NCBI RefSeq assembly: GCF_014773365.1
Contig: NZ_JACWUN010000001.1
Location: 62,001-126,000 of the forward strand
Reading direction: 5' to 3'
From: Pelovirga terrestris
GTDB lineage: Bacteria > Desulfobacterota > Desulfuromonadia > Desulfuromonadales > Geopsychrobacteraceae
Length of the DNA: 64,000 bases
How positions within the stretch are numbered: the stretch's first letter is position 1; each line of letters starts with the position of its first letter. The notes below the pieces were generated by a model. That model searched no databases. It was given only the letters and a program-made list of their open reading frames with translations, and was not told the DNA's origin. Made by a program: the position numbers and the translations under genes. Shown here piece after piece: positions 1 through 64,000 of this stretch.

Positions 1-5
1 TCTGA

Positions 6-770
6 AATGCGATAGTTTTCATAGGACGCCTTTGGTTTCGTTGTGGTGACAAAATTATAAGGCATCTGTTTCCACTAAAGGAGGCGAAAATGCTTCCTTT
101 AGTGGATTATTTTATCCTGCTATCGCAGACGGACAGGGCGTTTGCGCTAAATGGGACAGGCTCTAAATATGGTGACAAGCTGACGGCTGAACGTGTCGCT
201 GAATTGCCCTTGATCAGCCAAAGACTTTTTATCTATGGGCAACGGCAGACGGTTCACTATCGCAGTTGCCTTGTACGAGCCCGCTTTCTTGATGGACAAC
301 AGGTTCGGGCGGTCTGGTCGCAGATTGAAAACAACGATGGATCCTTGCGTCAGCCCCGGCTCATCTTGAGTACTGATCTGGGCTTGTCGGCAACCCGTAT
401 CCTGCTGGCGTATAACCGCAGGTGGTCCATTGAGGACCTGTTCAATCAGCTCAAGAACCGTTGGGGCTGGAAAGACGCCTGGCAGCAAAGTCGTCAGGTG
501 CTGCATCGTTGGACCCAGATTCTTTCGACCAGCTATGCACTGCCCCAGTTGCTGGCCCAGAAAAACAGTGATGAAGTTAAGGATCTTGCTTCCACATCGC
601 CTTGGCGGAACAACCAGCCGATCACTGCCGGGCGTGTTCGCCAAGGACTACAAAGGATTTTTCGCCATGTCGATATCCGCAGCCATTGGCACCCGAAGTC
701 GGGAAAATTCATGCCCCAAAGCCGGGGCAAAAAGCCGGATCGACCGCCAGATCTGCGCAACACACCTTAA
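6..770 (+). pseudogene. IS4-family transposase remnant (C-terminal part)
   Basis: The reading frame is open from base 6 (a TGA stands at 3-5), with a first ATG at 90. From about residue 25 of the ATG-started product it reads as the second half of an IS4-type DDE transposase: a KYGDKL stretch, then the complete family signature Y-2-R-3-E-6-K in YNRRWSIEDLFNQLK, which carries the catalytic Glu. The end, with GRVRQGLQRIFRHVDI and PKSGKF, looks natural. The N-terminal half, with the first two catalytic Asp residues, is missing in this frame, and I find no open continuation in the other frames of bases 1-89. It is therefore probably a decayed or truncated copy that cannot act alone. I could not define its terminal inverted repeats. 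Confidence 0.75.
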
Positions 771-907
771 CTTCGACAATTTTCTGTTATCAATGAACGC
801 TCCACCTCACCGGTTCAGGCCGGTTTGGGGAGGGGTGTAATTCTAAACTTCAGATCAGTGTTTATCTGCGTTCAATTAGCCGTACTTGAGTACTGAGGGG
901 AAAGTTT

Positions 908-1858
908 ATGTCCAATATTTTAATCACCGGTGCTACTGGCTTTGTTGGTCGTGGACTTTGTTCCCGCTTGCTGGTGGAAGGGCGTAATCTTCGCTGTGCT
1001 GTTCGCCAAGCGTCATCGATAGCTAATTCAGTGGCGATCGGTGACATCGGCCCTGATACTCACTGGGATGAAGCACTCAAAGGAATCGACACCGTCGTCC
1101 ATCTCGCCGCTCGTGTTCACGTCATGAAAGACAATAGCAGTGATCCGTTAGCCGGGTTCCGCTGTGTCAATGTTGATGCTACCCTCAATCTGGCACGGCA
1201 AGCAACTGTTACCGGCGTCAAGCGCTTTATTTTCCTCAGCACCGTTAAAGTTAACGGCGAAAAAACGACTTCAGATCATCCCTACACCGAACAGGATGCG
1301 CACCAACCGCAAGACCCTTATGGCATTTCCAAGCAGGAGGCAGAAGATGGGTTGCTGCGATTGGCGGAAGAAACCGGTCTGGAGGTGGTGATTATCCGTC
1401 CGCCCTTGGTTTATGGTCCCGGCGTTAAAGGAAATTTCCAAAGCATGATGCGCTGGATCGGCAAAGGCATCCCTCTGCCGCTGGGTGCTATCCACAACCA
1501 GCGCAGTCTGGTCGCCCTCGACAACTTGGTCGATGTCATCATCAGCTGTATCGATCACCCCGCCGCCGCAGGTCAGACTTTTCTCGTCGCCGACGGCGAA
1601 GACCTCTCGACTACAGATTTATTGCGCCGTGTCGGCCAGGCGATGGGCAAACCCGCGCGCCTGATTCCGGTGCCTATGTCGGTGCTCAAGCTCGGAGCGC
1701 GACTGCTTGGCAAACAGACCATGGCCCAGCGTTTATGCGGTAATCTGCAGGTGGATATTTCCAAGGCACGGGAGGTGCTGGGGTGGACACCGCCGGTGAG
1801 TGTGGATGAAGGGTTGGGAAGGGCAGTGAGAGAGCGAGGTGGCGAGGTAGTAAGGTAG
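908..1858 (+). CDS. NAD-dependent sugar epimerase (UDP-glucose 4-epimerase-like)
   Basis: A 316-residue extended short-chain dehydrogenase. The N-terminal Rossmann motif GATGFVG binds NAD(P). STVKVNGE and YGISKQEAE provide the Ser and the Tyr-x-x-x-Lys of the catalytic site. A C-terminal sugar-nucleotide-binding part follows. A good Shine-Dalgarno sequence (GAGGGGAAA) precedes the ATG. The neighbouring bacterial sugar transferase is the usual partner of this subfamily, which supplies an epimerised sugar nucleotide or undecaprenyl-linked sugar for polysaccharide or O-antigen assembly; the exact sugar cannot be read from sequence. The last residues (VREREGGEVVR) and the stop TAG are encoded by an octad repeat, so the natural C-terminus has probably been rewritten. 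Confidence 0.85.
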   Translation: MSNILITGATGFVGRGLCSRLLVEGRNLRCAVRQASSIANSVAIGDIGPDTHWDEALKGIDTVVHLAARVHVMKDNSSDPLAGFRCVNVDATLNLARQATVTGVKRFIFLSTVKVNGEKTTSDHPYTEQDAHQPQDPYGISKQEAEDGLLRLAEETGLEVVIIRPPLVYGPGVKGNFQSMMRWIGKGIPLPLGAIHNQRSLVALDNLVDVIISCIDHPAAAGQTFLVADGEDLSTTDLLRRVGQAMGKPARLIPVPMSVLKLGARLLGKQTMAQRLCGNLQVDISKAREVLGWTPPVSVDEGLGRAVRERGGEVVR

Positions 1859-1937
1859 TAAGGTCAAAATCTCTCTCGCAATCTCGCTATCTCACAGCTT
1901 TCCCACTCTCGCAATCTCGCTACCTTACAATTTCGCT
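1826..1937. repeat. Octad short tandem repeats in inverted arms between two glycan genes
   Basis: The left arm runs through 8-base units of the type GCGAGGTG, GCGAGGTA, GTAAGGTA, GTAAGGT. The right arm carries the complementary units (TACCTTAC, AATCTCGC, TATCTCAC). The left arm contains the stop codon TAG (1856-1858) of the epimerase gene. The layout is like the heptad palindromes at 11840-11986 and 22065-22132. It is a low-complexity element that could fold into an imperfect hairpin; no terminator T-run is seen. Confidence 0.7.
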
Positions 1938-1954
1938 ATTTAGAAAGAGCGCCC

Positions 1955-2518
1955 ATGCAACAAAGACTCATTCGGACCTTAGATATCCTGTTTTCCGCCA
2001 TCGGCCTCATCCTTGGTGCCCCTGTTTTGCTCCTCATCACTATACTGGGCTATTTCGACACTGGTTCTCCTATCTTTCGTCAGGAGCGGGTAGGGCAAGA
2101 CAAGAAGCCATTCATTCTGGTGAAGTTTCGTACCATGAAAGTCGATACAGCCTCGGTTGCAAGCCATCTGGCATCAACATCTTCCATCACCAGGCTCGGT
2201 GGTTTTTTACGCAAAACCAAGCTGGATGAGCTGCCGCAGCTGTGGAACGTGCTCAAGGGCGAGATGAGCCTGGTGGGTCCGCGCCCCAATCTGTTCAATC
2301 AGGAAGAACTGATCGCTGCGCGTGACAAGCTTGGTGTTTATTTAGTACGTCCCGGTGTTACCGGCCTGGCACAGGTTAATGATATCGATATGTCGACGCC
2401 GCAGTTGCTCGCAAGAACTGATGCGCTGATGATCAAAGAACTGACCATCGGAAAATATTTTACCTATATCCTGCAGACGGTTGTCGGCAGGGGAGCGGGT
2501 GACCGGGCTCGAAAGTGA
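1955..2518 (+). CDS. Undecaprenyl-phosphate sugar phosphotransferase (bacterial sugar transferase family)
   Basis: A 187-residue short (monotopic, PglC-like) member of the bacterial sugar transferase family. One N-terminal hydrophobic segment (about residues 10-32) is followed by the core motifs: [40 protein letters not shown] and RPGVTGLAQ. These enzymes move a sugar-1-phosphate from a UDP-sugar to undecaprenyl phosphate at the inner face of the cytoplasmic membrane, which is the first step of a surface glycan. It lies between the epimerase and a CapD-like dehydratase, which fits that role. The C-terminus ([12 protein letters not shown]) is ordinary. The Shine-Dalgarno sequence (AAAGAG) is weak. 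Confidence 0.88.
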
Positions 2519-2614
2519 AGCGCGAAATCTGCTTCAAATAGGCCTTGGCTATTTTTTTAATGTGACATAGTATCCCGGTAGTTTGAGAGTTTTTTTTTGC
2601 CCTGGGGGATCTTC

Positions 2615-4501
2615 TTGGAACAATCATTTTTGCGCTATCGTTTATTCATCATTCTGGCGTTTACCCTAGTGTTATATACGGGCTCTCTGCTGCTCGCCTA
2701 CCTTGTGCGTTTTGACTTTGCCATTCCTCAGGAATATTTGATTCGATTTCTGCAACTCCTGCCGGCGGTTTTGGCCATCAAGCTTGTTGTCAGCTGGTTT
2801 TTAGGAGTATTTACTGGCTGGTGGCGTTATGTATCGATGCCGGATGTGGTGCAGATAGCCAAAGCGACATTGTTGAGTACCTTGCTGATTCTGGCCTATG
2901 CGGTTGTTGTGCATCGCCTCCACCTTATTCCACGTACCGTCATTTTTCTTGATGGCGTTTTTGGGTTTGTCTTTGTCGCGGGTGTTCGTCTGATTACCAG
3001 GACAATTAGAGAATCTTTTCAGGCCCTTCATCAACAGGTGAAGCCGGAACATATCAGGCGTATTTTTGTTGTTGGGGCCGGTGAGGCCGGCCATGCGATT
3101 GCTAGAGAGTTGCGGCTTAACCCCCACCTCGGTATGCAGCTGGTTGGTTTCATTGATGATGATCCGATTAAAAAAAACACCACCATTCAAGGCATACCGG
3201 TATTGGGACCATGCAGAAAACTGAATGGCCTGATCGAAAAACACAAGGTCGATGAGATTATCATCGCTATCCCTTCGGCTACGGGGAAACAACTACGAAC
3301 CATCATCAATTTTTGTAATGAAAGCAAGTGTCTTTTTAAGGTGTTGCCCGGTGTTGGCGAACTGATTGACGGCCGCGTGACGGTACAGCAGATTCGTCAG
3401 ATTGATCTGAATGATCTGCTCGGGCGCGATCCAATTGATTTTGATACGGAAAATGTTAAAAGTTATCTGCAGGGTAAAAGGGTGTTGGTGACCGGTGCGG
3501 GGGGGAGTATCGGTAGTGAAATCTGTCGCCAGGTTATGCGTTTTAATCCGGCCAAGCTGATCCTCTTTGAAAACGGTGAAACGCCCCTGTTTATGATTGA
3601 GCAGGAGCTGGCCAAGAGTTATCAAAATATTCCCATTGTTCCGGTGATCGGGGATGTGCGTAACCGCTCACGGGTCAACGTGATTTTTGATCAACAGCAA
3701 CCCCAGGTGGTGTTTCATGCGGCAGCCTACAAGCATGTACCATTAATGGAGGCGAATCCGGCGGAAGCAGTCAACAATAATGTGCAGGGTACCGTGTTGC
3801 TGGCGGATGCCTCTGATTATTACGGGGTTGAAAAGTTTGTCATGGTGTCGACGGACAAGGCGGTACGTCCCACCAATGTGATGGGAACGACCAAGCGCAT
3901 TGCCGAAATGTATGTTCAATCCCTGAATAATAGATCAAAAACCCGTTTTGTTACGACCCGCTTTGGCAATGTGTTGGGCAGTAACGGCAGCGTTATTCCA
4001 ACCTTCCAGCTACAGATTGAGGCCGGGGGGCCGGTGACGGTCACCCATCCGGAAGTCACGCGCTTTTTCATGACGATTCCCGAGGCGACCCAGTTGGTGC
4101 TGCAGGCCGGTAGCATGGGGCAGGGAGGGGAGGTGTATCTTTTTGATATGGGAGAGCCGGTTAAAATTACGACTCTGGCCGAAGAGATGATCCGCCTCTC
4201 GGGGCTGATCCCGTATGAAGATATCGATATCGTTTATGTCGGCCTGCGTCCCGGGGAAAAACTGTACGAAGAATTGCTCCTTGCCGATGAAGGGGTGCTA
4301 CCAACCCCTCATAAGAAAATCTGTATAGCCCAGTCGGTAACACCGCCTCATGAACAGCTGGTTGAGCAGATTGCCCAACTCGTAAACGATGCCAAGATCC
4401 TTGATTTCCAGGGGGTTGGCAGAGGCTTAAAGCAGCTGGTGCCTGAATATACCCCGACACAGAACAAAAAACTGATGTCTACGACCAACCAACATCCCTA
4501 G
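2615..4501 (+). CDS. Membrane-bound nucleotide-sugar 4,6-dehydratase (CapD/WbpM/PglF type)
   Basis: The N-terminal part has four predicted membrane helices (within about residues 10-125), then a first Rossmann-like domain (VVGAGEAGHAI) and a second, catalytic SDR domain (VLVTGAGGSIGSEICRQ, STDKAVRPTNVMGTTKR). It carries the Met-x-x-x-Lys form of the active site typical of inverting UDP-GlcNAc 4,6-dehydratases. Length (628 residues) is normal. I chose the TTG at 2615 because GGGGGAT lies about seven bases upstream; an in-frame TTG at 2597 would add six residues but has no ribosome site. The likely job is to make a 4-keto-6-deoxy sugar nucleotide for the glycan started by the preceding gene. 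Confidence 0.9.
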   Translation: MEQSFLRYRLFIILAFTLVLYTGSLLLAYLVRFDFAIPQEYLIRFLQLLPAVLAIKLVVSWFLGVFTGWWRYVSMPDVVQIAKATLLSTLLILAYAVVVHRLHLIPRTVIFLDGVFGFVFVAGVRLITRTIRESFQALHQQVKPEHIRRIFVVGAGEAGHAIARELRLNPHLGMQLVGFIDDDPIKKNTTIQGIPVLGPCRKLNGLIEKHKVDEIIIAIPSATGKQLRTIINFCNESKCLFKVLPGVGELIDGRVTVQQIRQIDLNDLLGRDPIDFDTENVKSYLQGKRVLVTGAGGSIGSEICRQVMRFNPAKLILFENGETPLFMIEQELAKSYQNIPIVPVIGDVRNRSRVNVIFDQQQPQVVFHAAAYKHVPLMEANPAEAVNNNVQGTVLLADASDYYGVEKFVMVSTDKAVRPTNVMGTTKRIAEMYVQSLNNRSKTRFVTTRFGNVLGSNGSVIPTFQLQIEAGGPVTVTHPEVTRFFMTIPEATQLVLQAGSMGQGGEVYLFDMGEPVKITTLAEEMIRLSGLIPYEDIDIVYVGLRPGEKLYEELLLADEGVLPTPHKKICIAQSVTPPHEQLVEQIAQLVNDAKILDFQGVGRGLKQLVPEYTPTQNKKLMSTTNQHP

Positions 4502-4519
4502 ATCTGTTGACAGGAAATC

Positions 4520-6586
4520 ATGCTGACAGAAATCCTCCTCTGGTTAACTATCCTCCTCTGCCCGCTAGCGGTGCTGGTCCTTCTGGCGCGTCGTTGCTTT
4601 ACCGTTGCGACCCTGTTCTTCATCGCAGCGCTGATCAGCCTTGCCTGGCTGAGCTATATTGATCTTTCCTCCCTGCGCTGGCCGGAACGTCTCTATGGCT
4701 TACGCAATATCGGCCTGCCGCTCGAGGTTGTGGTGGTTTTTGCGTGCTACTTTTATACAAAAACGTCCTTTCGTGATAACTCGCGCATTTATCGTGGTGT
4801 CGGCTTCTGGCTTGCCATCCTGTTATTTATCGCACTTTTTGTCTATGCGCTGGTGACCCCGAGCCTGCACTTGATCTTTTCTCCCGACTTTGCTGATGAG
4901 CTGATCCTGTTTTTGACCACCCCGGGATTTTTTATCTACTTAATCCTGATGCTGGTGCTGGTCTTTGGCCTGGTGCAACTCGAGCGTACCCTGGCTGGTT
5001 TGCACGAGCTGCAACGCTGGAAGGTCAAGCTCGAAGTCCTTGCCAGCGGTCTGTTGATGGCGGCCTTTGCCTTGTATTTCAGCCATAGCTTGCTCTTTCG
5101 CTCGATCAATGTGAATTATCTTTCCATTCGCTCGGTAGCTGTGGCTGTGGCTGTGGCCCTGTTCTGCTATTCGCGTCTGGCTCGCGGCGATGGTGCACGT
5201 TTGGCGCTGTCACGCGGGATCGCCCATCGTTCATTTGTGCTGTTGCTGGTGGGGGGCTATCTGATTTTACTGGGCACCATCGGTGGTGGCTTGCGCTATC
5301 TGAATATCGGTGATGCTAAGGTTCTGATCAATATTCTGTTGCTGGTTGGAAGCCTCGCCCTGGCAGCGGTGTTTCTATCGGAGCGGTTGCGGCGCAAGCT
5401 GAAGGTTCTGCTGCAAAAAAACTTTTATCAGAGTAAATATGATTATCGCGAACAGTGGGAGCGGTTTTCTCATTATGCGACGGGCGGTGGTAGTTTAACT
5501 GAAATTCAGAATGCCATTCTTGATCATTTTTGTTCCGTTCTGGCATGTAAAGGGGCGGCGCTGTATCTTTACGATGATGAACAGAATCATTTTGCTCCGG
5601 CCGCTTCTTTTAACTTTCCTCGCGACTGGCGCCCGTTTCTTCCTGATGATCCGGTGATAGGTCAGTTTGCTAAAAAAGACTGGATTCTCAACCTGCGTGA
5701 TGATTCCCCTGACCTTCAGGGGTCGTTGCTGGAGACGATTTGTGAGCCGGATATTTTCCTGATAGTACCATTGTTTTTTGATGATGAGCTGGCAGGTTTT
5801 ATTCTGTTAGGTGAGCAGGTTAATCCCGATGAGTTATTAAGTTTTGAAGATTATGATATGTTGCGCATGCTGGCACGTCAGTCGATTGCAACGATTCAGG
5901 GACTACGCCTGGCGGATCAACTGGTGGTGGCGCGCGAGCTTGCAGCTATCGGCAAAGTATCGACATTTGTTCTGCACGATCTGAAGAATCAGGTTTCCGG
6001 TTTGTCCTTGCTGATGGAAAATGCCGCCGAGCATATTGAAAATCCCGAATTTCAACAGGATATGCTGGAAACCATCGGCAACACCGTAAGTAACATGAAA
6101 TCCCTGATTACGCGGTTAAAGGGATTAAAGGAGAAACCACAACTGGCTGTTTCGTCGGTACCATTGAGCAACATTATCGCTGAGGCGGCAGGCACGATCG
6201 GGGGAACAATCCATATCGACGGTGATCAGGACATTTTAGTTGCGGTTGATGAGGAAGAGATTTACAAGGTTATTGTTAATCTTCTGGTCAATGCCAGAGA
6301 AGCAACGTTAGATGGACGTTCTGTTGATATCAGTTACGGTGCCGATCAGCTACAGGCTTGGATCAAGATTAAGGACGCAGGCTGTGGAATGAGTGCGGAA
6401 TTTATCCGGACCCATCTTTTTAAGCCGTTTGAAACCACAAAAAAACATGGCTTTGGCATCGGTCTGTATCAATGTCAGCAGATCGTTACGGCTCACAATG
6501 GAGAAATACTGGTTGCCAGTCGTGAGGGAGAAGGGACGGTGTTTACTGTCAGGTTGCCTCTGGCCTTTGATATGAGGCCGTCTTGA
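4520..6586 (+). CDS. prsK: PEP-CTERM-system sensor histidine kinase PrsK
   Basis: 688 residues. The first ~300 hold about eight hydrophobic helices. A GAF-like region follows (about 330-450), then a histidine-kinase core: the phospho-acceptor His486 in FVLHDLKNQ, the N-box VNLLVNAREA, DAGCGMS, and a G2-like FGIGLYQCQQIV. This architecture matches the PrsK kinases that go with exosortase/PEP-CTERM exopolysaccharide loci. It overlaps no neighbour but is 28 bases ahead of its regulator prsR, so the two are probably one transcript with the upstream dehydratase. No exosortase or PEP-CTERM protein lies in the window; these would have to be to the left or elsewhere. Confidence 0.85.
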   Translation: MLTEILLWLTILLCPLAVLVLLARRCFTVATLFFIAALISLAWLSYIDLSSLRWPERLYGLRNIGLPLEVVVVFACYFYTKTSFRDNSRIYRGVGFWLAILLFIALFVYALVTPSLHLIFSPDFADELILFLTTPGFFIYLILMLVLVFGLVQLERTLAGLHELQRWKVKLEVLASGLLMAAFALYFSHSLLFRSINVNYLSIRSVAVAVAVALFCYSRLARGDGARLALSRGIAHRSFVLLLVGGYLILLGTIGGGLRYLNIGDAKVLINILLLVGSLALAAVFLSERLRRKLKVLLQKNFYQSKYDYREQWERFSHYATGGGSLTEIQNAILDHFCSVLACKGAALYLYDDEQNHFAPAASFNFPRDWRPFLPDDPVIGQFAKKDWILNLRDDSPDLQGSLLETICEPDIFLIVPLFFDDELAGFILLGEQVNPDELLSFEDYDMLRMLARQSIATIQGLRLADQLVVARELAAIGKVSTFVLHDLKNQVSGLSLLMENAAEHIENPEFQQDMLETIGNTVSNMKSLITRLKGLKEKPQLAVSSVPLSNIIAEAAGTIGGTIHIDGDQDILVAVDEEEIYKVIVNLLVNAREATLDGRSVDISYGADQLQAWIKIKDAGCGMSAEFIRTHLFKPFETTKKHGFGIGLYQCQQIVTAHNGEILVASREGEGTVFTVRLPLAFDMRPS

Positions 6587-6614
6587 CGGTTTAACCAGCG
6601 AAGCGGGGATAGTA

Positions 6615-8042
6615 ATGAACGATTTGCTTATCGTAGATGACAGCCCTGAAATCCGCAAGCAGCTCAAGTGGGGATTGGCCAAAGACTACCGGATCCATCT
6701 GGCTGAAAGTGTCACGGAGGCCCTGTCTCTGTTTGACCAACACCAGCCGCAGGTGGTGTCACTGGATTTGGGGTTGCCACCTGATGTGGATGGTGCGACC
6801 GAAGGACTACGTTGTCTCGAGGAAATTCTGAAGAAAAAACCGGATGCCAAAGTTATTGTGCTGTCGGGCAATGAAGACCACAAGAATGCTCTGGCTGCTG
6901 TTGATATGGGAGCCTATGATTTTTATCACAAACCCATTGATCTGAATGAAATCCGGATTATTCTTGAGCGCGCTTTTCACCTGGCAACACTCGAAGAGGA
7001 AAATCGCCGCCTGCATTTATCAGCTCAGCAATCGGGAAACGATTACAGCGGTATTATTGGCCAGTGTCCGGCGATGCTTGAGGTATTTGCAACGATTAAA
7101 AAAGTGGCCTCAATCAATGTGCCGGTGCTGATTTTAGGTGAAAGCGGTACCGGCAAGGAGGTTGTAGCCCAGGCGATCCATCAGCGTGGCATACGCCAGG
7201 GCAAGCCCTTTATCGCTATCAACTGTGGGGCTATTCCAGAGAATCTTCTTGAGTCAGAGCTGTTTGGTCATGAAAAGGGGTCTTTTACCGGTGCCGGTAA
7301 TCGGGTGCAGGGCAAGGTTGAGTACGCGCAGGATGGTACCCTGTTCCTTGACGAAATTGGTGAAATGCCGCCCTTGTTACAGGTAAAAATATTACGTTTT
7401 TTGCAGGAGAAAGTGATTCAACGGGTTGGTGGGCGTGAAGATATTCCCCTTGATACCAGGATTATTGCTGCAACCAATACAGATATCACGCAAGCTATCA
7501 GCCAGGGTGACTTCCGTGAAGACCTCTATTACCGGATTGGGGTTATTACCATCAGCCTGCCGCCGCTGCGTGAGCGGGGAGATGATATCGAGTTGCTGGC
7601 CAACTATTTTCTGCGCCGCTTCGGTCAGGAATATGGTAAAAAAATTCGTGGGTTCAGCATGGCGGCGCGCAACGGATTGCTTGCCTATGATTGGCCGGGC
7701 AATGTGCGTGAGCTGGAAAATAAAATCAAGCGGGCTATTATTATGGCCGATCAGCCGATGATTGCTGCCGCGGATCTGGGCTTTGAAAGTGATGAAAAAG
7801 TTGATGCCGCGGTGACTGACTGTGATCAGGAAGAAAAAGCCATACCGCAGGAGTTGCTTCAACCGGTGCGCGGCATGACCCTGAAAGAAGCACGCCTGCA
7901 GATCGAAAAGACGTTATTGGTCCAGGCCCTGGAAGACTCTGCCGGCAATATCCAACAGGCCGCCGAACTGCTGGCTGTAACCCGCCCGACTTTTTACGAT
8001 CTGCTCAAAAAACACAATCTCTTTATGCCGGGGCAGGGGTAG
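6615..8042 (+). CDS. prsR: PEP-CTERM-box sigma-54 response regulator PrsR
   Basis: 475 residues: a receiver domain with the acidic pair D8/D9 and phospho-acceptor D51, an AAA+ domain with Walker A GESGTGKE, the sigma-54 contact loop as GSFTGA instead of GAFTGA, and LFLDEIGEMP as Walker B. A C-terminal Fis-type helix-turn-helix (NIQQAAELLAVTRPTFYDLL) follows. It is an NtrC-type activator that would open sigma-54 promoters when phosphorylated by PrsK. I looked for -24/-12 elements (TGGCAC-N5-TTGCA) upstream of the local genes and found no convincing one. It ends ten bases before a convergent gene. Confidence 0.88.
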   Translation: MNDLLIVDDSPEIRKQLKWGLAKDYRIHLAESVTEALSLFDQHQPQVVSLDLGLPPDVDGATEGLRCLEEILKKKPDAKVIVLSGNEDHKNALAAVDMGAYDFYHKPIDLNEIRIILERAFHLATLEEENRRLHLSAQQSGNDYSGIIGQCPAMLEVFATIKKVASINVPVLILGESGTGKEVVAQAIHQRGIRQGKPFIAINCGAIPENLLESELFGHEKGSFTGAGNRVQGKVEYAQDGTLFLDEIGEMPPLLQVKILRFLQEKVIQRVGGREDIPLDTRIIAATNTDITQAISQGDFREDLYYRIGVITISLPPLRERGDDIELLANYFLRRFGQEYGKKIRGFSMAARNGLLAYDWPGNVRELENKIKRAIIMADQPMIAAADLGFESDEKVDAAVTDCDQEEKAIPQELLQPVRGMTLKEARLQIEKTLLVQALEDSAGNIQQAAELLAVTRPTFYDLLKKHNLFMPGQG

Positions 8043-8051
8043 CCCTGGTTT

Positions 8052-8915
8052 TTACTGGGTAGTGAAGCTATAGGTTTCACTATGATAGACCGTCCCCGGC
8101 TCGGTTGTACTTTGGGCATTTACCTTCCAGTAATAAGTTGTTCCTGACTGCAGGTCATCGGTCTGGTAACTTGTGCTATTTCCGGTAGCAACGCTCATCA
8201 GCGTAGTTGAGGAAAAATACGCAACATCTCCCGACGAATCAGATCCACCACCGCCACAAGCCACCAGTGAAACGAAAAACAGTCCGGCGACGGCTATTCT
8301 GCGTGGATAGGCGGCACGCCATCCCCTCGGGCCGGTCGTCGACAGCAGGGTCAGCATAACTATCAGCGCTATAAGGATCAGTTGGCTGTTGGTCACAGCG
8401 GGCCAATGTATGTTGGAGCTGCTGCCGGGGCGGTAAGGGGTAACTCCGGCATTGATCACCATGTCTTTGTCTGTACCATAATAGAGGGTATAGTTCAGGT
8501 AGTGCTCGTAAGGTCCGGCATCCCACTGAAAAGCGACATTCCAGGGGACAACGAGACTTTCTTTTTGCGGGCTGAGCAGGGGAGGCATCCAGGTCGTACT
8601 GACGATGTTGGAAAAAGTGCTTTCATTATAGCTGGAATCGTAAGCGGTCACGGAAAAATAATAAACAACGCTTTCATCCAGGCCACTGATCGACACCATA
8701 AGGGAATTCTCAACGTCAATGGGTGAGGTGCCCTGGTCCGCTTCGGTTCCGCTCAGTGGAAGCTTGGGTGCTCCCTGCTGGTAATAGACCTTGTAGCCGA
8801 TAACATCGGGGCTGGGGCTGGGCTCCCAGTAGAGGGTGACTTCGCGCGCAAAAGCCGGCAGGATAACGTTGACAAGTAGTAGTATTGTCATTATAAGTAC
8901 TTGGATATATTTCAT
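8052..8915 (-). CDS. Secreted fibronectin type III protein with an internal membrane hairpin
   Basis: 287 residues. Residues 1-23 are a signal peptide ending AFA. Residues 24-108 are a typical Fn3 domain (VTLYWEPSPSPDVIGYKVYY ... VYYFSVTAYDSSYNESTFSN). A second Fn3-like domain starts at about 112 (FQWDAGPYEHYLNYTLYYGTD) and ends at 287 (SGTTYYWKVNAQ ... SETYSFTTQ). It is interrupted by two hydrophobic segments (about 178-192 and 207-219) joined by an Arg-rich turn. The second segment, RRIAVAGLFFVSLVAC followed by GGGGSDSS, reads like a lipoprotein signal with lipobox Cys220. Function is unknown; it is probably part of the PrsK/PrsR-linked surface system. Convergent with prsR. Confidence 0.75.
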   Translation of the reverse strand: MKYIQVLIMTILLLVNVILPAFAREVTLYWEPSPSPDVIGYKVYYQQGAPKLPLSGTEADQGTSPIDVENSLMVSISGLDESVVYYFSVTAYDSSYNESTFSNIVSTTWMPPLLSPQKESLVVPWNVAFQWDAGPYEHYLNYTLYYGTDKDMVINAGVTPYRPGSSSNIHWPAVTNSQLILIALIVMLTLLSTTGPRGWRAAYPRRIAVAGLFFVSLVACGGGGSDSSGDVAYFSSTTLMSVATGNSTSYQTDDLQSGTTYYWKVNAQSTTEPGTVYHSETYSFTTQ

Positions 8916-9001
8916 CTTTTCATTTCCTCACTTTTAATTTCGGGCACCATAGCAAAAGTGTTAAAAAAAGAAAACCCTTGATTTGCGCGGATTACAATAT
9001 C

Positions 9002-9682
9002 ATGAGTTTGAACTTATCTAACGTTTTGAAACAATGTCATTTGTTCGCTGGAACCTCTGAAGCGGATCGGCAAATGCTCCTGTCCATCAGCAAGACGCGA
9101 GAGTACAACCGTGGTGAACTGCTATTTGAAGAGGGACAGGTCGCTGATGGTTTTTATGTGGTGGTCCGTGGCAAGGTAAAGGTTTTCAAGCTTTCGCCCG
9201 ACGGTCGGGAAAGAATTCTTCACGTTATTCATCCGGGTAGTAGTTTTGCTGACGCTGCCATCTTTGGTGATGGGGCCTTTCCAGCGTTTGCCACGTGTAT
9301 TGATCTGTCTTCCCTGCTATTTTTCCCGAAGGATCAATTTTTAGGGCTGCTCCACCGGCATCCGCAATTAGCAATCAACATGATTGCCGGGTTGTCCCGT
9401 TTTTTACGTAATTTTGCTACCCAGATTGAAGATCTGACCTTTCGGGAGGTTCCTGCGCGTCTGGCGCGTTTTTTAATCAGTGAATGCGACAAAGACAGCG
9501 GGCAAGTCAATCTGGCCGTCTCCAAGGCGCAACTGGCATCTAATCTGGGAACCACCAGTGAAACCCTGTCGCGTACGTTACGCAAACTTGCTGATGACGG
9601 GTTGATCACTGTCCAGGGGCGCACGATCAGCTTGATTGACACGAATCGGTTACACGATCTGGTAGATGCTGAGCGATGTTAA
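9002..9682 (+). CDS. Crp/Fnr-family transcription regulator
   Basis: 226 residues from the ATG at 9002; an in-frame TTG at 8978 has no better ribosome site. The N-terminal two thirds is a cyclic-nucleotide-binding-like beta roll (GELLFEEGQVADGFYVVVRGKVKVF, then HVIHPGSSFADAAIF). The C-terminus is a winged helix-turn-helix (SKAQLASNLGTTSETLSRTLRKLADDGLI). The N-terminal cysteine cluster that holds the iron-sulfur centre of Fnr is absent; only one Cys (LKQCHLF) is present, so it is closer to Crp/DNR types. It is divergent from the Fn3 gene with an 86-base gap, so it may control that gene; this is inference only. Confidence 0.85.
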   Translation: MSLNLSNVLKQCHLFAGTSEADRQMLLSISKTREYNRGELLFEEGQVADGFYVVVRGKVKVFKLSPDGRERILHVIHPGSSFADAAIFGDGAFPAFATCIDLSSLLFFPKDQFLGLLHRHPQLAINMIAGLSRFLRNFATQIEDLTFREVPARLARFLISECDKDSGQVNLAVSKAQLASNLGTTSETLSRTLRKLADDGLITVQGRTISLIDTNRLHDLVDAERC

Positions 9683-9692
9683 ACAGGTGTAA

Positions 9693-9828
9693 CTATTCAG
9701 CTCTATCCTTGTACCGGGCCTTTGAATCCTATGTCAAGGGACGCTTTTCGTCATCCCTGACCGCTTTTTGTCGCCGTCCATGGCGACAAATACCCTTGCC
9801 ACAGGATCCCCGACCCGGTACTGAACAG
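9693..9828 (+). repeat. Dispersed hairpin element, copy 1
   Basis: One of three copies of the same element (others at 42081-42180 and 62808-62944). The shared core begins TATGTCAAGGGACGC and runs to CCCTTGCCACAGGA. It holds a short CAAGGG/CCCTTG outer pair and a strong inner hairpin (TTGTCGCC with GGCGACAA, 9768-9789). This copy also has longer outer arms: CTATTCAG and GTACCGGG on the left, CCCGGTAC and TGAACAG on the right. It holds no credible coding frame. It resembles a small non-autonomous mobile element or a structured RNA. Confidence 0.8.
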
Positions 9829-10127
9829 ATACAAACAGGTTAACAAAATGTCGGTGGTGCTGAAGCGTTTTTGCCCTATTAAATCCTCTCCCAACATCCT
9901 TTTCTGATGATGAGCATGTAACATGCAGTAATAATTCATTTTCATGTTGAGACTTGCGCTCGACCCTGCTATTGTTCCAGTGTTGCTTTCTGTTAATTAG
10001 TTTCAAGCCTGAGGCACTGGTTGGACACGGTAAGAGTTGCCAGGTCGAAAACCGCTTGAATCAAGGTTTGCTTCATCATTAAGACGTTGCTTGATGTCTG
10101 TTGCTATCGGGTAAAGGAGAAGGACCT
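9829..10127. other. Intergenic stretch with one short dyad
   Basis: No gene is apparent between the hairpin element and the response regulator. The only local feature is a 13-base near-perfect inverted repeat at 9913-9925 (GCATGT-A-ACATGC) that could be a small operator. A clear Shine-Dalgarno sequence (AAAGGAGA) stands just before the regulator start at 10128. Confidence 0.4.
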
Positions 10128-10799
10128 ATGCATATTCTTGTCGTAGAAGACGAACAAAAGGTTGCTGGTTTTATTCAGCGGGGATTGGAAGAAGAAGGCT
10201 ACAAGGTTGATCTGGCTTTTGACGGTGATGCCGGAATTGAAAAGGGGCTTGCCGGCATCTATGATCTGATTCTGATGGATATCATGCTGCCAAAAAAAGA
10301 TGGTATTGCCGTTATTCGCGAACTGCGTGAAAAGGATATCAAGACACCGGTGTTATGTCTGACCGCGCGCGATTCGGTTGAGGATAAAGTCGTGGGTCTG
10401 GACATCGGCGCGGATGACTATCTGGCCAAACCTTTTGCATTTGCCGAGCTGGTGGCACGTTGCCGTGCCTTGATCCGCCGCGGCACCTCAGATCGTGGTG
10501 CGGAAATCCACTTTGCTGATCTGCGTCTTGATCCGGTAACCCATAAGGTCTGGCGTTCCGGTAAGGAGATTGAGCTCACCTCTAAAGAATACGCTCTAAT
10601 GGAATACTTTATGCGGAATCCCAATAAGGTGCTCACCCGCACCATGATCGCTGAAAATGTCTGGGATTACTCATTCGATTCATTCACCAATATTATCGAT
10701 GTTTATGTGAACTATCTGCGTAACAAGATTGATCGCGATTATGATAAAAAGCTGATCCATACGGTGCGTGGTTCCGGGTATGTATTGAAAGAGTCGTAA
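10128..10799 (+). CDS. OmpR/PhoB-family response regulator (orphan)
   Basis: 223 residues from the ATG at 10128, which has AAAGGAGA ahead of it. The receiver domain carries the acidic pair in LVVEDEQ, phospho-acceptor Asp in LILMDIMLPKKDG, and the conserved Thr and Lys (CLTARDS, DDYLAKPF). The C-terminal winged helix ends VYVNYLRNKIDRDYDKKLIHTVRGSGYVL. The family normally sits beside a sensor kinase; none is present here, as the next gene is a transporter after a terminator. Its kinase must be elsewhere. Confidence 0.92.
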   Translation: MHILVVEDEQKVAGFIQRGLEEEGYKVDLAFDGDAGIEKGLAGIYDLILMDIMLPKKDGIAVIRELREKDIKTPVLCLTARDSVEDKVVGLDIGADDYLAKPFAFAELVARCRALIRRGTSDRGAEIHFADLRLDPVTHKVWRSGKEIELTSKEYALMEYFMRNPNKVLTRTMIAENVWDYSFDSFTNIIDVYVNYLRNKIDRDYDKKLIHTVRGSGYVLKES

Positions 10800-10827
10800 T
10801 CCTTTACAAAACTCATTTCGTCTGGTT

Positions 10828-10864
10828 AAAGGGCCTGGTTATTTATATGATCAGGCCTTTTTTT
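10828..10864 (+). terminator. Intrinsic terminator after the response regulator
   Basis: A stem of GGGCCTG pairing with CAGGCC across an AT-rich loop is followed directly by seven T. It separates the regulator gene from the downstream permease. Confidence 0.8.
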
Positions 10865-10894
10865 CTTCATTTTTTCCCGTGTCAGGATACCTGA

Positions 10895-11839
10895 ATGGTT
10901 GCTGATTTTTATTTCGCCCTGACCATCACTGCGCCTATTTTTACCATTTTGGGTTTGGGCATTGTCTTCAAGCGGATCGGGCTGATCACCGAGGACTTTG
11001 CCCGGGTTGGTGCTGAGTTGGTGTTCAAGGTGACGCTGCCCTGCCTGTTGTTTGTCAAGCTGGTTGAAACCGACTTTCGCCACGATCTTCCGATTATCCT
11101 GATTATTTATGCGCTGCTGGCAACGATTGGGGTATTTGTTATCCTGGATCGTTTGATGACTGGATTCATCACGACTCCCGGTGACCGAGGGGTGTTTGTT
11201 CAGGGAGCCTTTCGCGGTAACATGGGAATCATCGGTCTGGCATTTTGCCTGAGTGCCTTTGGTGATGGGGTGGTGGCGGTTGCTTCCATCTATCTGGCGG
11301 CGTTGACCACTCTGTTCAATATCCTGTCAGTGATCACCCTGACCCGTCACCAGAACCGCACTATCGACGTTTCCCACCGGTGGCGGGTGTTCCTTGAAAT
11401 TGGTAAAAATCCCCTGATTATTGCCATTGTCATTGGGGTCCTGGTGTCGTTAAGCCGGATTCCGGTTCCCGCGCTGCTATTGACGACCGGGGACTACTTC
11501 GCCCGCATGACCTTGCCATTAGCCCTGCTGTGTGCCGGCGCCTCAATTCGTCTGCTTGAATTTAAAGGGGATCGGGCTCTGTACTGGGCATCGGCGGGGA
11601 AATTGTTATTTGTGCCGCTGGTGATCACCGCGGGTGGAGCCCTGATCGGCCTGCGGGGGCAGGAGTTGGGTGTGCTCTACCTGATGAGTGCAGCGCCGAC
11701 CGCCGCCGCAAGCTACCCGATGGCGCTATCCCTCGGCGGCAATCATCACCTCGCCGCTGCTATTATCGCCATGACATCGTTGGGGTCGGTGTTTTTCATT
11801 ACGGTGGGGGTATTTGTGCTGCGTTCGCTGGGGTTGATA

Positions 11840-11842
<3 letters not shown>
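10895..11842 (+). CDS. AEC-family auxin efflux carrier-like permease
   Basis: 315 residues with about ten hydrophobic helices spread over the whole length, in the two five-helix halves typical of this family. Motifs include the first helix (FTILGLGIVFKRIGLI), the central FRGNMGIIGLAF and the late AAPTAAASYPMALSLGGN. Members export or import small organic acids such as malate or malonate; the substrate is not readable. A Shine-Dalgarno sequence (TCAGGA) precedes the ATG. The stop codon TAG is the first three bases of a heptad-repeat palindrome. Confidence 0.85.
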
Positions 11843-11986
<144 letters not shown>

Positions 11987-11988
11987 TT

Positions 11989-12744
11989 TTAAGATTCAAA
12001 CTTCACAATGCGGATAAAATCCTCGGCTTTAAGGCTGGCGCCGCCAACCAGGGCGCCGTCGATATCGGTCTGTGCCATTAAGCCATCAACATTGTTGGGT
12101 TTTACGCTGCCACCATAGAGAATGCGGGTGGCTTCGGCTACTTCCTGACTGTACAGTCCCTGCAATAATCCGCGGATAAAAGCGTGGGCTTCCTGTGCCT
12201 GCTCATCGCCGGCGGTGACCCCGGTACCGATTGCCCATACCGGTTCGTAGGCGATGACAACCCTGGTCATCTGTGTAGTTGATATCCCGGCTAGACCCTC
12301 TTTGATCTGGCTCGTCAGGACCTCAAGCATCTGATGGGTTTCTCGCTCGTGCAGGGTTTCGCCAATACAGAGGATAGCGCCAAGACCTGCGTTGATGGTT
12401 GCGCTGACTTTCTGATTGATGAACTGATTGGTTTCGTTCAGGAGTTGGCGGCGTTCCGAATGGCCACTGATGATGTAGTGACAACCGGCATCCCCCAGCA
12501 GGGCAGGGGAAACCTCGCCGGTAAAAGCACCGGTTTCAGCCGGATAACAGTTTTGCGCTGCTAGCTGGATAGGTGAGTTGGTGATTTTTTTTGAAACACT
12601 GGCCAGGGCAGTAAAGACCGGAGCAATGACAATATCACGATCGTTGATGGTAGACAATTGTTGAACCAGTTCTGCCGCCAGTTGACTGGACTCTTCAAGG
12701 GTTTTGTGGAGTTTCCAGTTGCCGGCGATCATTGGTTTACGCAT
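11989..12744 (-). CDS. tpiA: Triosephosphate isomerase
   Basis: 251 residues, the normal length. The phosphate-binding N-terminus MIAGNWKLHKT holds the catalytic Lys; the catalytic His is in SGHSERR and the catalytic Glu in YEPVWAIGTG; the closing loop is followed by LYGGSVKPNN. It interconverts dihydroxyacetone phosphate and glyceraldehyde 3-phosphate in the cytoplasm. It is the last gene of a leftward gapA-pgk-tpiA operon, with AAGGAGA in front of the ATG. Confidence 0.97.
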   Translation of the reverse strand: MRKPMIAGNWKLHKTLEESSQLAAELVQQLSTINDRDIVIAPVFTALASVSKKITNSPIQLAAQNCYPAETGAFTGEVSPALLGDAGCHYIISGHSERRQLLNETNQFINQKVSATINAGLGAILCIGETLHERETHQMLEVLTSQIKEGLAGISTTQMTRVVIAYEPVWAIGTGVTAGDEQAQEAHAFIRGLLQGLYSQEVAEATRILYGGSVKPNNVDGLMAQTDIDGALVGGASLKAEDFIRIVKFES

Positions 12745-12769
12745 GGTGTGTCTCCTTGCTTCCTATCAT

Positions 12770-14059
12770 TCAATGAAGAGCTTGTAAAAACATAGGATGG
12801 CTAAGCAAAAATTTCGTCCTGCACCGTAACGCCGGAGGGCGGACTTTTTGCGACGCCATCATTTTTTTATCTGAAAGGGCGACGACTCCCGGCAACGCTT
12901 TGCCTTCGAGAAATTCCAGAGAAGCACCGCCACCGGTGGAAATGTGGGTCATCTTGTCCTGCAGTTTGGCTTTGTTGACCGCTGCAACGGAATCGCCGCC
13001 ACCGATAATTGACAAGCAATCACTTGCTGCCAGTGCTTCAGCAACAGCAACGGTGCCCTTGGCAAAGGCAGGGAATTCAAAAACTCCCATCGGTCCATTC
13101 CAGAGCACGGTTCTGGCTGAAACGATCTGCTGTTGATAGGTGGCAATGGTTTGAGGTCCGATATCCAGCCCCATGCCGGTGGCCGGAAACTGATCGTTGC
13201 TGACAACAGTGAAGGGGCTGTCGGCAGCAAAGGTTTCAGCGGCCAGATGATCGGTCGGCAGGAATATGGTGACCTTTTTCTGTTTGGCTTTAGCCAGTAG
13301 GTCGAGGGCCATATCCAGACGATCCTCTTCCACTAGAGAAGCACCGATGGCATTGCCTTGCGCCTTAAGGAAGGTGTAGGCCATGCCTCCACCGATCAGG
13401 ATAGTATCGACCTTTTCCAGCAGTTTTTCGATGACGGTAATCTTGTCGCTGACCTTGGCCCCACCAAGAATCGCCACAAAGGGGCGCTCCGGGTTATCGA
13501 GGGCGCTACCAAGGTATTGCAATTCATTCTGCATCAATAAGCCGGCAACTGCCGGTTTAAGAATCCGGGCGACCCCTTCGGTTGAAGCATGGGCACGATG
13601 GGCGCTACCGAAAGCGTCGTTGACATAAACGTCGGCCAGGGCCGCCAGTTGCGCAGCAAAGGCGGGGTCATTGTCGGTTTCACCGGCATGAAAGCGAACA
13701 TTTTCAAGCAGCATCACTTGACCGGCTTCGAGCTTTTCAGCCAATGCTGTCGTTTCAGGGCCAATGCAGTCGGGAGCCATCAGCACCGGTTGTCCAAGCA
13801 GCGATGCTAAATAGCTGGCGACCGGGGCCAGACTTGCCGCCGGATCAGCTTTGCCTTTGGGACGCCCGAGGTGGGACGCCAGGATCACCCTGGCACCATG
13901 TTGGAGCAGGTAGTTGATCGTCGGCAAGGCGGCGCGGATGCGGGTATCATCGGTGATTGATCCCTGCTTGTCGATGGGTACGTTAAAGTCTACACGACAG
14001 AAAACCCGCTTGCTGGTGACATCAATATCTTCGATGGTTTGTTTGTTGAACATGGTCAT
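12770..14059 (-). CDS. pgk: Phosphoglycerate kinase with a read-through C-terminal tail
   Basis: 429 residues. The N-terminal domain has RVDFNVP and the substrate-binding SHLGRPKG; the C-terminal domain has [18 protein letters not shown] and the nucleotide-binding GGGDSVAAV ... [13 protein letters not shown]. Family members end around ALSDKK, which is residue 399 here. The frame then runs on for 30 more residues (MMASQKV ... FLQALH) that look like no PGK. Directly after that point the coding strand has GAT followed by seven A and TGATGG; with one A fewer the codons would be GAT AAA AAA TGA. So the tail is probably caused by a one-base insertion or a sequencing error. The body should be fully active. 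Confidence 0.95.
12805..12851. repeat. Imperfect 47-base palindrome between pgk and tpiA
   Basis: The ends GCAAAAA and TTTTTGC pair, with CGCCGGAGGGCGG near one side of the centre. It lies in what would be the pgk-tpiA spacer if pgk stopped at its canonical position, and it encodes most of the extra pgk tail. It could be a small dispersed repeat or an RNA-processing hairpin; there is no second copy that I noticed in this window. Confidence 0.5.
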
Positions 14060-14085
14060 TCCCCAAATTTCTCACTAGGAGGATT

Positions 14086-15087
14086 TTACTGCTTTTTAGC
14101 GACATAGTTAACCAGGTCAACCACACGGTGGGAATAACCCCATTCGTTGTCATACCAGGTCAGTACCTTAACCATTTTGCCGCCGATGACATTGGTGTTA
14201 AGGGCATCGAGGGTTGATGAGGCGGGAGAGCCGTTAAAGTCACGTGAAACCAGGGGGAGTTCACAGTAATCGAGAATCCCTTTAAGTTCATTCTCGGATG
14301 CTTTCTTCATCGCCCGGTTGACCTCTTCAATGGAGGTTTCTTTTTCGGTTTCGACGACCAGATCGACCAGCGAAACGTTGGGGGTCGGGACGCGGATCGC
14401 CATACCATCCAGCTTGCCTTTAAGTGCCGGCAGCACCAGGGACGTCACACGGGCAGCACCGGTGGTGGTGGGAATCATTGACATAGCGGCAGCACGGGCG
14501 CGGCGCAGATCTTTGTGGGGGAGATCCAGGATGCATTGGTCGTTGGTGTAAGCATGAACGGTCGTCATCATGCCACGGACAATGCCGAAGTTTTCCAACA
14601 GCACCTTGGCGACCGGGGCCAGGCAGTTGGTGGTGCAGGAGGCATTGGAAATGACCTGGTGGGAACGCTGGTAGTCTTTTTCGTTGATCCCCATACAGAT
14701 GGTAACATCAGCATCCTTGCCGGGTGCGGTGACGATAACCTTCTTCGCGCCGGCAGTCAGGTGCATAGCGGCCTTGTCGCGATCACTGAAGATGCCGGTA
14801 GCTTCGATCACAATGTCAACCCCCAGTTGTTCCCAGGGGAGCTGCAAGGGGTCGCGCTGGGAGAGGATCTGAATTTTTTTGCCGTTCACGATCAGATTCG
14901 CGCCATCGGTGCTGACGTCGCCGGCAAAGGTGCCATGAACAGAATCATATTTAAACAGATGCGCCAGGGTGGCGGCATCGGTCAGGTCATTGATGGCGAC
15001 AACATCCATGCTGTTGGTTTGTGCAGCAATCCGCAGGACATTACGGCCGATACGGCCAAATCCGTTAATCGCAATTTTTACAGACAT
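14086..15087 (-). CDS. gapA: Glyceraldehyde-3-phosphate dehydrogenase, type I
   Basis: 333 residues. The NAD-binding start is INGFGRIGRNVLR; the active-site Cys is in NASCTTNCLAP; the phosphate-binding Thr residues are in TTTGAAR; the C-terminus has WYDNEWGYSHRVVDL. It oxidises glyceraldehyde 3-phosphate to 1,3-bisphosphoglycerate, or the reverse in gluconeogenesis. First gene of the leftward glycolytic operon; AAGGAGGAAA stands before the ATG. An Asn replaces the usual Asp near the end of the first nucleotide-binding strand (VVAINDLTD), as in other bacterial type I enzymes. Confidence 0.97.
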   Translation of the reverse strand: MSVKIAINGFGRIGRNVLRIAAQTNSMDVVAINDLTDAATLAHLFKYDSVHGTFAGDVSTDGANLIVNGKKIQILSQRDPLQLPWEQLGVDIVIEATGIFSDRDKAAMHLTAGAKKVIVTAPGKDADVTICMGINEKDYQRSHQVISNASCTTNCLAPVAKVLLENFGIVRGMMTTVHAYTNDQCILDLPHKDLRRARAAAMSMIPTTTGAARVTSLVLPALKGKLDGMAIRVPTPNVSLVDLVVETEKETSIEEVNRAMKKASENELKGILDYCELPLVSRDFNGSPASSTLDALNTNVIGGKMVKVLTWYDNEWGYSHRVVDLVNYVAKKQ

Positions 15088-15163
15088 TCATTTCCTCCTT
15101 GGGGGTAGATATACAAATGATATTAGGGGTGAGCCTTGGTGAACGAAAAAAAAGAATTCTTTT

Positions 15164-15192
15164 AACGTACATTTCAACGAGTGAAATACGTT
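15164..15192. promoter_or_regulatory. Dyad in the gapA/WalJ-like divergent region (candidate operator)
   Basis: AACGTACATTTCA and TGAAATACGTT form an imperfect inverted repeat, next to a perfect 14-base palindrome AAAAGAATTCTTTT (15150-15163). They lie 75-105 bases upstream of gapA, in the 270-base region between two divergent genes, so a regulator could bind here. I could not assign clear -35/-10 boxes. Confidence 0.35.
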
Positions 15193-15357
15193 GGTAATTT
15201 TCTTCGAAACAGCCTTCAACTTACATTAAAAAGTCCGTTTTGACTATCTATTTCCTCCTCTTTGGAGAAAAATGTCGGGACAGTTTATGGTTGCGGCAAG
15301 CGGCTGTTTTCGGTATAAGGACAACGCTTGCGTGGGGATGAAAGGACACAAAAAACG

Positions 15358-16149
15358 GTGCGCGTCTGTTTGCTGGCTAGTGGAAGCCGTGGGAATAGCA
15401 CTCTTGTTGAGGTGGATAATACCCGTCTGCTGATCGACGCCGGGTTGTCCGGTAAAGAGACGCAGCGGCGTCTGGCGCATTTAGGTTTGTGCTGCGACGA
15501 TCTCGACGCCATCCTGGTCACCCATGAGCACCACGATCACGTCGGTGGCATCGGACCATTGGCCAGGCGCCATCAGTTGCCCGTGTACGTTGACAGCAAG
15601 ACCTGTTCAGCCATGTCGCAGCTGGGAACAATTCCACAGTGCTGTGAGTTTGATGCCGGTGACAGCTTTGAGCTGCGCAACCTGTTGATTTCATCTTTCT
15701 CTACGACTCACGACGCCATTAATCCTGTCGGCTTTACCATCGATTCACGTGAGGGCAAGATTGGCTATGCGACTGATCTGGGCATTGCTACCCGCCTGAT
15801 TGCTGATCGCCTGCGCCAGTGCCGGGTGCTGGTGCTGGAAGCCAATCACGATGAACAGATGTTAATCGACGGTGTTTATCCATGGACACTGAAACAGCGT
15901 ATTCGCAGTCGTCATGGTCATCTTTCCAATGAACAGGCCTGCCTGCTGCTGGAAGATATCGGCTGGCCGGGTCTCGAAGCCCTTTTTCTGGCGCATTTGA
16001 GTGAAGACAATAATTGTAGCAATCTGGTTTCATCACTCTTTGCGCAATTTGTTCGGGATAACGTCTATCAGACCCAGGTGATTGTTGGTTGCCAGTCTCG
16101 CATCAGCGCGTGTTTTAATGATACGGGCGCGACTGTCGCTGTTCCTTAG
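15358..16149 (+). CDS. Metallo-beta-lactamase-fold hydrolase (YycJ/WalJ-like)
   Basis: 263 residues from the GTG at 15358, chosen because the product then begins MRVCLLASGSRGNSTLVEVD as in the family, with GAAAGGA upstream. An in-frame TTG at 15328 would add ten residues without support. The metal-binding motif THEHHDHVGG, a second His (TTHDAINPVGF), the Asp of YATDLG and a late His (LAHLSEDNN) form a two-metal centre. Related proteins are single-strand exonuclease-like enzymes in the cytoplasm. It stands just before the purine genes but a promoter for those could lie in the 69-base gap. Confidence 0.88.
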   Translation: MRVCLLASGSRGNSTLVEVDNTRLLIDAGLSGKETQRRLAHLGLCCDDLDAILVTHEHHDHVGGIGPLARRHQLPVYVDSKTCSAMSQLGTIPQCCEFDAGDSFELRNLLISSFSTTHDAINPVGFTIDSREGKIGYATDLGIATRLIADRLRQCRVLVLEANHDEQMLIDGVYPWTLKQRIRSRHGHLSNEQACLLLEDIGWPGLEALFLAHLSEDNNCSNLVSSLFAQFVRDNVYQTQVIVGCQSRISACFNDTGATVAVP

Positions 16150-16218
16150 ATTGATCAACCCGGTATTTAAATTGAAAGCAGGATCTCCCTCGCAGCTTAA
16201 GGTCACGGAGTCATTAAC

Positions 16219-19197
16219 ATGATCTGGAAAATAATTGTCGGTCCCAAGGCCGGTGTCACCGATGCCCGCGGCAATCGGGTCCAAAAAGATATTTCCGAAC
16301 ATCTGGGGATTGAGCTGGAATCTGTGCGCACCCATGATGTCTACACCGTCGATGCGACGCTAACTGAGGCTGATATCGAACGAGCCGCTCAGGGCCCGTT
16401 CAGCGATCCGGTGATCCAGGATGTCGCCGTCAATCAGCCGTTGACCAATGACTATGACATGCTCATCGAGGTCGGATTTCGTCCCGGGGTCACCGATAAT
16501 ACCGGACGTACAGCCAAGGAAGCGATCCAGTATCTGGTTGATCGACCATTTTCCTCGGAAGAGGGTGTTTATACTTCTACCCAATATCTGTTCAAGGGGT
16601 TGCACGACAAGATAATCGCCGAACAGATCGCAGCTGATCTGCTCGCTAACGGCCTGATTCAGCGCTGGACCATTCTGGCTAAAGGGGAGAGTGAGCCGCC
16701 TGTCGATGCCGCCGCTATCCCCCGGGTTGTTGGTCGGGTATCCGCCGAGGTGCGCCGGATTGACCTGAATGTCAGTGATGATGCATTGCTGCAGATCAGC
16801 CGTGACGGCATGCTCGCCCTGACCCTGGAGGAGATGCACACCATTCGTGATCATTTTGCTGATCCGCAGGTGATTGCGCAGCGCCGGCAATGTGGACTGG
16901 CGGCCCAGGTCACCGATGTGGAACTGGAGGCCCTGGCCCAGACCTGGAGTGAGCACTGCAAACATAAGATTTTTTCCGCCCGGGTTTTTTATGAGGATGA
17001 TCAGGGCAAGCAGGAGCAGATCGATTCCCTGTTTAAAACCTTTATCGTCGGGGCGACGCGCGAGGTACGCAAAAACCTCGGAGAGAAGGACTTCTGCCTG
17101 TCGGTTTTTAAAGACAATGCCGGGGTCATCGAATTTAATGACGACTGGAGCCTGGTGTTCAAGGTCGAAACCCACAACTCCCCCAGCGCGCTTGATCCTT
17201 ACGGCGGCGCCCTGACCGGTATTGTCGGCGTCAATCGTGACGGCATGGGAACCGGCATGGGAGCTCGTTTGATCTTCAATACCGATGTCTTCTGTTTTGC
17301 TTCCCCCTTTTATGATCAACCGTTGCCTCCGCGTTTGCTGCATCCGCGGCGCATTTTTGAAGGGGTGGTCGAAGGGGTCGAACACGGCGGCAACAAGAGC
17401 GGCATCCCTACCATTAATGGCTCGATCCAGTTTGATGAGCGCTTTGCCGGCAAGCCGCTGGTCTATTGTGGCACCGCCGCGCTCATGCCGCGCCTGCTTC
17501 ATGGCCAACCCTGCCATGAGAAAAAAGTCCATGTCGGCGATCATATCGTCATGACCGGTGGCCGGATCGGCAAGGACGGGATTCACGGTGCCACCTTCTC
17601 ATCGGAGGAGCTACACGCAGGCTCGCCGGTCACCGCGGTGCAGATCGGCGACCCCATCACCCAGCGCAAGATGTTTGATTTTCTGCTGCTGGCGCGTGAT
17701 CGCGGTCTTTACCATTCAATAACGGATAACGGAGCGGGTGGCTTATCTTCATCCGTCGGTGAAATGGCTGAAGATACCGGTGGTTTTGAGCTGCACCTGG
17801 ATCGCGCACCGCTTAAATATCAGGGGCTGCGGCCATGGGAGATCCTCATCTCCGAAGCGCAGGAGCGTATGACCCTGGCGGTGCCGGCGGACAATCTTGA
17901 CGCGTTCATTGCGCTCGCCACAGAGATGGATGTCGAGGCAACCGACCTTGGGGTATTTACCGACAGTGGTTATTTTCACTGCCTCTACCAGGGGCGCACG
18001 GTCTGTTGTCTGGCGATGGATTTTATCCATGCCGGGCTGCCGCAGATGCAGCTTCCCGCCAAGTGGACTCCACCGCCGCTGAGCGAGCCGGTTATTGCCG
18101 CAGCGCCGGATTACAGCCTAATGCTGGAACAACTGCTCGGGCGATTGAATATCTGTTCCAAGGAATCGGTCGTGCGTCGTTATGATCATGAGGTGCAAGC
18201 CGGGACGGTCGTCAAACCGTTGACCGGTGTGGCTAACGATGGTCCGTCGGATGCCGCCGTTTTTCGTCCGCTGCTCGATAGTTTCGAAGGGGTGGTGGTC
18301 GCTCACGGCATCTGCCCCTCCTACAGCGATATCGACACCTACCACATGATGGCCTGCGCCATCGACGAAGGATTACGCAACTATGTGGCGACCGGCGGAA
18401 ATATCGAACATGTGGCCGGGTTGGACAACTTCTGCTGGTGCGATCCGGTCTTGAGTGAAAAAACCCCCGATGGTCCTTACAAGGCGGCCCAGCTGGTGCG
18501 GGCCAATCAGGCTCTCTACGACTATTGTGTTGCCTTCGGTGTGCCGTTGATCTCCGGCAAGGATTCGATGAAGAACGATTACCAAATCGGCGACCGCAAG
18601 ATCTCGATTCCCCCGACGGTGCTGTTTTCCGTCATCGGAAAGATCGCTGATGTGCGTCAGGCCGTCACCATGGATGTAAAAAAGCCGGGCGATCTGGTCT
18701 ACCTGCTGGGGCGCACCGAGGATGAACTGGGCGGCTCGGAATATTACGCCCAATTGGGGCATCTGGGTGCTAACGTCCCCAAAGTCGATGCAACAGTGGC
18801 ACTGCAACGGTATCGCACGCTGAATAGGGCCCAGCAACAGGGGCTGGTCGCGTCCTGTCATGACCTTTCTGATGGCGGGCTGGCTGTCGCATTAGCGGAA
18901 TCGGCCTTTGCCGGTGGCTTCGGTATCGATATCGACCTGACTCGGGTCGATGCGCCGTCGGGTTTGCGGGGCGATCAACTGCTGTTTTCCGAATCTCAGA
19001 GCCGCTTGCTGGTGACGGTTCATCCACACCATCAAAAAACATTTGAGGGGTTGTTCCAGGGGCAGAGCTGTGCGTTGATCGGCAGGGTGGTTGAACCACC
19101 TGAACTGAACGTATATGCCGGTGGCGACGATGTTCTGATTCAGGCACCGCTGGATCGTTTGAAGAATGCCTGGCAGGCAACCCTGAAGGAGATGTGA
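16219..19197 (+). CDS. purL: Phosphoribosylformylglycinamidine synthase, long PurL with two PurS-like repeats
   Basis: 992 residues, about 250 more than B. subtilis PurL. Residues 1-75 (VGPKAGVTDARGNRVQKDI ...) and 80-160 (VGFRPGVTDNTGRTAKEAI ...) are two related PurS-like units, followed by the synthetase core: HCKHKIFSARV, ETHNSPSALDPYGGALTG, DNGAGGLSSSVGEMAEDTGG and a second AIRS-like half (CHDLSDGGLAVALAESAF). It converts FGAR, ATP and ammonia to FGAM in purine synthesis; ammonia comes from PurQ, whose gene starts one base after this stop codon. The built-in repeats explain the lack of a separate purS. Shine-Dalgarno sequence CGGAG. Confidence 0.93.
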   Translation: MIWKIIVGPKAGVTDARGNRVQKDISEHLGIELESVRTHDVYTVDATLTEADIERAAQGPFSDPVIQDVAVNQPLTNDYDMLIEVGFRPGVTDNTGRTAKEAIQYLVDRPFSSEEGVYTSTQYLFKGLHDKIIAEQIAADLLANGLIQRWTILAKGESEPPVDAAAIPRVVGRVSAEVRRIDLNVSDDALLQISRDGMLALTLEEMHTIRDHFADPQVIAQRRQCGLAAQVTDVELEALAQTWSEHCKHKIFSARVFYEDDQGKQEQIDSLFKTFIVGATREVRKNLGEKDFCLSVFKDNAGVIEFNDDWSLVFKVETHNSPSALDPYGGALTGIVGVNRDGMGTGMGARLIFNTDVFCFASPFYDQPLPPRLLHPRRIFEGVVEGVEHGGNKSGIPTINGSIQFDERFAGKPLVYCGTAALMPRLLHGQPCHEKKVHVGDHIVMTGGRIGKDGIHGATFSSEELHAGSPVTAVQIGDPITQRKMFDFLLLARDRGLYHSITDNGAGGLSSSVGEMAEDTGGFELHLDRAPLKYQGLRPWEILISEAQERMTLAVPADNLDAFIALATEMDVEATDLGVFTDSGYFHCLYQGRTVCCLAMDFIHAGLPQMQLPAKWTPPPLSEPVIAAAPDYSLMLEQLLGRLNICSKESVVRRYDHEVQAGTVVKPLTGVANDGPSDAAVFRPLLDSFEGVVVAHGICPSYSDIDTYHMMACAIDEGLRNYVATGGNIEHVAGLDNFCWCDPVLSEKTPDGPYKAAQLVRANQALYDYCVAFGVPLISGKDSMKNDYQIGDRKISIPPTVLFSVIGKIADVRQAVTMDVKKPGDLVYLLGRTEDELGGSEYYAQLGHLGANVPKVDATVALQRYRTLNRAQQQGLVASCHDLSDGGLAVALAESAFAGGFGIDIDLTRVDAPSGLRGDQLLFSESQSRLLVTVHPHHQKTFEGLFQGQSCALIGRVVEPPELNVYAGGDDVLIQAPLDRLKNAWQATLKEM

Positions 19198-19198
19198 T

Positions 19199-20017
19199 AT
19201 GACGGCAAGGGTCAAGGCAATTGTACTATCCGGCAATGGCACCAACTGTGAACGGGAGGTAGCCCACGCCTGTCAACTGGCCGGCGCGGATGCCGATATC
19301 GTTCACATTTCGGCCTTGTTGGCCGGTCGCGTACGACTCGATGATTATCACTTTCTCAACCTCGCCGGTGGATTTCTTGATGGTGATGACTTAGGCAGTG
19401 CCAAGGCCGGTGCCAATCGTTTAATCCATGCCCGGGTGGCCGGGCGTCAGGATTCGCTGGCTGATGATCTGCGCCGTTTTATTGCCGCCGGCAAGCTGGT
19501 GATGGGCGTCTGTAACGGCTTTCAGTTGCTGGTCAAGATGGGGCTGTTGCCATCCTTTGATGGCGATTTCCGCCAGAATTGTACCCTGACCTTCAATGAT
19601 CGCGGACGTTTTGAGAATCGCTGGAGCCGGCTGCAGGTCAACGGCAGTTCTCCTTGCGTCTATACCAAAGGAATGGCCGACATCTACCTGCCGGTGCGCC
19701 ACGGGGAAGGGAAATTTGTGACCGACTCGCCGGCAACACTGGCGCGCCTGGAACAGGAAGATCTGATTGTTGTCCGTTACGCCGATGTGCAGGGTCGGCC
19801 CACACAGGATTACCCCGACAACCCGAACGGCAGTGTGGCTGCGATCGCCGGTATTTGTGACCCGTCAGGGCGGATTTTCGGTCTGATGCCGCACCCGGAA
19901 GCCTATGTGCATCGTACCCACCATCCGCGCTGGACCCGGGAAGACTTGCCGGAAGAGGGGATGGGTCTCCAGTTGTATCGCAATGCAGTCGACTTTATTG
20001 CTGCCGAGCTGCTCTGA
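19199..20017 (+). CDS. purQ: Phosphoribosylformylglycinamidine synthase glutaminase subunit
   Basis: 272 residues, a class I glutamine amidotransferase. The nucleophile elbow is GVCNGFQLLVKMGLLP, and the His/Glu pair is in MPHPEAYVHRTHHP. The N-terminus (VLSGNGTNCEREVAHACQLAGAD) is typical. It is longer than the 227-residue Bacillus protein but matches the form that goes with long PurL. It starts one base after the purL stop (TGATATG), so the two subunits are probably made in equal amounts. Confidence 0.94.
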   Translation: MTARVKAIVLSGNGTNCEREVAHACQLAGADADIVHISALLAGRVRLDDYHFLNLAGGFLDGDDLGSAKAGANRLIHARVAGRQDSLADDLRRFIAAGKLVMGVCNGFQLLVKMGLLPSFDGDFRQNCTLTFNDRGRFENRWSRLQVNGSSPCVYTKGMADIYLPVRHGEGKFVTDSPATLARLEQEDLIVVRYADVQGRPTQDYPDNPNGSVAAIAGICDPSGRIFGLMPHPEAYVHRTHHPRWTREDLPEEGMGLQLYRNAVDFIAAELL

Positions 20018-20049
20018 ATCGAATCCTTTTAAGGGAGTATTAACGTCCT

Positions 20050-21459
20050 ATGTTTGACAAGTTTCACGATGAATGCGGCGTTTTCGGTATTTTCGGCCAT
20101 CCGGAAGCCGCCAATCTGACCTATCTCGGACTTTACGCCCTGCAACATCGGGGACAGGAAGGGTGCGGTATTGTCGCTTCCGACGGTCTGCACTTAAAGG
20201 CGCATCTGGGCATGGGACTGGTTGCCGATGTCTTTCGCCGCGATGATATCTTTGAGCGTCTGCCGGGCAGCTCTGCCATCGGCCATGTACGCTATTCAAC
20301 CGCCGGCGGTAACGACATGAAAAATGTTCAACCGATTGTGGTGGATTACTCACGTGGCAGCATCGCCGTAGCCCATAACGGCAACCTGGTTAATGCCCAG
20401 GAAGTGCGCAACGCCCTCGAGAAAAGCGGTTCAATTTTTTCGACTACGTCGGATACGGAAACCATCATCCACCTGCTGGCCCGTTCCCAGTCCGATTCCC
20501 TGGTGGAGCGGTTATGTGAAGCGCTGATGCAGGTCAAGGGTGCTTACAGTTTAGCCATTCTGACCGAAACCAGAATGATTGCCGTGCGCGATCCGAATGG
20601 CTTTCGCCCGTTAAGCCTGGGTACATTGGATGGCGCCTTCGTTGTTTCCTCCGAATCCTGTGCTTTTGACCTGATTGAAGCGGAATATATCCGTGAGGTT
20701 GAACCGGGCGAGGTGATTGTTATTGATAAAAACGGTATGCAATCGTATTTTCCTTTCCCCAAGGAGACTCGTAACACCCCTTGTATCTTCGAGTATATCT
20801 ACTTTTCCCGCCCGGATAGCCGGATTTTCAACCGCATGGTCTATCCGGTGCGCAAGGAGTTCGGTCGCCAGCTGGCGCGCCAGTATCCGGTCGATGCCGA
20901 CCTGGTGATGGCGGTGCCGGATTCGGGTATGGCAGCCGCTTTGGGGTATGCCGAGGAGGCAGGAATACCTTTTGAGCTGGGATTGATTCGCAATCACTAT
21001 GTCGGGCGGACCTTTATCGAACCCCAGCAATCGATCCGCCATTTCGGGGTCAAGTTGAAGCTCAATCCCATCCGTGAAGTGATTGAAGGTAAGCGCGTTA
21101 TTGTTGTGGACGATTCGATCGTCAGGGGGACCACGTCCCGGAAAATCGTCAAGATGATACGTAACGCCGGTGCCAAAGAGGTTCATGTCCGTATTTCCAG
21201 TCCGCCCACCAGCTACCCCTGTTTTTATGGTATTGATACCCCGTCGCGCAAAGAGCTGATCTCCGCCTCCCATACCATTGAAGAAATTGCCCGCTATATC
21301 ACCGCCGATTCCCTCTGTTATTTGAATCTTGATGGCCTGCATGCGGCGCTGGCGCAGTTTGGCGATCACAAAATTGATTTCTGCGAAGCTTGTTTCAGCG
21401 GCAATTATCCGGTTAAGTTTCCGCGTCTGAGAGAATCAAATCAGTTGGGCCTATTCTGA
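20050..21459 (+). CDS. purF: Amidophosphoribosyltransferase (iron-sulfur type)
   Basis: 469 residues. The start MFDKFHDECGVFGIFG shows a short propeptide ahead of the nucleophile Cys9, which becomes N-terminal after cleavage. The PRPP-binding loop is VIVVDDSIVRGTTSRK. Four cysteines (NTPCIFEY, SYPCFYGID and DFCEACFSG) match those that hold the [4Fe-4S] cluster in the B. subtilis-type enzyme, so this is the oxygen-sensitive class, as expected in an anaerobe. It makes phosphoribosylamine, the first step of purine synthesis, and follows purQ in the same operon. Confidence 0.96.
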   Translation: MFDKFHDECGVFGIFGHPEAANLTYLGLYALQHRGQEGCGIVASDGLHLKAHLGMGLVADVFRRDDIFERLPGSSAIGHVRYSTAGGNDMKNVQPIVVDYSRGSIAVAHNGNLVNAQEVRNALEKSGSIFSTTSDTETIIHLLARSQSDSLVERLCEALMQVKGAYSLAILTETRMIAVRDPNGFRPLSLGTLDGAFVVSSESCAFDLIEAEYIREVEPGEVIVIDKNGMQSYFPFPKETRNTPCIFEYIYFSRPDSRIFNRMVYPVRKEFGRQLARQYPVDADLVMAVPDSGMAAALGYAEEAGIPFELGLIRNHYVGRTFIEPQQSIRHFGVKLKLNPIREVIEGKRVIVVDDSIVRGTTSRKIVKMIRNAGAKEVHVRISSPPTSYPCFYGIDTPSRKELISASHTIEEIARYITADSLCYLNLDGLHAALAQFGDHKIDFCEACFSGNYPVKFPRLRESNQLGLF

Positions 21460-21512
21460 TATTAAACAGTAGGTTGAAATATGGTAGTTCATCTAGTTTC
21501 GAGGAGAAGGCA

Positions 21513-22067
21513 ATGAGTGTTAAAGAGGAATTAAAGGCAATAATTCGTGAATTGTCCTATGAGGAACGTGAAGTCACCCTGGTCTCGGGGCGCAAAAGTA
21601 ATTTTTATTTTGATGGTAAACAAACCACCCTGCATGCCCGTGGCGGCCTGTTGGTTGGCAAGGCTTTCTGGGAAGAGGTCAAGGCTTTTGCTGGCCAGAT
21701 CGATGGCGTCGGCGGTTTGACCATGGGCGCTGACCCCATCGCCACAGCAACATCCATTGCCGCTGGTCTGGAAGGTACACCGGTACATGCCTTTATTATC
21801 CGTAAAGAGCCCAAAGGACATGGTACCGGTCAATGGCTGGAAGGGCGCAAAAACCTTCCCCCCGGTTCCCGCGTTGTGATTGTTGAAGATGTCACTACCA
21901 CCGGTGGTTCCTCATTAAAAGCAGTGGAACGTGCCCAGGAAGAGGGTTTGGTGGTTGCCGGCATCGTCACCCTGGTCGATCGCGAGGAAGGAGCCCGCGA
22001 GATGATTGAAGGGGCAGGGCAGGTGTTGCGGGCCGTGTTTACTAAAACTGAGGTTGTAGGGAAATAG
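21513..22067 (+). CDS. pyrE: Orotate phosphoribosyltransferase
   Basis: 184 residues from the ATG at 21513, which follows GAGGAGAAGG; a longer in-frame start at 21474 is not needed. SGRKSNFYFDGKQTT and the PRPP loop VVIVEDVTTTGGSS identify the enzyme, which joins orotate and PRPP to make OMP. It is the fourth gene of the purL-purQ-purF-pyrE run, so pyrimidine and purine synthesis are linked here. The stop TAG (22065-22067) is the first three bases of a heptad palindrome. Confidence 0.93.
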   Translation: MSVKEELKAIIRELSYEEREVTLVSGRKSNFYFDGKQTTLHARGGLLVGKAFWEEVKAFAGQIDGVGGLTMGADPIATATSIAAGLEGTPVHAFIIRKEPKGHGTGQWLEGRKNLPPGSRVVIVEDVTTTGGSSLKAVERAQEEGLVVAGIVTLVDREEGAREMIEGAGQVLRAVFTKTEVVGK

Positions 22068-22132
22068 GTAGTGGGGAGTGGGGAGTGGGGAGTGGATTTT
22101 CCTACTCCCTACTCCCTACTACCCACTACCTA
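22065..22132. repeat. Heptad repeat palindrome shared by two convergent stop codons
   Basis: The left arm TAGGTAGTGGGGAGTGGGG faces the right arm CCCTACTACCCACTACCTA across ATTTTCC. The outer TAG on each strand is the stop codon of the gene that enters it: pyrE on the + strand and the small FL-domain gene on the - strand. It is the same family as 11840-11986. A hairpin could form in either transcript, so it may act as a two-way terminator, though without a T-run. Confidence 0.9.
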
Positions 22133-22339
22133 TCCCTCATCCGGTATTTTATAGATGTCGAGTACGCCGGTGAGGTTTTTTAAACGCTCACGATCGATGC
22201 GGCGGGTGTCGCCAACGACGCCGAGGATGATGCGGTCGACGCCCGTTGATTGATGAAAATCACAATCCTGTTCCACCAGAAATTCCTTCACCTGCTCAAC
22301 TTCCTCTTCTGTTGCATGTTTCTTCATGATAACCAGCAT
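22130..22339 (-). CDS. Free ferredoxin-like domain of DAHP synthase type
   Basis: 69 residues. The sequence (MLVIMKKHATEEEVEQV, GVDRIILGVVGD, then RIDRERLKNLTGVLDI) matches the N-terminal ferredoxin-like (FL) regulatory domain of type I-beta DAHP synthases such as that of Thermotoga, but there is no catalytic domain: the frame ends at a TAG. It starts two bases after the chorismate mutase stop, so it is co-translated with that gene. In full-length enzymes this domain binds Tyr/Phe and closes the active site. Here it may act in trans on a DAHP synthase or on the mutase. A truncated relic is the alternative, but its clean start and coupling argue against decay. Confidence 0.7.
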   Translation of the reverse strand: MLVIMKKHATEEEVEQVKEFLVEQDCDFHQSTGVDRIILGVVGDTRRIDRERLKNLTGVLDIYKIPDEG

Positions 22340-22341
22340 CT

Positions 22342-22617
22342 TTATTTGTTCCCTCTGGCATGAGTTCTTTCCAGGCTACGGCTTTCATCAATAACCCGTT
22401 CAAATAGTCTGACGATAGCAGCGTTATCGAGGGGGCCGGGGTTATTTTTGTGCATCCGTTCAAAAATCAGTTTTTCTCGCTTGGGGTCATAGATAGCAAG
22501 GTTCAGTTCTTTTTTTAGCTCACCAATCTGTACCGCCAGAGCAGCGCGTTCGTTAAATATTCGTAGTAACTGGTCGTCCAGTTGATTGATCCGTTTTCTT
22601 AGCTTGTCGATATCCAA
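22342..22617 (-). CDS. Chorismate mutase, AroQ type
   Basis: 91 residues, all-helical AroQ fold: MDIDKLRKRINQLDDQLL with the first catalytic Arg, FNERAALAVQIGELKK with the second Arg and Lys, DPKREKLIFERM, and a third helix FERVIDESRSLER. It converts chorismate to prephenate for Phe/Tyr synthesis. It is a single-domain enzyme without prephenate dehydratase or DAHP synthase fused to it. It follows nadB by 12 bases and is followed at once by the free FL domain. Confidence 0.9.
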   Translation of the reverse strand: MDIDKLRKRINQLDDQLLRIFNERAALAVQIGELKKELNLAIYDPKREKLIFERMHKNNPGPLDNAAIVRLFERVIDESRSLERTHARGNK

Positions 22618-22629
22618 GATCCATTTCCT

Positions 22630-24273
22630 TTATTTGTTTGCAGTAACGATCTGGCGTCTTGATTCTTTAATGGGCTGATTTAACCCTCTGATGACGGTGT
22701 CGTGGAGAAAGCGTTCATCATCTTTTTCCGGGTAATCGATGGTATAATGCAAGCCGCGACTTTCTTTGCGCATCAGCGCGCTTTGAACGATCAGCCGGGC
22801 CACGGTGGTGATGTTGCGCAACTCAATAAGGTCAGACGTCAGCAGAAAGTTCCAGTAGTATTCGTTGATTTCACGCTGGATCAATTTAATGCGATTCATG
22901 GCGCGTTGCAGGCGCTTGTCGGAACGGACAATGCCGACGTAGTTCCACATGCAGCGGCGGATTTCATCCCAGTTGTGGGCAACAATCACTTCTTCGTCGC
23001 TGTCGGTGGCATCACCCGAATCCCAGGCTGGAATGACTGCCGGCGGAGTTGGCGTTTGTTCAAGGCGCGACAGGCATATGGCGGCCGCCCGATCGGCAAA
23101 AACGACCCCTTCAAGCAGACTGTTGCTGGCCAGGCGGTTGGCGCCGTGCAGGCCGGTACAGGCCACTTCACCGATGGCAAACAAGTTGGTGATATTGGTC
23201 TCACCGTGGGCGTCTGACTGCAGGCCGCCACACAGGTAGTGAGCAGCGGGAACCACCGGAATCGGTTCGACCTTCATGTCGATACCGTAGCCCAGGCAGG
23301 TTTCATGGATCATTGGAAAATGGTCGATAATATATTCGGTGCTTTTGTGGGTAATGTCGAGGAAGACACAATCATCACCATGTTTTTTCATTTCGTTGTC
23401 GATGGCGCGGGCAACAATGTCGCGTGGCGCCAGGTCTTTAAGCGGATGGTAGTCTGCCATAAAGGCATAGCCGTCAGCGCGCCGCAGAATCGCCCCCTCA
23501 CCACGCACCGCTTCTGAAATGAGAAAGGATTTTGCATGAGGGTGATACAGGGTCGTCGGATGAAACTGCATGAATTCCATATTGGCAACGTGGGCTCCGG
23601 CGCGCCAGCCGATGGCGACGCCGTCACCGGTGGCGATATCCGGGTTGCAGGTGTAGAGGTAGACCTTGCCGGCACCGCCGGTGGCAAGAGCGGTAAAGCG
23701 CGCTTCGAAGGTGATGACCGTGTTTGAATTCTTGTCCAGCACGTAGGCACCGAGGCAATGATTTTTAGTGGAGCAGGCCAGACCGATTTTGGCCGAGGTG
23801 ATCAGGTCAACAGCTATGTGATGTTGGTAGAGGATGATATTGGGATGTCGCATGACCGCCTCGACCAGGGCCCGTTCGATTTCCCTTCCGGTGGAATCCT
23901 TGGCGTGGAGGATGCGGCGGAAGCTGTGGCCGCCTTCACGGGTCAGGTCGTATTGCTGGTTGTCGTTGCGGCTGAAGTTGACGCCCCAGTCGATCAGGGC
24001 CTGAATTGACTTTGGGCCGGAACTGATCACCAGATCGACGATATCGGGATGGGACAGATAGGAACCGGCGACGATAGTATCGCGGGCATGGTCGGCAAAG
24101 CTGTCTTCCGTCGAAAAAACCGAAGCGATCCCTCCCTGCGCCAACTGGGTAGCGGTTACATCGATATCGCGCTTGGTGACCAGCGCAACCGTGCCCCGGT
24201 CCGCGACCTTAAGGGCGTAGGTGAGTCCGGCTATGCCGGTGCCGATAACCAGAAAGTCGCTGACAATTTTCAT
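22630..24273 (-). CDS. nadB: L-aspartate oxidase
   Basis: 547 residues of the fumarate reductase/succinate dehydrogenase flavoprotein family. The FAD site is VIGTGIAGLTYALKVADRG, with the active-site stretch EGGHSFRRILHAKDSTG and the later GGLQSDAHGETNITNLFAIGE. It makes iminoaspartate for NAD synthesis; in anaerobes fumarate can serve as the electron acceptor. Length is normal. GGAGC precedes the ATG. First gene of a leftward run with chorismate mutase and the FL domain, an unusual partnership with no evident metabolic reason except shared transcription. Confidence 0.95.
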   Translation of the reverse strand: MKIVSDFLVIGTGIAGLTYALKVADRGTVALVTKRDIDVTATQLAQGGIASVFSTEDSFADHARDTIVAGSYLSHPDIVDLVISSGPKSIQALIDWGVNFSRNDNQQYDLTREGGHSFRRILHAKDSTGREIERALVEAVMRHPNIILYQHHIAVDLITSAKIGLACSTKNHCLGAYVLDKNSNTVITFEARFTALATGGAGKVYLYTCNPDIATGDGVAIGWRAGAHVANMEFMQFHPTTLYHPHAKSFLISEAVRGEGAILRRADGYAFMADYHPLKDLAPRDIVARAIDNEMKKHGDDCVFLDITHKSTEYIIDHFPMIHETCLGYGIDMKVEPIPVVPAAHYLCGGLQSDAHGETNITNLFAIGEVACTGLHGANRLASNSLLEGVVFADRAAAICLSRLEQTPTPPAVIPAWDSGDATDSDEEVIVAHNWDEIRRCMWNYVGIVRSDKRLQRAMNRIKLIQREINEYYWNFLLTSDLIELRNITTVARLIVQSALMRKESRGLHYTIDYPEKDDERFLHDTVIRGLNQPIKESRRQIVTANK

Positions 24274-24419
24274 ATGGGTAAGCTCCTTGGACTATCTATC
24301 CGGAGGGAATGCCGGCGTCATTATCCGGTTGCTAATTATCCTTGTCAACCTCAACTCTGGCGCAGCGGCTATGAAAAATGCAGCTTGACATGGAAACAGG
24401 GTAAAGTTATAAAAATTTC

Positions 24420-24974
24420 ATGATACTAAGGGCGTCCATCCTACTCCTGCTGTTCATCTTTTCTTCGCTTTGTGCTGATGCGGCGATCTACCGCTATGTC
24501 GATGAACAAGGCAAGGTTCATTACACCAATGTGCCGGATAGTGGCAAGTACCGTCTCTATCGTTCGGAGGGCGAAACCTTCCGCCTCGAAACCCTGGTTG
24601 GTCATTACGCCCAACGTTTTCAGCTTGAACCTTTCCTGTTGATGGCCGTCATCAAGGTCGAAAGTAATTTTGATCCGCGGGTAGTGTCACGCAAAGGGGC
24701 CCAGGGACTGATGCAGTTGATGCCGGAGACTGCCCGTGAGGTCGGGGTCCGTAATCCCTTTGATCCTGCTGAGTCGATTTTTGGTGGTGCCATGTATCTG
24801 CGTAAAATGCTTGATACCTTTGATCATCTCGATCTTGCCCTGGCCGCCTATAATGCCGGTCCCGGGGCCGTCCGCAGATTTGGCGGAATTCCCCCCTATG
24901 AAGAAACCGTCAATTATGTTAAACGAGTCAGATACTATATGAACCATTATCAACTGAACGGCAACCAACGGTGA
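24420..24974 (+). CDS. Periplasmic lytic transglycosylase with DUF4124-like N-terminus
   Basis: 184 residues. The N-terminal 21 are a signal peptide ending ADA. Then comes IYRYVDEQGKVHYTNVP, a DUF4124-like wall-associated motif. The SLT domain follows: the catalytic Glu in VIKVESNFDPRVVS, GAQGLMQLMPETA, and AAYNAGPGAVRRFGG. It cleaves the MurNAc-GlcNAc bond in peptidoglycan, leaving anhydro ends. Its stop overlaps the pgsA start (GTGA), so the two are co-translated. Confidence 0.92.
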   Translation: MILRASILLLLFIFSSLCADAAIYRYVDEQGKVHYTNVPDSGKYRLYRSEGETFRLETLVGHYAQRFQLEPFLLMAVIKVESNFDPRVVSRKGAQGLMQLMPETAREVGVRNPFDPAESIFGGAMYLRKMLDTFDHLDLALAAYNAGPGAVRRFGGIPPYEETVNYVKRVRYYMNHYQLNGNQR

Positions 24975-25561
24975 CTAAATCCTATCAGCAACTGTTGAAC
25001 CTTCCCAATATCCTCACCCTGTCGCGGATCGTTGCCGTGCCGGTGGTGGTGGTTCTGTTGATGTTTGAATCGAAGCAGACGTGTTTCTGGGCTGCTATGG
25101 TTTTTCTTGCAGCGTCCTTGACCGACTGGCTTGATGGCTATCTGGCGCGCAAATGGGAAGTTGTGACGGTGCTGGGGAAGTTTCTCGATCCCCTGGCGGA
25201 CAAATTGATCGTTATGGCGGCCCTGATCATGCTGATTCCTCTGGATCGTGTCCCGGCCTGGGCGGTGTTTATTATTCTTGCTCGCGACATTATTGTTTCC
25301 GGTATTCGCTCCATTGCTTCGTCTGAAGGTATCGTTATCGATGCCAGCCCGTTGGGTAAATACAAGACTATTTTCCAGATGATTGCTCTGGTTATTTTAC
25401 TGCTTCATTATCAATATTACTGGTTTTTTGGGGTTCAATTTGACTTTCTTTATGCCTCGATGCACCATGTCGGCATCATTATCTTTTATATTTCACTGGT
25501 TTTGACAATCTGGTCAGGGGTTGATTATTTCGCAAAATTCTTCAAGATCTTTGCTCGCTAG
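24971..25561 (+). CDS. pgsA: CDP-diacylglycerol-glycerol-3-phosphate phosphatidyltransferase
   Basis: 196 residues with several membrane helices. The CDP-alcohol phosphatidyltransferase signature D-G-x2-A-R-x8-G-x3-D-x3-D is complete in the stretch from DGYLARKWEV to GKFLDPLADKL. It makes phosphatidylglycerophosphate, the precursor of phosphatidylglycerol and cardiolipin, in the inner membrane. The start is GTG, overlapping the previous stop by four bases. Confidence 0.94.
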   Translation: MTKSYQQLLNLPNILTLSRIVAVPVVVVLLMFESKQTCFWAAMVFLAASLTDWLDGYLARKWEVVTVLGKFLDPLADKLIVMAALIMLIPLDRVPAWAVFIILARDIIVSGIRSIASSEGIVIDASPLGKYKTIFQMIALVILLLHYQYYWFFGVQFDFLYASMHHVGIIIFYISLVLTIWSGVDYFAKFFKIFAR

Positions 25562-25594
25562 ATAACTTATTGAAATATAAAGATTAATGGCAAA

Positions 25595-25646
25595 AATAAA
25601 AAAACCGGTTTTTTTATTGACAGTCATCAAAGCGTTTTGCTATACA
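25595..25646 (+). promoter_or_regulatory. Promoter of tRNA-Gly with an A/T palindrome upstream
   Basis: TTGACA (25617-25622) and TATACA (25641-25646) stand 18 bases apart, with the tRNA starting about 32 bases further on. A perfect 24-base palindrome (25595-25618; A-tract, CCGG centre, T-tract) abuts and overlaps the -35 box. Its A/T tracts could work as an UP element for strong tRNA transcription, or as a weak end point for pgsA transcripts. Confidence 0.75.
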
Positions 25647-25677
25647 TACATCCGCTCTGGCGACAGACACCACGAAC

Positions 25678-25752
<75 letters not shown>

Positions 25753-25760
25753 CTATACAA

Positions 25761-25794
25761 CAAAAGGGCTGAGTCGAAAGATTCAGCCCTTTTG
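25761..25794 (+). terminator. Intrinsic terminator of tRNA-Gly
   Basis: CAAAAGGGCTGA pairs with TCAGCCCTTTTG around a small loop and ends in TTTTG. It directly follows the tRNA. Confidence 0.85.
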
Positions 25795-25864
25795 TTGTCT
25801 GTGCCGCTCCAGTCACTTCCCTGCCATTTTCTATCTTGCCGTGCTAAAAAATGCTCAATAGACC

Positions 25865-25894
25865 TTGCCATGTAGAAACTTTTGGTGGGATAAT
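25865..25894 (+). promoter_or_regulatory. Candidate promoter of ispH and the pfa-ole genes
   Basis: TTGCCA (25865-25870) and GATAAT (25889-25894) are 18 bases apart, about 100 bases before the ispH start. This is the best sigma-70-like match ahead of the long + strand gene run, but it is a weak prediction. Confidence 0.35.
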
Positions 25895-25993
25895 CCAGAG
25901 TTTATTGAAGTAACGACTTTTTAACTTGTTGCGACGAAAAGCTTGAACACTAACCAGTGATTTCGTGGGCAAAGACGAGGGTTTTTGAAATAT

Positions 25994-26848
25994 ATGAATG
26001 TCGTACGGGCGCGAAGTGCCGGGTTCTGTATGGGGGTCAGTCTGGCACTGCGCAAGCTCGATGAAATGATCGAAAAAGAAGGCACTTTCAGCGACAATAT
26101 CTATATCCTTGGGTCCATTATTCACAATCCGCAGGTGGTTGAGGAATATTCTGCCAAAGGGGTTATTACGGCTGAATCGCCTGACGATATCCCTCCCGGA
26201 TCTACCGTCGTTATTCGTGCTCACGGCATTCCCAAGCGGGTTCAGCAGTCCCTGATAAATCGCGGTATTCGTGTTGTTGATGCGACCTGTCCGAAAGTTA
26301 AAGATGCCTGTCTGCTGATTGAACAGCACACGGCAGATGATCGTATCCTCCTGTTGTACGGAGAGCAAACCCATCCCGAGGTGAAATGTCTGCTGAGCTA
26401 TGCTGCGTCGGGTTCCTTTGTTTTTGACAATTTGGACCAATGTCGCGCGCAGCCTCTTGATACCAGTAAAAAATACTGCCTTGCCGCCCAGACGACCCAG
26501 GATAAGGGGATTTTTGACGCGATCAGCGCTGACCTGGCGGGTCGCCAGGATCTCGACCTGACGGTGCTGCATACGATCTGTGACGCGACGAAAAAGCGCC
26601 AGGGGGAAGCAATTCGTATTGCTGAACAGGTCGACTTTATGATTGTTGCCGGCGGCTTTGAAAGCAGCAACACCCGGAGGCTGGCCCAGGTGATCGAATC
26701 GCATGGGACAAAAGCATTGCACGTCGAGACAGCGACGCAGTTACCACTGGATGAGTTGCGCTGCTATCAAAGTATCGGTTTGACTGCCGGCGCTTCGACC
26801 CCGAAACAGATTGTTGATGATATTCAGTCTTTACTGGAATCCCTGTAG
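25994..26848 (+). CDS. ispH: 4-hydroxy-3-methylbut-2-enyl diphosphate reductase
   Basis: 284 residues from the ATG at 25994 (a TTG at 25985 is in frame but puts extra residues before the conserved start). Iron-sulfur cysteines are seen in ARSAGFCMGV, DATCPKVKDA and HTICDATKKRQGEA; substrate His residues are in IIHNPQVVEEY and RAHGIP. It makes IPP and DMAPP at the end of the MEP isoprenoid pathway. It is a stand-alone LytB. It stops nine bases before pfaD, so it is probably on the same transcript as the lipid genes. Confidence 0.95.
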   Translation: MNVVRARSAGFCMGVSLALRKLDEMIEKEGTFSDNIYILGSIIHNPQVVEEYSAKGVITAESPDDIPPGSTVVIRAHGIPKRVQQSLINRGIRVVDATCPKVKDACLLIEQHTADDRILLLYGEQTHPEVKCLLSYAASGSFVFDNLDQCRAQPLDTSKKYCLAAQTTQDKGIFDAISADLAGRQDLDLTVLHTICDATKKRQGEAIRIAEQVDFMIVAGGFESSNTRRLAQVIESHGTKALHVETATQLPLDELRCYQSIGLTAGASTPKQIVDDIQSLLESL

Positions 26849-26857
26849 GAGTTCTTT

Positions 26858-28468
26858 GTGAGTTTCACTTCTTTGAGCAGTGGCAGTCCAGTCGCCAGGC
26901 ATTTATCGAAGCATAAATCAACCGGTATATCTGATTTGCTGCGCACTATTTCCATGCCATTGTGGCTGATTAAATCAGACGGTCTGGTGCATCTGGTCGC
27001 GGATCAGGTCCCCAGGACAAAAGCAGAAGATAGTTTCGGCATGGTGCCTGCTTGTTTGCTGGATTCTTTAGGTAGCCGCTCTTTCTGTCATGATCACGGT
27101 GTGCAATACGCTTATGTCGGTGGCTCCATGGCCAAGGGGATCAGCTCGGTTGCTATGGTCAAGGCGTTGGGCGAGGCCGGCATGCTGGGGTTCTTTGGTT
27201 CTGCGGGTCTCTCCTTTGATCAGGTGGAGGCGGCGATCGATGAGCTCCAGCAGCATCGACCCGATATCCCTTTTGGCGTCAATCTGATTCACAGCCCGAC
27301 CGAGCCGGAACTGGAAAAAGCCTTGGTCGAGCTGTATCTGCGTCGAGGTATTCACCTGATTGAGGCCTCGGCCTTTTTAGGACTAACCTTGCCGCTGGTG
27401 CGCTATCGCACCCATGGTATTCACCGCGACGAACACGGCTGTGTCGTTGCCCCCAACCGCATCATTGCCAAGGTTTCGCGCGAAGAGGTGGCAGCGCGTT
27501 TTTTTGAGCCACCAGCGGAAAAGTTGCTCCAGCAATTAGTGGCTGCCGGTGATTTGACCAAAGAGCAGGCACATCTCGCTGGACACATTCCCATGGCTCA
27601 GGATGTTACGGCTGAAGCTGACTCCGGTGGACATACCGATAACCGTCCGGCCCTGTCGTTGTTTCCGACTCTGCTTGCCCAAAAAGACCAGATGCAGCAG
27701 CATTATGATTATCCTCAGCCATTACGCATCGGTCTGGGTGGCGGTATTGCAACCCCGGCGTCTGCGGCAGCTGCTTTTGCCATGGGTGCCGACTATCTGG
27801 TCACCGGGACGGTGAATCAGGCTTGTGTCGAGTCCGGAACCTGCGATGCCGTGCGGCAGATGCTGGCTGAAACCCGGCAGGCGGATATCACTATGGCACC
27901 TTCGGGTGATATGTTTGAGATGGGGGTCAAGGTTCAGGTGGTCAAGCGTGGCACCATGTTTGCCATCCGTGCCCACAAACTTTATGAGCTCTACCGTGCT
28001 TATGAGAGTATCGACGCCTTGCCGACTGCCGAACGGGAGAAGATTGAAAAGACCTTTTTTAAAGTGCCTCTTGACACGGTCTGGCAACAGACCCAAAGTT
28101 ACTTTCAGGTCCGTGATCCACGCCAGGTTGAAAAAGCTCTGAACGATCCAAAATACAAGATGGCACTGGTTTTTCGCTGGTATTTGGGACAAACGCCGGT
28201 GTGGGCCAACCAGGGGATTGCCGATCGGAAAATTGATTATCAGATCTGGTGTGGCCCAGCCATGGGAGCTTTTAACGAGTGGGTCAAGGGCAGCTTTTTA
28301 GAGCCACCCGCCGCCCGCAAGGTTGTGCCGGTCGCTTACAATATCCTTTTTGGCGCTGCGGTGTTGCAGCGTGTACGCTTACTTAAGCAGCAGTGGGGCA
28401 CGTATCGTGTCGATCCGAAGATCGCCACGCCATTGCCGCTTGAGCAGATCAAGGAGTTTCTCTGTTGA
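26858..28468 (+). CDS. pfaD: PUFA synthase enoyl reductase PfaD
   Basis: 536 residues, the usual PfaD size. It has a flavin-dependent TIM-barrel of the nitropropane-dioxygenase type, with GGSMAKGISSVAMVKALGEAGMLGFFGSAGLS near the start, PFGVNLIHSPTEPELE, GLGGGIATPASAAAAFAMGADYLVTGTVNQ and APSGDMFEMGVKVQVVKRGTMF. In PUFA synthases this protein reduces the trans-2-enoyl intermediate on the carrier domains of PfaA. The start is GTG with AGGAG ahead of it. In many pfa clusters pfaD is last; here it is first. Confidence 0.95.
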   Translation: MSFTSLSSGSPVARHLSKHKSTGISDLLRTISMPLWLIKSDGLVHLVADQVPRTKAEDSFGMVPACLLDSLGSRSFCHDHGVQYAYVGGSMAKGISSVAMVKALGEAGMLGFFGSAGLSFDQVEAAIDELQQHRPDIPFGVNLIHSPTEPELEKALVELYLRRGIHLIEASAFLGLTLPLVRYRTHGIHRDEHGCVVAPNRIIAKVSREEVAARFFEPPAEKLLQQLVAAGDLTKEQAHLAGHIPMAQDVTAEADSGGHTDNRPALSLFPTLLAQKDQMQQHYDYPQPLRIGLGGGIATPASAAAAFAMGADYLVTGTVNQACVESGTCDAVRQMLAETRQADITMAPSGDMFEMGVKVQVVKRGTMFAIRAHKLYELYRAYESIDALPTAEREKIEKTFFKVPLDTVWQQTQSYFQVRDPRQVEKALNDPKYKMALVFRWYLGQTPVWANQGIADRKIDYQIWCGPAMGAFNEWVKGSFLEPPAARKVVPVAYNILFGAAVLQRVRLLKQQWGTYRVDPKIATPLPLEQIKEFLC

Positions 28469-31400
28469 AAACCGATCAGCAAACGACAGATTCGACGATG
28501 ACACCGCTGGCGATTGTCGGCATTGGTAGTATGTTCCCTGACGCCGAGAATTCACAGCAGTTCTGGACCAATATCAAAACCGGCGTCGACAGTATCCGCG
28601 AGGTTCCTGCAAGTCACTGGCGCGCTGACGACTATTTTGATGCCGATCCCAAAACCAGGGATAAGGTCTACGCTAAACTGGGTGGTTTTTTATCGCCGGT
28701 CCGTTTTAACCCGATGGATTACGGGATACTGCCTAACGCTCTGGAGGCGATCGATACGTCGCAGCTGTTGGGCTTGCTGGCGGTGGAACAAGCGCTTCAG
28801 GATGCCGGTTACGGCGCCGGTAAAGAATATCATCGCGAACGAGTCAGTGTTATCCTCGGAGTGACCGGTACCCTTGAACTGGTTGTGCCCCTCGGCGCCC
28901 GTTTGGGGTACCCGCGCTGGAAGCAGGCGCTGGCTGAAGCTGGGGTGGATGAGGAGACAGCCGCTGATGTCATGGACCGGATCTCCGATTCCTATGTGCC
29001 CTGGCAGGAAAATTCCTTTCCCGGGTTGCTCGGTAATGTGGTGGCCGGACGGATCAGTAAACATTTCAATTTTGGCGGCACCAATTGCGTGGTTGATGCC
29101 GCTTGCGGCAGTTCGTTAAGCGCCCTGAATCTTGCTGCTCTGGAACTCGCCGCCGGACGCTCCGACATGGTGATCACCGGCGGGGTTGATACCTTCAATG
29201 ACATTTTCATGTACACCTGCTTCAGTAAAACACCGGCTCTGTCACCTTCGGGCCATGCCAAACCTTATTCTGACAACGCCGACGGCACCACTCTGGGTGA
29301 GGGATTGGGGGTGGTGGTTATCAAACGCCTGGCGGATGCCGAGCGCGATGGCGACCGTATCTATGCGGTGATCAAGGGGATCGGTGCTTCCAGTGACGGT
29401 CGCGGCTCTGCCATCTATGAGCCGAGCGCCCAGGGTCAGACCAGGGCCCTGCTGCGCGCCTATCAACAAGCCCAGGTAAGCCCTGCTACGATCGAGCTGG
29501 TTGAAGGGCATGGTACCGGCACCAAGGTAGGTGACGCCATTGAAGTCAATGCCCTGCGCCAGGTTTACGGAACAGCGCAACAGCCCTGGTGCGCCCTGGG
29601 TTCCATCAAATCTCAGATCGGCCATACCAAGGCGGCTGCCGGAGCTGCCGGACTGATTAAGGCGGCTCTGGCCCTCTATCACAAGGTGCTGCCGCCAACT
29701 ATCAAGGTGCAACAACCCGCCTCCGTGTTGCTTGAAAAGGATTCTCCCTTTTACGTCAATACCGAGTGTCGTCCCTGGTTTCCGGCCGGCAATCACCCCC
29801 GTCGGGCTGCGGTCAGCGCTCTGGGTTTTGGTGGCAGTAATTTCCACTGTCTGGTGGAAGAATACACAGAAGAAAAAAACGAGGTTGACTGGACCGGAGA
29901 TGTTCAGATTTTGCCGTTTTCTGCTGATGACAAGGCTACGTTGAAACATCAGCTGCAGGCGTTTCCTCATGATGCGCAGTGGCAGCAACTGCGTCTACTG
30001 GTTGCTCAAAGGCGCCTTGATTTTGATCGCCAGGCCCGGTGTCGACTGGTGATGGTGATTGAACGTGGCACCTTAAGTGAACCATTGGATATCGGTCGGC
30101 GAATTGATGCTGCTGTTGCCGTGCTCGATCAACCAAAAGAAGGGTGGCATGAAACCCCGGATGGAATCTATTTGTCGACCGACGAGCCAGCCGACAATAT
30201 CGCTTTTCTCTATCCTGGACAGGGGGCACAGTACCCGGGCATGCTCAAAACCCTGGCCTTACAGTTTCCCGAATTTCAGCGGGTGGTCAACGAAGCTGAT
30301 CAGGTTTTTGCGGAAAAGGCCCAGGTTCCGCGCCGGACCTTGACCGATCTGATCTATCCCCGTCCGGTTTATTCATCCGAACAACAGGAAGCAGCAGTCA
30401 CCGCTTTGCGCGCCACCGAAGTCGCTCAGCCGGTCCTCGGTGCGATGGAGTGTGCCGGTACTGCCGTGCTGCAACGTTTTGGTTTATCACCTCAAGCGGC
30501 TGCCGGGCACAGTTATGGTGAGCTGGTCGCTCTATGCCATGCCGGGGTTTTTAGTGCCGCCGATCTTCACCGTCTGTCACGCCTGCGTGGTGAATTGATG
30601 GCAGCCAAAGGCTCTGAGCGTGGCACTATGCTGGCAGTGTCGGCACCACTTGATGCTATCAGTAAATTTATCCAGAGTGAACATCTCGACCTGGTACTGG
30701 CCAACCGTAATACCCCGGAGCAAGGCGTGTTATCGGGCTCCCATGCTGAAATCGAGCGCGCTCGGGCGGCACTAGCCGGACAAGGTGTTTCCTGTGCCCC
30801 CTTGAGTGTAGCGGCGGCCTTCCACAGTCCTCTGGTGGCAACTGCGGCCCAGCCTTTTGCCCAGGCGCTGGAAACAACGACCCTGACCGCGCCGGCTTTC
30901 CCGGTCTATGCCAACACCAGTGGCGATCGCTACCCCCAGGACGTCGGCGAGCTCAGGTCGCTGCTGGCGCGACAACTTGCCAGTCCCGTTGATTTTGTCA
31001 CAGAGATCGAAGCCATGTATCGCGATGGCCTGCGAATCTTTGTTGAAGTGGGCCCGGGGGCGCGTTTAAGTGGCATGGTCAGAACGATCCTCAAGGGCAA
31101 GGATATTCAAACCCTGGCCCTCGATTCTTCTAACGGCAAACGCTGTGCCCTGGTTGATCTGGCCCGCCTGTTGGCAAAATTAGCCGCCCTTGGGGTGACT
31201 GTTGCCTTGACCTCATGGGATGAAAATGTCCTTGAGCAGGCAGCGCAACAACCGGTCAGGAAGAAAGGGTTAACCGTTACCCTGACCGGTGCCAACCATT
31301 TCAACAAACCGCAACCGCGTCCACCGCGGCAGCAGAAAATGGCCGGAAAAAGTGTCATTCCATCATCTCAGCCACAAGAACAGCAAGAGGAAATACCCAT

Positions 31401-34400
31401 GCCCGATCAACAAGTCCGGCCTCCAGTAACCACGACGTCCCAAGCTAGGCCGGCGCCTGTCCCGGATAGCGGATTGTCGGCAGCGTTGCGCCTGAGCCAG
31501 CAGAATATTGAGGCCTTGCAGTCGATCTCGCAGCAGACGGCCAAACTCCATCAGCAGTTTCTCGAGGGACAGCAGGCCGCAACCCGATCCTTCATGCAGT
31601 TGGTTGAGCAGCAGCGACAACTGCTCGGCGGAAGGGCCATTACTCCCGCTGTGCCGGTGGCCATTGCTGAGGCTGTTCCCTCAATAGCTACGCCGCCGGT
31701 TGCTGAACAACCAGCACCGTCTGAATTGACCCCTCCTCCTGTCACCGCCGACCCTGTAGCAGATCCTTCGCCGATTTCCGGTACACCCGCAAGCCATATT
31801 ACCAGCGCGTTGCTCGCTGTCATCGCCGAGAAGACCGGTTATCCGGTGGAGATGCTGGAGCTGGGGATGTCGCTGGATGCCGATCTGGGGATCGACTCAA
31901 TCAAGCGGGTCGAGATCCTCTCGGCCCTGCAGGAACGTCTGCCGGAACTGCCGGCGGTCAAGCCGGAAGACCTGGGCGTATTACAGACCCTGGGGCAGAT
32001 TGTTGACCACCTGCAGCAAGGTGCTGCAGGGACGGTCACCGGCCCGGGAAGCAGCGGAGCGGCAGCAGATGCGGGCGCTGATACGGGTAAGGTGACGTCG
32101 GCGTTGCTCGCTGTCATCGCCGAGAAGACCGGTTATCCGGTGGAGATGCTGGAACTGGGGATGTCGCTGGATGCCGATTTGGGGATCGACTCAATCAAGC
32201 GGGTCGAGATCCTCTCGGCCCTGCAAGAACGTCTGCCGGAACTGCCGGCGGTCAAGCCGGAAGACCTGGGCGTATTACAGACCTTGGGGCAGATTGTTGA
32301 GCACTTGCAGCAAGGAACAGCAGGGATGGCAAAGACCGCTGGTATGACAGTGTCAACAGGGGTGGCTGGTCCGCAAGTGACCACCGCGCTGCTTGCTGTC
32401 ATCGCCGAGAAGACCGGTTATCCGGTGGAGATGCTGGAACTGGGGATGTCGCTGGATGCCGATCTGGGGATCGACTCAATCAAGCGGGTCGAAATCCTCT
32501 CGGCCCTGCAGGAGCGTCTGCCCGCATTGCCGGTGGTTAAACCGGAGCATTTGGGCACCTTGCAGACCATCGATCAGATTGTCGATTTTCTCAGCAGTGT
32601 CTCCGGCTCGGAAAAAGCGGCTTTAACCCTTCCAGACCGGGAGTCCGAGCCGTTGCCGATCATCAAGCGGCAGGAGGTTTGCCTGGCCAGTTTGCCTAAG
32701 AAAAGACCAGTTAAAAGCTTTTCTTTTGGCGCCGGAGCCCAGGTCTGGATCACTGATGATGGCTCAGCCCTGATTGATGCCCTGGCGACAGCCTTAACCC
32801 GCCATAACCTGATTGCACGAAAGGTCAAGCTGACTGACATTACCACCCTGGATGCTCCGGCAAACCTGTGTGGCCTGCTGATCGTTGCACCCCTTAAAGG
32901 CTGTAATGATCACTTTATCGCCGAGAGTTTTCAGTTGTTGCAGTTGGCCGCTCCCCAGTTGCGCAAGCAGGGAACTGGTCAGGGAGCTTTTTTTGCTACC
33001 ATTTCGCGCCTTAACGGCAGCTTTGGTCTGCCCGCACGTTCCGGCTTTGGCGACCCCCTCTCTGGGGGATTGGCCGGTTTGAGTAAAACGGCGGCTCTGG
33101 AGTGGCCTGAAGTTCACTGCAAGGCTCTGGACCTGGGCTTGGGGATGGAGGTTGTTCCGGCAGCGACGACTCTGGTCGAAGAAATCTTTACGACAACCCC
33201 CCTTGAGATTGGGGTGTCGTCAACCGGTTTGACTACTTTGGAGCTGGTGTCTGAGGACGTTACTGTTGATACCCGGGAGTTGGCGCTGGAAGAAGGGGAC
33301 CTGGTTGTGGTGAGCGGCGGTGCTCGCGGTGTTACCGCGGCTGTTTCCGTCGCTCTGGCACGTAAATATCGTCCCACCCTGGCATTGCTGGGACGCAGCC
33401 CGCTCCCTGCGGATGAGCCGGATTGGCTGAAGGGCCTGGATACGGAGGCAGAAATAAAAAAGGCGGTGTTGGCTCATACTGATAACCCTCCGGCGCCGAA
33501 AGAATTGCAGCAACAGTATGACCAGATTCTGGCTGGACGTGAGATTCGTTCTACCCTTGACGATATTCTCAAGGCGGGCGCCACACCTTTGTATCTACCA
33601 GTCGATTTACGCGATGAGCAGGCGGTAACTGCTACCATAAACAACCTGCAAGAGCAGTATGGCGCGGTTAAAGGTGTGATCCATGGTGCCGGGGTGCTGG
33701 CAGATAAGTTGATTGTGGATAAGAGCCGTGAACAGTTTGCTGCGGTCTATGATACCAAGGTCAGAGGATGTCGCCATCTGCTGGCGGCCATTAACGTCGA
33801 CCAGCTCGCATTTCTGGTCATGTTTTCTTCATCAACCGCTCGCTTCGGTCGTATTGGCCAGGCCGATTATGCTATTGCCAATGAAGTATTGAACAAAATA
33901 GCCCAGCAATTTGCCCAGAGTCATCCCGAAACCAGGGTGTTATCCATGAATTGGGGCCCTTGGGATGGCGGTATGGTGAACGCTGCGTTGAAAAAAATGT
34001 TTGCGCGCGAAGGGATCGAGGTGATCGATCTGCAGGCTGGTGCGGCTTATCTGCTCAAGGAATTGACTGCGACAGACAAGACCGTTGAACTGGTCATTGC
34101 CGGAGGTCATGCCCAGGATGCGGTTACTGAAGAGCCTGAGCCGGCGCAGAACCTGTACCTTTCAAGCGCTTTTGATCTCGATCTGAACATCGATCAATTT
34201 CCCTTGCTCAAATCCCATGTTATTGACGGTAAAGCGGTTGTGCCCGCGGCATTGATGGTTGAATGGCTGGCTCATGCCGCGGTGCATAATCATCCGGGGC
34301 TTAAATTCCAAGGGTTTAATGATTTCAGGGTGCTTAAGGGAATTATTCTTGAAGCGGGGCAGACCTACAATCTGCAAGCGATGACCGGCAAGGCGATCAA

Positions 34401-35022
34401 GAGCGATGGTTTGCATGTGGTGCCGGTTGAGCTTTCAGGTCATGATGAACGGGGGCGCGCCGTCGCCCACGCCCGGGCCCGGGTGGTTCTTGCAGCCGGC
34501 TACAACCCTGCGCGTCAGGCCCGTTCAAGACTGGATCTGGAGACCTACGCGCAAGCGTCAGCCGGCATTTACGCTGACCAGAAGCTGTTTCATGGTGAAG
34601 CCTTCCAGGGATTGCGTGAGATTCTGGGTTGTTCGACACAAGGGATCAATGCCTTGGTGAGCCCGGCCCCGCAGCCGCAGCAATGGATTGAACAGCCTTT
34701 GCGCAACAGCTGGTTTGCCGACCCATTGGCCCTGGACAGTAGTTTTCAGATAATGATTTTGTGGAGTTTTGATCAGTATCAGGCTGGATCCCTGCCGGTT
34801 TTTGCCGGTCGTTACCGTCAGTATCGGGAGCGTTTTCCCGCTGACGGGGTGGAGGTTCGTGCCCGGATTATCAGCAACAGTCCACATCGTGCGACAGCGG
34901 ATATTGATTTTGTCGATCCGAACGATGGGCAACTGGTTGCGCGACTGGAAAATTATGAATGCGTTATCGATGCATCCCTTAATGCCACTTTTCAGCGCAA
35001 TAAACTCACAGGAGTTGCCTGA
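28465..35022 (+). CDS. pfaA: PUFA synthase subunit PfaA (KS-AT-ACPx3-KR-DH)
   Basis: 2185 residues. Ketosynthase (about 10-460) with active Cys214 in VDAACGSSL and the two His motifs EGHGTGTK and SQIGHTKAAAG. Acyltransferase (about 580-880) with Ser683 in AGHSYGE. A Pro/Gln-rich linker (about 960-1110). Three carrier domains with attachment Ser1145, Ser1243 and Ser1338 in LGIDSIKR. Ketoreductase (about 1590-1880; VVSGGARGVTAA, FSSSTARFGRIGQADYAIAN). A C-terminal dehydratase-like hotdog pair (about 1920-2180; LLKSHVIDGKAVVPAALMVEW). It starts at a TTG that overlaps the pfaD stop (TTGA), with AAGGAG ten bases ahead. Three carriers is fewer than the five or six of Shewanella PfaA. Confidence 0.95.
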   Translation: MKTDQQTTDSTMTPLAIVGIGSMFPDAENSQQFWTNIKTGVDSIREVPASHWRADDYFDADPKTRDKVYAKLGGFLSPVRFNPMDYGILPNALEAIDTSQLLGLLAVEQALQDAGYGAGKEYHRERVSVILGVTGTLELVVPLGARLGYPRWKQALAEAGVDEETAADVMDRISDSYVPWQENSFPGLLGNVVAGRISKHFNFGGTNCVVDAACGSSLSALNLAALELAAGRSDMVITGGVDTFNDIFMYTCFSKTPALSPSGHAKPYSDNADGTTLGEGLGVVVIKRLADAERDGDRIYAVIKGIGASSDGRGSAIYEPSAQGQTRALLRAYQQAQVSPATIELVEGHGTGTKVGDAIEVNALRQVYGTAQQPWCALGSIKSQIGHTKAAAGAAGLIKAALALYHKVLPPTIKVQQPASVLLEKDSPFYVNTECRPWFPAGNHPRRAAVSALGFGGSNFHCLVEEYTEEKNEVDWTGDVQILPFSADDKATLKHQLQAFPHDAQWQQLRLLVAQRRLDFDRQARCRLVMVIERGTLSEPLDIGRRIDAAVAVLDQPKEGWHETPDGIYLSTDEPADNIAFLYPGQGAQYPGMLKTLALQFPEFQRVVNEADQVFAEKAQVPRRTLTDLIYPRPVYSSEQQEAAVTALRATEVAQPVLGAMECAGTAVLQRFGLSPQAAAGHSYGELVALCHAGVFSAADLHRLSRLRGELMAAKGSERGTMLAVSAPLDAISKFIQSEHLDLVLANRNTPEQGVLSGSHAEIERARAALAGQGVSCAPLSVAAAFHSPLVATAAQPFAQALETTTLTAPAFPVYANTSGDRYPQDVGELRSLLARQLASPVDFVTEIEAMYRDGLRIFVEVGPGARLSGMVRTILKGKDIQTLALDSSNGKRCALVDLARLLAKLAALGVTVALTSWDENVLEQAAQQPVRKKGLTVTLTGANHFNKPQPRPPRQQKMAGKSVIPSSQPQEQQEEIPMPDQQVRPPVTTTSQARPAPVPDSGLSAALRLSQQNIEALQSISQQTAKLHQQFLEGQQAATRSFMQLVEQQRQLLGGRAITPAVPVAIAEAVPSIATPPVAEQPAPSELTPPPVTADPVADPSPISGTPASHITSALLAVIAEKTGYPVEMLELGMSLDADLGIDSIKRVEILSALQERLPELPAVKPEDLGVLQTLGQIVDHLQQGAAGTVTGPGSSGAAADAGADTGKVTSALLAVIAEKTGYPVEMLELGMSLDADLGIDSIKRVEILSALQERLPELPAVKPEDLGVLQTLGQIVEHLQQGTAGMAKTAGMTVSTGVAGPQVTTALLAVIAEKTGYPVEMLELGMSLDADLGIDSIKRVEILSALQERLPALPVVKPEHLGTLQTIDQIVDFLSSVSGSEKAALTLPDRESEPLPIIKRQEVCLASLPKKRPVKSFSFGAGAQVWITDDGSALIDALATALTRHNLIARKVKLTDITTLDAPANLCGLLIVAPLKGCNDHFIAESFQLLQLAAPQLRKQGTGQGAFFATISRLNGSFGLPARSGFGDPLSGGLAGLSKTAALEWPEVHCKALDLGLGMEVVPAATTLVEEIFTTTPLEIGVSSTGLTTLELVSEDVTVDTRELALEEGDLVVVSGGARGVTAAVSVALARKYRPTLALLGRSPLPADEPDWLKGLDTEAEIKKAVLAHTDNPPAPKELQQQYDQILAGREIRSTLDDILKAGATPLYLPVDLRDEQAVTATINNLQEQYGAVKGVIHGAGVLADKLIVDKSREQFAAVYDTKVRGCRHLLAAINVDQLAFLVMFSSSTARFGRIGQADYAIANEVLNKIAQQFAQSHPETRVLSMNWGPWDGGMVNAALKKMFAREGIEVIDLQAGAAYLLKELTATDKTVELVIAGGHAQDAVTEEPEPAQNLYLSSAFDLDLNIDQFPLLKSHVIDGKAVVPAALMVEWLAHAAVHNHPGLKFQGFNDFRVLKGIILEAGQTYNLQAMTGKAIKSDGLHVVPVELSGHDERGRAVAHARARVVLAAGYNPARQARSRLDLETYAQASAGIYADQKLFHGEAFQGLREILGCSTQGINALVSPAPQPQQWIEQPLRNSWFADPLALDSSFQIMILWSFDQYQAGSLPVFAGRYRQYRERFPADGVEVRARIISNSPHRATADIDFVDPNDGQLVARLENYECVIDASLNATFQRNKLTGVA
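31807..32600 (+). repeat. Three near-identical acyl-carrier-domain repeats inside pfaA
   Basis: The units at 31807-32021, 32101-32315 and 32386-32600 are each 215 bases. Units 1 and 2 are almost identical at the DNA level, including third codon positions; unit 3 is nearly the same for the first ~140 bases and then diverges. Spacers between the units are Gly/Ala/Thr-rich and unrelated. The DNA identity indicates recent duplication or gene conversion, so unit number may change by recombination. Confidence 0.92.
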
Positions 35023-35024
35023 TA

Positions 35025-38000
35025 ATGGCTTATGCCCAATCGGTTGCTGTTGTTGCCATGGGGGGGGAGTTTCCCGATGCAGCAACCCTTGATGATTACT
35101 GGGAACTGATTCTCAAAAAAAGAAACTGTGCGCGTCGCCCGCCCGCCGGACGCTGGCTGCTGCCGGTGGAAGAAATTTACCACCCTGAGGTTGGCGCAGC
35201 GGACCGGGTGTATTCGGACAAGGCCTGTTTTCTTGCTGATCCAGCAGTTTCATCGGATCTGCCTGGACTCAATATAGATGCCGGTTTTCTCCGTCAGCTT
35301 GATCCCATGTTCCGTCTGTTGCTCCGGGTCGGGCAGCAAACCTTGACCAGTGCCGGCACACCGTCGTTTGATCCGTCACGGGCCGGAGTCATCATCGGCA
35401 ATCTGGCGCTACCAAGTGAAACCTCCTCCGCTCTGGCCCGCCAACTGCTGGGTAAAGCCTTTGCTGAAAAGCTTACGGACCAGCCTTTGTCGGTTCATGA
35501 GGATCCAATCGTACCACAAAACCACCACGTTGCCGGATTGCCGGCTGCTGTTCTGGCCCGCGGCCTAGGCTTTGGCGGCACCTGTTTTACTCTTGACGCA
35601 GCCTGTGCTTCCTCCCTCTACGCGATCAAACTGGCGGTCGATGAACTGCTGTCCGGGCGCGCCGATCTGATGCTCGCCGGGGGCGTGTCGCGCCCGGACT
35701 CCCTTTATACCCAGATGGGTTTTTCCCAGCTGCGAGCCCTGTCGGCCAGCGGTCGTTGTGCGCCTTTTGACCGCTCCGGTAACGGGCTGGTGGTCGGGGA
35801 GGGGTGTGGCCTGCTATTACTCAAGCGTACCCGCGACGCGCAGCGTGATGGCGACCGGATCCTGGCGGTAATTCGTGGCATTGGACTTTCCAATGATCTG
35901 CAGGGTAATCTGCTGGCACCTTCGTCTGAAGGACAACTGCGGGCGATGCGTGCAGCTTATCGGCAGGCCGGTTGGCAGCCCAGTGATGTTGATCTGATCG
36001 AGTGCCATGCTACCGGTACACCGGTAGGAGATGCGGTTGAGTTTTCCAGTTTACAGCAGCTATGGGGCAACAGTGGTTGGCGTAGTGGCCAATGTGTTAT
36101 CGGTTCGGTTAAGGCCAACATCGGTCATCTGTTGACGGCCGCCGGTGCCGCAGCGTCCATCAAGACGATCCTTGCCTTGTCGCACCGGACATTGCCTCCA
36201 CAGACCCATTTTGAGCAACCGGCCGCCGGGGTTGATTTGGACCGGAGTCCGTTTCGGCTGCTTGGCCAGGCATGCCCCTGGCACCAGCGCCGTGACGAGG
36301 TGCCGCGTCGTGCAGCGGTCAGTGCCTTTGGTTTTGGCGGCATCAATGCTCATATGTTGCTTGAGGAATGGCAACCGGAGCGTGCAACCCGCAAGAAGGT
36401 GACCCTCCATCCATCCTTCTCGGCCCGTCAGACCCCGATTGCCGTGGTTGGACTGGCCGCTCACTACGGCCCCTGGTCTGAACTTCAGGGGTTGCGGCAG
36501 CGGTTTTTCGGTGTTGATGACAAGACCAAATCCGTTACTCCCAGCCATTGGTGGGGTGGCGGCGAGAGTCGTTGGCTTCAGCAGATTTTCCCGCAGGGGT
36601 TGCCGCAAGGGTTTTGCCTCGGGCAGATCGGTGCAGCTGCCGGTGAATTTCGCATTCCACCGAACGAGATAGCAGAAATGCTGCCGCGCCAGCTGCTGAT
36701 GCTGAAGGTTGCCGCCGCAGCCCTGCACAATGCCGATGCTGACCATGACGATCATCTGTTTACCGGGGTTTTTATCGGTTGTGGTCTGGACCACAATGCG
36801 ACCAACTTCAGTTTTCGCTGGGGACTGGCACAGCAGGCCCGGATCTGGGCCCAAGAGCTGGGCTTCAAATTAACTGAGGACGAACTGTCTGCCTGGATAG
36901 CCGGTTTGCGTGAAGCCGCCGGACCGGCACTGACGGCCAACCGTACCATGGGAGCGCTGGGAAGTGTTGTCGCCAGCCGGATTGCCCGGGAATTTGGTGT
37001 CGGCGGTCCGAGTTTTACCATTTCCAGTGAAGAAAATTCCAGCCTACGTGCCCTTGAGGTGGCTATCCATGCGTTACAGGAAGGCTCCATCAAACGCGCC
37101 CTGGTCGGTGCTGTAGATCTCGCCGCTGATCTGCGGGATGTGGTCTGTCGTCAGCAGCTGACCCCTTTTAGCGGCGCCGGCTACTCACGTCCTCTTGACC
37201 GGGAAAGTCAGGGTATCCAGCTTGGTGAAGGGGCGGGTGCACTGGTTCTTAAACGTCTGGAAGATGCCCGTCAGGATGGCGATCAAATCCATGCTGTTGT
37301 CAGCGGGATTGGTACCGCCATCGGCGGTGCTGCTGATCAGTTACTGCCGCTGGCCGATGTTTTGCGTAAAGCGGTGACCCAAGCGTGCAACAGTGCCGCT
37401 GTGAAACCTGCAGATATCGGTTACCTGGAAGTTGATGGCAGTGGTGATCCTGAGGCCGATCTCCTCGAGGCAGTGACGCTGTCCGAGGTGCTCGGCGGTG
37501 GTAACCGCAATAGTTCCTGCTGGCTTGGTAGTGTCAAGGCTGATATCGGTCATGCAGGTGGTGCTGCGGGGATGGCTGCGGTGATCAAGGCCGTTCTGTG
37601 TTTAAAACAACGACTGCTGCCGCCTGTTCGCAGCTTAACTGCGCTGCGCTCTGAATGGATAACCTCTCCACCCGTGTACCAGGTGGCTGATGCGCCCCAG
37701 TACTGGTTAACCAACCGCGTTGCAGGTGTGCGGCGTGCCATGGTTACCGCGTTGGGCAACGATGGCAGTTGTTCTGCCCTGATTGTCGAGGAGCATCAGG
37801 GCAACCTGCCCGCACCAGGTGTGGATCGCCCTTTAGGTGATTTGGCTGCCGGGTTGTTTGCTCTTAACGCCGATAGTTTGGCTGGTTTGGGCGCAAAGCT
37901 AACCGAGCTGAAACAGCTTGCGGCACAGTATCACGATGAATGCTGTGATCAACTGGCCCGACGCTGGTATCGCAACCACCCACCTCCCACTGATGTTTCA

Positions 38001-41000
38001 CTGTGTCTGACGCTGGTCATAGAAACGCCTGCCGAATTGAATGCCCAGCTTGACCAGGTGGCTCGCCACCTCGAACGTCTTGCCGTTGATAAATCCCTGA
38101 GGTTCGCTGATTTGTTATCTCCGGCACAACGTGAACGGGTATTTTTCAGCGCTGACCCCCTGGCGACGCAAGGGAAGATCGCCTTTATCTTTCCCGGATC
38201 CGGCAATCATTTTGCCGGGATGGGGCGCGATCTGGCAGCGCGGTGGCCGGAAGTCTATGGTGCCCAGGAAGCCGCCAATTCCTGTCTGGCCGATCAGTAT
38301 CAGCCCCATCTTTTCTGGAAGAGTGCTCTAAGTGATGCGCTATTGGAAGATCATAACGCCCTGGTTATTTCCCATGTATCCCTGTGTACTGCCCTCCACG
38401 ATCTGCTCAGCCGATTCGCCATCAGGCCCCAGATGGTCAGTGGTTACAGCCTTGGTGAATCTTCCGGGTTATTTTCAACCGGTGCCTGGCGCGAGCGTGA
38501 TGCCATGCTGCAGCGCCTTAAGGATTCACCGCTGTTTACCAGCGAGTTAGCGGGTGAATGTCACGCCGCCCGCCGGACCTGGGGATTGCCCCCCGGTCAG
38601 CAGGTTGACTGGTGTCTGGGAATTGTTAATGTTTCGGCTGATCAGGTCAAAAAGATTCTGGCCGGCAAAAAACAGGTATATTTGTTGATTGTCAACACCT
38701 ACAAAGAGTGTGTGATTGGCGGCCGGCGACGTCAGGTTGACCTGGCGGTTAAGGAACTGGGCTGTCATTTTATCCCCTTACAGGGGGTCACAACGGTTCA
38801 TTGTGAAGTAACCAGAGCGGTGGCGGACGCCTATCGTAACCTTCACCTGTTTGACGTCAGGGCACCGCGAGGTATCGATTTCTACAGCTGTGCTTTTGGC
38901 GGAAAATATCCCCTGACCACCACCAATGCCGCCGACGCGATTCTGGCCCAGGCTCTCGACACCATTGACTACCCACGAGTGATCGAACGTTTGTATGCTG
39001 ACGGCGCCAGAATCTTCCTTGAAGTTGGGCCTGGCTCGTCCTGTACGCGGATGATTTCCAGTATCCTCGGTGAGCGTCCTCATCTGGCCCGTTCTTTCTG
39101 TGTCGCGGGACAAGATGCGTCGGTGCAGTTTCTGCGCTTGTTGGGGCACTGCCTGGCTGAAGGGGTCAAGCTGGATCTGTCACCACTCTATCCAGCCGAC
39201 AAGGGCGAATTGCCCGTCAGTACTGGTCGAAGCCCACAGATTGTTACGACTACCGGGGGCGCTGCTTTTGCTCCAACGCTACCCGTTACAAATAATCCGG
39301 CTCCCCGGGTTGATCTGCCGCCGGCGGCAACGGCTAACGAAGCTCCTGGTTTACCCCCGGCACCACAGCAACTTCCTGTGGCCCTGCAAGCTGTAACCCA
39401 TGAGGACTCTGTGCCGGCCCAGTTAACCATCGGATTTCGTGATGTTCATACCGCTGGAGCAGCGGCCCATGCGGCCTTCCTGGAACTCTCTGCGGACCTT
39501 GAACGCTCCCTGGCTGAGCAGATTGGGTATCAGCAGGCTCTGTTACAACAAGCGGATGGCACCTTGTTTGACCTGGATCAGTCATTCTTCCATCAAGATC
39601 CCTATAGGGATCAATCTTCACCGCCGCTTGCTCAGGGGGCAGCACTGGAACCGGAGGGTAAGGGGGGTACCCCGGTTTTTGACCGCCAGCAGTGTATGGA
39701 ATTTGCGGTCGGATCGGTGGCCGGAATGCTTGGTCAGGAGTTTGCCGAGGTTGATACCTTCCCAACCCGGGTACGACTGCCCGATGAGCCGCTGATGTTG
39801 GTTGACCGGATTGTTGCCCTTGAAGGTGAGCCGCGCTCTATGTCCTGCGGACGGGTGATCACCGAACATGATGTGACGGCGGATCGCTGGTATCTTGATG
39901 GTGGTCGCATCCCCACCTGTGTCGCGGTCGAAGCCGGTCAGGCTGATTTGTTTCTGTCGGGTTATCTCGGGATCGATTTTATCACCAGAGGGCTGGCGGT
40001 TTATCGATTGCTCGATGCGGTGGTCACCTTTCATCGAGGGTTGCCGACGGTCGGTGAAACGATCCAGTATGATATTCATATCGATAGATTTTTTCGACAG
40101 GATCAGACCTACCTGTTCCGTTTTCATTTTGAGGCGACGGTCAATGGTGAACCATTACTGAGTATGCGTGATGGTTGTGCCGGATTTTTTAGTGCGGCAG
40201 AGTTGGCGGCCGGCAAGGGGATCGTCCATACCCGCCTTGATCTTCTGCCGCAACCGGGTCGCATGCCCGCTGATTGGCGGCAGTTGGTGCCAATGGCCGT
40301 TGAATCCTATAACGATACCCAGGTTGCGGCCCTTTATGCCGGTGATCTGGCCGGCTGTTTTGGCCCTTGTTTTGCAGATTTGCCCCTGAACAGGCCCTAT
40401 ACCCTGCCGGGCGGCAAATTGAAACTGGTTGATCGGGTGATTGTGCTTGACCCTGAAGGTGGACGCTACGGCCTCGGCCAGATTCGGGCGGAAATGGACA
40501 TTCAGCCCGATGCCTGGTTTTTGACCTGTCACTTTGTTGATGATCGGGTCATGCCGGGGACCTTGATGTACGAATGCTGTATGCACACCTTGCGGATCTA
40601 CCTGCTGCGCATGGGGTGGATCGGTGAGAACGGTGCCACCTGGTGTGAACCTGTACCCGGAGTACAAAGTGGTTTGAAGTGTCGCGGTCAAGTCATTGAA
40701 ACGACGAAAAAAGTCACCTATCAGGTGAGCATCAAGGAACTGGGTTACCGCCCGGAGCCCTATGCTATTGTCGATGCCCTGATGTTTGCCGATGACCATC
40801 CGATCGTCGAAATTCCTGATATGTCAGTACGCTTGAGTGGTCTTGATCGTTCCAGGGTTGAGGCCTTATGGCAGCGTCAGTCATCATCGGTAAATCATCA
40901 AGATCGCCAGGTTCTCTACGACCGTGAACGGATCACCGCCTTTGCCGTCGGCAACCCATCTGACGCATTTGGTGAACCCTACCGGATGTTTGATCAGGAA

Positions 41001-41987
41001 CGCAAAATTGCGCGTTTGCCCGGACCACCGTTCCAGTTTCTCGACCGGATTGTTGATGTTAAAGGTCAGCCGTGGAAGCTGGTTGAAGGAGCAGCTGTCG
41101 TAGCAGAATATGATGTGCCGCCGGATGCCTGGTACTTTACTGCCGGACGGCAACCGGAAATGCCCTTTAGTGTACTGCTTGAAATCGGCCTGCAACCCTG
41201 TGGCTGGCTTGCGGCCTATCTGGGCTCGGCCTTGACCAGCGATACCGATCTGTCATTCCGCAATCTGGATGGTCAGGCGACCCAGCACAAAGCGGTGACG
41301 CCGACTAGTGGCACTCTTACGATCAAGGTGGAGATTACCCGGATTGCCAGTAGTGGCGGGATGATCATCCAGGGATACACTTTTAATGTGCATGACAGTG
41401 ATGGTCCGATTTACACCGGCACCACTGTGTTCGGGTTCTTTTCAGCGGCCGCACTGGCTCAGCAGGTCGGCGTAAGGGGGGTAACAAGCTGGCAACCACC
41501 GCCAGAGCAGATCGGCCGAGCCGGAACCTTTGAGTATCCGGTCGCACCACCATTCCCCGATACGATGCTGCGCATGGTTGACACAATTGACCTGTATCTT
41601 CCCGACGGTGGCCCGCACCAACGAGGATTTATCCGTGGCAGCAAAATAGTCGATCCCGATGAATGGTTTTTTAAGGCGCATTTTTATCAGGATCCGGTCT
41701 GTCCCGGCTCACTTGGGCTTGAGTCTTTTCTGCAGTTGCTCAAGGTCGTCGCCGCTGAGCGCTGGGGCCTATCTGCCGACAGCCGCTTTGAAACCATGGC
41801 GCTTGGGGTGGACCATCGCTGGAATTACCGTGGCCAGATTATTCCGACCAATCAGCGCGTCGAGATCGAAGCGCTGATTACCGCGGTTGATGATCAGAAC
41901 AGAACCCTTAAGGCGGATGGTCTGTTGTCGGTGGATGGTAAAATCATCTATCAGATGAAAGATTTTGCCCTACGTCTTCACGGTTGA
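35025..41987 (+). CDS. pfaC: PUFA synthase PfaC with a built-in PfaB-type acyltransferase
   Basis: 2320 residues. Ketosynthase 1 (about 5-450) with Cys194 in LDAACASSL, and His in ECHATGTP and KANIGHLLTAAG. Chain-length-factor-like ketosynthase 2 (about 470-920), where the Cys position is Glu670 (SSEENSSL). Acyltransferase (about 1045-1360) with Ser1142 in GYSLGESSG, like PfaB. A Pro-rich linker (1380-1440). Four tandem hotdog domains follow (about 1550-2320): domains 2 and 4 keep the FabA-type catalytic His (His1836 in TCHFVDDRVMPG, His2219 in KAHFYQDPVCPG), domains 1 and 3 look like pseudo-domains. This is the dehydratase layout known from PfaC. It follows pfaA by two bases. No separate pfaB exists here. 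Confidence 0.93.
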   Translation: MAYAQSVAVVAMGGEFPDAATLDDYWELILKKRNCARRPPAGRWLLPVEEIYHPEVGAADRVYSDKACFLADPAVSSDLPGLNIDAGFLRQLDPMFRLLLRVGQQTLTSAGTPSFDPSRAGVIIGNLALPSETSSALARQLLGKAFAEKLTDQPLSVHEDPIVPQNHHVAGLPAAVLARGLGFGGTCFTLDAACASSLYAIKLAVDELLSGRADLMLAGGVSRPDSLYTQMGFSQLRALSASGRCAPFDRSGNGLVVGEGCGLLLLKRTRDAQRDGDRILAVIRGIGLSNDLQGNLLAPSSEGQLRAMRAAYRQAGWQPSDVDLIECHATGTPVGDAVEFSSLQQLWGNSGWRSGQCVIGSVKANIGHLLTAAGAAASIKTILALSHRTLPPQTHFEQPAAGVDLDRSPFRLLGQACPWHQRRDEVPRRAAVSAFGFGGINAHMLLEEWQPERATRKKVTLHPSFSARQTPIAVVGLAAHYGPWSELQGLRQRFFGVDDKTKSVTPSHWWGGGESRWLQQIFPQGLPQGFCLGQIGAAAGEFRIPPNEIAEMLPRQLLMLKVAAAALHNADADHDDHLFTGVFIGCGLDHNATNFSFRWGLAQQARIWAQELGFKLTEDELSAWIAGLREAAGPALTANRTMGALGSVVASRIAREFGVGGPSFTISSEENSSLRALEVAIHALQEGSIKRALVGAVDLAADLRDVVCRQQLTPFSGAGYSRPLDRESQGIQLGEGAGALVLKRLEDARQDGDQIHAVVSGIGTAIGGAADQLLPLADVLRKAVTQACNSAAVKPADIGYLEVDGSGDPEADLLEAVTLSEVLGGGNRNSSCWLGSVKADIGHAGGAAGMAAVIKAVLCLKQRLLPPVRSLTALRSEWITSPPVYQVADAPQYWLTNRVAGVRRAMVTALGNDGSCSALIVEEHQGNLPAPGVDRPLGDLAAGLFALNADSLAGLGAKLTELKQLAAQYHDECCDQLARRWYRNHPPPTDVSLCLTLVIETPAELNAQLDQVARHLERLAVDKSLRFADLLSPAQRERVFFSADPLATQGKIAFIFPGSGNHFAGMGRDLAARWPEVYGAQEAANSCLADQYQPHLFWKSALSDALLEDHNALVISHVSLCTALHDLLSRFAIRPQMVSGYSLGESSGLFSTGAWRERDAMLQRLKDSPLFTSELAGECHAARRTWGLPPGQQVDWCLGIVNVSADQVKKILAGKKQVYLLIVNTYKECVIGGRRRQVDLAVKELGCHFIPLQGVTTVHCEVTRAVADAYRNLHLFDVRAPRGIDFYSCAFGGKYPLTTTNAADAILAQALDTIDYPRVIERLYADGARIFLEVGPGSSCTRMISSILGERPHLARSFCVAGQDASVQFLRLLGHCLAEGVKLDLSPLYPADKGELPVSTGRSPQIVTTTGGAAFAPTLPVTNNPAPRVDLPPAATANEAPGLPPAPQQLPVALQAVTHEDSVPAQLTIGFRDVHTAGAAAHAAFLELSADLERSLAEQIGYQQALLQQADGTLFDLDQSFFHQDPYRDQSSPPLAQGAALEPEGKGGTPVFDRQQCMEFAVGSVAGMLGQEFAEVDTFPTRVRLPDEPLMLVDRIVALEGEPRSMSCGRVITEHDVTADRWYLDGGRIPTCVAVEAGQADLFLSGYLGIDFITRGLAVYRLLDAVVTFHRGLPTVGETIQYDIHIDRFFRQDQTYLFRFHFEATVNGEPLLSMRDGCAGFFSAAELAAGKGIVHTRLDLLPQPGRMPADWRQLVPMAVESYNDTQVAALYAGDLAGCFGPCFADLPLNRPYTLPGGKLKLVDRVIVLDPEGGRYGLGQIRAEMDIQPDAWFLTCHFVDDRVMPGTLMYECCMHTLRIYLLRMGWIGENGATWCEPVPGVQSGLKCRGQVIETTKKVTYQVSIKELGYRPEPYAIVDALMFADDHPIVEIPDMSVRLSGLDRSRVEALWQRQSSSVNHQDRQVLYDRERITAFAVGNPSDAFGEPYRMFDQERKIARLPGPPFQFLDRIVDVKGQPWKLVEGAAVVAEYDVPPDAWYFTAGRQPEMPFSVLLEIGLQPCGWLAAYLGSALTSDTDLSFRNLDGQATQHKAVTPTSGTLTIKVEITRIASSGGMIIQGYTFNVHDSDGPIYTGTTVFGFFSAAALAQQVGVRGVTSWQPPPEQIGRAGTFEYPVAPPFPDTMLRMVDTIDLYLPDGGPHQRGFIRGSKIVDPDEWFFKAHFYQDPVCPGSLGLESFLQLLKVVAAERWGLSADSRFETMALGVDHRWNYRGQIIPTNQRVEIEALITAVDDQNRTLKADGLLSVDGKIIYQMKDFALRLHG

Positions 41988-42080
41988 TGGCTGCTGAACG
42001 GCTGGTGCTTCACCTGCCGGGTAAATTATGTTACAAGATGCCCTGGTATTTGATAGGTTTGAAGTTTCGCTAATGCACCG

Positions 42081-42180
42081 GATCTTTGGATTCTATGTCA
42101 AGGGACGCTTTTCGTCATCCCTGACCGCTTGTTGTCGCCGTCCCTGGCGACAGACACCCTTGTCACAGGAACCCCGATCC
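42081..42180 (+). repeat. Dispersed hairpin element, copy 2, ahead of oleA
   Basis: The same core as copies 1 and 3 (TCTATGTCAAGGGACGC ... CCCTTGTCACAGGA) with inner hairpin TTGTCGCC/GGCGACA at 42132-42152. It fills much of the 276-base gap between pfaC and oleA, which is the only sizeable gap within the pfa-ole run. Frames through it that join oleA are not conserved protein. Confidence 0.8.
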
Positions 42181-42263
42181 AGCACAAGGCCATAGCTGAA
42201 CAACATTCATTAGACCCACTACTTGAAGCGGGGCAGTTTAAAAACAATGAAGTTCATTTATCA

Positions 42264-43307
42264 ATGAAATATACCCGTGTCCACATTGAATCGGTCGGTT
42301 ATGAACTGGCCCCCATTGTCGTCACCTCGACTGAGCTGGAACATCGGATAGCACCGGTCTATAAAGCCCTGCACATTGCCCCGGGACAGTTGGAATCGTT
42401 GACCGGAATTCGTGAGCGGCGCTGGTGGAAGCTAGGCACACCTATCTCTCATGGTGCCATTGCAGCGGCCAAAAAATCCCTGCAGGAACGTAATATTGCT
42501 GCTGAAGATATTGGTGCGGTGGTTTATGCCGGGGTCTGTCGTGAACATTTTGAACCCGCTACCGCCTGTCTGGTTGCTTCGGCACTAGGCATTCGAGGCG
42601 ATGCGGCAATCTACGATATTTCAAATGCTTGTCTCGGTGTTTTGAATGGAGTACTTGATATAGCCAACCGGATTGAGCTGGGGCAGATCCGTGCCGGATT
42701 GGTGGTTGCCTGCGAAAGTTCGCGCGAAATCAATGAGATCATGATTCAGAAGATGCTCGACCATCCGACCATGCCCCTGTTTACCCAATCCCTGGCGACC
42801 CTGACCGGTGGTTCCGGTGCTGCTGCGGTATTATTGACCGATGGTTCTTTTTCCCCCTCACGCAGACCAAAGCTGCTGGGAGGCGTGAACGTTGCTGAGC
42901 CCCAGTACCATGAACTGTGTCGCTGGGGTCTGACCCAGGAGTCTGCCGCCTGTCAGCAGCCGTTCATGCAGACTGATGCCGTCGCTGTCATGAAGCACGG
43001 GGTTGAACTGGGTAAACGGACCTGGGAGCTTTTCAGCAGTAAGCTCGGCATCACGGCAGATAAAATCGACAAGGTTATTTGCCATCAGGTCGGAGAAGCG
43101 CATCAGCGGCTGATTCTCCAGAACCTTGGTATTGATCCGGCGAAGGATTTTCAAACCTTCGAGTTTCTCGGTAATATGGGCACCGTGTCCCTGCCGATCA
43201 CTGCGGCTATCGCCAAAGAGCGCGATCTGCTGCGCCCTGGTGACCTGGTCGGCTTTCTTGGTATCGGCAGTGGTCTGAACTGTCTGATGATGGCTATTCA
43301 ATGGTAA
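42264..43307 (+). CDS. oleA: OleA, head-to-head acyl-CoA/acyl-ACP condensing thiolase
   Basis: 347 residues from the ATG at 42264, where family-like sequence begins (MKYTRVHIESVGYELAP); upstream codons in the same frame lie in the repeat element. Thiolase-fold: nucleophile Cys123 in SNACLGVLNG, His in VICHQVGEAHQR, Asn in LGNMGTVSLP. Glu97 in REHFEPATA sits 26 residues before the Cys, exactly as Glu117/Cys143 in Xanthomonas OleA, the base that starts the Claisen condensation. It joins two acyl chains into a 2-alkyl-3-keto acid. There is no strong Shine-Dalgarno sequence; a six-codon frame (42247-42267) ends on the start codon. Confidence 0.92.
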   Translation: MKYTRVHIESVGYELAPIVVTSTELEHRIAPVYKALHIAPGQLESLTGIRERRWWKLGTPISHGAIAAAKKSLQERNIAAEDIGAVVYAGVCREHFEPATACLVASALGIRGDAAIYDISNACLGVLNGVLDIANRIELGQIRAGLVVACESSREINEIMIQKMLDHPTMPLFTQSLATLTGGSGAAAVLLTDGSFSPSRRPKLLGGVNVAEPQYHELCRWGLTQESAACQQPFMQTDAVAVMKHGVELGKRTWELFSSKLGITADKIDKVICHQVGEAHQRLILQNLGIDPAKDFQTFEFLGNMGTVSLPITAAIAKERDLLRPGDLVGFLGIGSGLNCLMMAIQW

Positions 43308-44218
43308 TCGATTCTCCGCTGTTTAAATCCGAATATCCCTTTAAAAGCAATTTTCTCGACCTGAATGGTCTGGCTTATCATTATCTTGATGAAGGCAAAG
43401 GATCACCGGTGGTTATGCTCCATGGTAACCCGACCTGGTCGTTCTACTATCGTAATCTCGCGCGCCAACTTAGCAAGCGTCATCGCGTGATTGTGCCGGA
43501 TCATATCGGCTGTGGTCTATCGATGAAACCGGCCGATTCCCTTTATCGCTATCAGCTCAAGCAACGGGTCGATGATCTTGAGCGGCTGATTGATCATCTT
43601 GATTTGCCGGAAAAAATCACTCTGGTTGTTCATGATTGGGGGGGGATGGTCGGCTTGGCCTGGGCGATTCGCCACCCGCAGCGCCTGGCGCGACTGGTGC
43701 TGATGAATACCGCTGCGTTTCATTTGCCCGCCGGTAAAAAACTGCCATTAGCCTTGAAAATCTGTCGCGATACCCAGCTCGGTGTTTTTCTGGTGCAGGG
43801 TTTCAACCTCTTTGCCCGCGCTGCTGCCAAGGTCGGATGCCAGCGCACCCCGATGCCGGCGGAACTCCGTCAACTCTATTGCAGCCCTTATGACAACTGG
43901 CAACACCGGATCGCTACCTTACGTTTTGTTCAGGATATTCCCCTTCAACCTGAGGACCCCAGTTATGCTCTGGTGAGCGATGTTGAGATGGGCCTGGCCC
44001 AGTTTGACAAGATACCGGTCTGTATTCTTTGGGGGGAGAAAGACTTTGTCTTTGATCAACATTTTCTACGGGAATGGGAAAAACATCTTCCTCAGGCCGA
44101 GGTGCATCGTTTCCCCGACTGTGGCCATTATGTCCTGGAAGATGCAACCGAAGAGATCATTCCCATCATCCGTGACTTTTTGCGGAAATACCCGCTGGAA
44201 AAGCGCCCTGCCAACTAA
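43301..44218 (+). CDS. oleB: OleB, beta-lactone decarboxylase (alpha/beta hydrolase)
   Basis: 305 residues. An alpha/beta hydrolase of the haloalkane-dehalogenase type: oxyanion-hole HGNPTWSFYYRNL, the nucleophile is Asp in VVHDWGGMVGLAW, a late acidic residue (ILWGEKDFVFD) and His in PDCGHYVLED. In the olefin pathway it releases CO2 from the beta-lactone made by OleC and leaves a cis double bond. The ATG overlaps the oleA stop by seven bases. Other Asp-nucleophile hydrolases look alike, but the position between oleA and oleC decides. Confidence 0.93.
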   Translation: MVIDSPLFKSEYPFKSNFLDLNGLAYHYLDEGKGSPVVMLHGNPTWSFYYRNLARQLSKRHRVIVPDHIGCGLSMKPADSLYRYQLKQRVDDLERLIDHLDLPEKITLVVHDWGGMVGLAWAIRHPQRLARLVLMNTAAFHLPAGKKLPLALKICRDTQLGVFLVQGFNLFARAAAKVGCQRTPMPAELRQLYCSPYDNWQHRIATLRFVQDIPLQPEDPSYALVSDVEMGLAQFDKIPVCILWGEKDFVFDQHFLREWEKHLPQAEVHRFPDCGHYVLEDATEEIIPIIRDFLRKYPLEKRPAN

Positions 44219-45885
44219 TGAGTTCCGAATCCTTCGGTAATATTGCCGCTTATCTCCCGGCCATGGCCAAACGTCAACCGGATACGGTTGCGGTATATTG
44301 TCCGGTCGGGCGTTTCTCGCCCCAGCAACGCTATTCTCGCTATACTTACGCTGAACTTGATTGTCAGAGTAATCGCATGGCAGCGGTTCTAGCTCATCTT
44401 GGCATCGGTCGTGGCGTCCGGACGGTGTTGATGGTGACCCCCAGTCTGGAATTTTTTGCTTTAACCTTCGCCCTGTTCAAGGTTGGAGCGGTGCCGGTGC
44501 TGGTTGATCCCGGCATGGGGACAAAAAACCTGAAAACCTGTCTCGCAGAAGCGCAACCAACAGCGTTTATTGGTATCCCCAAAGCCCATTTGGCACGCCG
44601 CTTGTTGGGTTGGGCGCGTTCTACCCTGACGGTTAAACTGACGACCGGGCCGCGATTATGGTTTGATGAACATTCCCTGCCCAATCTCCTCGCCGGGACT
44701 GACAAGCAGGTGACATGCACGCCGATTGATCCTGCGTCTGATGAGACTGCTGCTATTCTTTTTACCAGCGGTAGTACCGGTGTTCCCAAAGGGGTGGTCT
44801 ATACCCACCAGAATTTTATCGCTCAGGTACAAGCCCTTAAAGATATCTACCAGATCCAACCCGGAGAAATTGATCTGCCGACTTTTCCTCTTTTTGCCCT
44901 TTTTGCACCGGCTCTGGGTATGACCGCGGTGATTCCGCAGATGGATTTTGCCCGCCCGGGAGAAGTCGATCCACAAAAGATTATCAGCGCCATCAAGCGT
45001 TTTGAAGTGACGACCATGTTTGGGTCACCGGCTTTGATCCGCCGGGTGGCTGTTTTTGGTAACCAGCATGGCGTTACGTTGCCGACCCTCAAGCGAGCGA
45101 TCTCCGCCGGGGCCCCGGTGGCCGCGACAACCCTTGTGCAGTTCAGTCGTCTGCTGACTGAAGACGCACGTATTTTTACCCCCTATGGTGCGACTGAAGC
45201 TTTGCCGGTCTGCTCGATTGACAGTGCCACCATTCTTGGTGAAACCCGTCAGTTAACGGATCAGGGGCACGGGGTATGCGTTGGTCGACCGGTACCGGGG
45301 GTTGAGGTTGGTGTCATCCCCATCTGTGATGAGGCAATAGATCCGTTTGATAACGAATCATTGCTTGCTGTGGGCCGGATTGGTGAAATTATCGTTACCG
45401 GTCAGCAGGTGACCCGTTCCTACTTCAACCGGGCAGAATCAACCCGGCTGGCGAAGATTGCCGATCCTGCCAACCAACGGTTTTTTCACCGCATGGGCGA
45501 CCTTGGTTACCGTGACGTCATGGGACGAATCTGGTTCTGCGGGCGCAAATCTCACCGCGTCATTACTGAACAAGAGACCTTGTTCACCATCCCCTGCGAA
45601 GGGGTTTTCAATACCCATCCCCAGGTGTTTCGCACCGCACTGGTTGGTGTAGAAAGTGGCGGCAAGAGAGTGCCACTCATCTGCGTTGAACTCGAAGCTG
45701 GGATCCCTCGCGCCCAGCATCAGCAGATTATTCTCGATCTGCGTGACATCGCTGCCAAATTTCCGCATACCACTCAGATTGAACGGTTCCTGATCCATCC
45801 GGCCTTTCCTGTCGATATTCGCCACAATGCCAAAATTTTCCGTGAAAAGCTGGCGGTATGGGCCCAGCAGCAGCTGACAGCATGA
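44218..45885 (+). CDS. oleC: OleC, AMP-dependent beta-lactone synthetase
   Basis: 555 residues of the acyl-adenylate-forming superfamily. ILFTSGSTGVPKGVVYTHQNF is the phosphate-binding loop; TPYGATEALPV is the A5-type motif; MGDLGYRDVMGRIWFCGRK is the hinge region. In OleC the final Lys and CoA step are dispensable because the beta-hydroxyl group attacks the adenylate to give a lactone. The start codon shares its A with the oleB stop (TAATG), so coupling is tight. Confidence 0.93.
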   Translation: MSSESFGNIAAYLPAMAKRQPDTVAVYCPVGRFSPQQRYSRYTYAELDCQSNRMAAVLAHLGIGRGVRTVLMVTPSLEFFALTFALFKVGAVPVLVDPGMGTKNLKTCLAEAQPTAFIGIPKAHLARRLLGWARSTLTVKLTTGPRLWFDEHSLPNLLAGTDKQVTCTPIDPASDETAAILFTSGSTGVPKGVVYTHQNFIAQVQALKDIYQIQPGEIDLPTFPLFALFAPALGMTAVIPQMDFARPGEVDPQKIISAIKRFEVTTMFGSPALIRRVAVFGNQHGVTLPTLKRAISAGAPVAATTLVQFSRLLTEDARIFTPYGATEALPVCSIDSATILGETRQLTDQGHGVCVGRPVPGVEVGVIPICDEAIDPFDNESLLAVGRIGEIIVTGQQVTRSYFNRAESTRLAKIADPANQRFFHRMGDLGYRDVMGRIWFCGRKSHRVITEQETLFTIPCEGVFNTHPQVFRTALVGVESGGKRVPLICVELEAGIPRAQHQQIILDLRDIAAKFPHTTQIERFLIHPAFPVDIRHNAKIFREKLAVWAQQQLTA

Positions 45886-46883
45886 TATTGGTCACCGGTG
45901 GGCGCGGTTTTCTTGGTGGTGCTATTGTCCGCCTGCTGTCGCAACAGGGTGAACAGGTACGCTCTTTGGCACGGCATCATTCAGCTGAACTGGATGCCAT
46001 TGGGGTCGAACAGTTTATCGGCGATTTGACTAACCAGGCTCTGGTGGATCGGGCGGTTCGTGGTTGTGACCTGGTCTTTCATGTCGCGGCCAAGGCCGGG
46101 GTCTGGGGCCGCTACGGCGATTTTTACCGCAGCAATGTTATCGGCACGCAAAACGTCATCACCGCCTGTCGCAAAATTGGTGTAACGCGTCTCGTTTATA
46201 CCAGCTCGCCAAGTGTTGTCTTTGATGGTACCGACATGGGAGGGGTGAACGAGTCGATTCCCTACCCGCATCATTTTCATGCCAGTTATCCGCAAACCAA
46301 GGCCCAGGCCGAACAGCTGGTTCTGGCGGCCAATGGCGATCAGCTTGCGACGGTAGCACTGCGCCCCCATCTGATCTGGGGGCCGGGGGACAATCATCTG
46401 GTTCCAAGGATCCTGGAACGTGGACGGAGCGGTCAGCTGCGGCGCATCGGCAAAGGGGACAACCTGATCGATGCGGTCTATATTGATAATGCCGCAACCG
46501 CACATCTGCAAGCCGCGCAGCAACTGGCGATCGGTTCCCGGGTTGCCGGCAAGGCATATTTTATTGCCAACAACGAACCGATTCCGCTGTGGGACCTGGT
46601 CAATCAGATCCTCGCAGCCGACAATCTGCCGCCGGTCACCAGAACCATCTCACCGCGGCTTGCCTATCTGGCCGGAGCGATACTGGAAATAATCTACAAA
46701 AATCTGCGCCTGGCGGGGGAGCCCCGCATGACCCGGTTTGTCGCTCGTGAGCTTGCAACTGCTCACTGGTTTGACCTTTCCGCCGCCCAACGTGATTTCG
46801 GCTATCTACCGCAGGTCAGTATTGAAGAGGGGATGGCGCGACTGCGGCATTGGTTGCAGCAGGAGCCGTTAGGTGGGCGTTGA
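45882..46883 (+). CDS. oleD: OleD, NADPH-dependent 2-alkyl-3-keto acid reductase
   Basis: 333 residues from the ATG at 45882, which overlaps the oleC stop (ATGA); a frame-extended start at 45858 would begin inside oleC with no support. It is an extended SDR: ILVTGGRGFLGGAIV, VFHVAAKAGVWGRYGDFY, YTSSPSVVFDG and the catalytic YPQTKAQAE. It reduces the product of OleA to the beta-hydroxy acid used by OleC. Its last codons overlap the PPTase gene by 11 bases. Confidence 0.93.
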   Translation: MILVTGGRGFLGGAIVRLLSQQGEQVRSLARHHSAELDAIGVEQFIGDLTNQALVDRAVRGCDLVFHVAAKAGVWGRYGDFYRSNVIGTQNVITACRKIGVTRLVYTSSPSVVFDGTDMGGVNESIPYPHHFHASYPQTKAQAEQLVLAANGDQLATVALRPHLIWGPGDNHLVPRILERGRSGQLRRIGKGDNLIDAVYIDNAATAHLQAAQQLAIGSRVAGKAYFIANNEPIPLWDLVNQILAADNLPPVTRTISPRLAYLAGAILEIIYKNLRLAGEPRMTRFVARELATAHWFDLSAAQRDFGYLPQVSIEEGMARLRHWLQQEPLGGR

Positions 46884-47556
46884 GATAGCGCCCTGGCAGG
46901 CACCGCCAGCGTCCTTACTGATTGGGACTGGAGACCTTCATCTGTGGCGTTTTCGTACCGACATCTCTGCCCGCACTGCTGATACTCTGCGCCAATCACT
47001 CTCTGCAGATGAATGTGCCCGCGCTGATCGGTTTATAAACCCTCGGCATCAATTACGATTCATTGCCGCCCGGTACCGGTTGCGACGGACTCTTGCCGGA
47101 TACCTGAAGTATTTGCCTGCTTCAATTGTTTTTACTAACAGTCAGCAGGGGAAACCTTCTCTGGGCAAGGAGCATCGGTCAGACATTAATTTCAATCTGT
47201 CCCACTCGGGGGACTGGGCCGTACTCGCTGTGACCTCCGGGCCTGACGTCGGTGTTGATGTCGAAGAAATAGTGGTTAAAGACAATGTGCAACCATTGAC
47301 TGACTATGCTTTTAATGAGGTTGAAAAGACGTTGTTCTCCGCCTTTCCTCCAGCTCGCAAACAACGCGGATTCTACCGCCTGTGGACAGCTAAAGAGGCC
47401 AGGTTGAAAATGCTGGGTATCGGGTTGGGCGAGATGAAAAAGGAAATCATGCCGGGGTTTGGGTGTTTTTTTGTTCCGGCAAAAGGCTATGTCGCTGCCG
47501 TTGCGGTTACTTGTCAGGTGGCTCGGATTATTCGTTATCATGATGCGATGAATTAA
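46873..47556 (+). CDS. Sfp-type 4'-phosphopantetheinyl transferase (PfaE role)
   Basis: 227 residues. NFNLSHSGDWAVLAV, GVDVEEI (magnesium-binding acidic pair) and FYRLWTAKEARLKMLGIGL are the family motifs of Sfp/EntD-type PPTases. It would attach the pantetheine arm to the three carrier domains of PfaA. The start is GTG and lies inside the end of oleD, so it belongs to the same transcript. The usual PfaE is a family member of this size; the symbol is left blank because orthology rests on context. Confidence 0.92.
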   Translation: MGVEIAPWQAPPASLLIGTGDLHLWRFRTDISARTADTLRQSLSADECARADRFINPRHQLRFIAARYRLRRTLAGYLKYLPASIVFTNSQQGKPSLGKEHRSDINFNLSHSGDWAVLAVTSGPDVGVDVEEIVVKDNVQPLTDYAFNEVEKTLFSAFPPARKQRGFYRLWTAKEARLKMLGIGLGEMKKEIMPGFGCFFVPAKGYVAAVAVTCQVARIIRYHDAMN

Positions 47557-47668
47557 GTGATTGCCGCAGGGTTGATCGATTGCGTTTGTTTCTGGTGCAG
47601 ATATCCCTTTATAAACCCCGCCTTTGTGCTAACCTTAAAAGCATCACTTGATTCCATAGGCCATATTT

Positions 47669-49048
47669 ATGATCAAACAGCTACAACGGCTGATGGTGTT
47701 TCTGCTGCTGTTATCCGGCTGGCTCAGCGCCTTTCTGGTGACGGGACTGTTCGGCCGTACCTCACTCTATCTGTTGTTGCCGGTTTTTCTGCTTGGCAGC
47801 GGGATGGGGTTAATGCTCAAACTGACCCACATCAGGGCGACCGTGCTCACCCTGGCGGTGACGGCAATCGCTGCTCTGGCACTGCTTAATCAATTTTTCC
47901 CCCAACACACACCGCGTCTGTCCGCTCTTAAGGGAACCCCTCCTGATTTCTTTCCGGCCAGCATTGAGGTCCCGGTTGTTGATGAATTGTCAGCGTTCAT
48001 GACAGAACGTTCCCTTGCAAGCTCATCAACCGTCACCATCCAGCTGATTGCCCGTCTGCCGGCCCCGGCTCGCCGGATGCTGATTGTTGATGACCGGATG
48101 TACGTGACCTTGTCGGATCTTGGGGCCATCTATCTGATTGATCAGATCAGCACAGGGCAACCGAGTGAACACCCCATCCTTTACCATTCCGGTTTGGATC
48201 GTCCTTTCGGTTTGGCCTTTAGTAACGGGCGACTGTTTGTTGCTGAACCCTATCAGGTGCTCGAACTGATCGATACCTCTCTTGACCTGCTGGTTGATAC
48301 TGAAAAAATCCTGTTGGATGGTTTGCCGGATGACGGTGGTCACTGGATGCGTGCGCTGACCAGCGACAGTGATGGTTTTCTGTATCTGTCCATTGGTTCA
48401 CGCTGCAATGCCTGTGAAGAGGAGGATCAACGGCGGGCGACCATTGTCAGGATTGATCCCGATACCGGTGAAACTCGTGAATTTGCCTATGGTTTGCGCA
48501 ATAGCCTGGGCTTGGCAGTGGCCCCGGATACCGGTCAATTATGGGCAACCGACATCAGCCGTGAACTGCAGGGACGGGTTCCACCACCGGATGAACTCAA
48601 TCGTATCAGTGCCGGGGAACACTACGGATGGCCTTATTGCTATGGTCAACAGACGCCCGATCCGCTACTGGGTTTGGAGCATTTATGTCGTGATAGTGTG
48701 CCGGCTACTGTCGACCTGCCTCCTCTGTGCCGACCCATGGGCCTGGTCTTTGGTTCCAGCTTAGCCGCGCCCGAGGAGTACCGGAACAGTATCTACCTCC
48801 TGTGTGGTGGCAGCAGCTATCGCGCTAGCCATCCTGGTCCGAAAATTATTCGTCTACCCTATGACCAGGGTACCATCAGCGGGCCGGTGATGGATTTTGT
48901 ACGTGGCTGGGATCCTGAATGGGGGGCACCGATTGCTCTGGCCGTTTCAGAACAGGGTGATTTGTTTTTCAGCGATGAACAATCTCAAGCCATCTATCGT
49001 GTTCGCTGGCCTGTGGCGACAAAGCAGGGATTAGAGCAAGGACGTTAA
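47669..49048 (+). CDS. Membrane-anchored glucose/sorbosone-dehydrogenase-like quinoprotein
   Basis: 459 residues. The first 85 contain three to four hydrophobic helices. The rest is a six-bladed propeller of the soluble PQQ glucose dehydrogenase type, with GSRCNACEEEDQRRATIVRID, GLRNSLGLAVAPDTG, LWATDISRELQGRVPPPDELNRI and HYGWPYCYGQ. The family oxidises sugars or other alcohols with PQQ, but many members have no proven cofactor and I see no PQQ genes here. It follows the pfa-ole set by 112 bases. Whether it acts on lipid intermediates is unknown. Confidence 0.78.
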   Translation: MIKQLQRLMVFLLLLSGWLSAFLVTGLFGRTSLYLLLPVFLLGSGMGLMLKLTHIRATVLTLAVTAIAALALLNQFFPQHTPRLSALKGTPPDFFPASIEVPVVDELSAFMTERSLASSSTVTIQLIARLPAPARRMLIVDDRMYVTLSDLGAIYLIDQISTGQPSEHPILYHSGLDRPFGLAFSNGRLFVAEPYQVLELIDTSLDLLVDTEKILLDGLPDDGGHWMRALTSDSDGFLYLSIGSRCNACEEEDQRRATIVRIDPDTGETREFAYGLRNSLGLAVAPDTGQLWATDISRELQGRVPPPDELNRISAGEHYGWPYCYGQQTPDPLLGLEHLCRDSVPATVDLPPLCRPMGLVFGSSLAAPEEYRNSIYLLCGGSSYRASHPGPKIIRLPYDQGTISGPVMDFVRGWDPEWGAPIALAVSEQGDLFFSDEQSQAIYRVRWPVATKQGLEQGR

Positions 49049-49150
49049 GTTGACTTATTGTCTGCCGCTTGTTGTAAACGGAAGGATTTTATCCTTGACA
49101 CTCTACGGTCTATTTGGTACTTCAATCTCCACGCCCGATCGGCGCATATC

Positions 49151-49224
49151 GGCCCCGTCGCCAAGTGGTAAGGCAGAGGTCTGCAACACCTTTATCAGCA
49201 GTTCGAATCTGCTCGGGGCCTCCA
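49151..49224 (+). tRNA. tRNA-Cys (anticodon GCA)
   Basis: Acceptor stem GGCCCCG pairs with CGGGGCC; anticodon arm AGGTCTGCAACACCT gives GCA; T-arm GCAGTTCGAATCTGC; the CCA end is encoded. A TTGACA box stands at 49095-49100, but the matching -10 box is poor. Confidence 0.95.
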
Positions 49225-49231
49225 GTAACCC

Positions 49232-49267
49232 AAAAGTGCCAGCCTGTAACGGCTGGCACTTTTTTTT
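49232..49267 (+). terminator. Intrinsic terminator of tRNA-Cys
   Basis: GTGCCAGCC pairs with GGCTGGCAC around TGTAAC, extended by AAAA/TTTT, and followed by a run of eight T. It lies eight bases after the tRNA. Confidence 0.92.
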
Positions 49268-49279
49268 CGGTTTTTCCCC

Positions 49280-50098
49280 ATGGATATTCTGAGTCCACAG
49301 GTTGTCAGTCTGACGATCACCTTCGGCATAATTGCCGGTTTTCTGGCCGGACTGCTGGGGATTGGCGGCGGTGTTATTCTGGTGCCGCTATTTTTGTGGC
49401 TTTTTCCTGTAGCCGGATTTTCTCCTGAGCTGGTTGTCCATACCGCTTTTGGTACCAGTCTCGCGATTATCCTGCCCACTGCGGTCAGCAGTACCCTCGG
49501 CCATCGCAAACGTGGCAACATCCATGGTGAAATGGTACTGTACTTGTCCATCGGCGGGATCATTGGCGGATTACTTGGAGCTACCATTGCGTCCATGGTT
49601 TCCGGCAGTATTCTCAAGGTCTTCTTTGGGCTGTTGCAGATTGTTATCAGTGCTCGATTACTGTTTTTCAAGCAACCCTATCTGCCACCTGAGTGCATTG
49701 ATTGTGCCCGCCCCTGGCAATTTGTCGCAGTCGGTTTTATCGGCGGATCTTTTTCTGCTTTTTTTGGTATCGGGGGCGGGATCGTCACCGTGCCGCTGCT
49801 CCTGTTACTGCTGCATCTACCGATGCGGTTGGCGGTTGGCAATTCGAGTGCTTTGATTGTCGTTTCATCCCTCGCTGCGGTCTCCGGTTATGTTTGGCAT
49901 GGTATGCAGCAGTTAGCCGTTGCCCCTTATTCCATCGGCTATGTTAACTGGTTGGTCGTCCTTCTGGTGGCCCCCGTAACCATGGTCTGCGCGCGTTTGG
50001 GTGTGCGCCTTGCCGGTAGAACCAGTCAAACCAAGCTGATTCGGATTTTTGCCGTGGTACTGATGATGATCGGGGTTAAGATCGTGTTTAATCTATAG
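49280..50098 (+). CDS. TauE/SafE-family sulfite/anion exporter
   Basis: 272 residues with about eight hydrophobic helices in two repeated halves. Each half carries the family glycine motif: AGFLAGLLGIGGGVILVPLF at the start and GGSFSAFFGIGGGIVTVPLL in the middle. Members move sulfite, sulfoacetate or other anions across the inner membrane; the substrate is not readable. Starts at an ATG only 13 bases after the tRNA-Cys terminator. Confidence 0.88.
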   Translation: MDILSPQVVSLTITFGIIAGFLAGLLGIGGGVILVPLFLWLFPVAGFSPELVVHTAFGTSLAIILPTAVSSTLGHRKRGNIHGEMVLYLSIGGIIGGLLGATIASMVSGSILKVFFGLLQIVISARLLFFKQPYLPPECIDCARPWQFVAVGFIGGSFSAFFGIGGGIVTVPLLLLLLHLPMRLAVGNSSALIVVSSLAAVSGYVWHGMQQLAVAPYSIGYVNWLVVLLVAPVTMVCARLGVRLAGRTSQTKLIRIFAVVLMMIGVKIVFNL

Positions 50099-50124
50099 CA
50101 GGTTGTTCGTTCACTGGAGGTGTT

Positions 50125-50925
50125 ATGATTCGTCAACCCGTTGTTGCCGGTCTGTTTTATCCGGCCAGTGCTGTTGAACTAAAACGTCAGCTGGCAACCT
50201 TTGTTAGCGAGGAGGACCAGCAGCAGGCTGCGGCGGTGGTGTTGCCCCATGCCGGCTATGGGTACTCCGGTGATGTTGCCGGCGACGTGATATCCCGTAT
50301 CCGGGTGCCGCACCAGGTGATTCTCCTTGGTCCGAACCATCACGGCAGTGGGAAACAAATGGCCGTCAGTGCCGTTGATGCCTGGGCCACCCCTTTGGGG
50401 GATGTTGCCGTTGCAGCAGCATTGCGCTCCCATCTGCTGGACGAAGTTCCTCAACTGGAACTGGATGACAGTGCACATCAGCAGGAACATTCCCTTGAGG
50501 TGCTGCTTCCCTTTTTGCAATATGTACAGTCGCAGTTGCAGGTTGTTCCCATCGCGATAACGCATTCCAGCCCGGCACAGTTAATTGAGCTGGGTGCAGG
50601 TATTGCCCGCGCTATTAACAACTGGAATGAACCGGTCCTCCTGATTGCCAGCAGTGATATGAATCATTTTTTGCCGGCTGCCGAAAATGTCCGGCTTGAT
50701 AGTCTGGCCATCGATGCCATGACCGCCTTTGATCCACAGCGGCTTTATCGTATTGTGGCTGATCAGCAGATCAGCATGTGTGGTATGTTTGCTGTGGTTG
50801 CGGTGATGGAAGCTGCCAAACTGTTGGGAGCTCACAGCTGTGAGCTGATCCGCTACAGCCATTCCGGAGAAAAGAGTGGTGATAATAGTCGAGTTGTCGG
50901 CTATGCCGGTATGATAATGAATTAA
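50125..50925 (+). CDS. MEMO-like protein (AmmeMemoRadiSam system protein B)
   Basis: 266 residues. Start motif RQPVVAGLFYPAS; conserved His/Asp positions in LPHAGYGYSGDVAG, LLGPNHHGSG and SSDMNHFLP, which place metal ligands at the open end of a dioxygenase-like fold. The family pairs with an AMMECR1-like protein and a radical SAM enzyme; neither is next door here. Function remains unsettled. CTGGAGG precedes the ATG and 26 bases separate it from the exporter. Confidence 0.9.
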   Translation: MIRQPVVAGLFYPASAVELKRQLATFVSEEDQQQAAAVVLPHAGYGYSGDVAGDVISRIRVPHQVILLGPNHHGSGKQMAVSAVDAWATPLGDVAVAAALRSHLLDEVPQLELDDSAHQQEHSLEVLLPFLQYVQSQLQVVPIAITHSSPAQLIELGAGIARAINNWNEPVLLIASSDMNHFLPAAENVRLDSLAIDAMTAFDPQRLYRIVADQQISMCGMFAVVAVMEAAKLLGAHSCELIRYSHSGEKSGDNSRVVGYAGMIMN

Positions 50926-50974
50926 GCATTGAAGAGTTTGACAAGTAAGAGCTGATTCTAACCAAGGAGTTTTC

Positions 50975-52378
50975 ATGTCAACATTGCGCGTACGCTTTGC
51001 TCCCAGTCCAACCGGATATCTGCACATCGGTGGCGCCAGAACGGCGCTGTTTAACTATCTGCTGGCAAAAAAAGAGCAGGGCACCTTTGTCTTGAGAATC
51101 GAAGATACCGATCTGGCGCGTTCAACCGAAGAATCGGTTCAGGCTATTCTGGCTGCCATGGAATGGCTCGGTTTGAGCTGTGATGAAGGCCCCTATTATC
51201 AGACCGAACGTTTTGGGCTTTACCAGCAAAAAGTCATGCAGTTGCTGAATGAAGGCAAGGCCTACCGTTGCTATTGTACTCCGGAGGAACTTGACGCCAA
51301 GCGTGAACTGGCGATGGAACAGGGACGTAAGCCCAAGTATGACGGAACCTGTCGCAAACGTAGTGATCACCCTGATGCGCCCCATGTTGTTCGTTTCAAG
51401 TTGCCCAATCCGGATGGTGAGACTGTCGTCGCTGACCGGATCAAGGGCACAGTGACCTTCCGTCATGAAGAACTGGATGACCTGATTATTCAGCGCAGCG
51501 ATGGTAGTCCTACCTATAATTTTGTTGTTGTCGTGGATGATGCAGAAATGGCCATCAGCCTGGTGATGCGCGGTGATGATCATCTCAACAATACCCCGCG
51601 GCAGATTTTGCTCTATCAGGCTCTGGGCTACCAGGTTCCTGAGTTTGCCCATGTACCGATGATTCTTGGTTCTGATAAGAAGCGTCTGTCAAAACGTCAC
51701 GGCGCGACCTCGGTTATGGCCTACAAAGATCTGGGCTATTTACCGGAAGCGCTGGTTAATTACCTGGTGCGGCTGGGCTGGTCGTTGGGGGATGAAGAGA
51801 TCTTCAGCATGACCGATCTGATTGACAAATTCAGCCTGGAAGGGGTAGGTCGCTCCGCCGGTGTATTCAATCCGGAAAAACTGCTGTGGCTTAACAGTCA
51901 TTATATTAAAACGGGTGATCCTGAACGCCTGGCTCAGTTGCTGCTGCCGTTTCTTGGTGCAGAAGGGGTCAGTATTGCAGGTGGTCCCGATCTGGTAGCG
52001 GTCGTAAAAAGTTTGCAGGAACGCGCTGCCACTCTGGTTGAAATGGCTGCCGGAGCGGCCTTTTACTATCGTGATGAAGTCATTTTTGATGAGGTGGCCA
52101 AAGCCAAATTTATTACGATCGAGCAACACAGCATGCTGACCTGTGTCAGGGATGTCCTGGCGCAGCAAAATGCATTTGATCACGATGCCATTGAAAAGGC
52201 CTTTGCCAAAGTGATGGAAGCCACCGGACTGAAATTCGGCAAGATTGGCCAGCCCCTACGAGTGGTATTGACCGGCGGCACGGCCAGTCCCGGGATTTAT
52301 GATATTGTTCAGATCCTTGGTAAGGAGCGCTCGATCAGCCGACTGGAACGGGTGTTGACGATGATCAGCAACGGTTGA
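50975..52378 (+). CDS. gltX: Glutamyl-tRNA synthetase
   Basis: 467 residues, the normal bacterial size. The HIGH motif is [17 protein letters not shown] and KMSKS is [11 protein letters not shown]. The C-terminal helical anticodon-binding part is complete. It charges tRNA-Glu (and in many bacteria without GlnRS also tRNA-Gln). AAGGAG stands before the ATG. Confidence 0.97.
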
Positions 52379-52442
52379 GCCTCTCGATTCTGGTCAGGCC
52401 CCTTATTTTCACTGGAGTAGATTCACCCTATTTTTTTTGACG

Positions 52443-52477
52443 AGCCAAGCCGTGACCTTCAGGGTTACGGCTTGGCT
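52443..52477. other. Hairpin at the gltX / lipoprotein convergent junction
   Basis: AGCCAAGCCGT pairs with ACGGCTTGGCT with a short inner stem. It covers the last codons and stop (TAA) of the leftward lipoprotein gene. Eight T lie before it on the + strand but no T-run follows it on either strand, so it is not a textbook intrinsic terminator; it may protect mRNA ends. Confidence 0.5.
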
Positions 52478-53046
52478 AGTTCCTGCGCCAATATGTTGCT
52501 CAATTCTTCCAGGCCACGATTCAAGGATCCAACAAATTCCTCATAGCTGTCATTGATGGGTCGCTGATCAATGAATTTGCCGCGGCGTTGTTCCCCGTGT
52601 TTATCGACGGTTTTCCAGCGAATATCGATATCGGTCTGTTGCCCCAATACCCCTGAAAGTTTTTTTACCGATAGTTGCAGAGAATGATCTGTATGGCGTT
52701 TGCTCTGCCAGGGGTTGATGTAGATGGTTGCCTGGGGCAGTAGTAGTCCAAGATTACTGGTTATCAGGGATAGTAGCTGTTCTTCCAGCGCCGTCGCCCA
52801 TCGTTTTGTATCAGTAAAATAAATGACATTTTGTTGTTGTTGAACAATTTGAGGACGTTTTAAGTAGTCAGGAAATTCCGTTAGTTCAACCGTAATAGTT
52901 ACATGTTTATCTGGATATGATTGGTTGGTGGTGGTCATGGATTCGAGGACATAATACTGACTGGGAACAACGGATTCTCCCAATTGGATACAAGCTGACA
53001 TTGATACTACGATCAGGGTCAGGATCAGGTAACGATATATCTTCAT
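52465..53046 (-). CDS. ABC-transport auxiliary lipoprotein (PqiC-like)
   Basis: 193 residues. A lipoprotein signal with lipobox SMSAC (Cys19) anchors it to a membrane, probably the outer one. The body (YYVLES, VTITVELTEFPDYLKRPQIV, WATALEEQLLSLITSNL) matches the PqiC/ABC-type transport auxiliary family that works with MCE proteins. It is the last gene of the leftward MCE operon; its ATG directly follows the MCE stop (TAAATG). Confidence 0.85.
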   Translation of the reverse strand: MKIYRYLILTLIVVSMSACIQLGESVVPSQYYVLESMTTTNQSYPDKHVTITVELTEFPDYLKRPQIVQQQQNVIYFTDTKRWATALEEQLLSLITSNLGLLLPQATIYINPWQSKRHTDHSLQLSVKKLSGVLGQQTDIDIRWKTVDKHGEQRRGKFIDQRPINDSYEEFVGSLNRGLEELSNILAQELAKP

Positions 53047-54129
53047 TTATTCCTCCACCGTTCGACCCCGCAAAAGTATTTGCGGATTGCGTTCAATTTC
53101 ATCCACCAGAGTGCGCAGACTGCGCAAGGTACGATTGAGTTCCAGCATGGTGATGCTGAACTGCTGCAGCAGGGGAGAGTCTTCGGCGGTTAGGGAATCG
53201 AGCTGTCCCATGGACGCAGTGACCTTGTCCGAAGCTTCAGTAAAAGCCTCCATGCCACGATCAAAGGCTTCTGCCAGCGGATCAACCCGTTGCTCCATCG
53301 CCGCAAGGGATTGCCTCGCGGATACGAGGGTTAGCCGAATGTCTTGGAACGCCGTCTCTAGGTTAGCATCGATGCCGGTCAGGGATTTTTGCGATCGGTT
53401 CAATGTCTCTTCAACGTTATCCATCAGTGCTGGAATCCCGGCGTTCATCGCGATCAGCAGCTCGTTGAGCAATGCGGCAGTGGTGTCAAATTGTTCAACG
53501 GCATTGTGGAGATGAGATGAGTTAAACAGCCGCTGTACCCCATCAGCAGATTGCATCAATTTGTCGACCAGCTCCTGCCAGGGAAGATCCTCAAAGGTTT
53601 TTGTCAGTTCGGCCAGGCTTGAGCTGATAGCAGGAATCTGTGGGTAGTCGCTCGGCAGGTCAACCTTTGAGGTCGGTGATTCCGGAACCATATCCAGATT
53701 CACAAACAGCTGACCGGTCAACAAGCTGTCAAGCTGCAGCTGAGCTCTTAAGCCTTCAGCGATCAAGGGTAAAATAGGATCCTCCGCCTGAACGCTGGTT
53801 TTTAATGTTTCAAATAGGCCCTGCTCGGATCCTTCTGCCCGGATTTTTTTAGGATCCAGTTCAATCACCACAGGGATATGAAATTCGAGATCATCGGGGC
53901 GAACCCTGATACTGATTTCTCTGACCTGACCAATCCTGACCCCGCGAAAACGTACCGGTGAGCCGACGTTTAAGCCCTTAACCGAGCTTTCGAAATAGAT
54001 GACATAACGACTGGTTTCGGTGAACAGTCCGCCGGGGCCAAAAAAAATCAATCCTCCGACAATCAGGACAACGGCACCGATAACAAAGATACCAATCGTG
54101 CGCGGATCAACCTTTTTTCTTGTATGCAT
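53047..54129 (-). CDS. MCE-domain protein (MlaD/PqiB-like)
   Basis: 360 residues. One N-terminal membrane helix (about 12-35), a single MCE domain (about 38-115; YFESSVKGLNVGSPVRFRGVRIGQV), then a long helical and partly coiled-coil region to the end (LTKTFEDLPW, LDANLETAFQDIRLTLVSARQSLAAMEQ-type heptads). It would form a hexameric ring in the periplasm that shuttles phospholipids or other hydrophobic compounds. The long helical tail resembles PqiB/LetB-like tunnel proteins more than the short E. coli MlaD. Confidence 0.88.
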   Translation of the reverse strand: MHTRKKVDPRTIGIFVIGAVVLIVGGLIFFGPGGLFTETSRYVIYFESSVKGLNVGSPVRFRGVRIGQVREISIRVRPDDLEFHIPVVIELDPKKIRAEGSEQGLFETLKTSVQAEDPILPLIAEGLRAQLQLDSLLTGQLFVNLDMVPESPTSKVDLPSDYPQIPAISSSLAELTKTFEDLPWQELVDKLMQSADGVQRLFNSSHLHNAVEQFDTTAALLNELLIAMNAGIPALMDNVEETLNRSQKSLTGIDANLETAFQDIRLTLVSARQSLAAMEQRVDPLAEAFDRGMEAFTEASDKVTASMGQLDSLTAEDSPLLQQFSITMLELNRTLRSLRTLVDEIERNPQILLRGRTVEE

Positions 54130-54164
54130 GGTGTTCCTTTAGCCCCCGGATTGCAGTAGCAGGA

Positions 54165-54914
54165 TCAAGCGCTACGGGTGAGAAAATTGCGGACTCTGGG
54201 GTCGGTAGATTCTGTTAATAGCTGTTTTGGTGGACCTGATGCAATCATGGTTTTTTCATCAGTATCCAGAAAAATTGCCGTATCACCTACCGAAAAAATA
54301 CTTTCCAGCTCATGGGTGACCATCACGATGGTTGTGCCCAAGCTCTCCCGCAGCTCAAGTATCAGCCGGTCGAGCAGTTTTGCACTGATCGGATCAAGTC
54401 CCGCTGAGGGTTCATCGACAAACAGGATATCGGGGTCCAGAGCCATCGCTCTGGCGAGACCGGCACGTTTACGCATGCCACCACTGATTTCCGAAGGGTA
54501 GTAGTCCTCAAATCCAGCCAGCCCAACCAGTGACAGTTTATAGGAAGCAATTTTTTCAATCTCGGAGGAAACCAAAGATGTGTGTTCGGAAAGAGGTAAC
54601 GCAATATTTTCGCCGAGGGTCATGGAACTGAATAATGCACCACTCTGATAGAGAACACCAGTGCGGCTGATCATCTGTATGCGCTCATCGACGGTGGTGT
54701 CCCAGATATTAATGTCATTGATCAGGATCTCGCCCGCGGCCGGTTCCATCAAGCCGATCAAGTGGCGCAACAGGGTGCTTTTACCACATCCGCTGCCCCC
54801 CATAATGATAAATATTTCCCCGTGTTTAACGCTAAAACTGAGGTTCTGCTGAATCACTGTGTCAGCATAAGCCATGGTCAGATTTTTTACCTGAAGGTGA
54901 GTGGACTGTGACAT
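54165..54914 (-). CDS. MCE/Mla-type ABC transporter ATPase
   Basis: 249 residues. Walker A GGSGCGKSTLL, signature ISGGMRKRAGLARAMALDPD, Walker B ILFVDEPSAGLDP, and the switch His in VTHELES. The KRAGLARA form of the signature is typical of MlaF-type ATPases. It powers lipid movement by the permease encoded just upstream; the start codon shares a base with the permease stop (TAATG). Confidence 0.93.
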   Translation of the reverse strand: MSQSTHLQVKNLTMAYADTVIQQNLSFSVKHGEIFIIMGGSGCGKSTLLRHLIGLMEPAAGEILINDINIWDTTVDERIQMISRTGVLYQSGALFSSMTLGENIALPLSEHTSLVSSEIEKIASYKLSLVGLAGFEDYYPSEISGGMRKRAGLARAMALDPDILFVDEPSAGLDPISAKLLDRLILELRESLGTTIVMVTHELESIFSVGDTAIFLDTDEKTMIASGPPKQLLTESTDPRVRNFLTRSA

Positions 54915-56047
54915 TAAACCCCCAGAACCTGACAGGCAACGGTAATAATAGCGTCGGCAACGATAATCAGCACCAGCGAGGTAACGACCGCACTAGTGGC
55001 TGCAAAACCAACCGCAGAGGCACTGCGACCACACTGTAAACCACGAAAACAGCCCGAGCCGGCCACCAGCACACCAAAGACCGCAGCCTTTAGAATTCCG
55101 ATAATGAAATGTTTTAATTCAACAAAGTCCTGTATCTGCAGGTAATACTGATAAAAAGAAACATCAAAAAGACCGGCACTGACAACAGCACCGCCAAATA
55201 TCCCCATAAAGATAGAATAGATACATAGCAGGGGCATGGTGATGCAAAGCGCCAACAAGCGTGGCAAAACGAGAAATTCAATAGGAGAGATCCCCATGGT
55301 TCTGAGTGCATCAATCTCTTCGTTAACCTGCATGGTACCGATTTGCGCAGCATAGGCCGATCCGCTGCGACCGGCCATGATGATCGCCGTCATAATCGCA
55401 CCCATCTCACGCGCCATCCCCAGTCCGACCAGATTGGCGATAAAGATTTCGGCACCAAAAAGACGTAGCTGCACAGCGCCAACAAAAGCCAGAATCATGC
55501 CGACCAGGGTGCTGATCAGAGTGATAATCATCAAGGCGGAAGGACCCGCGGCTTCAATCTGGTAAAACAGATCAGAAAGGCGCAAACGTGCCCGCCCACG
55601 CGCGAGGTTGAGTGTCGCTTTACCCATATCCCCTATAAAGGTCAGCATATCGTTCCAGGAACGATGCATCTCAATCGTCACAGTGCCGATTTTCGCCAGC
55701 ACCGGTTGCCCCAGTATCGTGCGGCGCGCCCCCTTACGTTCAGGAACCGCATAGGCCAGTTTCAACAGGCGTCTGGCTCCCTGAGGCAGATGCGTTTTGT
55801 CAATCAGGATATTGTTTTGTTTACAATGATCGATCAGCTCGATCAGAAAGGTCATCAAGCCACTGTCCCACGCCTGAAGTTGCTCCGCATTGAAGGCGAT
55901 AGTCGTTGTTTTCGTGTTGTTGATGTGATGTAAAAGAGGAGGGACGGCAGGAATGCCGGCAGAATACGACCAGTCGCCAACAAGATGAAGCAACATGCCT
56001 TTTTCAGTGGATTCAAACCGGTATTTTGCAGGTACTGATTCAACCAT
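54914..56047 (-). CDS. MlaE-family permease with N-terminal STAS-like domain
   Basis: 377 residues. The first ~115 resemble a STAS domain (LHLVGDWSYSAGIPAV), and the rest is the MlaE permease with helices around LIMIITLISTLVGMILAF, AIIMAGRSGSAYAAQIGTM and the family motif INEEIDALRTMGISP (here VNEEIDALRTMGISPIEFL). It is the membrane subunit of the MCE lipid ABC transporter. First gene of the leftward operon; AGGGAT precedes the ATG. Confidence 0.93.
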   Translation of the reverse strand: MVESVPAKYRFESTEKGMLLHLVGDWSYSAGIPAVPPLLHHINNTKTTTIAFNAEQLQAWDSGLMTFLIELIDHCKQNNILIDKTHLPQGARRLLKLAYAVPERKGARRTILGQPVLAKIGTVTIEMHRSWNDMLTFIGDMGKATLNLARGRARLRLSDLFYQIEAAGPSALMIITLISTLVGMILAFVGAVQLRLFGAEIFIANLVGLGMAREMGAIMTAIIMAGRSGSAYAAQIGTMQVNEEIDALRTMGISPIEFLVLPRLLALCITMPLLCIYSIFMGIFGGAVVSAGLFDVSFYQYYLQIQDFVELKHFIIGILKAAVFGVLVAGSGCFRGLQCGRSASAVGFAATSAVVTSLVLIIVADAIITVACQVLGV

Positions 56048-56058
56048 GGTATCCCTGT

Positions 56059-56082
56059 CATTGTGGGGAATTCATCACAATG
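56059..56082. promoter_or_regulatory. Dyad upstream of the MCE operon
   Basis: CATTGTG and CACAATG are perfect 7-base arms 10 bases apart, centred about 23 bases before the first gene of the MCE operon. The position would suit a repressor operator. No regulator is assigned. Confidence 0.4.
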
Positions 56083-56187
56083 AACAAGAAGTTACCATGT
56101 TAGCGGCTGGGTATCCAGCCGGATTCTGTCCGAAATCGGTCTTGTTTCGTCCAAAAAAAGGTCTTTTCCACCCCACTGGCGCAATCT

Positions 56188-57726
56188 TCAGCTGTCAATG
56201 TGACGTATATCCAGAGTAGATATCTGATTTCTGCCACTACTTTTTGACAGCATCAGGGCCTGATCAGTGGCTAAGATCAATTCGTCCTTAGAAACCTCAT
56301 TGGTCTCCGGGGTGGTCGTGGTTAAGCCGGCACTCATGGTGACGTATATCACCTGATCCAGATGATTGGTTACAATCCCTTCAACACAGCATCGTAAGCG
56401 TGAGGCAAAGACCCGTGCTCCTTCTGCCCCGGTTTCAGGAAGAATAATCGCAAATTCATCGCCACCATAGCGGGCAACAATGTCACAGGGTCGCACAGCT
56501 AAACAAACAGCCTTGGCAATATTCATCAGGATAACGTCACCTACCGGGTGGCCGTAGCGATCATTGGTTTTTTTGAAATGATCAATGTCAAAGATGATCA
56601 GGGAAAGAGAGGAATGATAGCGCCTGGCGCGCGAGAGTTCCTTGTCCAGGGTTTCATGAAAATAACGATGGTTATAGAGCCCGGTGAGCCCATCGCGGTA
56701 TACCAGCTCACGTAGACGTTCATTGCTTTCCTGCAGCCGGCGCGTCATCCGTTCTGATTTGGTCCGGGCAACATTGAGTTCCAGGACCATCTGTTCCTTG
56801 CTCAGGTTGATACGCGTCAACTCGGCATTGGCCTGCTGTAAAAGCACTGAATACGGCACCATTTGTTCTGATTTGATATCAAACAGCTTAATAATAGCAT
56901 TACTTTCCGTTGCCGTTTCGTCAAGCAGACGGTAGGTCTGTTGATCTGTAAGACCGTAATCTTTTTCCAGTTGTTCCTGCAGCACCGGGGCGGTTGTGGT
57001 GGCTCCGTAATCACGACAAAGGGACGCCAGCTCACCGGCAAAATAAAGGATTCCAGCCGTTTGTCGGTTTTCTTCAGGCGCACGGTCAGGATGAACATGA
57101 TGGAGGATCGGTTCACAGATATCGTCCGGCAGGTTCCAATGCTTCAACAGTGCATATCCGACTTGTGCGTGGTTATAGCCATACATGTTGTTCTCTGCTT
57201 TAACCAGATGATTATTATCACTAACTTCTGCGATCAAGCGGTTATATATGTCGCCTTTTGCCTGGGCGATCACCAGGATACCAATATCTTTCAACAGGGC
57301 AGTGATAAAAATATTATCGTTTTGTTGATTCAGTTCCCGTGACAAAAGTTCTGCGGCCACAGCGGCTGCTACCGACAGTTGCCAGAATCGATCCATATTA
57401 AAACCGGATTTTCCACTGTCGCGGTAGTCAGAAGAGATAACAAAGGAAAGAGCGATATTCTTGATGACATCGGTTCCCAGTGCAACCATGGCTCGTTGAA
57501 TATTGGATATATTGCCTTTTGAATAGAACATTCCGGAATTGGCAATCTTGAGCATCTTAGCTGTTAACGCCGGATCCTTGGCTATGACATCACCGAGCGC
57601 CGTAAGGGGTGCTTCGTCTTTTCGAACAGCATTCAGGATATTGACGGCAATCGCAGGGGGAGTTGGCAATTGCAGATTATTCTCTATCAACTTGATGATG
57701 TTGGCATGTTGTGACGTTTTTTGCAT
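56188..57726 (-). CDS. HDOD-GGDEF signalling protein (probable diguanylate cyclase)
   Basis: 512 residues. An HDOD domain (about 20-215) in the N-terminal part, a middle region, a coiled-coil (about 300-345; ELTRINLSKEQMVLELNVARTK), then a GGDEF domain (about 345-500). The active loop is intact, RYGGDEFAIILPETG with the first Gly at 421, and RPCD nine residues before it is a product-inhibition I-site. It should make c-di-GMP and be feedback-controlled. Which signal the HDOD part senses is unknown. Confidence 0.92.
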   Translation of the reverse strand: MQKTSQHANIIKLIENNLQLPTPPAIAVNILNAVRKDEAPLTALGDVIAKDPALTAKMLKIANSGMFYSKGNISNIQRAMVALGTDVIKNIALSFVISSDYRDSGKSGFNMDRFWQLSVAAAVAAELLSRELNQQNDNIFITALLKDIGILVIAQAKGDIYNRLIAEVSDNNHLVKAENNMYGYNHAQVGYALLKHWNLPDDICEPILHHVHPDRAPEENRQTAGILYFAGELASLCRDYGATTTAPVLQEQLEKDYGLTDQQTYRLLDETATESNAIIKLFDIKSEQMVPYSVLLQQANAELTRINLSKEQMVLELNVARTKSERMTRRLQESNERLRELVYRDGLTGLYNHRYFHETLDKELSRARRYHSSLSLIIFDIDHFKKTNDRYGHPVGDVILMNIAKAVCLAVRPCDIVARYGGDEFAIILPETGAEGARVFASRLRCCVEGIVTNHLDQVIYVTMSAGLTTTTPETNEVSKDELILATDQALMLSKSSGRNQISTLDIRHIDS

Positions 57727-57842
57727 GGTATATCCACCGATTTTTTATGACGTTTCAGATAACTGACTAGCGTCATTCTATCATAAATAGTTAGTCGTTG
57801 GTAATAAATCTTGCTCAACATATGTCAAGGGAATAAATCTTG

Positions 57843-57959
57843 ATGCTGGACAGGGCCATTGGCTCTAGTTACTATAGCGACAATTTTGCCGGGCAACTGG
57901 TGCTGGTCGGCACTGGTCTTGAGGTTTTCTGGCCTAACCCTACGCTATGGATTTTTTGA
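57843..57959 (+). CDS. Short reading frame just before the methionine synthase genes
   Basis: 38 codons (MLDRAIGSSYYSDNF ...). Its TGA overlaps the ATG of the next gene as TGATG, the form that couples translation. No ribosome site of note precedes it and I recognise no family. It might be a leader peptide, the relic of an older gene, or chance. Confidence is low. Confidence 0.3.
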   Translation: MLDRAIGSSYYSDNFAGQLVLVGTGLEVFWPNPTLWIF

Positions 57960-58882
57960 TGAAACTGACGGAATACCCTGTTCTAATCTTCGATGGTGCC
58001 TGCGGAACTAATCTTCAGCTGTTTAATATTCTCCCGGCAGAATGGAATGGCTGTGAAGGATGTAACGAGTTCCTCAATGTAACCGCCCCCCACCACATCG
58101 CGCGACTTCATGGTGAGATGCTTGATGCCGGTGCCATGGTGCTTGAAACCAATACCTTCGGGGCTTCACGTATTGTGTTGGCTGAGTACGGTTTGCAGGA
58201 CAAGGTGCGGGATATCAATATCCGGGCGGTAGAGATTGCCAGACAGGCCATTGACGGCAGGGAAGGGCGTTTCATTGCCGGTTCGGTCGGGCCGGGAACC
58301 AAGCTGCCGTCTCTGGGCCATATCGATGTTGATGCTCTGAAAACCGCAACCTCCGAGCAGATTGCTGCCCTGCTGGATGCCGGAGTGGATTGCCTGATTA
58401 TTGAGACCTGTCAGGACATGCTCCAGACTAAAACTGCGTTAATTGCTGCATTTGAAATGCTTGAAGTTGCCGGGTTGGAACTGCCGGTACTGGCCTCGGT
58501 GACCATTGAACAGCAGGGGACGATGCTGGTCGGCAGCGATATTGCCGCCGTTGTAGCCACCCTGGAGCCCTTTCCTGTCCTTTCGTTGGGACTGAATTGT
58601 GCTACCGGTCCCAAAGACATGGTTTCCCACGTTCATTATCTCAGTCAGCATTGGCCGGGACGGATCTCGGTGATTCCTAACCAGGGGATGCCCGAGGTTG
58701 TTGATGGCAAAACCCATTATCCCTTGACGCCCGAAGATTTTGCTGAACAGATGTGGCGCTTTGTTACCCGGCAGGGGGTCAGCATTGTCGGTGGCTGTTG
58801 TGGCACCAGTCCGGGCCACATCGCTGCTTTGGCCGCGCGCCTTAAAGACACGACTCCGGCCCGGCGGGAGGTGATTCAATGA
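57959..58882 (+). CDS. Homocysteine S-methyltransferase module of split MetH
   Basis: 307 residues from the ATG at 57959; another ATG at 57947 is in frame. Zinc/homocysteine motifs: FDGACGTNLQ, ETNTFGASRIVLAEYG, GLNCATGPKDM and VGGCCGTSPGHIAAL with the Cys pair. It corresponds to the first domain of E. coli MetH and ends where that domain ends. The next gene, overlapping by four bases (ATGA), carries the remaining domains. Together they should form a B12-dependent methionine synthase in two chains. Confidence 0.9.
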   Translation: MKLTEYPVLIFDGACGTNLQLFNILPAEWNGCEGCNEFLNVTAPHHIARLHGEMLDAGAMVLETNTFGASRIVLAEYGLQDKVRDINIRAVEIARQAIDGREGRFIAGSVGPGTKLPSLGHIDVDALKTATSEQIAALLDAGVDCLIIETCQDMLQTKTALIAAFEMLEVAGLELPVLASVTIEQQGTMLVGSDIAAVVATLEPFPVLSLGLNCATGPKDMVSHVHYLSQHWPGRISVIPNQGMPEVVDGKTHYPLTPEDFAEQMWRFVTRQGVSIVGGCCGTSPGHIAALAARLKDTTPARREVIQ

Positions 58883-61311
58883 AAGCATCGGTAGCCAGCC
58901 TTTATCAGGCCGTAGAGTTGCATCAGGAAATCCCGCCTTTGTTAATTGGCGAGCGTTGTAATCCTAATGGTTCCAAGGCTTTTAAAGAAGCGCTAATTGC
59001 TGAAGATGATAACGCCTGCCTTAAGGTTGCTCTGGATCAGGAAGCCCGTGGCGCTCAAGTCATTGACCTGTGTGTTGCCTATGCCGGTCGGGATGAGTTG
59101 ACCGACATGATGCGGCTGACCCGGTTGTTTGCCGGATCCTGCAAGGCCCCCTTGATGTTTGATTCCACCAGCCCCGATACCCTGGAAAAGGTCCTGCCCT
59201 TGTATCCGGGTCGTGCCATTATCAATTCAATTAATCTAGAAGATGGCGGTGCGAGCCTTGATCGCATCTGCAAACTGGCAAAAAAATACGGCGCTGCGGT
59301 GGTCGCACTGGTCATCGATCTAGAAGGAATGGCTTTGACCTCGGTCAGAAAGTTGGCTGTCGCTCGGGAAATCTACCATCGTGCGGTAACGATCCATGGA
59401 CTGCGGCCACAGGATCTATTGTTTGATCTGCTGACCTTTACTGTCGGTTCCGGCGATGAAACCATGCGCCGTTCAGCGATTGAAACCCTCGAGGCGATCA
59501 GGCTGGTGCGCCGTGAACTTCCTGGCGTTGGTTTTACCCTGGGGGTCAGTAATGTCAGTTTCGGGCTGCGCCCGGCCGCGCGCAAGGTCCTCAACTCCAT
59601 TTTTCTGCATGAAGCGGTTGAGGCTGGTTTGAACACCGCTATCGTTGATGCGGCCAAGGTCCTGCCTTATTCGGCCATCAGTGAAGAGGACCGCAAGATC
59701 TGTTTTGACCTTTTGTTCGATCGTCACCCTGACGCCCTGATGGCATTTATTGATTATTATGAGCAAGCAACCACTAATGACGATCAGAATGAGGATGCTC
59801 CGCAGTTGCGCCTCGAAGAGCAATTACGCGAGAAAGTGCTCAAAGGCGACAAGAATGACCTCGAAGACCTGCTTGCCGAATTGCGCGGACGCTGGAAACC
59901 TCTTGATATTGTTAATCGCCTGCTGGTGCCGGCAATGCGTGAGGTCGGTGAGCTGTTCGGTCGTGGCGACTTGCTGCTCCCCTTTGTTCTGCAGTCGGCC
60001 GAGGTGATGAAACTCAGCGTCGCCCTGCTCGAGCCCTACATGGAAAAGCTCGACCAGCAAGGACAGGTCAAGGTGCTCCTTGCCACTGTTGCCGGTGATG
60101 TTCACGATATCGGTAAAAATCTGGTTGATATCATTCTGACGAATAACGGTTACAAGGTGTTCAATATCGGCATCAAGGTTCCGGCTGAGGAAATCCTTGC
60201 TAAAGCTAAAGAATATCAGGTTGATGTTATTGGTCTTTCGGGATTGCTGGTCAAATCAGCATTATTAATGAAGGACAATCTGGCCCAGTTCAACGATGTC
60301 GGCCTCAACCTGCCGGTGTTGCTTGGTGGCGCCGCGTTAACCCGTAAGTATGTCGCTCTGGATTGCGTGCCACAATATCAGGCTCCGGTCGTTTACTGCG
60401 CGGATGCTTTCGATGGTCTTAAGGCCATCCGTGCCTTTGAAGCCGGTGAGTTAACATCTACAAGCTGGTCCGACACTGCCGTTGCTCCCAATCGTCCCGG
60501 TGCACAGATCGCCGTTATTGACCGTCAATGGGAGTGCCCACCAGTTCCTTTTATTGGTGACCGTCAGGTCCTCGACATCGACCCGGAGATGCTCTTTAAT
60601 TATCTCAATCAGCCGGCCCTGTTCCGCGGCCGTTGGGGTTATCGACGTGGAAAGATGGCTAAAGATGAGTATGAGCGTCTGCAGGCTGAGACCGTCCTGC
60701 CCCTCTTCGAGCGACTTAAAAACGAAGGGTTAAGTGATGGCTGGTTCGAGCCTAAAGTCACTTATGGTTACTTCAATTGCTTCAGTCGTGAGAACCAGTT
60801 GGTCGTTCAGCATGATGGGCAGGATTACACTTTTGACTTTCCGCGCCAGCAAAGCGCTGCCGGCTTGTGTATTGCCGATTTCTATCATAGTGAGGAAGAG
60901 GGTGGGGATAAGGCTGGTTTTTTTGTCGTCACCATTGGCGAAAAACTGGCGCGGGTTACCTATGAGCTCTACGCCGCAGACAGCTACCACGATTACCTGA
61001 TGCTCCATGGATTAGGCGTCGAATTGACCGATGCCCTGGCCGAATACTGGCATGAACAGATGCGCATCGAGATGGGGATCCAAGCCGGACATACCGACAT
61101 GACGGCCTACGTGGCGCAAGGGTATCAGGGTTCACGTTACGGTTTCGGTTATCCCGCCTGTCCTGACCTGGCGGCCCACGGGCCGGTTTTTCAGCTGCTG
61201 CATCCCGAGCGGATTGGGGTCAGCTTGACCGAATCCTTTGAAATGGTGCCGGAGATGACCACCTCGGCGATTGTTGCCTATCATCCCCAGGCCAAATATT
61301 TTGCGGTCTGA
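58879..61311 (+). CDS. metH: Pterin, B12 and reactivation modules of split MetH
   Basis: 810 residues. The pterin-binding domain (about 15-280; IGERCNPNGSKAFKEAL, MFDSTSPDTLEK, SNVSFGLRPAARKVLNS) holds methyltetrahydrofolate. The cap and cobalamin domain (about 305-520) carries His409 in DVHDIGKNLV, the cobalt ligand. The C-terminal activation domain (about 550-800) has GYQGSRYGFGYPACPDL and binds AdoMet for reductive repair. It lacks the homocysteine domain, which the preceding gene supplies. Start overlaps the preceding stop. Confidence 0.95.
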   Translation: MKASVASLYQAVELHQEIPPLLIGERCNPNGSKAFKEALIAEDDNACLKVALDQEARGAQVIDLCVAYAGRDELTDMMRLTRLFAGSCKAPLMFDSTSPDTLEKVLPLYPGRAIINSINLEDGGASLDRICKLAKKYGAAVVALVIDLEGMALTSVRKLAVAREIYHRAVTIHGLRPQDLLFDLLTFTVGSGDETMRRSAIETLEAIRLVRRELPGVGFTLGVSNVSFGLRPAARKVLNSIFLHEAVEAGLNTAIVDAAKVLPYSAISEEDRKICFDLLFDRHPDALMAFIDYYEQATTNDDQNEDAPQLRLEEQLREKVLKGDKNDLEDLLAELRGRWKPLDIVNRLLVPAMREVGELFGRGDLLLPFVLQSAEVMKLSVALLEPYMEKLDQQGQVKVLLATVAGDVHDIGKNLVDIILTNNGYKVFNIGIKVPAEEILAKAKEYQVDVIGLSGLLVKSALLMKDNLAQFNDVGLNLPVLLGGAALTRKYVALDCVPQYQAPVVYCADAFDGLKAIRAFEAGELTSTSWSDTAVAPNRPGAQIAVIDRQWECPPVPFIGDRQVLDIDPEMLFNYLNQPALFRGRWGYRRGKMAKDEYERLQAETVLPLFERLKNEGLSDGWFEPKVTYGYFNCFSRENQLVVQHDGQDYTFDFPRQQSAAGLCIADFYHSEEEGGDKAGFFVVTIGEKLARVTYELYAADSYHDYLMLHGLGVELTDALAEYWHEQMRIEMGIQAGHTDMTAYVAQGYQGSRYGFGYPACPDLAAHGPVFQLLHPERIGVSLTESFEMVPEMTTSAIVAYHPQAKYFAV

Positions 61312-61350
61312 TCTGTTGCTCGCCGGCAATGGCAGCACTCTGGTTGACCC

Positions 61351-62724
61351 ATGACCCTGGATCTGTCATTTCTTCTGGCTTTCTTCGCAACCCTGGCCGG
61401 CATCTTTTATCTGGCCTGGGGGGGGAAGGCCCGGGCGACCAATGGTGCTGATTACGTCTTGACTGGTCGCAAAGCATCGAGCCTCAATGTGTTTGGTGCC
61501 ATTACCGGTACCCTCGTCGGTGGGGCCTCTACCATCGGTACCGCCCAGCTGGCCTTTATGTATGGCTTGTCAGCCTGGTGGTTTACCTTGGGAGCCGGAC
61601 TGGCCTGTTTATTTCTTGGCTTGTTTATTGCCGTCCCCCTGCGGCAGAGTCAAGCCCAGACCATCCCTGAGTTTATTGCCCTGTATCACGGTGAACGGGT
61701 ACGTACTGCTGCCAGCCTCTTTACCGCCGCCGGCATGTTTATCCAGATTGTTGCCCAGCTGTTGGCCTGTGGTGCTGTGATGGCAGTTCTTTTTGACCTG
61801 TCGATGGTGGCCAGTGCGACTATCTCTGTCCTGCTGGTAGCTTTTTTTACCCTTGGTGGCGGGATGAAATCTGCCGGCGTGACCGGTATGATCAAAATGG
61901 TGCTGATCTACTTGACTATGGCGGTGGCGGGCCTGGTTGCCCTTAATCTGGCTGGTGGTTGGCGTGGTTTGACATCAGGTTTTGCCGCCTGGCCCTGGTT
62001 CAGCCTGTTTGGGTACGGGATCAAGGAAGGGGTCTCTGATTTGGTATCGATGCTGGTAGGCGTTATATCGACCCAGACCTATCTGCAGGCAATTTTTTCT
62101 GCCAACAATAGCAGTGTAGCCCGGCGCGGCACCCTGCTCAGTGCAGCGCTGATTCCTCCTTTAGGGCTGTTCGGTATTCTGGTTGGTCTGTTTATGCGCC
62201 AGACCATGCCGGAGATCCAGAGCGCCCTGGCGCTGCCAACCTTTATTCTGCAGCACTTGCCGTCAGGTTTTGCCGGTATTGCCTTTGCTACCCTGTTGAT
62301 TGCCGCAGTGGGCACTGCGTCAGGCCTCGCCCTGGGTGTAGCGACAACCTTGAAAGTCGATCTGCTCCGTTACTGGCTGCAAAACAAGCCATCCGAATTG
62401 TTGATATTTCGATTAATCACCCTGGCTGTTGTAGTTGGAGCTTTTATCCTTCTGCTGAGTAACCTGGGTTCTGCGATTATGGACTGGAGTTTTTTGTCCA
62501 TGGGGTTGCGCGGGGCCACCCTCTGTTTCCCTTTACTTTTTGCAGTCTTTTTACCCAAAACCAACTGGCGTCAGGCCGGTTTTGTTTCGATTATGGTAGC
62601 GCCAACAGCGGTCGTATTGCTAGGATTTTTCCCCATAACCGGCATCCCCCCGTTGTTTTTTGGTCTGGGTTTGTCGTTGCTGGTCTTTTTGTTGACACTG
62701 CCCTTGCCTGGGACAAAGAGTTAA
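61351..62724 (+). CDS. Sodium:solute symporter (SSS family)
   Basis: 457 residues, about twelve hydrophobic helices. It has the family features DYVLTGRKASSLNVFGAITGTLVGGAST in the first helices and QTIPEFIALYHGERVRT, then SDLVSMLVGVISTQTYLQAIFSANN. Substrates of this family range from sugars and amino acids to acetate and pantothenate; none can be assigned. It follows metH by 39 bases, so a methionine or vitamin-linked substrate is possible but unproved. Confidence 0.88.
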   Translation: MTLDLSFLLAFFATLAGIFYLAWGGKARATNGADYVLTGRKASSLNVFGAITGTLVGGASTIGTAQLAFMYGLSAWWFTLGAGLACLFLGLFIAVPLRQSQAQTIPEFIALYHGERVRTAASLFTAAGMFIQIVAQLLACGAVMAVLFDLSMVASATISVLLVAFFTLGGGMKSAGVTGMIKMVLIYLTMAVAGLVALNLAGGWRGLTSGFAAWPWFSLFGYGIKEGVSDLVSMLVGVISTQTYLQAIFSANNSSVARRGTLLSAALIPPLGLFGILVGLFMRQTMPEIQSALALPTFILQHLPSGFAGIAFATLLIAAVGTASGLALGVATTLKVDLLRYWLQNKPSELLIFRLITLAVVVGAFILLLSNLGSAIMDWSFLSMGLRGATLCFPLLFAVFLPKTNWRQAGFVSIMVAPTAVVLLGFFPITGIPPLFFGLGLSLLVFLLTLPLPGTKS

Positions 62725-62807
62725 GGTCGGTTAGAGTTAATTCATCGGTTAACTTCTTTGCCTGAAAACACCACAGTCAGATCAAATTAATGCTATATTG
62801 ATAGTAT

Positions 62808-62944
62808 CTATTCAGCACCTGATCTTCGGTTTCTATGTCAAGGGACGCTTTTCGTCATCCCTGGCCGCTAGTTGTCACCATGGACGGCGACAAACACCCT
62901 TGCCACAGGATCCAAAGGCCCTGCGCAAGGACAGTGGTGAATAG
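62808..62944 (+). repeat. Dispersed hairpin element, copy 3
   Basis: The third copy of the family (core 62833-62912; TCTATGTCAAGGGACGC ... CCCTTGCCACAGGATCC). Outer arms CTATTC-ACC and GGT-GAATAG bound it. The inner hairpin (62872-62893) carries CCATGGACGG, the reverse complement of CCGTCCATGG in copy 1, so this segment is inverted relative to the other copies. It fills most of the 290-base gap between the symporter and the TamA-like gene. Confidence 0.8.
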
Positions 62945-63014
62945 TTACATTGTTTTTTTAGCCTGTTATTTGACGATGTTATTAATGATTGCGGTTCTGA
63001 GCTTTTGACACCTG

Positions 63015-64000
63015 ATGCGTCTTGTTACTCTGTTTCTGTTTTTTTTCATCATCACAACTTCTACCGCTTATGCGACCCGCCTTGACGTCGATGTGCGCAG
63101 TAGTGAGCCCTCTTTGCAGCAGATTGTCAAAGGTGCCCTGACTACGCCTCTATTGTCGCAAAAGGATGAGCGTCTTAATCGCCAACGTCTGGGTTCATAT
63201 CAGCGTCAACTACCTACAATAGTTAAAGAAATAATCGAACCTTACGGATACTTCTACAGTACTGTCTCGACCCGACTGGAACAGCCAGCCGCAGACCACT
63301 TTCGTATCATTATTGAAGTGGAAGCCGGGGAGCCGTTGGCGATCACCAAATTCAATCTAGACCTTTCTGGTGCCGGATCAAATCATCCTGCGCTGCAACG
63401 GCTCATCAATCAGTTCCCGTTGCGGATCAATGATATTCTCCGTCAGGATCTCTATGAGCAGGGCAAGGCTGGTCTGCGTCAGGCAGCGGCGGCCCTCGGT
63501 TATCTGGACGCTTCCTTTGAGGTCCATCTGATAGAAGTTTATCTGCAGGAGCGGCGTGCCGAGATTGACCTGCGGTTTAACACCGGTGAGCAGTATCATT
63601 TCGGCGCAATCCGTTATGTCGATCGGGCCGGCTACCCTGAGCGATTCCTTAAACGTTTTGTCAGCTATCATCAGGGTGATGTTTTTTCTTACAGTCTGCT
63701 GGGTAAAACCCAGGTGAATCTGATGAATGCAGATCTGTTCAGCTCCGTGTCGGTTCAGGCCAAGGCGCATGAGGCGGAAAATTATCAGGTGCCGGTGGAG
63801 ATTGCATTGCTGCCATTGCCACGTCATCGTTTGCGTCCGGGAATCGGCTATGGCACGGATACCGGTGGTCGGGTATCCCTTGATTATCGCCACCTGAACC
63901 TGTGGGAGGCTGCTCACGAACTGGTAGGTAAACTGCTTATTGCCCAATGGCGTCAGCAGCTACAGACAACCTACATTATCCCTGATCGCCGGCGCCTTGA
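63015..64000 (+). CDS. TamA-like outer-membrane protein (cut by window end)
   Basis: The frame starts at the ATG at 63015 and is open to the window end, 328 codons. Residues 1-20 are a signal peptide ending AYA. POTRA-like repeats follow: IIEVEAGEPLAITKFNLDLSG, then FNTGEQYHFGAIRYVDRAGYP and YQVPVEIALLPLPRHRLRPG, leading into the beta-barrel start GIGYGTDTGGRVSLDYRHLNLWE. This layout is that of TamA/BamA-type Omp85 proteins; the first ones match TamA best. Its partner TamB would be expected downstream, outside the window. Confidence 0.88.
   Translation, partial: MRLVTLFLFFFIITTSTAYATRLDVDVRSSEPSLQQIVKGALTTPLLSQKDERLNRQRLGSYQRQLPTIVKEIIEPYGYFYSTVSTRLEQPAADHFRIIIEVEAGEPLAITKFNLDLSGAGSNHPALQRLINQFPLRINDILRQDLYEQGKAGLRQAAAALGYLDASFEVHLIEVYLQERRAEIDLRFNTGEQYHFGAIRYVDRAGYPERFLKRFVSYHQGDVFSYSLLGKTQVNLMNADLFSSVSVQAKAHEAENYQVPVEIALLPLPRHRLRPGIGYGTDTGGRVSLDYRHLNLWEAAHELVGKLLIAQWRQQLQTTYIIPDRRRL

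What the first reader, a model, noticed from the sequence alone, without database searches (positions are those of the whole stretch)
9693..9828. Three-copy hairpin-rich element, all intergenic and in the same orientation
Copies at 9693-9828, 42081-42180 and 62808-62944 share an ~85-base core with a conserved inner hairpin and short outer pairs, and copies 1 and 3 add longer, unrelated outer arms that still pair. The outer arms pair in each copy although their sequences differ, which looks like selection for structure, not just descent. It matches no transposon or riboswitch family that I can name.
Basis: seen in the sequence. Interest (0 to 1): 0.65.

Follow-up and report, generated by a model that had tools for sequence, protein, structure and literature searches.

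The report
Mobile element carrying conserved paired RNA hairpins
The three hairpin-rich repeats are copies of a small hitchhiking transposon that is found across many Desulfuromonadales bacteria, and its middle part is a pair of hairpins whose shape has been kept by natural selection and whose loops look like the docking site of the global regulator CsrA.

Summary
The three window copies belong to a family with at least 40 full-length copies in this 3.1-Mb genome. It is a MITE: about 144 bp, ends GTAWCTRTTCAG/CTGAAYAGWTAC, with an 8-bp target-site duplication (56 copies; flank identity 82% at exactly 8 bp versus 33% shuffled) and empty sites in relatives. The same ends and 8-bp duplications bound 1.7-kb insertion sequences that encode a single-ORF IS66-family transposase (ISBst12 group) in other genomes of the class. 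Within the genus no homologue was found, so the MITE lacks a partner there.

The interior is conserved apart from mobility. A covariance model finds it in 44 of 277 class genomes (16 genera). Stems covary strongly. Outer arms differ completely between genera yet still pair. Three orthologous copies with no recognisable ends change about four times more slowly than their flanks. Wobble pairs favour the minus strand, and on that strand both loops read ANGGAX closed by C-G, the published high-affinity CsrA/RsmE site. That makes a mobile CsrA-binding RNA module the most interesting reading. It is unproven: there is no orientation bias relative to genes, and some carrier genomes lack a detected csrA.

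The parts
9681..9688 (.). left target-site duplication of copy 1, AAACAGGT
   Evidence: identical 8-mer at 9833-9840
9689..9832 (+). copy 1, complete MITE (subfamily A: long end, core, short end)
   Evidence: ends GTAACTATTCAG / CTGAACAGATAC with perfect 8-bp TSD; CM 110 bits
9689..9700 (+). left terminal inverted repeat GTAACTATTCAG (long end)
   Evidence: pattern found at over 100 sites in the genome and at the ends of full IS66-family insertion sequences
9711..9718 (+). left outer arm GTACCGGG, pairs with 9814-9821
9726..9740 (+). left inner arm ATCCTATGTCAAGGG
   Evidence: pairs with 9793-9807; covariation
9750..9761 (-). hairpin 1; minus-strand loop AGGGAU closed by C-G
   Evidence: loop GGA invariant in 62/62 aligned copies
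9767..9790 (-). hairpin 2; minus-strand loop AUGGAC closed by C-G
   Evidence: 9-bp stem; loop GGA in 61/62 copies
9793..9807 (+). right inner arm CCCTTGCCACAGGAT
9821..9832 (-). right terminal inverted repeat (short end) GTATCTGTTCAG
9833..9840 (.). right target-site duplication AAACAGGT
42076..42186 (+). copy 2: core and arms intact, terminal repeats decayed
   Evidence: CM 99 bits; no core at the orthologous site in G001, G002 or G003
62804..62948 (+). copy 3, subfamily B (short end, core, long end); hairpin 2 loop inverted
   Evidence: ends GTATCTATTCAG / GTGAATAGTTAC; CM 81 bits; no core at the orthologous site in G003

Best explanation
The feature is a MITE family. An ISBst12-group (single-ORF IS66-family) transposase recognises the GTAWCTRTTCAG ends in trans and inserts the element, making an 8-bp duplication of often A+T-rich intergenic target DNA. 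Shown: ends, duplication, empty sites, and cognate insertion sequences in related genomes. Inferred: mobilisation in trans, and present immobility in this genus, where no homologue of the transposase was found. The interior is a separate module. It is a long paired stem (CAAGGG...CCCTTG plus arms) enclosing two hairpins, and its structure is maintained by selection beyond transposition. Shown: covariation, and slow evolution of orthologous copies that lack recognisable ends. Most likely, though not shown, the module works as RNA transcribed from the minus strand, presenting two ANGGAX loops to CsrA/RsmA. I give about 0.55 to an RNA role of the minus strand and about 0.35 to CsrA as the partner. 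The stated confidence is for the MITE identity plus structural selection.
For: 8-bp TSD in 56 copies, with only width 8 clearly above background. Empty sites with a single 8-mer: L023/L155, L003/L199, L010/L208. Full insertion sequences with the same ends and perfect 8-bp TSDs, L126, L128, L131, L132, with an IS66 transposase (PF03050 158 bits, NF033517 288 bits). Covariation score 0.272 versus 0.098 shuffled and at most 0.09 slid; 16 of 25 pairs with double changes in the larger set. CM hits in 44 of 277 class genomes. Orthologous copies: 9/222 versus 116/720 substitutions, p = 7e-7, with a G-C to A-T compensatory change in L170/L221. Loop GGA 62/62 and 61/62. Mismatch polarity 24 A.C versus 6 G.T events on the + strand, p = 0.0014, i.e. 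G.U on the minus strand. N is the most variable loop position while A and GGA are nearly fixed.
Against: No L110-type transposase was found in G000-G003, so trans mobilisation cannot be tied to a resident enzyme. The only IS66 in the genome has different ends, GTAAGCG. Only three ortholog pairs support post-insertion selection, and 30 nt of each was ascertained by exact matching. Concerted evolution between copies could add to core similarity. No expression data. For CsrA: no orientation bias, and several carrier genomes have no detected csrA.
Confidence: 0.85

Rival explanations
1. A plain MITE whose interior is a passenger. The hairpins are alike across genera only because the family is young or spread horizontally, and pairing arms are a by-product of palindromic ends.
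For: Clear TSDs and lineage-specific insertions; related ends carry quite different interiors in G008 and G026; short forms without the core also have perfect TSDs.
Against: Stems have changed by double substitution across genera; orthologous copies with no recognisable ends evolve about four times more slowly than flanks; loop and hairpin stems vary less than the terminal repeats within the genome.
Confidence: 0.2
2. The core serves mobility as DNA: the hairpins extrude as a cruciform or on the lagging strand and bind the transposase or a host nucleoid protein, helping excision.
For: The core recurs with these ends in many genera; G.T pairs are also better tolerated than A.C in single-stranded DNA, so polarity alone does not prove RNA (general knowledge).
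Against: Full insertion sequences with the same ends, and the short 46-66 bp forms with perfect TSDs, show no sign of the core; copies without recognisable ends still keep the core.
Confidence: 0.2
3. REP-like intercistronic element: stable stem-loops between genes that protect upstream mRNA or tune operon expression, with no specific RNA-binding protein.
For: All 101 scored copies are intergenic; conserved copies lie between neighbouring genes, for example downstream of a DUF1302-like porin gene (gene names by inspection only).
Against: Does not explain the invariant A.GGA loops with free N and X positions; no orientation bias with respect to transcription; no RAYT-type association found near Y1 transposases.
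Confidence: 0.2

Closest known systems
ISBst12 group of the IS66 family (e.g. ISDge4 of Deinococcus geothermalis, PMC12898284)
   Same: Ends (ISDge4 GTAACTGCTCAGCA / GTGACTACTCAGCA), 8-bp direct repeat and single-ORF transposase match the insertion sequences found here with GTAACTATTCAG ends.
   Different: The window element is 144 bp, encodes nothing, and has a structured interior absent from the insertion sequences.
Chunjie MITE of Geobacter uraniireducens (Chen 2008, known here only through PMC10969869)
   Same: A high-copy, mostly intergenic MITE in the same broad lineage, with full, variable and end-less copies.
QMITE1/QMITE2 of Coxiella burnetii (PMC5896051)
   Same: MITEs whose copies give rise to small RNAs, with inter-strain conservation.
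   Different: CsrA is not mentioned in that paper's text; no cross-genus covarying core was described in the passages read; different organism.
Csr/Rsm decoy RNAs (RsmZ, CsrB) and CsrA/RsmE sites (PMC4005645)
   Same: ANGGAX hexaloop directly on a C-G-closed stem; five-nucleotide loops lacking N also occur in both.
   Different: Two sites per element, dispersed in tens of mobile copies rather than one sRNA gene; binding and expression untested.
REP/REPIN elements of RAYT transposases
   Same: Dispersed intergenic palindromes.
   Different: 8-bp duplications and a DDE (IS66) partner; no Y1 transposase linked to the ends.

Membership tests
MITE | short, non-coding, terminal inverted repeats, many copies | tested here: met
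   ~144 bp, 12-bp ends, at least 40 full copies
MITE | target-site duplication and empty sites | tested here: met
   8 bp; three empty sites
IS66 family, ISBst12 group (ends) | GTAA-type ends and 8-bp duplication | tested here: met
   compare ISDge4 in PMC12898284
IS66 family, ISBst12 group (ends) | autonomous element with the same ends and an IS66 transposase as single ORF | tested here: met
   L110, L126, L128, L131, L132 in other genomes
IS66 family, ISBst12 group (ends) | the transposase moves the MITE in trans | not testable with these tools
   needs a transposition assay; no homologue found in the own genus
REP/REPIN (RAYT) | linked Y1 transposase and no duplication | tested here: not met
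   8-bp TSD present; Y1 loci have no such ends
Rfam RNA family | score above a curated threshold | tested here: not met
   only two tRNAs in the window; nothing above a curated threshold in related copies
CsrA/RsmA binding RNA | A(N)GGAX loop directly on a C-G-closed stem | tested here: met
   minus strand, loop 1 62/62 and loop 2 61/62 with GGA, near-invariant closing pair; rule from PMC4005645
CsrA/RsmA binding RNA | csrA in the host genome | tested here: met
   G000:C4:25212-25370, E 1.9e-25
CsrA/RsmA binding RNA | element and csrA co-occur | tested here: inconclusive
   28 of 44 carriers have csrA, against 83 of 271 genomes overall; confounded by phylogeny and draft genomes
CsrA/RsmA binding RNA | transcription of the GGA strand and binding in vitro | not testable with these tools
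   no RNA data; no orientation bias in gene context

The most novel reading that the evidence does not exclude
An ISBst12-type MITE family has carried a pair of CsrA-binding hairpins through at least seven families of Desulfuromonadales, scattering tens of CsrA sites or decoys per genome. That would be a mobile route to rewire or titrate the Csr network in a lineage where, in Geobacter sulfurreducens, no CsrB/C-family sRNA has been characterised (PMC13407953).
Probability: 0.3. Interest if true: 0.85.

Novelty: new variant of a known kind. Interest (0 to 1): 0.62.

Why it matters
Bacterial MITE interiors are usually treated as debris. Here one interior is kept as a structure across genera, survives after the ends have decayed, and has loops that match a known regulator site. 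If binding is confirmed, transposition would be a direct source of new CsrA-controlled genes or decoys. At minimum it supplies a family with defined ends, a cognate transposase clade and a covariance model for annotating hundreds of intergenic repeats in Desulfuromonadales.

Tried and rejected
RAYT/REP origin: Y1 transposases exist but none is near such ends. The genome's own IS66 copy as partner: its end is GTAAGCG. Rfam families: none. Plasmid carriage: no match. Selected role in mRNA in one direction: 36 versus 25 tandem copies, so no clear bias. Orthology of the window copies: the copy 2 and copy 3 sites have no core in the relatives compared, so these look like lineage-specific insertions. 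The pair L187/L195 was left out of the substitution test because the copies paired up by the script were not orthologous. Loop variability from the MAG set was set aside for loop 1 because my search pattern fixed that half; own-genome copies were used instead. The first loop-finding script required GGA and was circular; the unbiased alignment replaced it. Supplementary alignments of the Geobacter and Pelobacter genome papers and the Chunjie paper were not available.

Full report
WHAT IS IN THE WINDOW. The three copies are real. Copy 1 is complete at 9689-9832, copy 3 at 62804-62948, and copy 2 keeps its core at 42076-42186 with decayed ends. A search of the own genome gave 40 scored places of high similarity, 64 matches in all. 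The terminal 12-mer GTAWCTRTTCAG occurs 107 times against once for the control pattern.

IT IS A MITE. In 56 copies delimited by the two ends, the eight bases before and after the element agree at 82%, against 33% for shuffled partners. Widths 4-7 and 9-12 stay close to background, and 21 copies are exact at width 8. Copy 1 has AAACAGGT on both sides. In relatives the same sites can be empty with one 8-mer: L023 versus L155, L003 versus L199, L010 versus L208. The copy 2 and copy 3 sites have no core in the same-genus relatives compared. None of 101 copies lies inside a gene.

THE PARTNER. Loci of IS66 transposases from 60 relatives were scanned for the ends. L110 (genome G008) has a perfect GTAACTATTCAG on both sides of a single-ORF transposase, the whole element being 1,723 bp. 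Homologues at 65-85% identity in other families of the order and class sit in 1.70-1.72 kb elements with the same ends and perfect 8-bp duplications, for example L126, L128, L131 and L132. The protein is IS66 by Pfam and NCBIfam. ISDge4, described as ISBst12 group, has ends GTAACTGCTCAGCA and GTGACTACTCAGCA and an 8-bp repeat (PMC12898284). No homologue was found in G000-G003, so the family looks orphaned there. The genome's single IS66 copy has unrelated GTAAGCG ends.

TWO SEPARABLE MODULES. The long and short ends occur in either order around the core, giving two subfamilies. Forms of 46-66 bp keep ends, and many keep duplications, without the hairpins. In G008 and G026 the same ends enclose other interiors. 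Conversely, cores without recognisable ends occur.

STRUCTURE UNDER SELECTION. Twenty cores from ten genomes show a covariation score of 0.272 against 0.098 shuffled, and at most 0.09 with slid partners. RNAalifold finds 31 pairs, 18 with double changes. With a model built from them, 44 of 277 genomes of the class carry the core, in 16 genera. In the enlarged alignment 16 of 25 pairs have double changes; it is fitted to the model and includes some reverse-strand matches. Three orthologous end-less copies in the genus changed at 9/222 sites outside the stretch used to find them, against 116/720 in the flanks (p = 7e-7). In L170/L221 a G-C pair became A-T by two substitutions and a mismatch became a pair.

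WHICH STRAND, AND WHAT FOR. Imperfect pairs are A.C rather than G.T on the + strand (24 versus 6 events counted once per genus or genome, p = 0.0014), i.e. G.U on the minus strand. On that strand loop 1 contains GGA in 62 of 62 copies and loop 2 in 61 of 62, most of them in ANGGAX hexaloops, and the closing pair is C-G almost without exception. Among own-genome copies N is the most variable loop position (0.158) while A (0.013) and GGA (0.022) hardly vary; the terminal repeats vary more (0.081). This is the high-affinity rule published for CsrA/RsmE: an ANGGAX hexaloop directly on a C-G-closed stem, with five-base loops lacking N as weaker sites (PMC4005645). The genome has csrA. In G. sulfurreducens no CsrB/C sRNA has been characterised (PMC13407953).

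LIMITS. Against a CsrA role: gene orientation shows no clear bias, and of the 44 carriers 28 have a detected csrA, with several near-complete carriers lacking it, though such carriers often have few copies. Shared ancestry alone accounts for part of the loop constancy. Structural selection could also serve DNA-level functions. Expression and binding are untested.

CONCLUSION. Ordinary in kind, since it is a MITE with an identified transposase clade. Unusual in that its interior is a conserved, covarying, strand-polarised double hairpin with CsrA-type loops.

Noticed in passing
window 62860-62900 (copy 3): Hairpin 2 of copy 3 has its loop inverted (ATGGAC on the + strand), so its two GGA loops lie on opposite strands; looks like an inversion between the stem arms.
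   Followed up: no
L115, L118, L120, L122, L124 (G008) and L116 (G026): Elements of ~140 bp with the same GTAACTATTCAG ends but unrelated hairpin interiors; the G008 copies carry 7-8/8 matching 8-bp duplications, the G026 copy does not. A wider MITE superfamily on the same ends.
   Followed up: partly
L041-L046, L049, L050, L053: 46-66 bp derivatives; several share the junction TCCTTGCCACAGGA, either one ancestor that moved or repeated deletion between CCTTGC repeats.
   Followed up: no
L258 (G003, near the copy 2 site): An independent short element with a GTATCTGTTCAG end lies in the orthologous intergenic region where the window has copy 2.
   Followed up: no
L167 5990-6165 and L201 2636-2832: Two core copies about 146-167 bp apart in the same orientation, apparently tandem duplicates of the element.
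   Followed up: no
window 28465-41987: Two very long ORFs (2185 and 2320 aa) followed by a ketoacyl-ACP synthase III-like gene at 42252-43307, possibly a multidomain fatty acid or polyketide synthase locus.
   Followed up: no
L218 5018-5047: The core at the very end of a contig in a Planctomycetota MAG (M55B116) of the same isolate series as M55B183; probably binning contamination.
   Followed up: no

Follow-up and report, generated by a model that had tools for sequence, protein, structure and literature searches.

The pfa genes of a polyunsaturated fatty acid (PUFA) synthase and the oleABCD genes stand next to each other in the window, that is, the whole 64,000-nucleotide stretch of DNA that was analysed, which raises the question of whether the two gene sets form one pathway to a polyunsaturated hydrocarbon (PUHC) or serve different products. 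The results favor a Type I Pfa-Ole PUHC cluster, in which Pfa is predicted to build a polyene and Ole to join two such chains into a C31:9-type product, and we assign this reading a probability of about 0.85. The eight genes that had been read from the letters alone, from pfaD to the Sfp-type phosphopantetheinyl transferase (PPTase) gene, are confirmed in direction and order by open frames and family profiles, all on the plus strand within 26858-47556. They are listed here with the features that flank or separate them.

25865-25894, +, promoter-like site before ispH, TTGCCA-18-GATAAT with TG ahead of the second hexamer (10/12 consensus match only)
25985-26848, +, ispH (LytB) (PF02401, E 2e-77)
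26858-28468, +, pfaD, enoyl reductase (TIGR02814, 632 bits, cut-off 449)
28465-35022, +, pfaA (TIGR02813, 1588 bits, cut-off 1010; Pfam domains)
35025-41987, +, fused pfaB/C (Pfam at E 0.001; TIGR02816 pfaB_fam, 89.8 bits, below the cut-off of 144.3)
42009-42037, +, conserved promoter-like element in the pfaBC-oleA gap, core TTCACC-N14-TGTTACAA (shared with relatives)
42264-43307, +, oleA, head-to-head condensing thiolase (NF006720, 476 bits, cut-off 285)
43301-44218, +, oleB, alpha/beta hydrolase related to haloalkane dehalogenases (haloalkane dehalogenase models below cut-offs)
44218-45885, +, oleC, AMP-forming beta-lactone synthetase (NF006754, 751 bits, cut-off 478)
45858-46883, +, oleD, 2-alkyl-3-oxoalkanoate reductase (NF042422, 454 bits, below the cut-off of 580)
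46873-47556, +, Sfp-type PPTase, pfaE role (PF01648 and PF22624 above cut-off)
49232-49263, +, strong terminator-like hairpin downstream of the following gene (47669-49048), perhaps the 3' end of the unit (13 pairs and a T tail, consensus match only)

A chance assembly or mis-called genes can be ruled out, because every frame is open and the profiles match over most of its length. Most of the tight junctions are also as first described: TTGA joins pfaD to pfaA, TAATG forms the stop-start overlap of oleB and oleC, and ATGA lies at the oleC/oleD junction at 45882. The letters TAATG are likewise present at pfaA/pfaBC, but the actual stop is a TGA two bases earlier. The 276-base gap between pfaBC and oleA stands, given the oleA start at 42264; oleA has to begin at this ATG and not at the upstream TTG, since the OleA profile sets in only at residue 46 of the extended frame. 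The ATG at 45882 is more likely the oleD start than 45858, and the NF042422 match starts at residue 10.

Pfam matches show that PfaA contains KS, MAT, three ACP, KR and PKS-type DH domains, and its active-site motifs appear intact by eye in the translation. The pfaB/C product contains a KS, a chain-length-factor-like second KS, a PfaB-like AT and a FabA-like DH region, as judged from Pfam and the translation, and its chain-length factor has, by eye, Glu at the Cys position. PfaA and PfaD pass their curated cut-offs and tandem ACPs are present, which marks the system as a Pfa (PUFA) synthase; the AT part of the fused protein falls below the curated PfaB cut-off. The location of KS, second KS, AT and DH in one frame, in a deltaproteobacterium-like host, is the Type I trait. 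By eye, the PPTase motifs QGKP (P1a) and FNLSH (P1b) fit the PUFA-type patterns x(G/D)xP and (F/S)NxSH, and its P0 motif, LRQSLS, differs from the pattern hRxhLS at one position; its score with the HetI model is 147 bits, below the cut-off of 370. For a PfaT candidate, the PF03061 thioesterase family has six matches in the genome and none within the 64-kb window. Comparison of two of these proteins with solved structures gives other or general thioesterases, with no Orf6 or PfaT among the 20 and 17 matches listed, and another of the six is PaaI-like, under the cut-off of that model.

An alignment of OleA with the solved chain 3row, which we take to be Xanthomonas OleA, spans nearly the full protein (E 2e-55). 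Glu97, Cys123, His274 and Asn304 are identical in all 62 OleA sequences compared, and Glu97, His274 and Asn304 are presumably catalytic or partner residues. An OleA with the catalytic Cys, His and Asn and the partner Glu, together with adjacent oleB, oleC and oleD genes, conforms to the OleABCD pathway. OleB has no dedicated model among its profile matches; its HDWGG nucleophile motif and late His look intact by eye, and by analogy it would be the beta-lactone decarboxylase. OleC matches the olefin beta-lactone synthetase models over their full length, with scores of 703 and 666 bits that fall short of the required 900 and 850, and OleD matches the narrow model NF042422 over its full length at a score below the cut-off.

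On the basis of these assignments, the PPTase would arm the three PfaA ACPs, and PfaA, fused PfaB/C and PfaD would build the polyene with no need for oxygen. OleA would condense two polyenoyl chains, by analogy 16:4 chains handed over from the PfaA ACPs. OleD would then reduce the beta-keto acid, OleC would close the beta-lactone and OleB would remove CO2, yielding a C31:9-type hydrocarbon that is probably located in the membrane. In Escherichia coli, OleA and Pfa together give a 31:8 ketone without the acyl-CoA synthetase FadD (Allemann 2019, PMC6463001). Such a pathway would make an extremely unsaturated hydrocarbon with no need for oxygen. As to the role of this product in cells living far from oxygen, oxygen protection or an antioxidant function in anaerobes is termed speculative by Yoshida 2016 (PMC4882568). 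The sequence-only reading had treated the host as an anaerobe in which oxygen-dependent desaturation is impossible. The genome has no match to the PF00487 desaturase family, in line with this premise, but it encodes an aa3-type-like and a cbb3-type-like haem-copper oxidase subunit I (L098, L099), both slightly under the narrow-model cut-offs. With two terminal oxidases encoded, the host is not plainly a strict anaerobe, and the premise has to be softened. Type I clusters are described as going with obligate anaerobes (Shulse & Allen 2011, PMC3098273).

A contig scan with the window's OleA found 58 loci, and 44 of these were grouped as Desulfuromonadales-like by an OleA identity of at least 74%. 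By OleA, Desulfuromusa kysingii (85%) and Malonomonas rubra (83%) are the closest species with a name. In the comparison of gene order in Desulfuromonadales, which had been suggested as a check, pfaC is found upstream of oleA in 33 of the 44 loci; six (L042, L054, L062, L066, L069 and L089) have no pfaC within at least 3 kb, and the upstream sequence of L040, L055, L057, L067 and L072 is too short to judge. In three of the 33 (L039, L056 and L058), pfaC is reached only past 3.9-8.5 kb of other sequence. Among the loci of other groups, 9 of 14 have pfaC upstream (L073-L077, L079, L082-L084), and the two halves are linked more closely in six loci from Planctomycetota and Gemmatimonadota (L075, L077, L079, L082, L083 and L084), with a 4-base overlap of pfaC and oleA. 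The titles and abstract openings listed from the open-licence literature do not name Gemmatimonadota as pfa-ole carriers. A search of a plasmid collection for close OleA relatives returned 97 records, all below 60% identity, the ten rows listed being at 25-28%. In L036, L038, L043 and L045-L048, a same-strand gene of 461-463 aa, of one family, lies between pfaC and oleA, and by eye its product resembles a dihydrolipoamide-dehydrogenase-type flavoprotein. In the close relative L033 (7502-9858), the pfaBC frame is seemingly broken in the DH region and followed by a separate 199 aa frame, possibly through a draft-assembly error.

Transcription appears more complex than the single transcript first proposed. 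One transcript across pfa and ole can be inferred from the tight junctions, but the conserved promoter-like element before oleA leaves it unsupported as stated; in addition, several relatives have oleA at a distance from pfa, and ispH may be part of the upstream unit. This gene, missed by the sequence-only reading, ends 9 bases upstream of pfaD and is possibly the first gene of the transcription unit. It adjoins pfaD in 21 of 30 pfaD loci with our own locus counted (20 of the 29 others); the exceptions are L007, L008, L009, L012, L016, L020, L021, L030 and L031, among which L009 ends at a contig edge and L012 has pgsA at that place and no ispH. Both co-regulation and a merely ancestral insertion site are conceivable for this adjacency. 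An extra, pathway-specific copy of ispH is ruled out; the gene is the sole match in the genome and is therefore most likely a housekeeping gene. In the region upstream of ispH, five promoter-like sites were found against 3.6 expected from shuffling, close to the chance number, and terminator-like hairpins in the region number 14 against 9.1 expected. With ispH upstream and the hairpin beyond the next gene, the unit may exceed its proposed limits at both ends. At 47669-50925, a GSDH-like gene follows the PPTase gene; a relative of it lies downstream in 14 of the 58 OleA loci, 13 of which also carry the next two genes, the second of these belonging to the MEMO1 family.

A consensus scan of the pfaBC-oleA gap found no plus-strand promoter or terminator. 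The core of the element, TTCACC-N14-TGTTACAA at 42009-42036 in this gap, is unique in the 64-kb window and absent from 100 shuffles. When the four closest gaps (the window, L033, L034 and L035) are compared, about 30 bases align well and most of the remaining sequence does not. The set examined for this element comprised 41 regions, from the window and from 40 Desulfuromonadales-like loci (all 44 except L072, L080, L089 and L090). A slightly relaxed form precedes oleA in 16 of these regions, whereas 200 shuffles gave 0.26 on average and never more than 2. Of the other 25 regions, 14 contain a sigma-70-like pair starting 64-79 bases upstream of oleA, against an average of 0.15 and at most 2 over 300 shuffles. 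Since the sequences had been inspected before the motif patterns were drawn up, the shuffles control base composition only. The remaining 11 regions comprise five with only a CCATGTTACAAAC-like box (at most two mismatches) and six with none. A genome-wide search for a regulon with TTCACC-N13-15-TGTTACAA gave one exact match, so no regulon is demonstrated. At 42009-42025, we noticed by eye an imperfect inverted repeat, TTCACC-TGCCG-GGTAAA, which is perfect in L035 (TTCACC/GGTGAA) and could be an operator. Judged by its conservation, the element is a probable additional promoter of ole in Desulfuromonadales. Two overlapping units are probable, namely (ispH-)pfaD-pfaA-pfaBC and oleABCD-PPTase, the second of which would be helped by a separate promoter within the 276-base gap. 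The element makes separate regulation of hydrocarbon synthesis and the polyene synthase testable.

We compared the presence of pfaD and OleA, both scored above profile cut-offs, across genomes. Among 60 relatives, our own genome included, pfaD occurs in 32 and OleA in 31; 30 genomes have both, two have pfa only, one has OleA only and 27 have neither (Fisher p 1.6e-13, a value that, like all our Fisher tests of pfa/ole co-occurrence, ignores kinship). In a phylum sample of 395 genomes, the counts are 25 with both, 7 with pfa only, 18 with OleA only and 345 with neither; among the genomes listed from the window's class they are 9 both, 8 neither and 0 mixed, the kinship-ordered list of genomes without a match moving on to the wider phylum after those eight. 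The single OleA-only relative (G030) carries pieces of PfaA. The two pfa-only relatives, G017 (about 470 pieces) and G031 (84% complete), have no OleA over the cut-off and no OleD match, and G050 (73% complete), one of the 27 scored as having neither, holds a piece of OleA that stays under the cut-off and an OleD, without PfaD or PfaA. Half of the genomes with both genes (15/30) have pfa and ole on one contig, 14.7-16.9 kb apart, and 15/30 have them on different contigs; some of the latter reflect fragmentation, while contig sizes indicate that the genes are probably truly apart in G037, G041 and G057.

These counts bear on the alternative that survives best, in which the main product would be EPA/DHA-like phospholipid fatty acids and Ole would divert only a part, as in Shewanella, which makes both EPA and hydrocarbon from Pfa and Ole (PMC6463001). 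The introduction of Yoshida 2016 (PMC4882568) likewise states that C31:9 producers simultaneously make EPA or DHA, and every Pfa domain type is present, so that no sequence feature forces a stop at 16 carbons. Against this, pfa and ole are nearly inseparable among the relatives, and no family of the glycerol-phosphate acyltransferase (AGPAT) type is among the Pfam matches of pfaBC at E 0.001. Myxobacterial Pfa3 ends in an AGPAT-type domain. We consider a mainly EPA/DHA-like output possible but rather unlikely, and since the PUHC reading does not claim the hydrocarbon as the sole product, the odds of the two overlap. That the main product may not be EPA/DHA, as the sequence-only reading had suggested, is plausible.

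The lineage of OleA provides a further line of evidence. A 51-row tree combines the window, ten named loci and OleA sequences from 40 genomes of the phylum sample. In that sample 43 genomes are OleA-positive, the remaining three being G000, which is the window, G003, for which L035 stands in, and G432, which was omitted. The window's OleA falls in a 26-row clade with a support of 100/100. Twenty-five rows of this clade come from pfa-positive loci or genomes and one (L081) is unassigned for pfa, a proportion to be read with the fact that nine of the ten named loci were picked for a linked pfaC and are not a fair sample. Among the phylum-sample rows of the tree, the clade includes 15 of 22 from pfa-positive genomes and none of 18 from pfa-less genomes; the seven pfa-positive rows outside it belong to two other families. 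Long branches were flagged, for example L109, which is pfa-less and stands beside the clade, and L086, likewise unassigned for pfa and with a very long branch, was inside the clade in the first tree and was dropped from the second. Ten alignment columns split 37 clade members from 25 others, with Trp221 in 37/37 versus 0/25 and Gly182 also diagnostic; any deep clade shows such columns, so these residues mark a lineage and do not prove a substrate. Gene content, co-occurrence and the OleA tree give good support to the proposal that Pfa and OleABCD act in one pathway to a polyunsaturated hydrocarbon, and this pathway fits the published chemistry of Geobacter bemidjiensis. Together, co-occurrence and the clade offer a candidate sequence marker for OleAs that take Pfa chains.

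The same tree weighs on a second alternative, in which ole would act on chains from ordinary type II fatty acid synthesis, the product of pfa would be some unrelated lipid and their adjacency would be historical. Xanthomonas olefins derive from type II fatty acids (PMC6463001, introduction), the ole genes here have their own promoter-like element and are apart from pfa in some relatives, and no pfa is present in 18 of the 43 phylum-sample genomes with OleA. However, pfa and ole co-occur even when they are on different contigs, and all 18 OleAs of pfa-less genomes fall outside the window's clade, so we regard a type II origin of the chains as very improbable. An end of the pathway at a beta-lactone or ketone and not at an olefin is the least credible alternative, with hardly any weight left to it. 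In its favor, some OleACD clusters without OleB are likely producers of beta-lactones (PMC7064751); against it, oleB is present here with intact-looking catalytic motifs.

Some observations count against the PUHC reading itself. Photobacterium profundum SS9 has neighbouring pfa and ole genes and no detectable PUHC (PMC6463001); the pfa-only genomes G017 and G031, the genome G050 and the 7 of 22 pfa-positive OleAs outside the clade do not fit a strict coupling; and OleB, OleC, OleD and the PfaB part stay below narrow-model cut-offs. Desulfotalea psychrophila makes C31:8 and C31:9, and its investigators found no Pfa-type synthase (Rattray 2009, PMC2649909), so Pfa may not be the sole road to such a product. 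In the phylum sample, 18 of 395 genomes have OleA and no pfaD above the cut-off (L100-L117), and 11 of these 18 OleAs form one clade in the first tree; together with the Desulfotalea products, these genomes point to a possible other route in the phylum to hydrocarbons of this kind. Extending the PUHC reading, we tentatively suggest, as a conjecture with the odds against it, that OleAs specific for polyenes form a distinct lineage, recognisable by some ten diagnostic residues, which has travelled with Pfa over at least three phyla, and that ole in Desulfuromonadales keeps its own promoter, which would let the cell control the amount of hydrocarbon separately from the making of polyenes, possibly for living at the oxygen edge.

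The cluster type is already in print, and the present case is a further example of a known pathway. Type I clusters, defined by a fused pfaBC, are described from Desulfuromonas acetoxidans, Geobacter, Pelobacter propionicus and Gemmata (Shulse & Allen 2011, PMC3098273). Of the 80 genomes with synthases of this kind in the same paper, 44 have ole genes, which are often linked; the paper also describes hentriacontanonaene from G. bemidjiensis and proposes that Type I clusters supply olefin synthesis. For this species, a strict anaerobe that produces C31:9, the published order is pfaD, A, B, C, oleA, B, C, D, pfaE (Yoshida 2016, PMC4882568). With the Type I description and an identical gene order both published, the pfa-ole combination is not new. 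The present analysis adds the counts of co-occurrence, the clade of OleA, the conserved element in front of oleA and the position of ispH next to pfaD; neither ispH in front nor the promoter-like element was found in the accessible text of the open-licence literature on such clusters.

Compared to known systems, the cluster of G. bemidjiensis Bem is the same as the present one in genes and order, with the PPTase last and pfaBC fused by the definition of Type I, a likeness taken from the published gene order. Shewanella (S. oneidensis and S. pealeana; PMC6463001) has the same enzyme set, and the catalytic Cys of its OleA is also residue 123; unlike here, Shewanella also makes EPA, has a separate pfaB (Type A) and is assisted by pfaT, whereas the present cluster contains no PF03061 thioesterase gene. 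Type L clusters, described from Sorangium, Plesiocystis, Streptomyces and others, share with the present cluster pfaD as the first gene and a fused pfaBC, but their domain order is KS-CLF-DH2-AT, whereas here the AT precedes the DH region.
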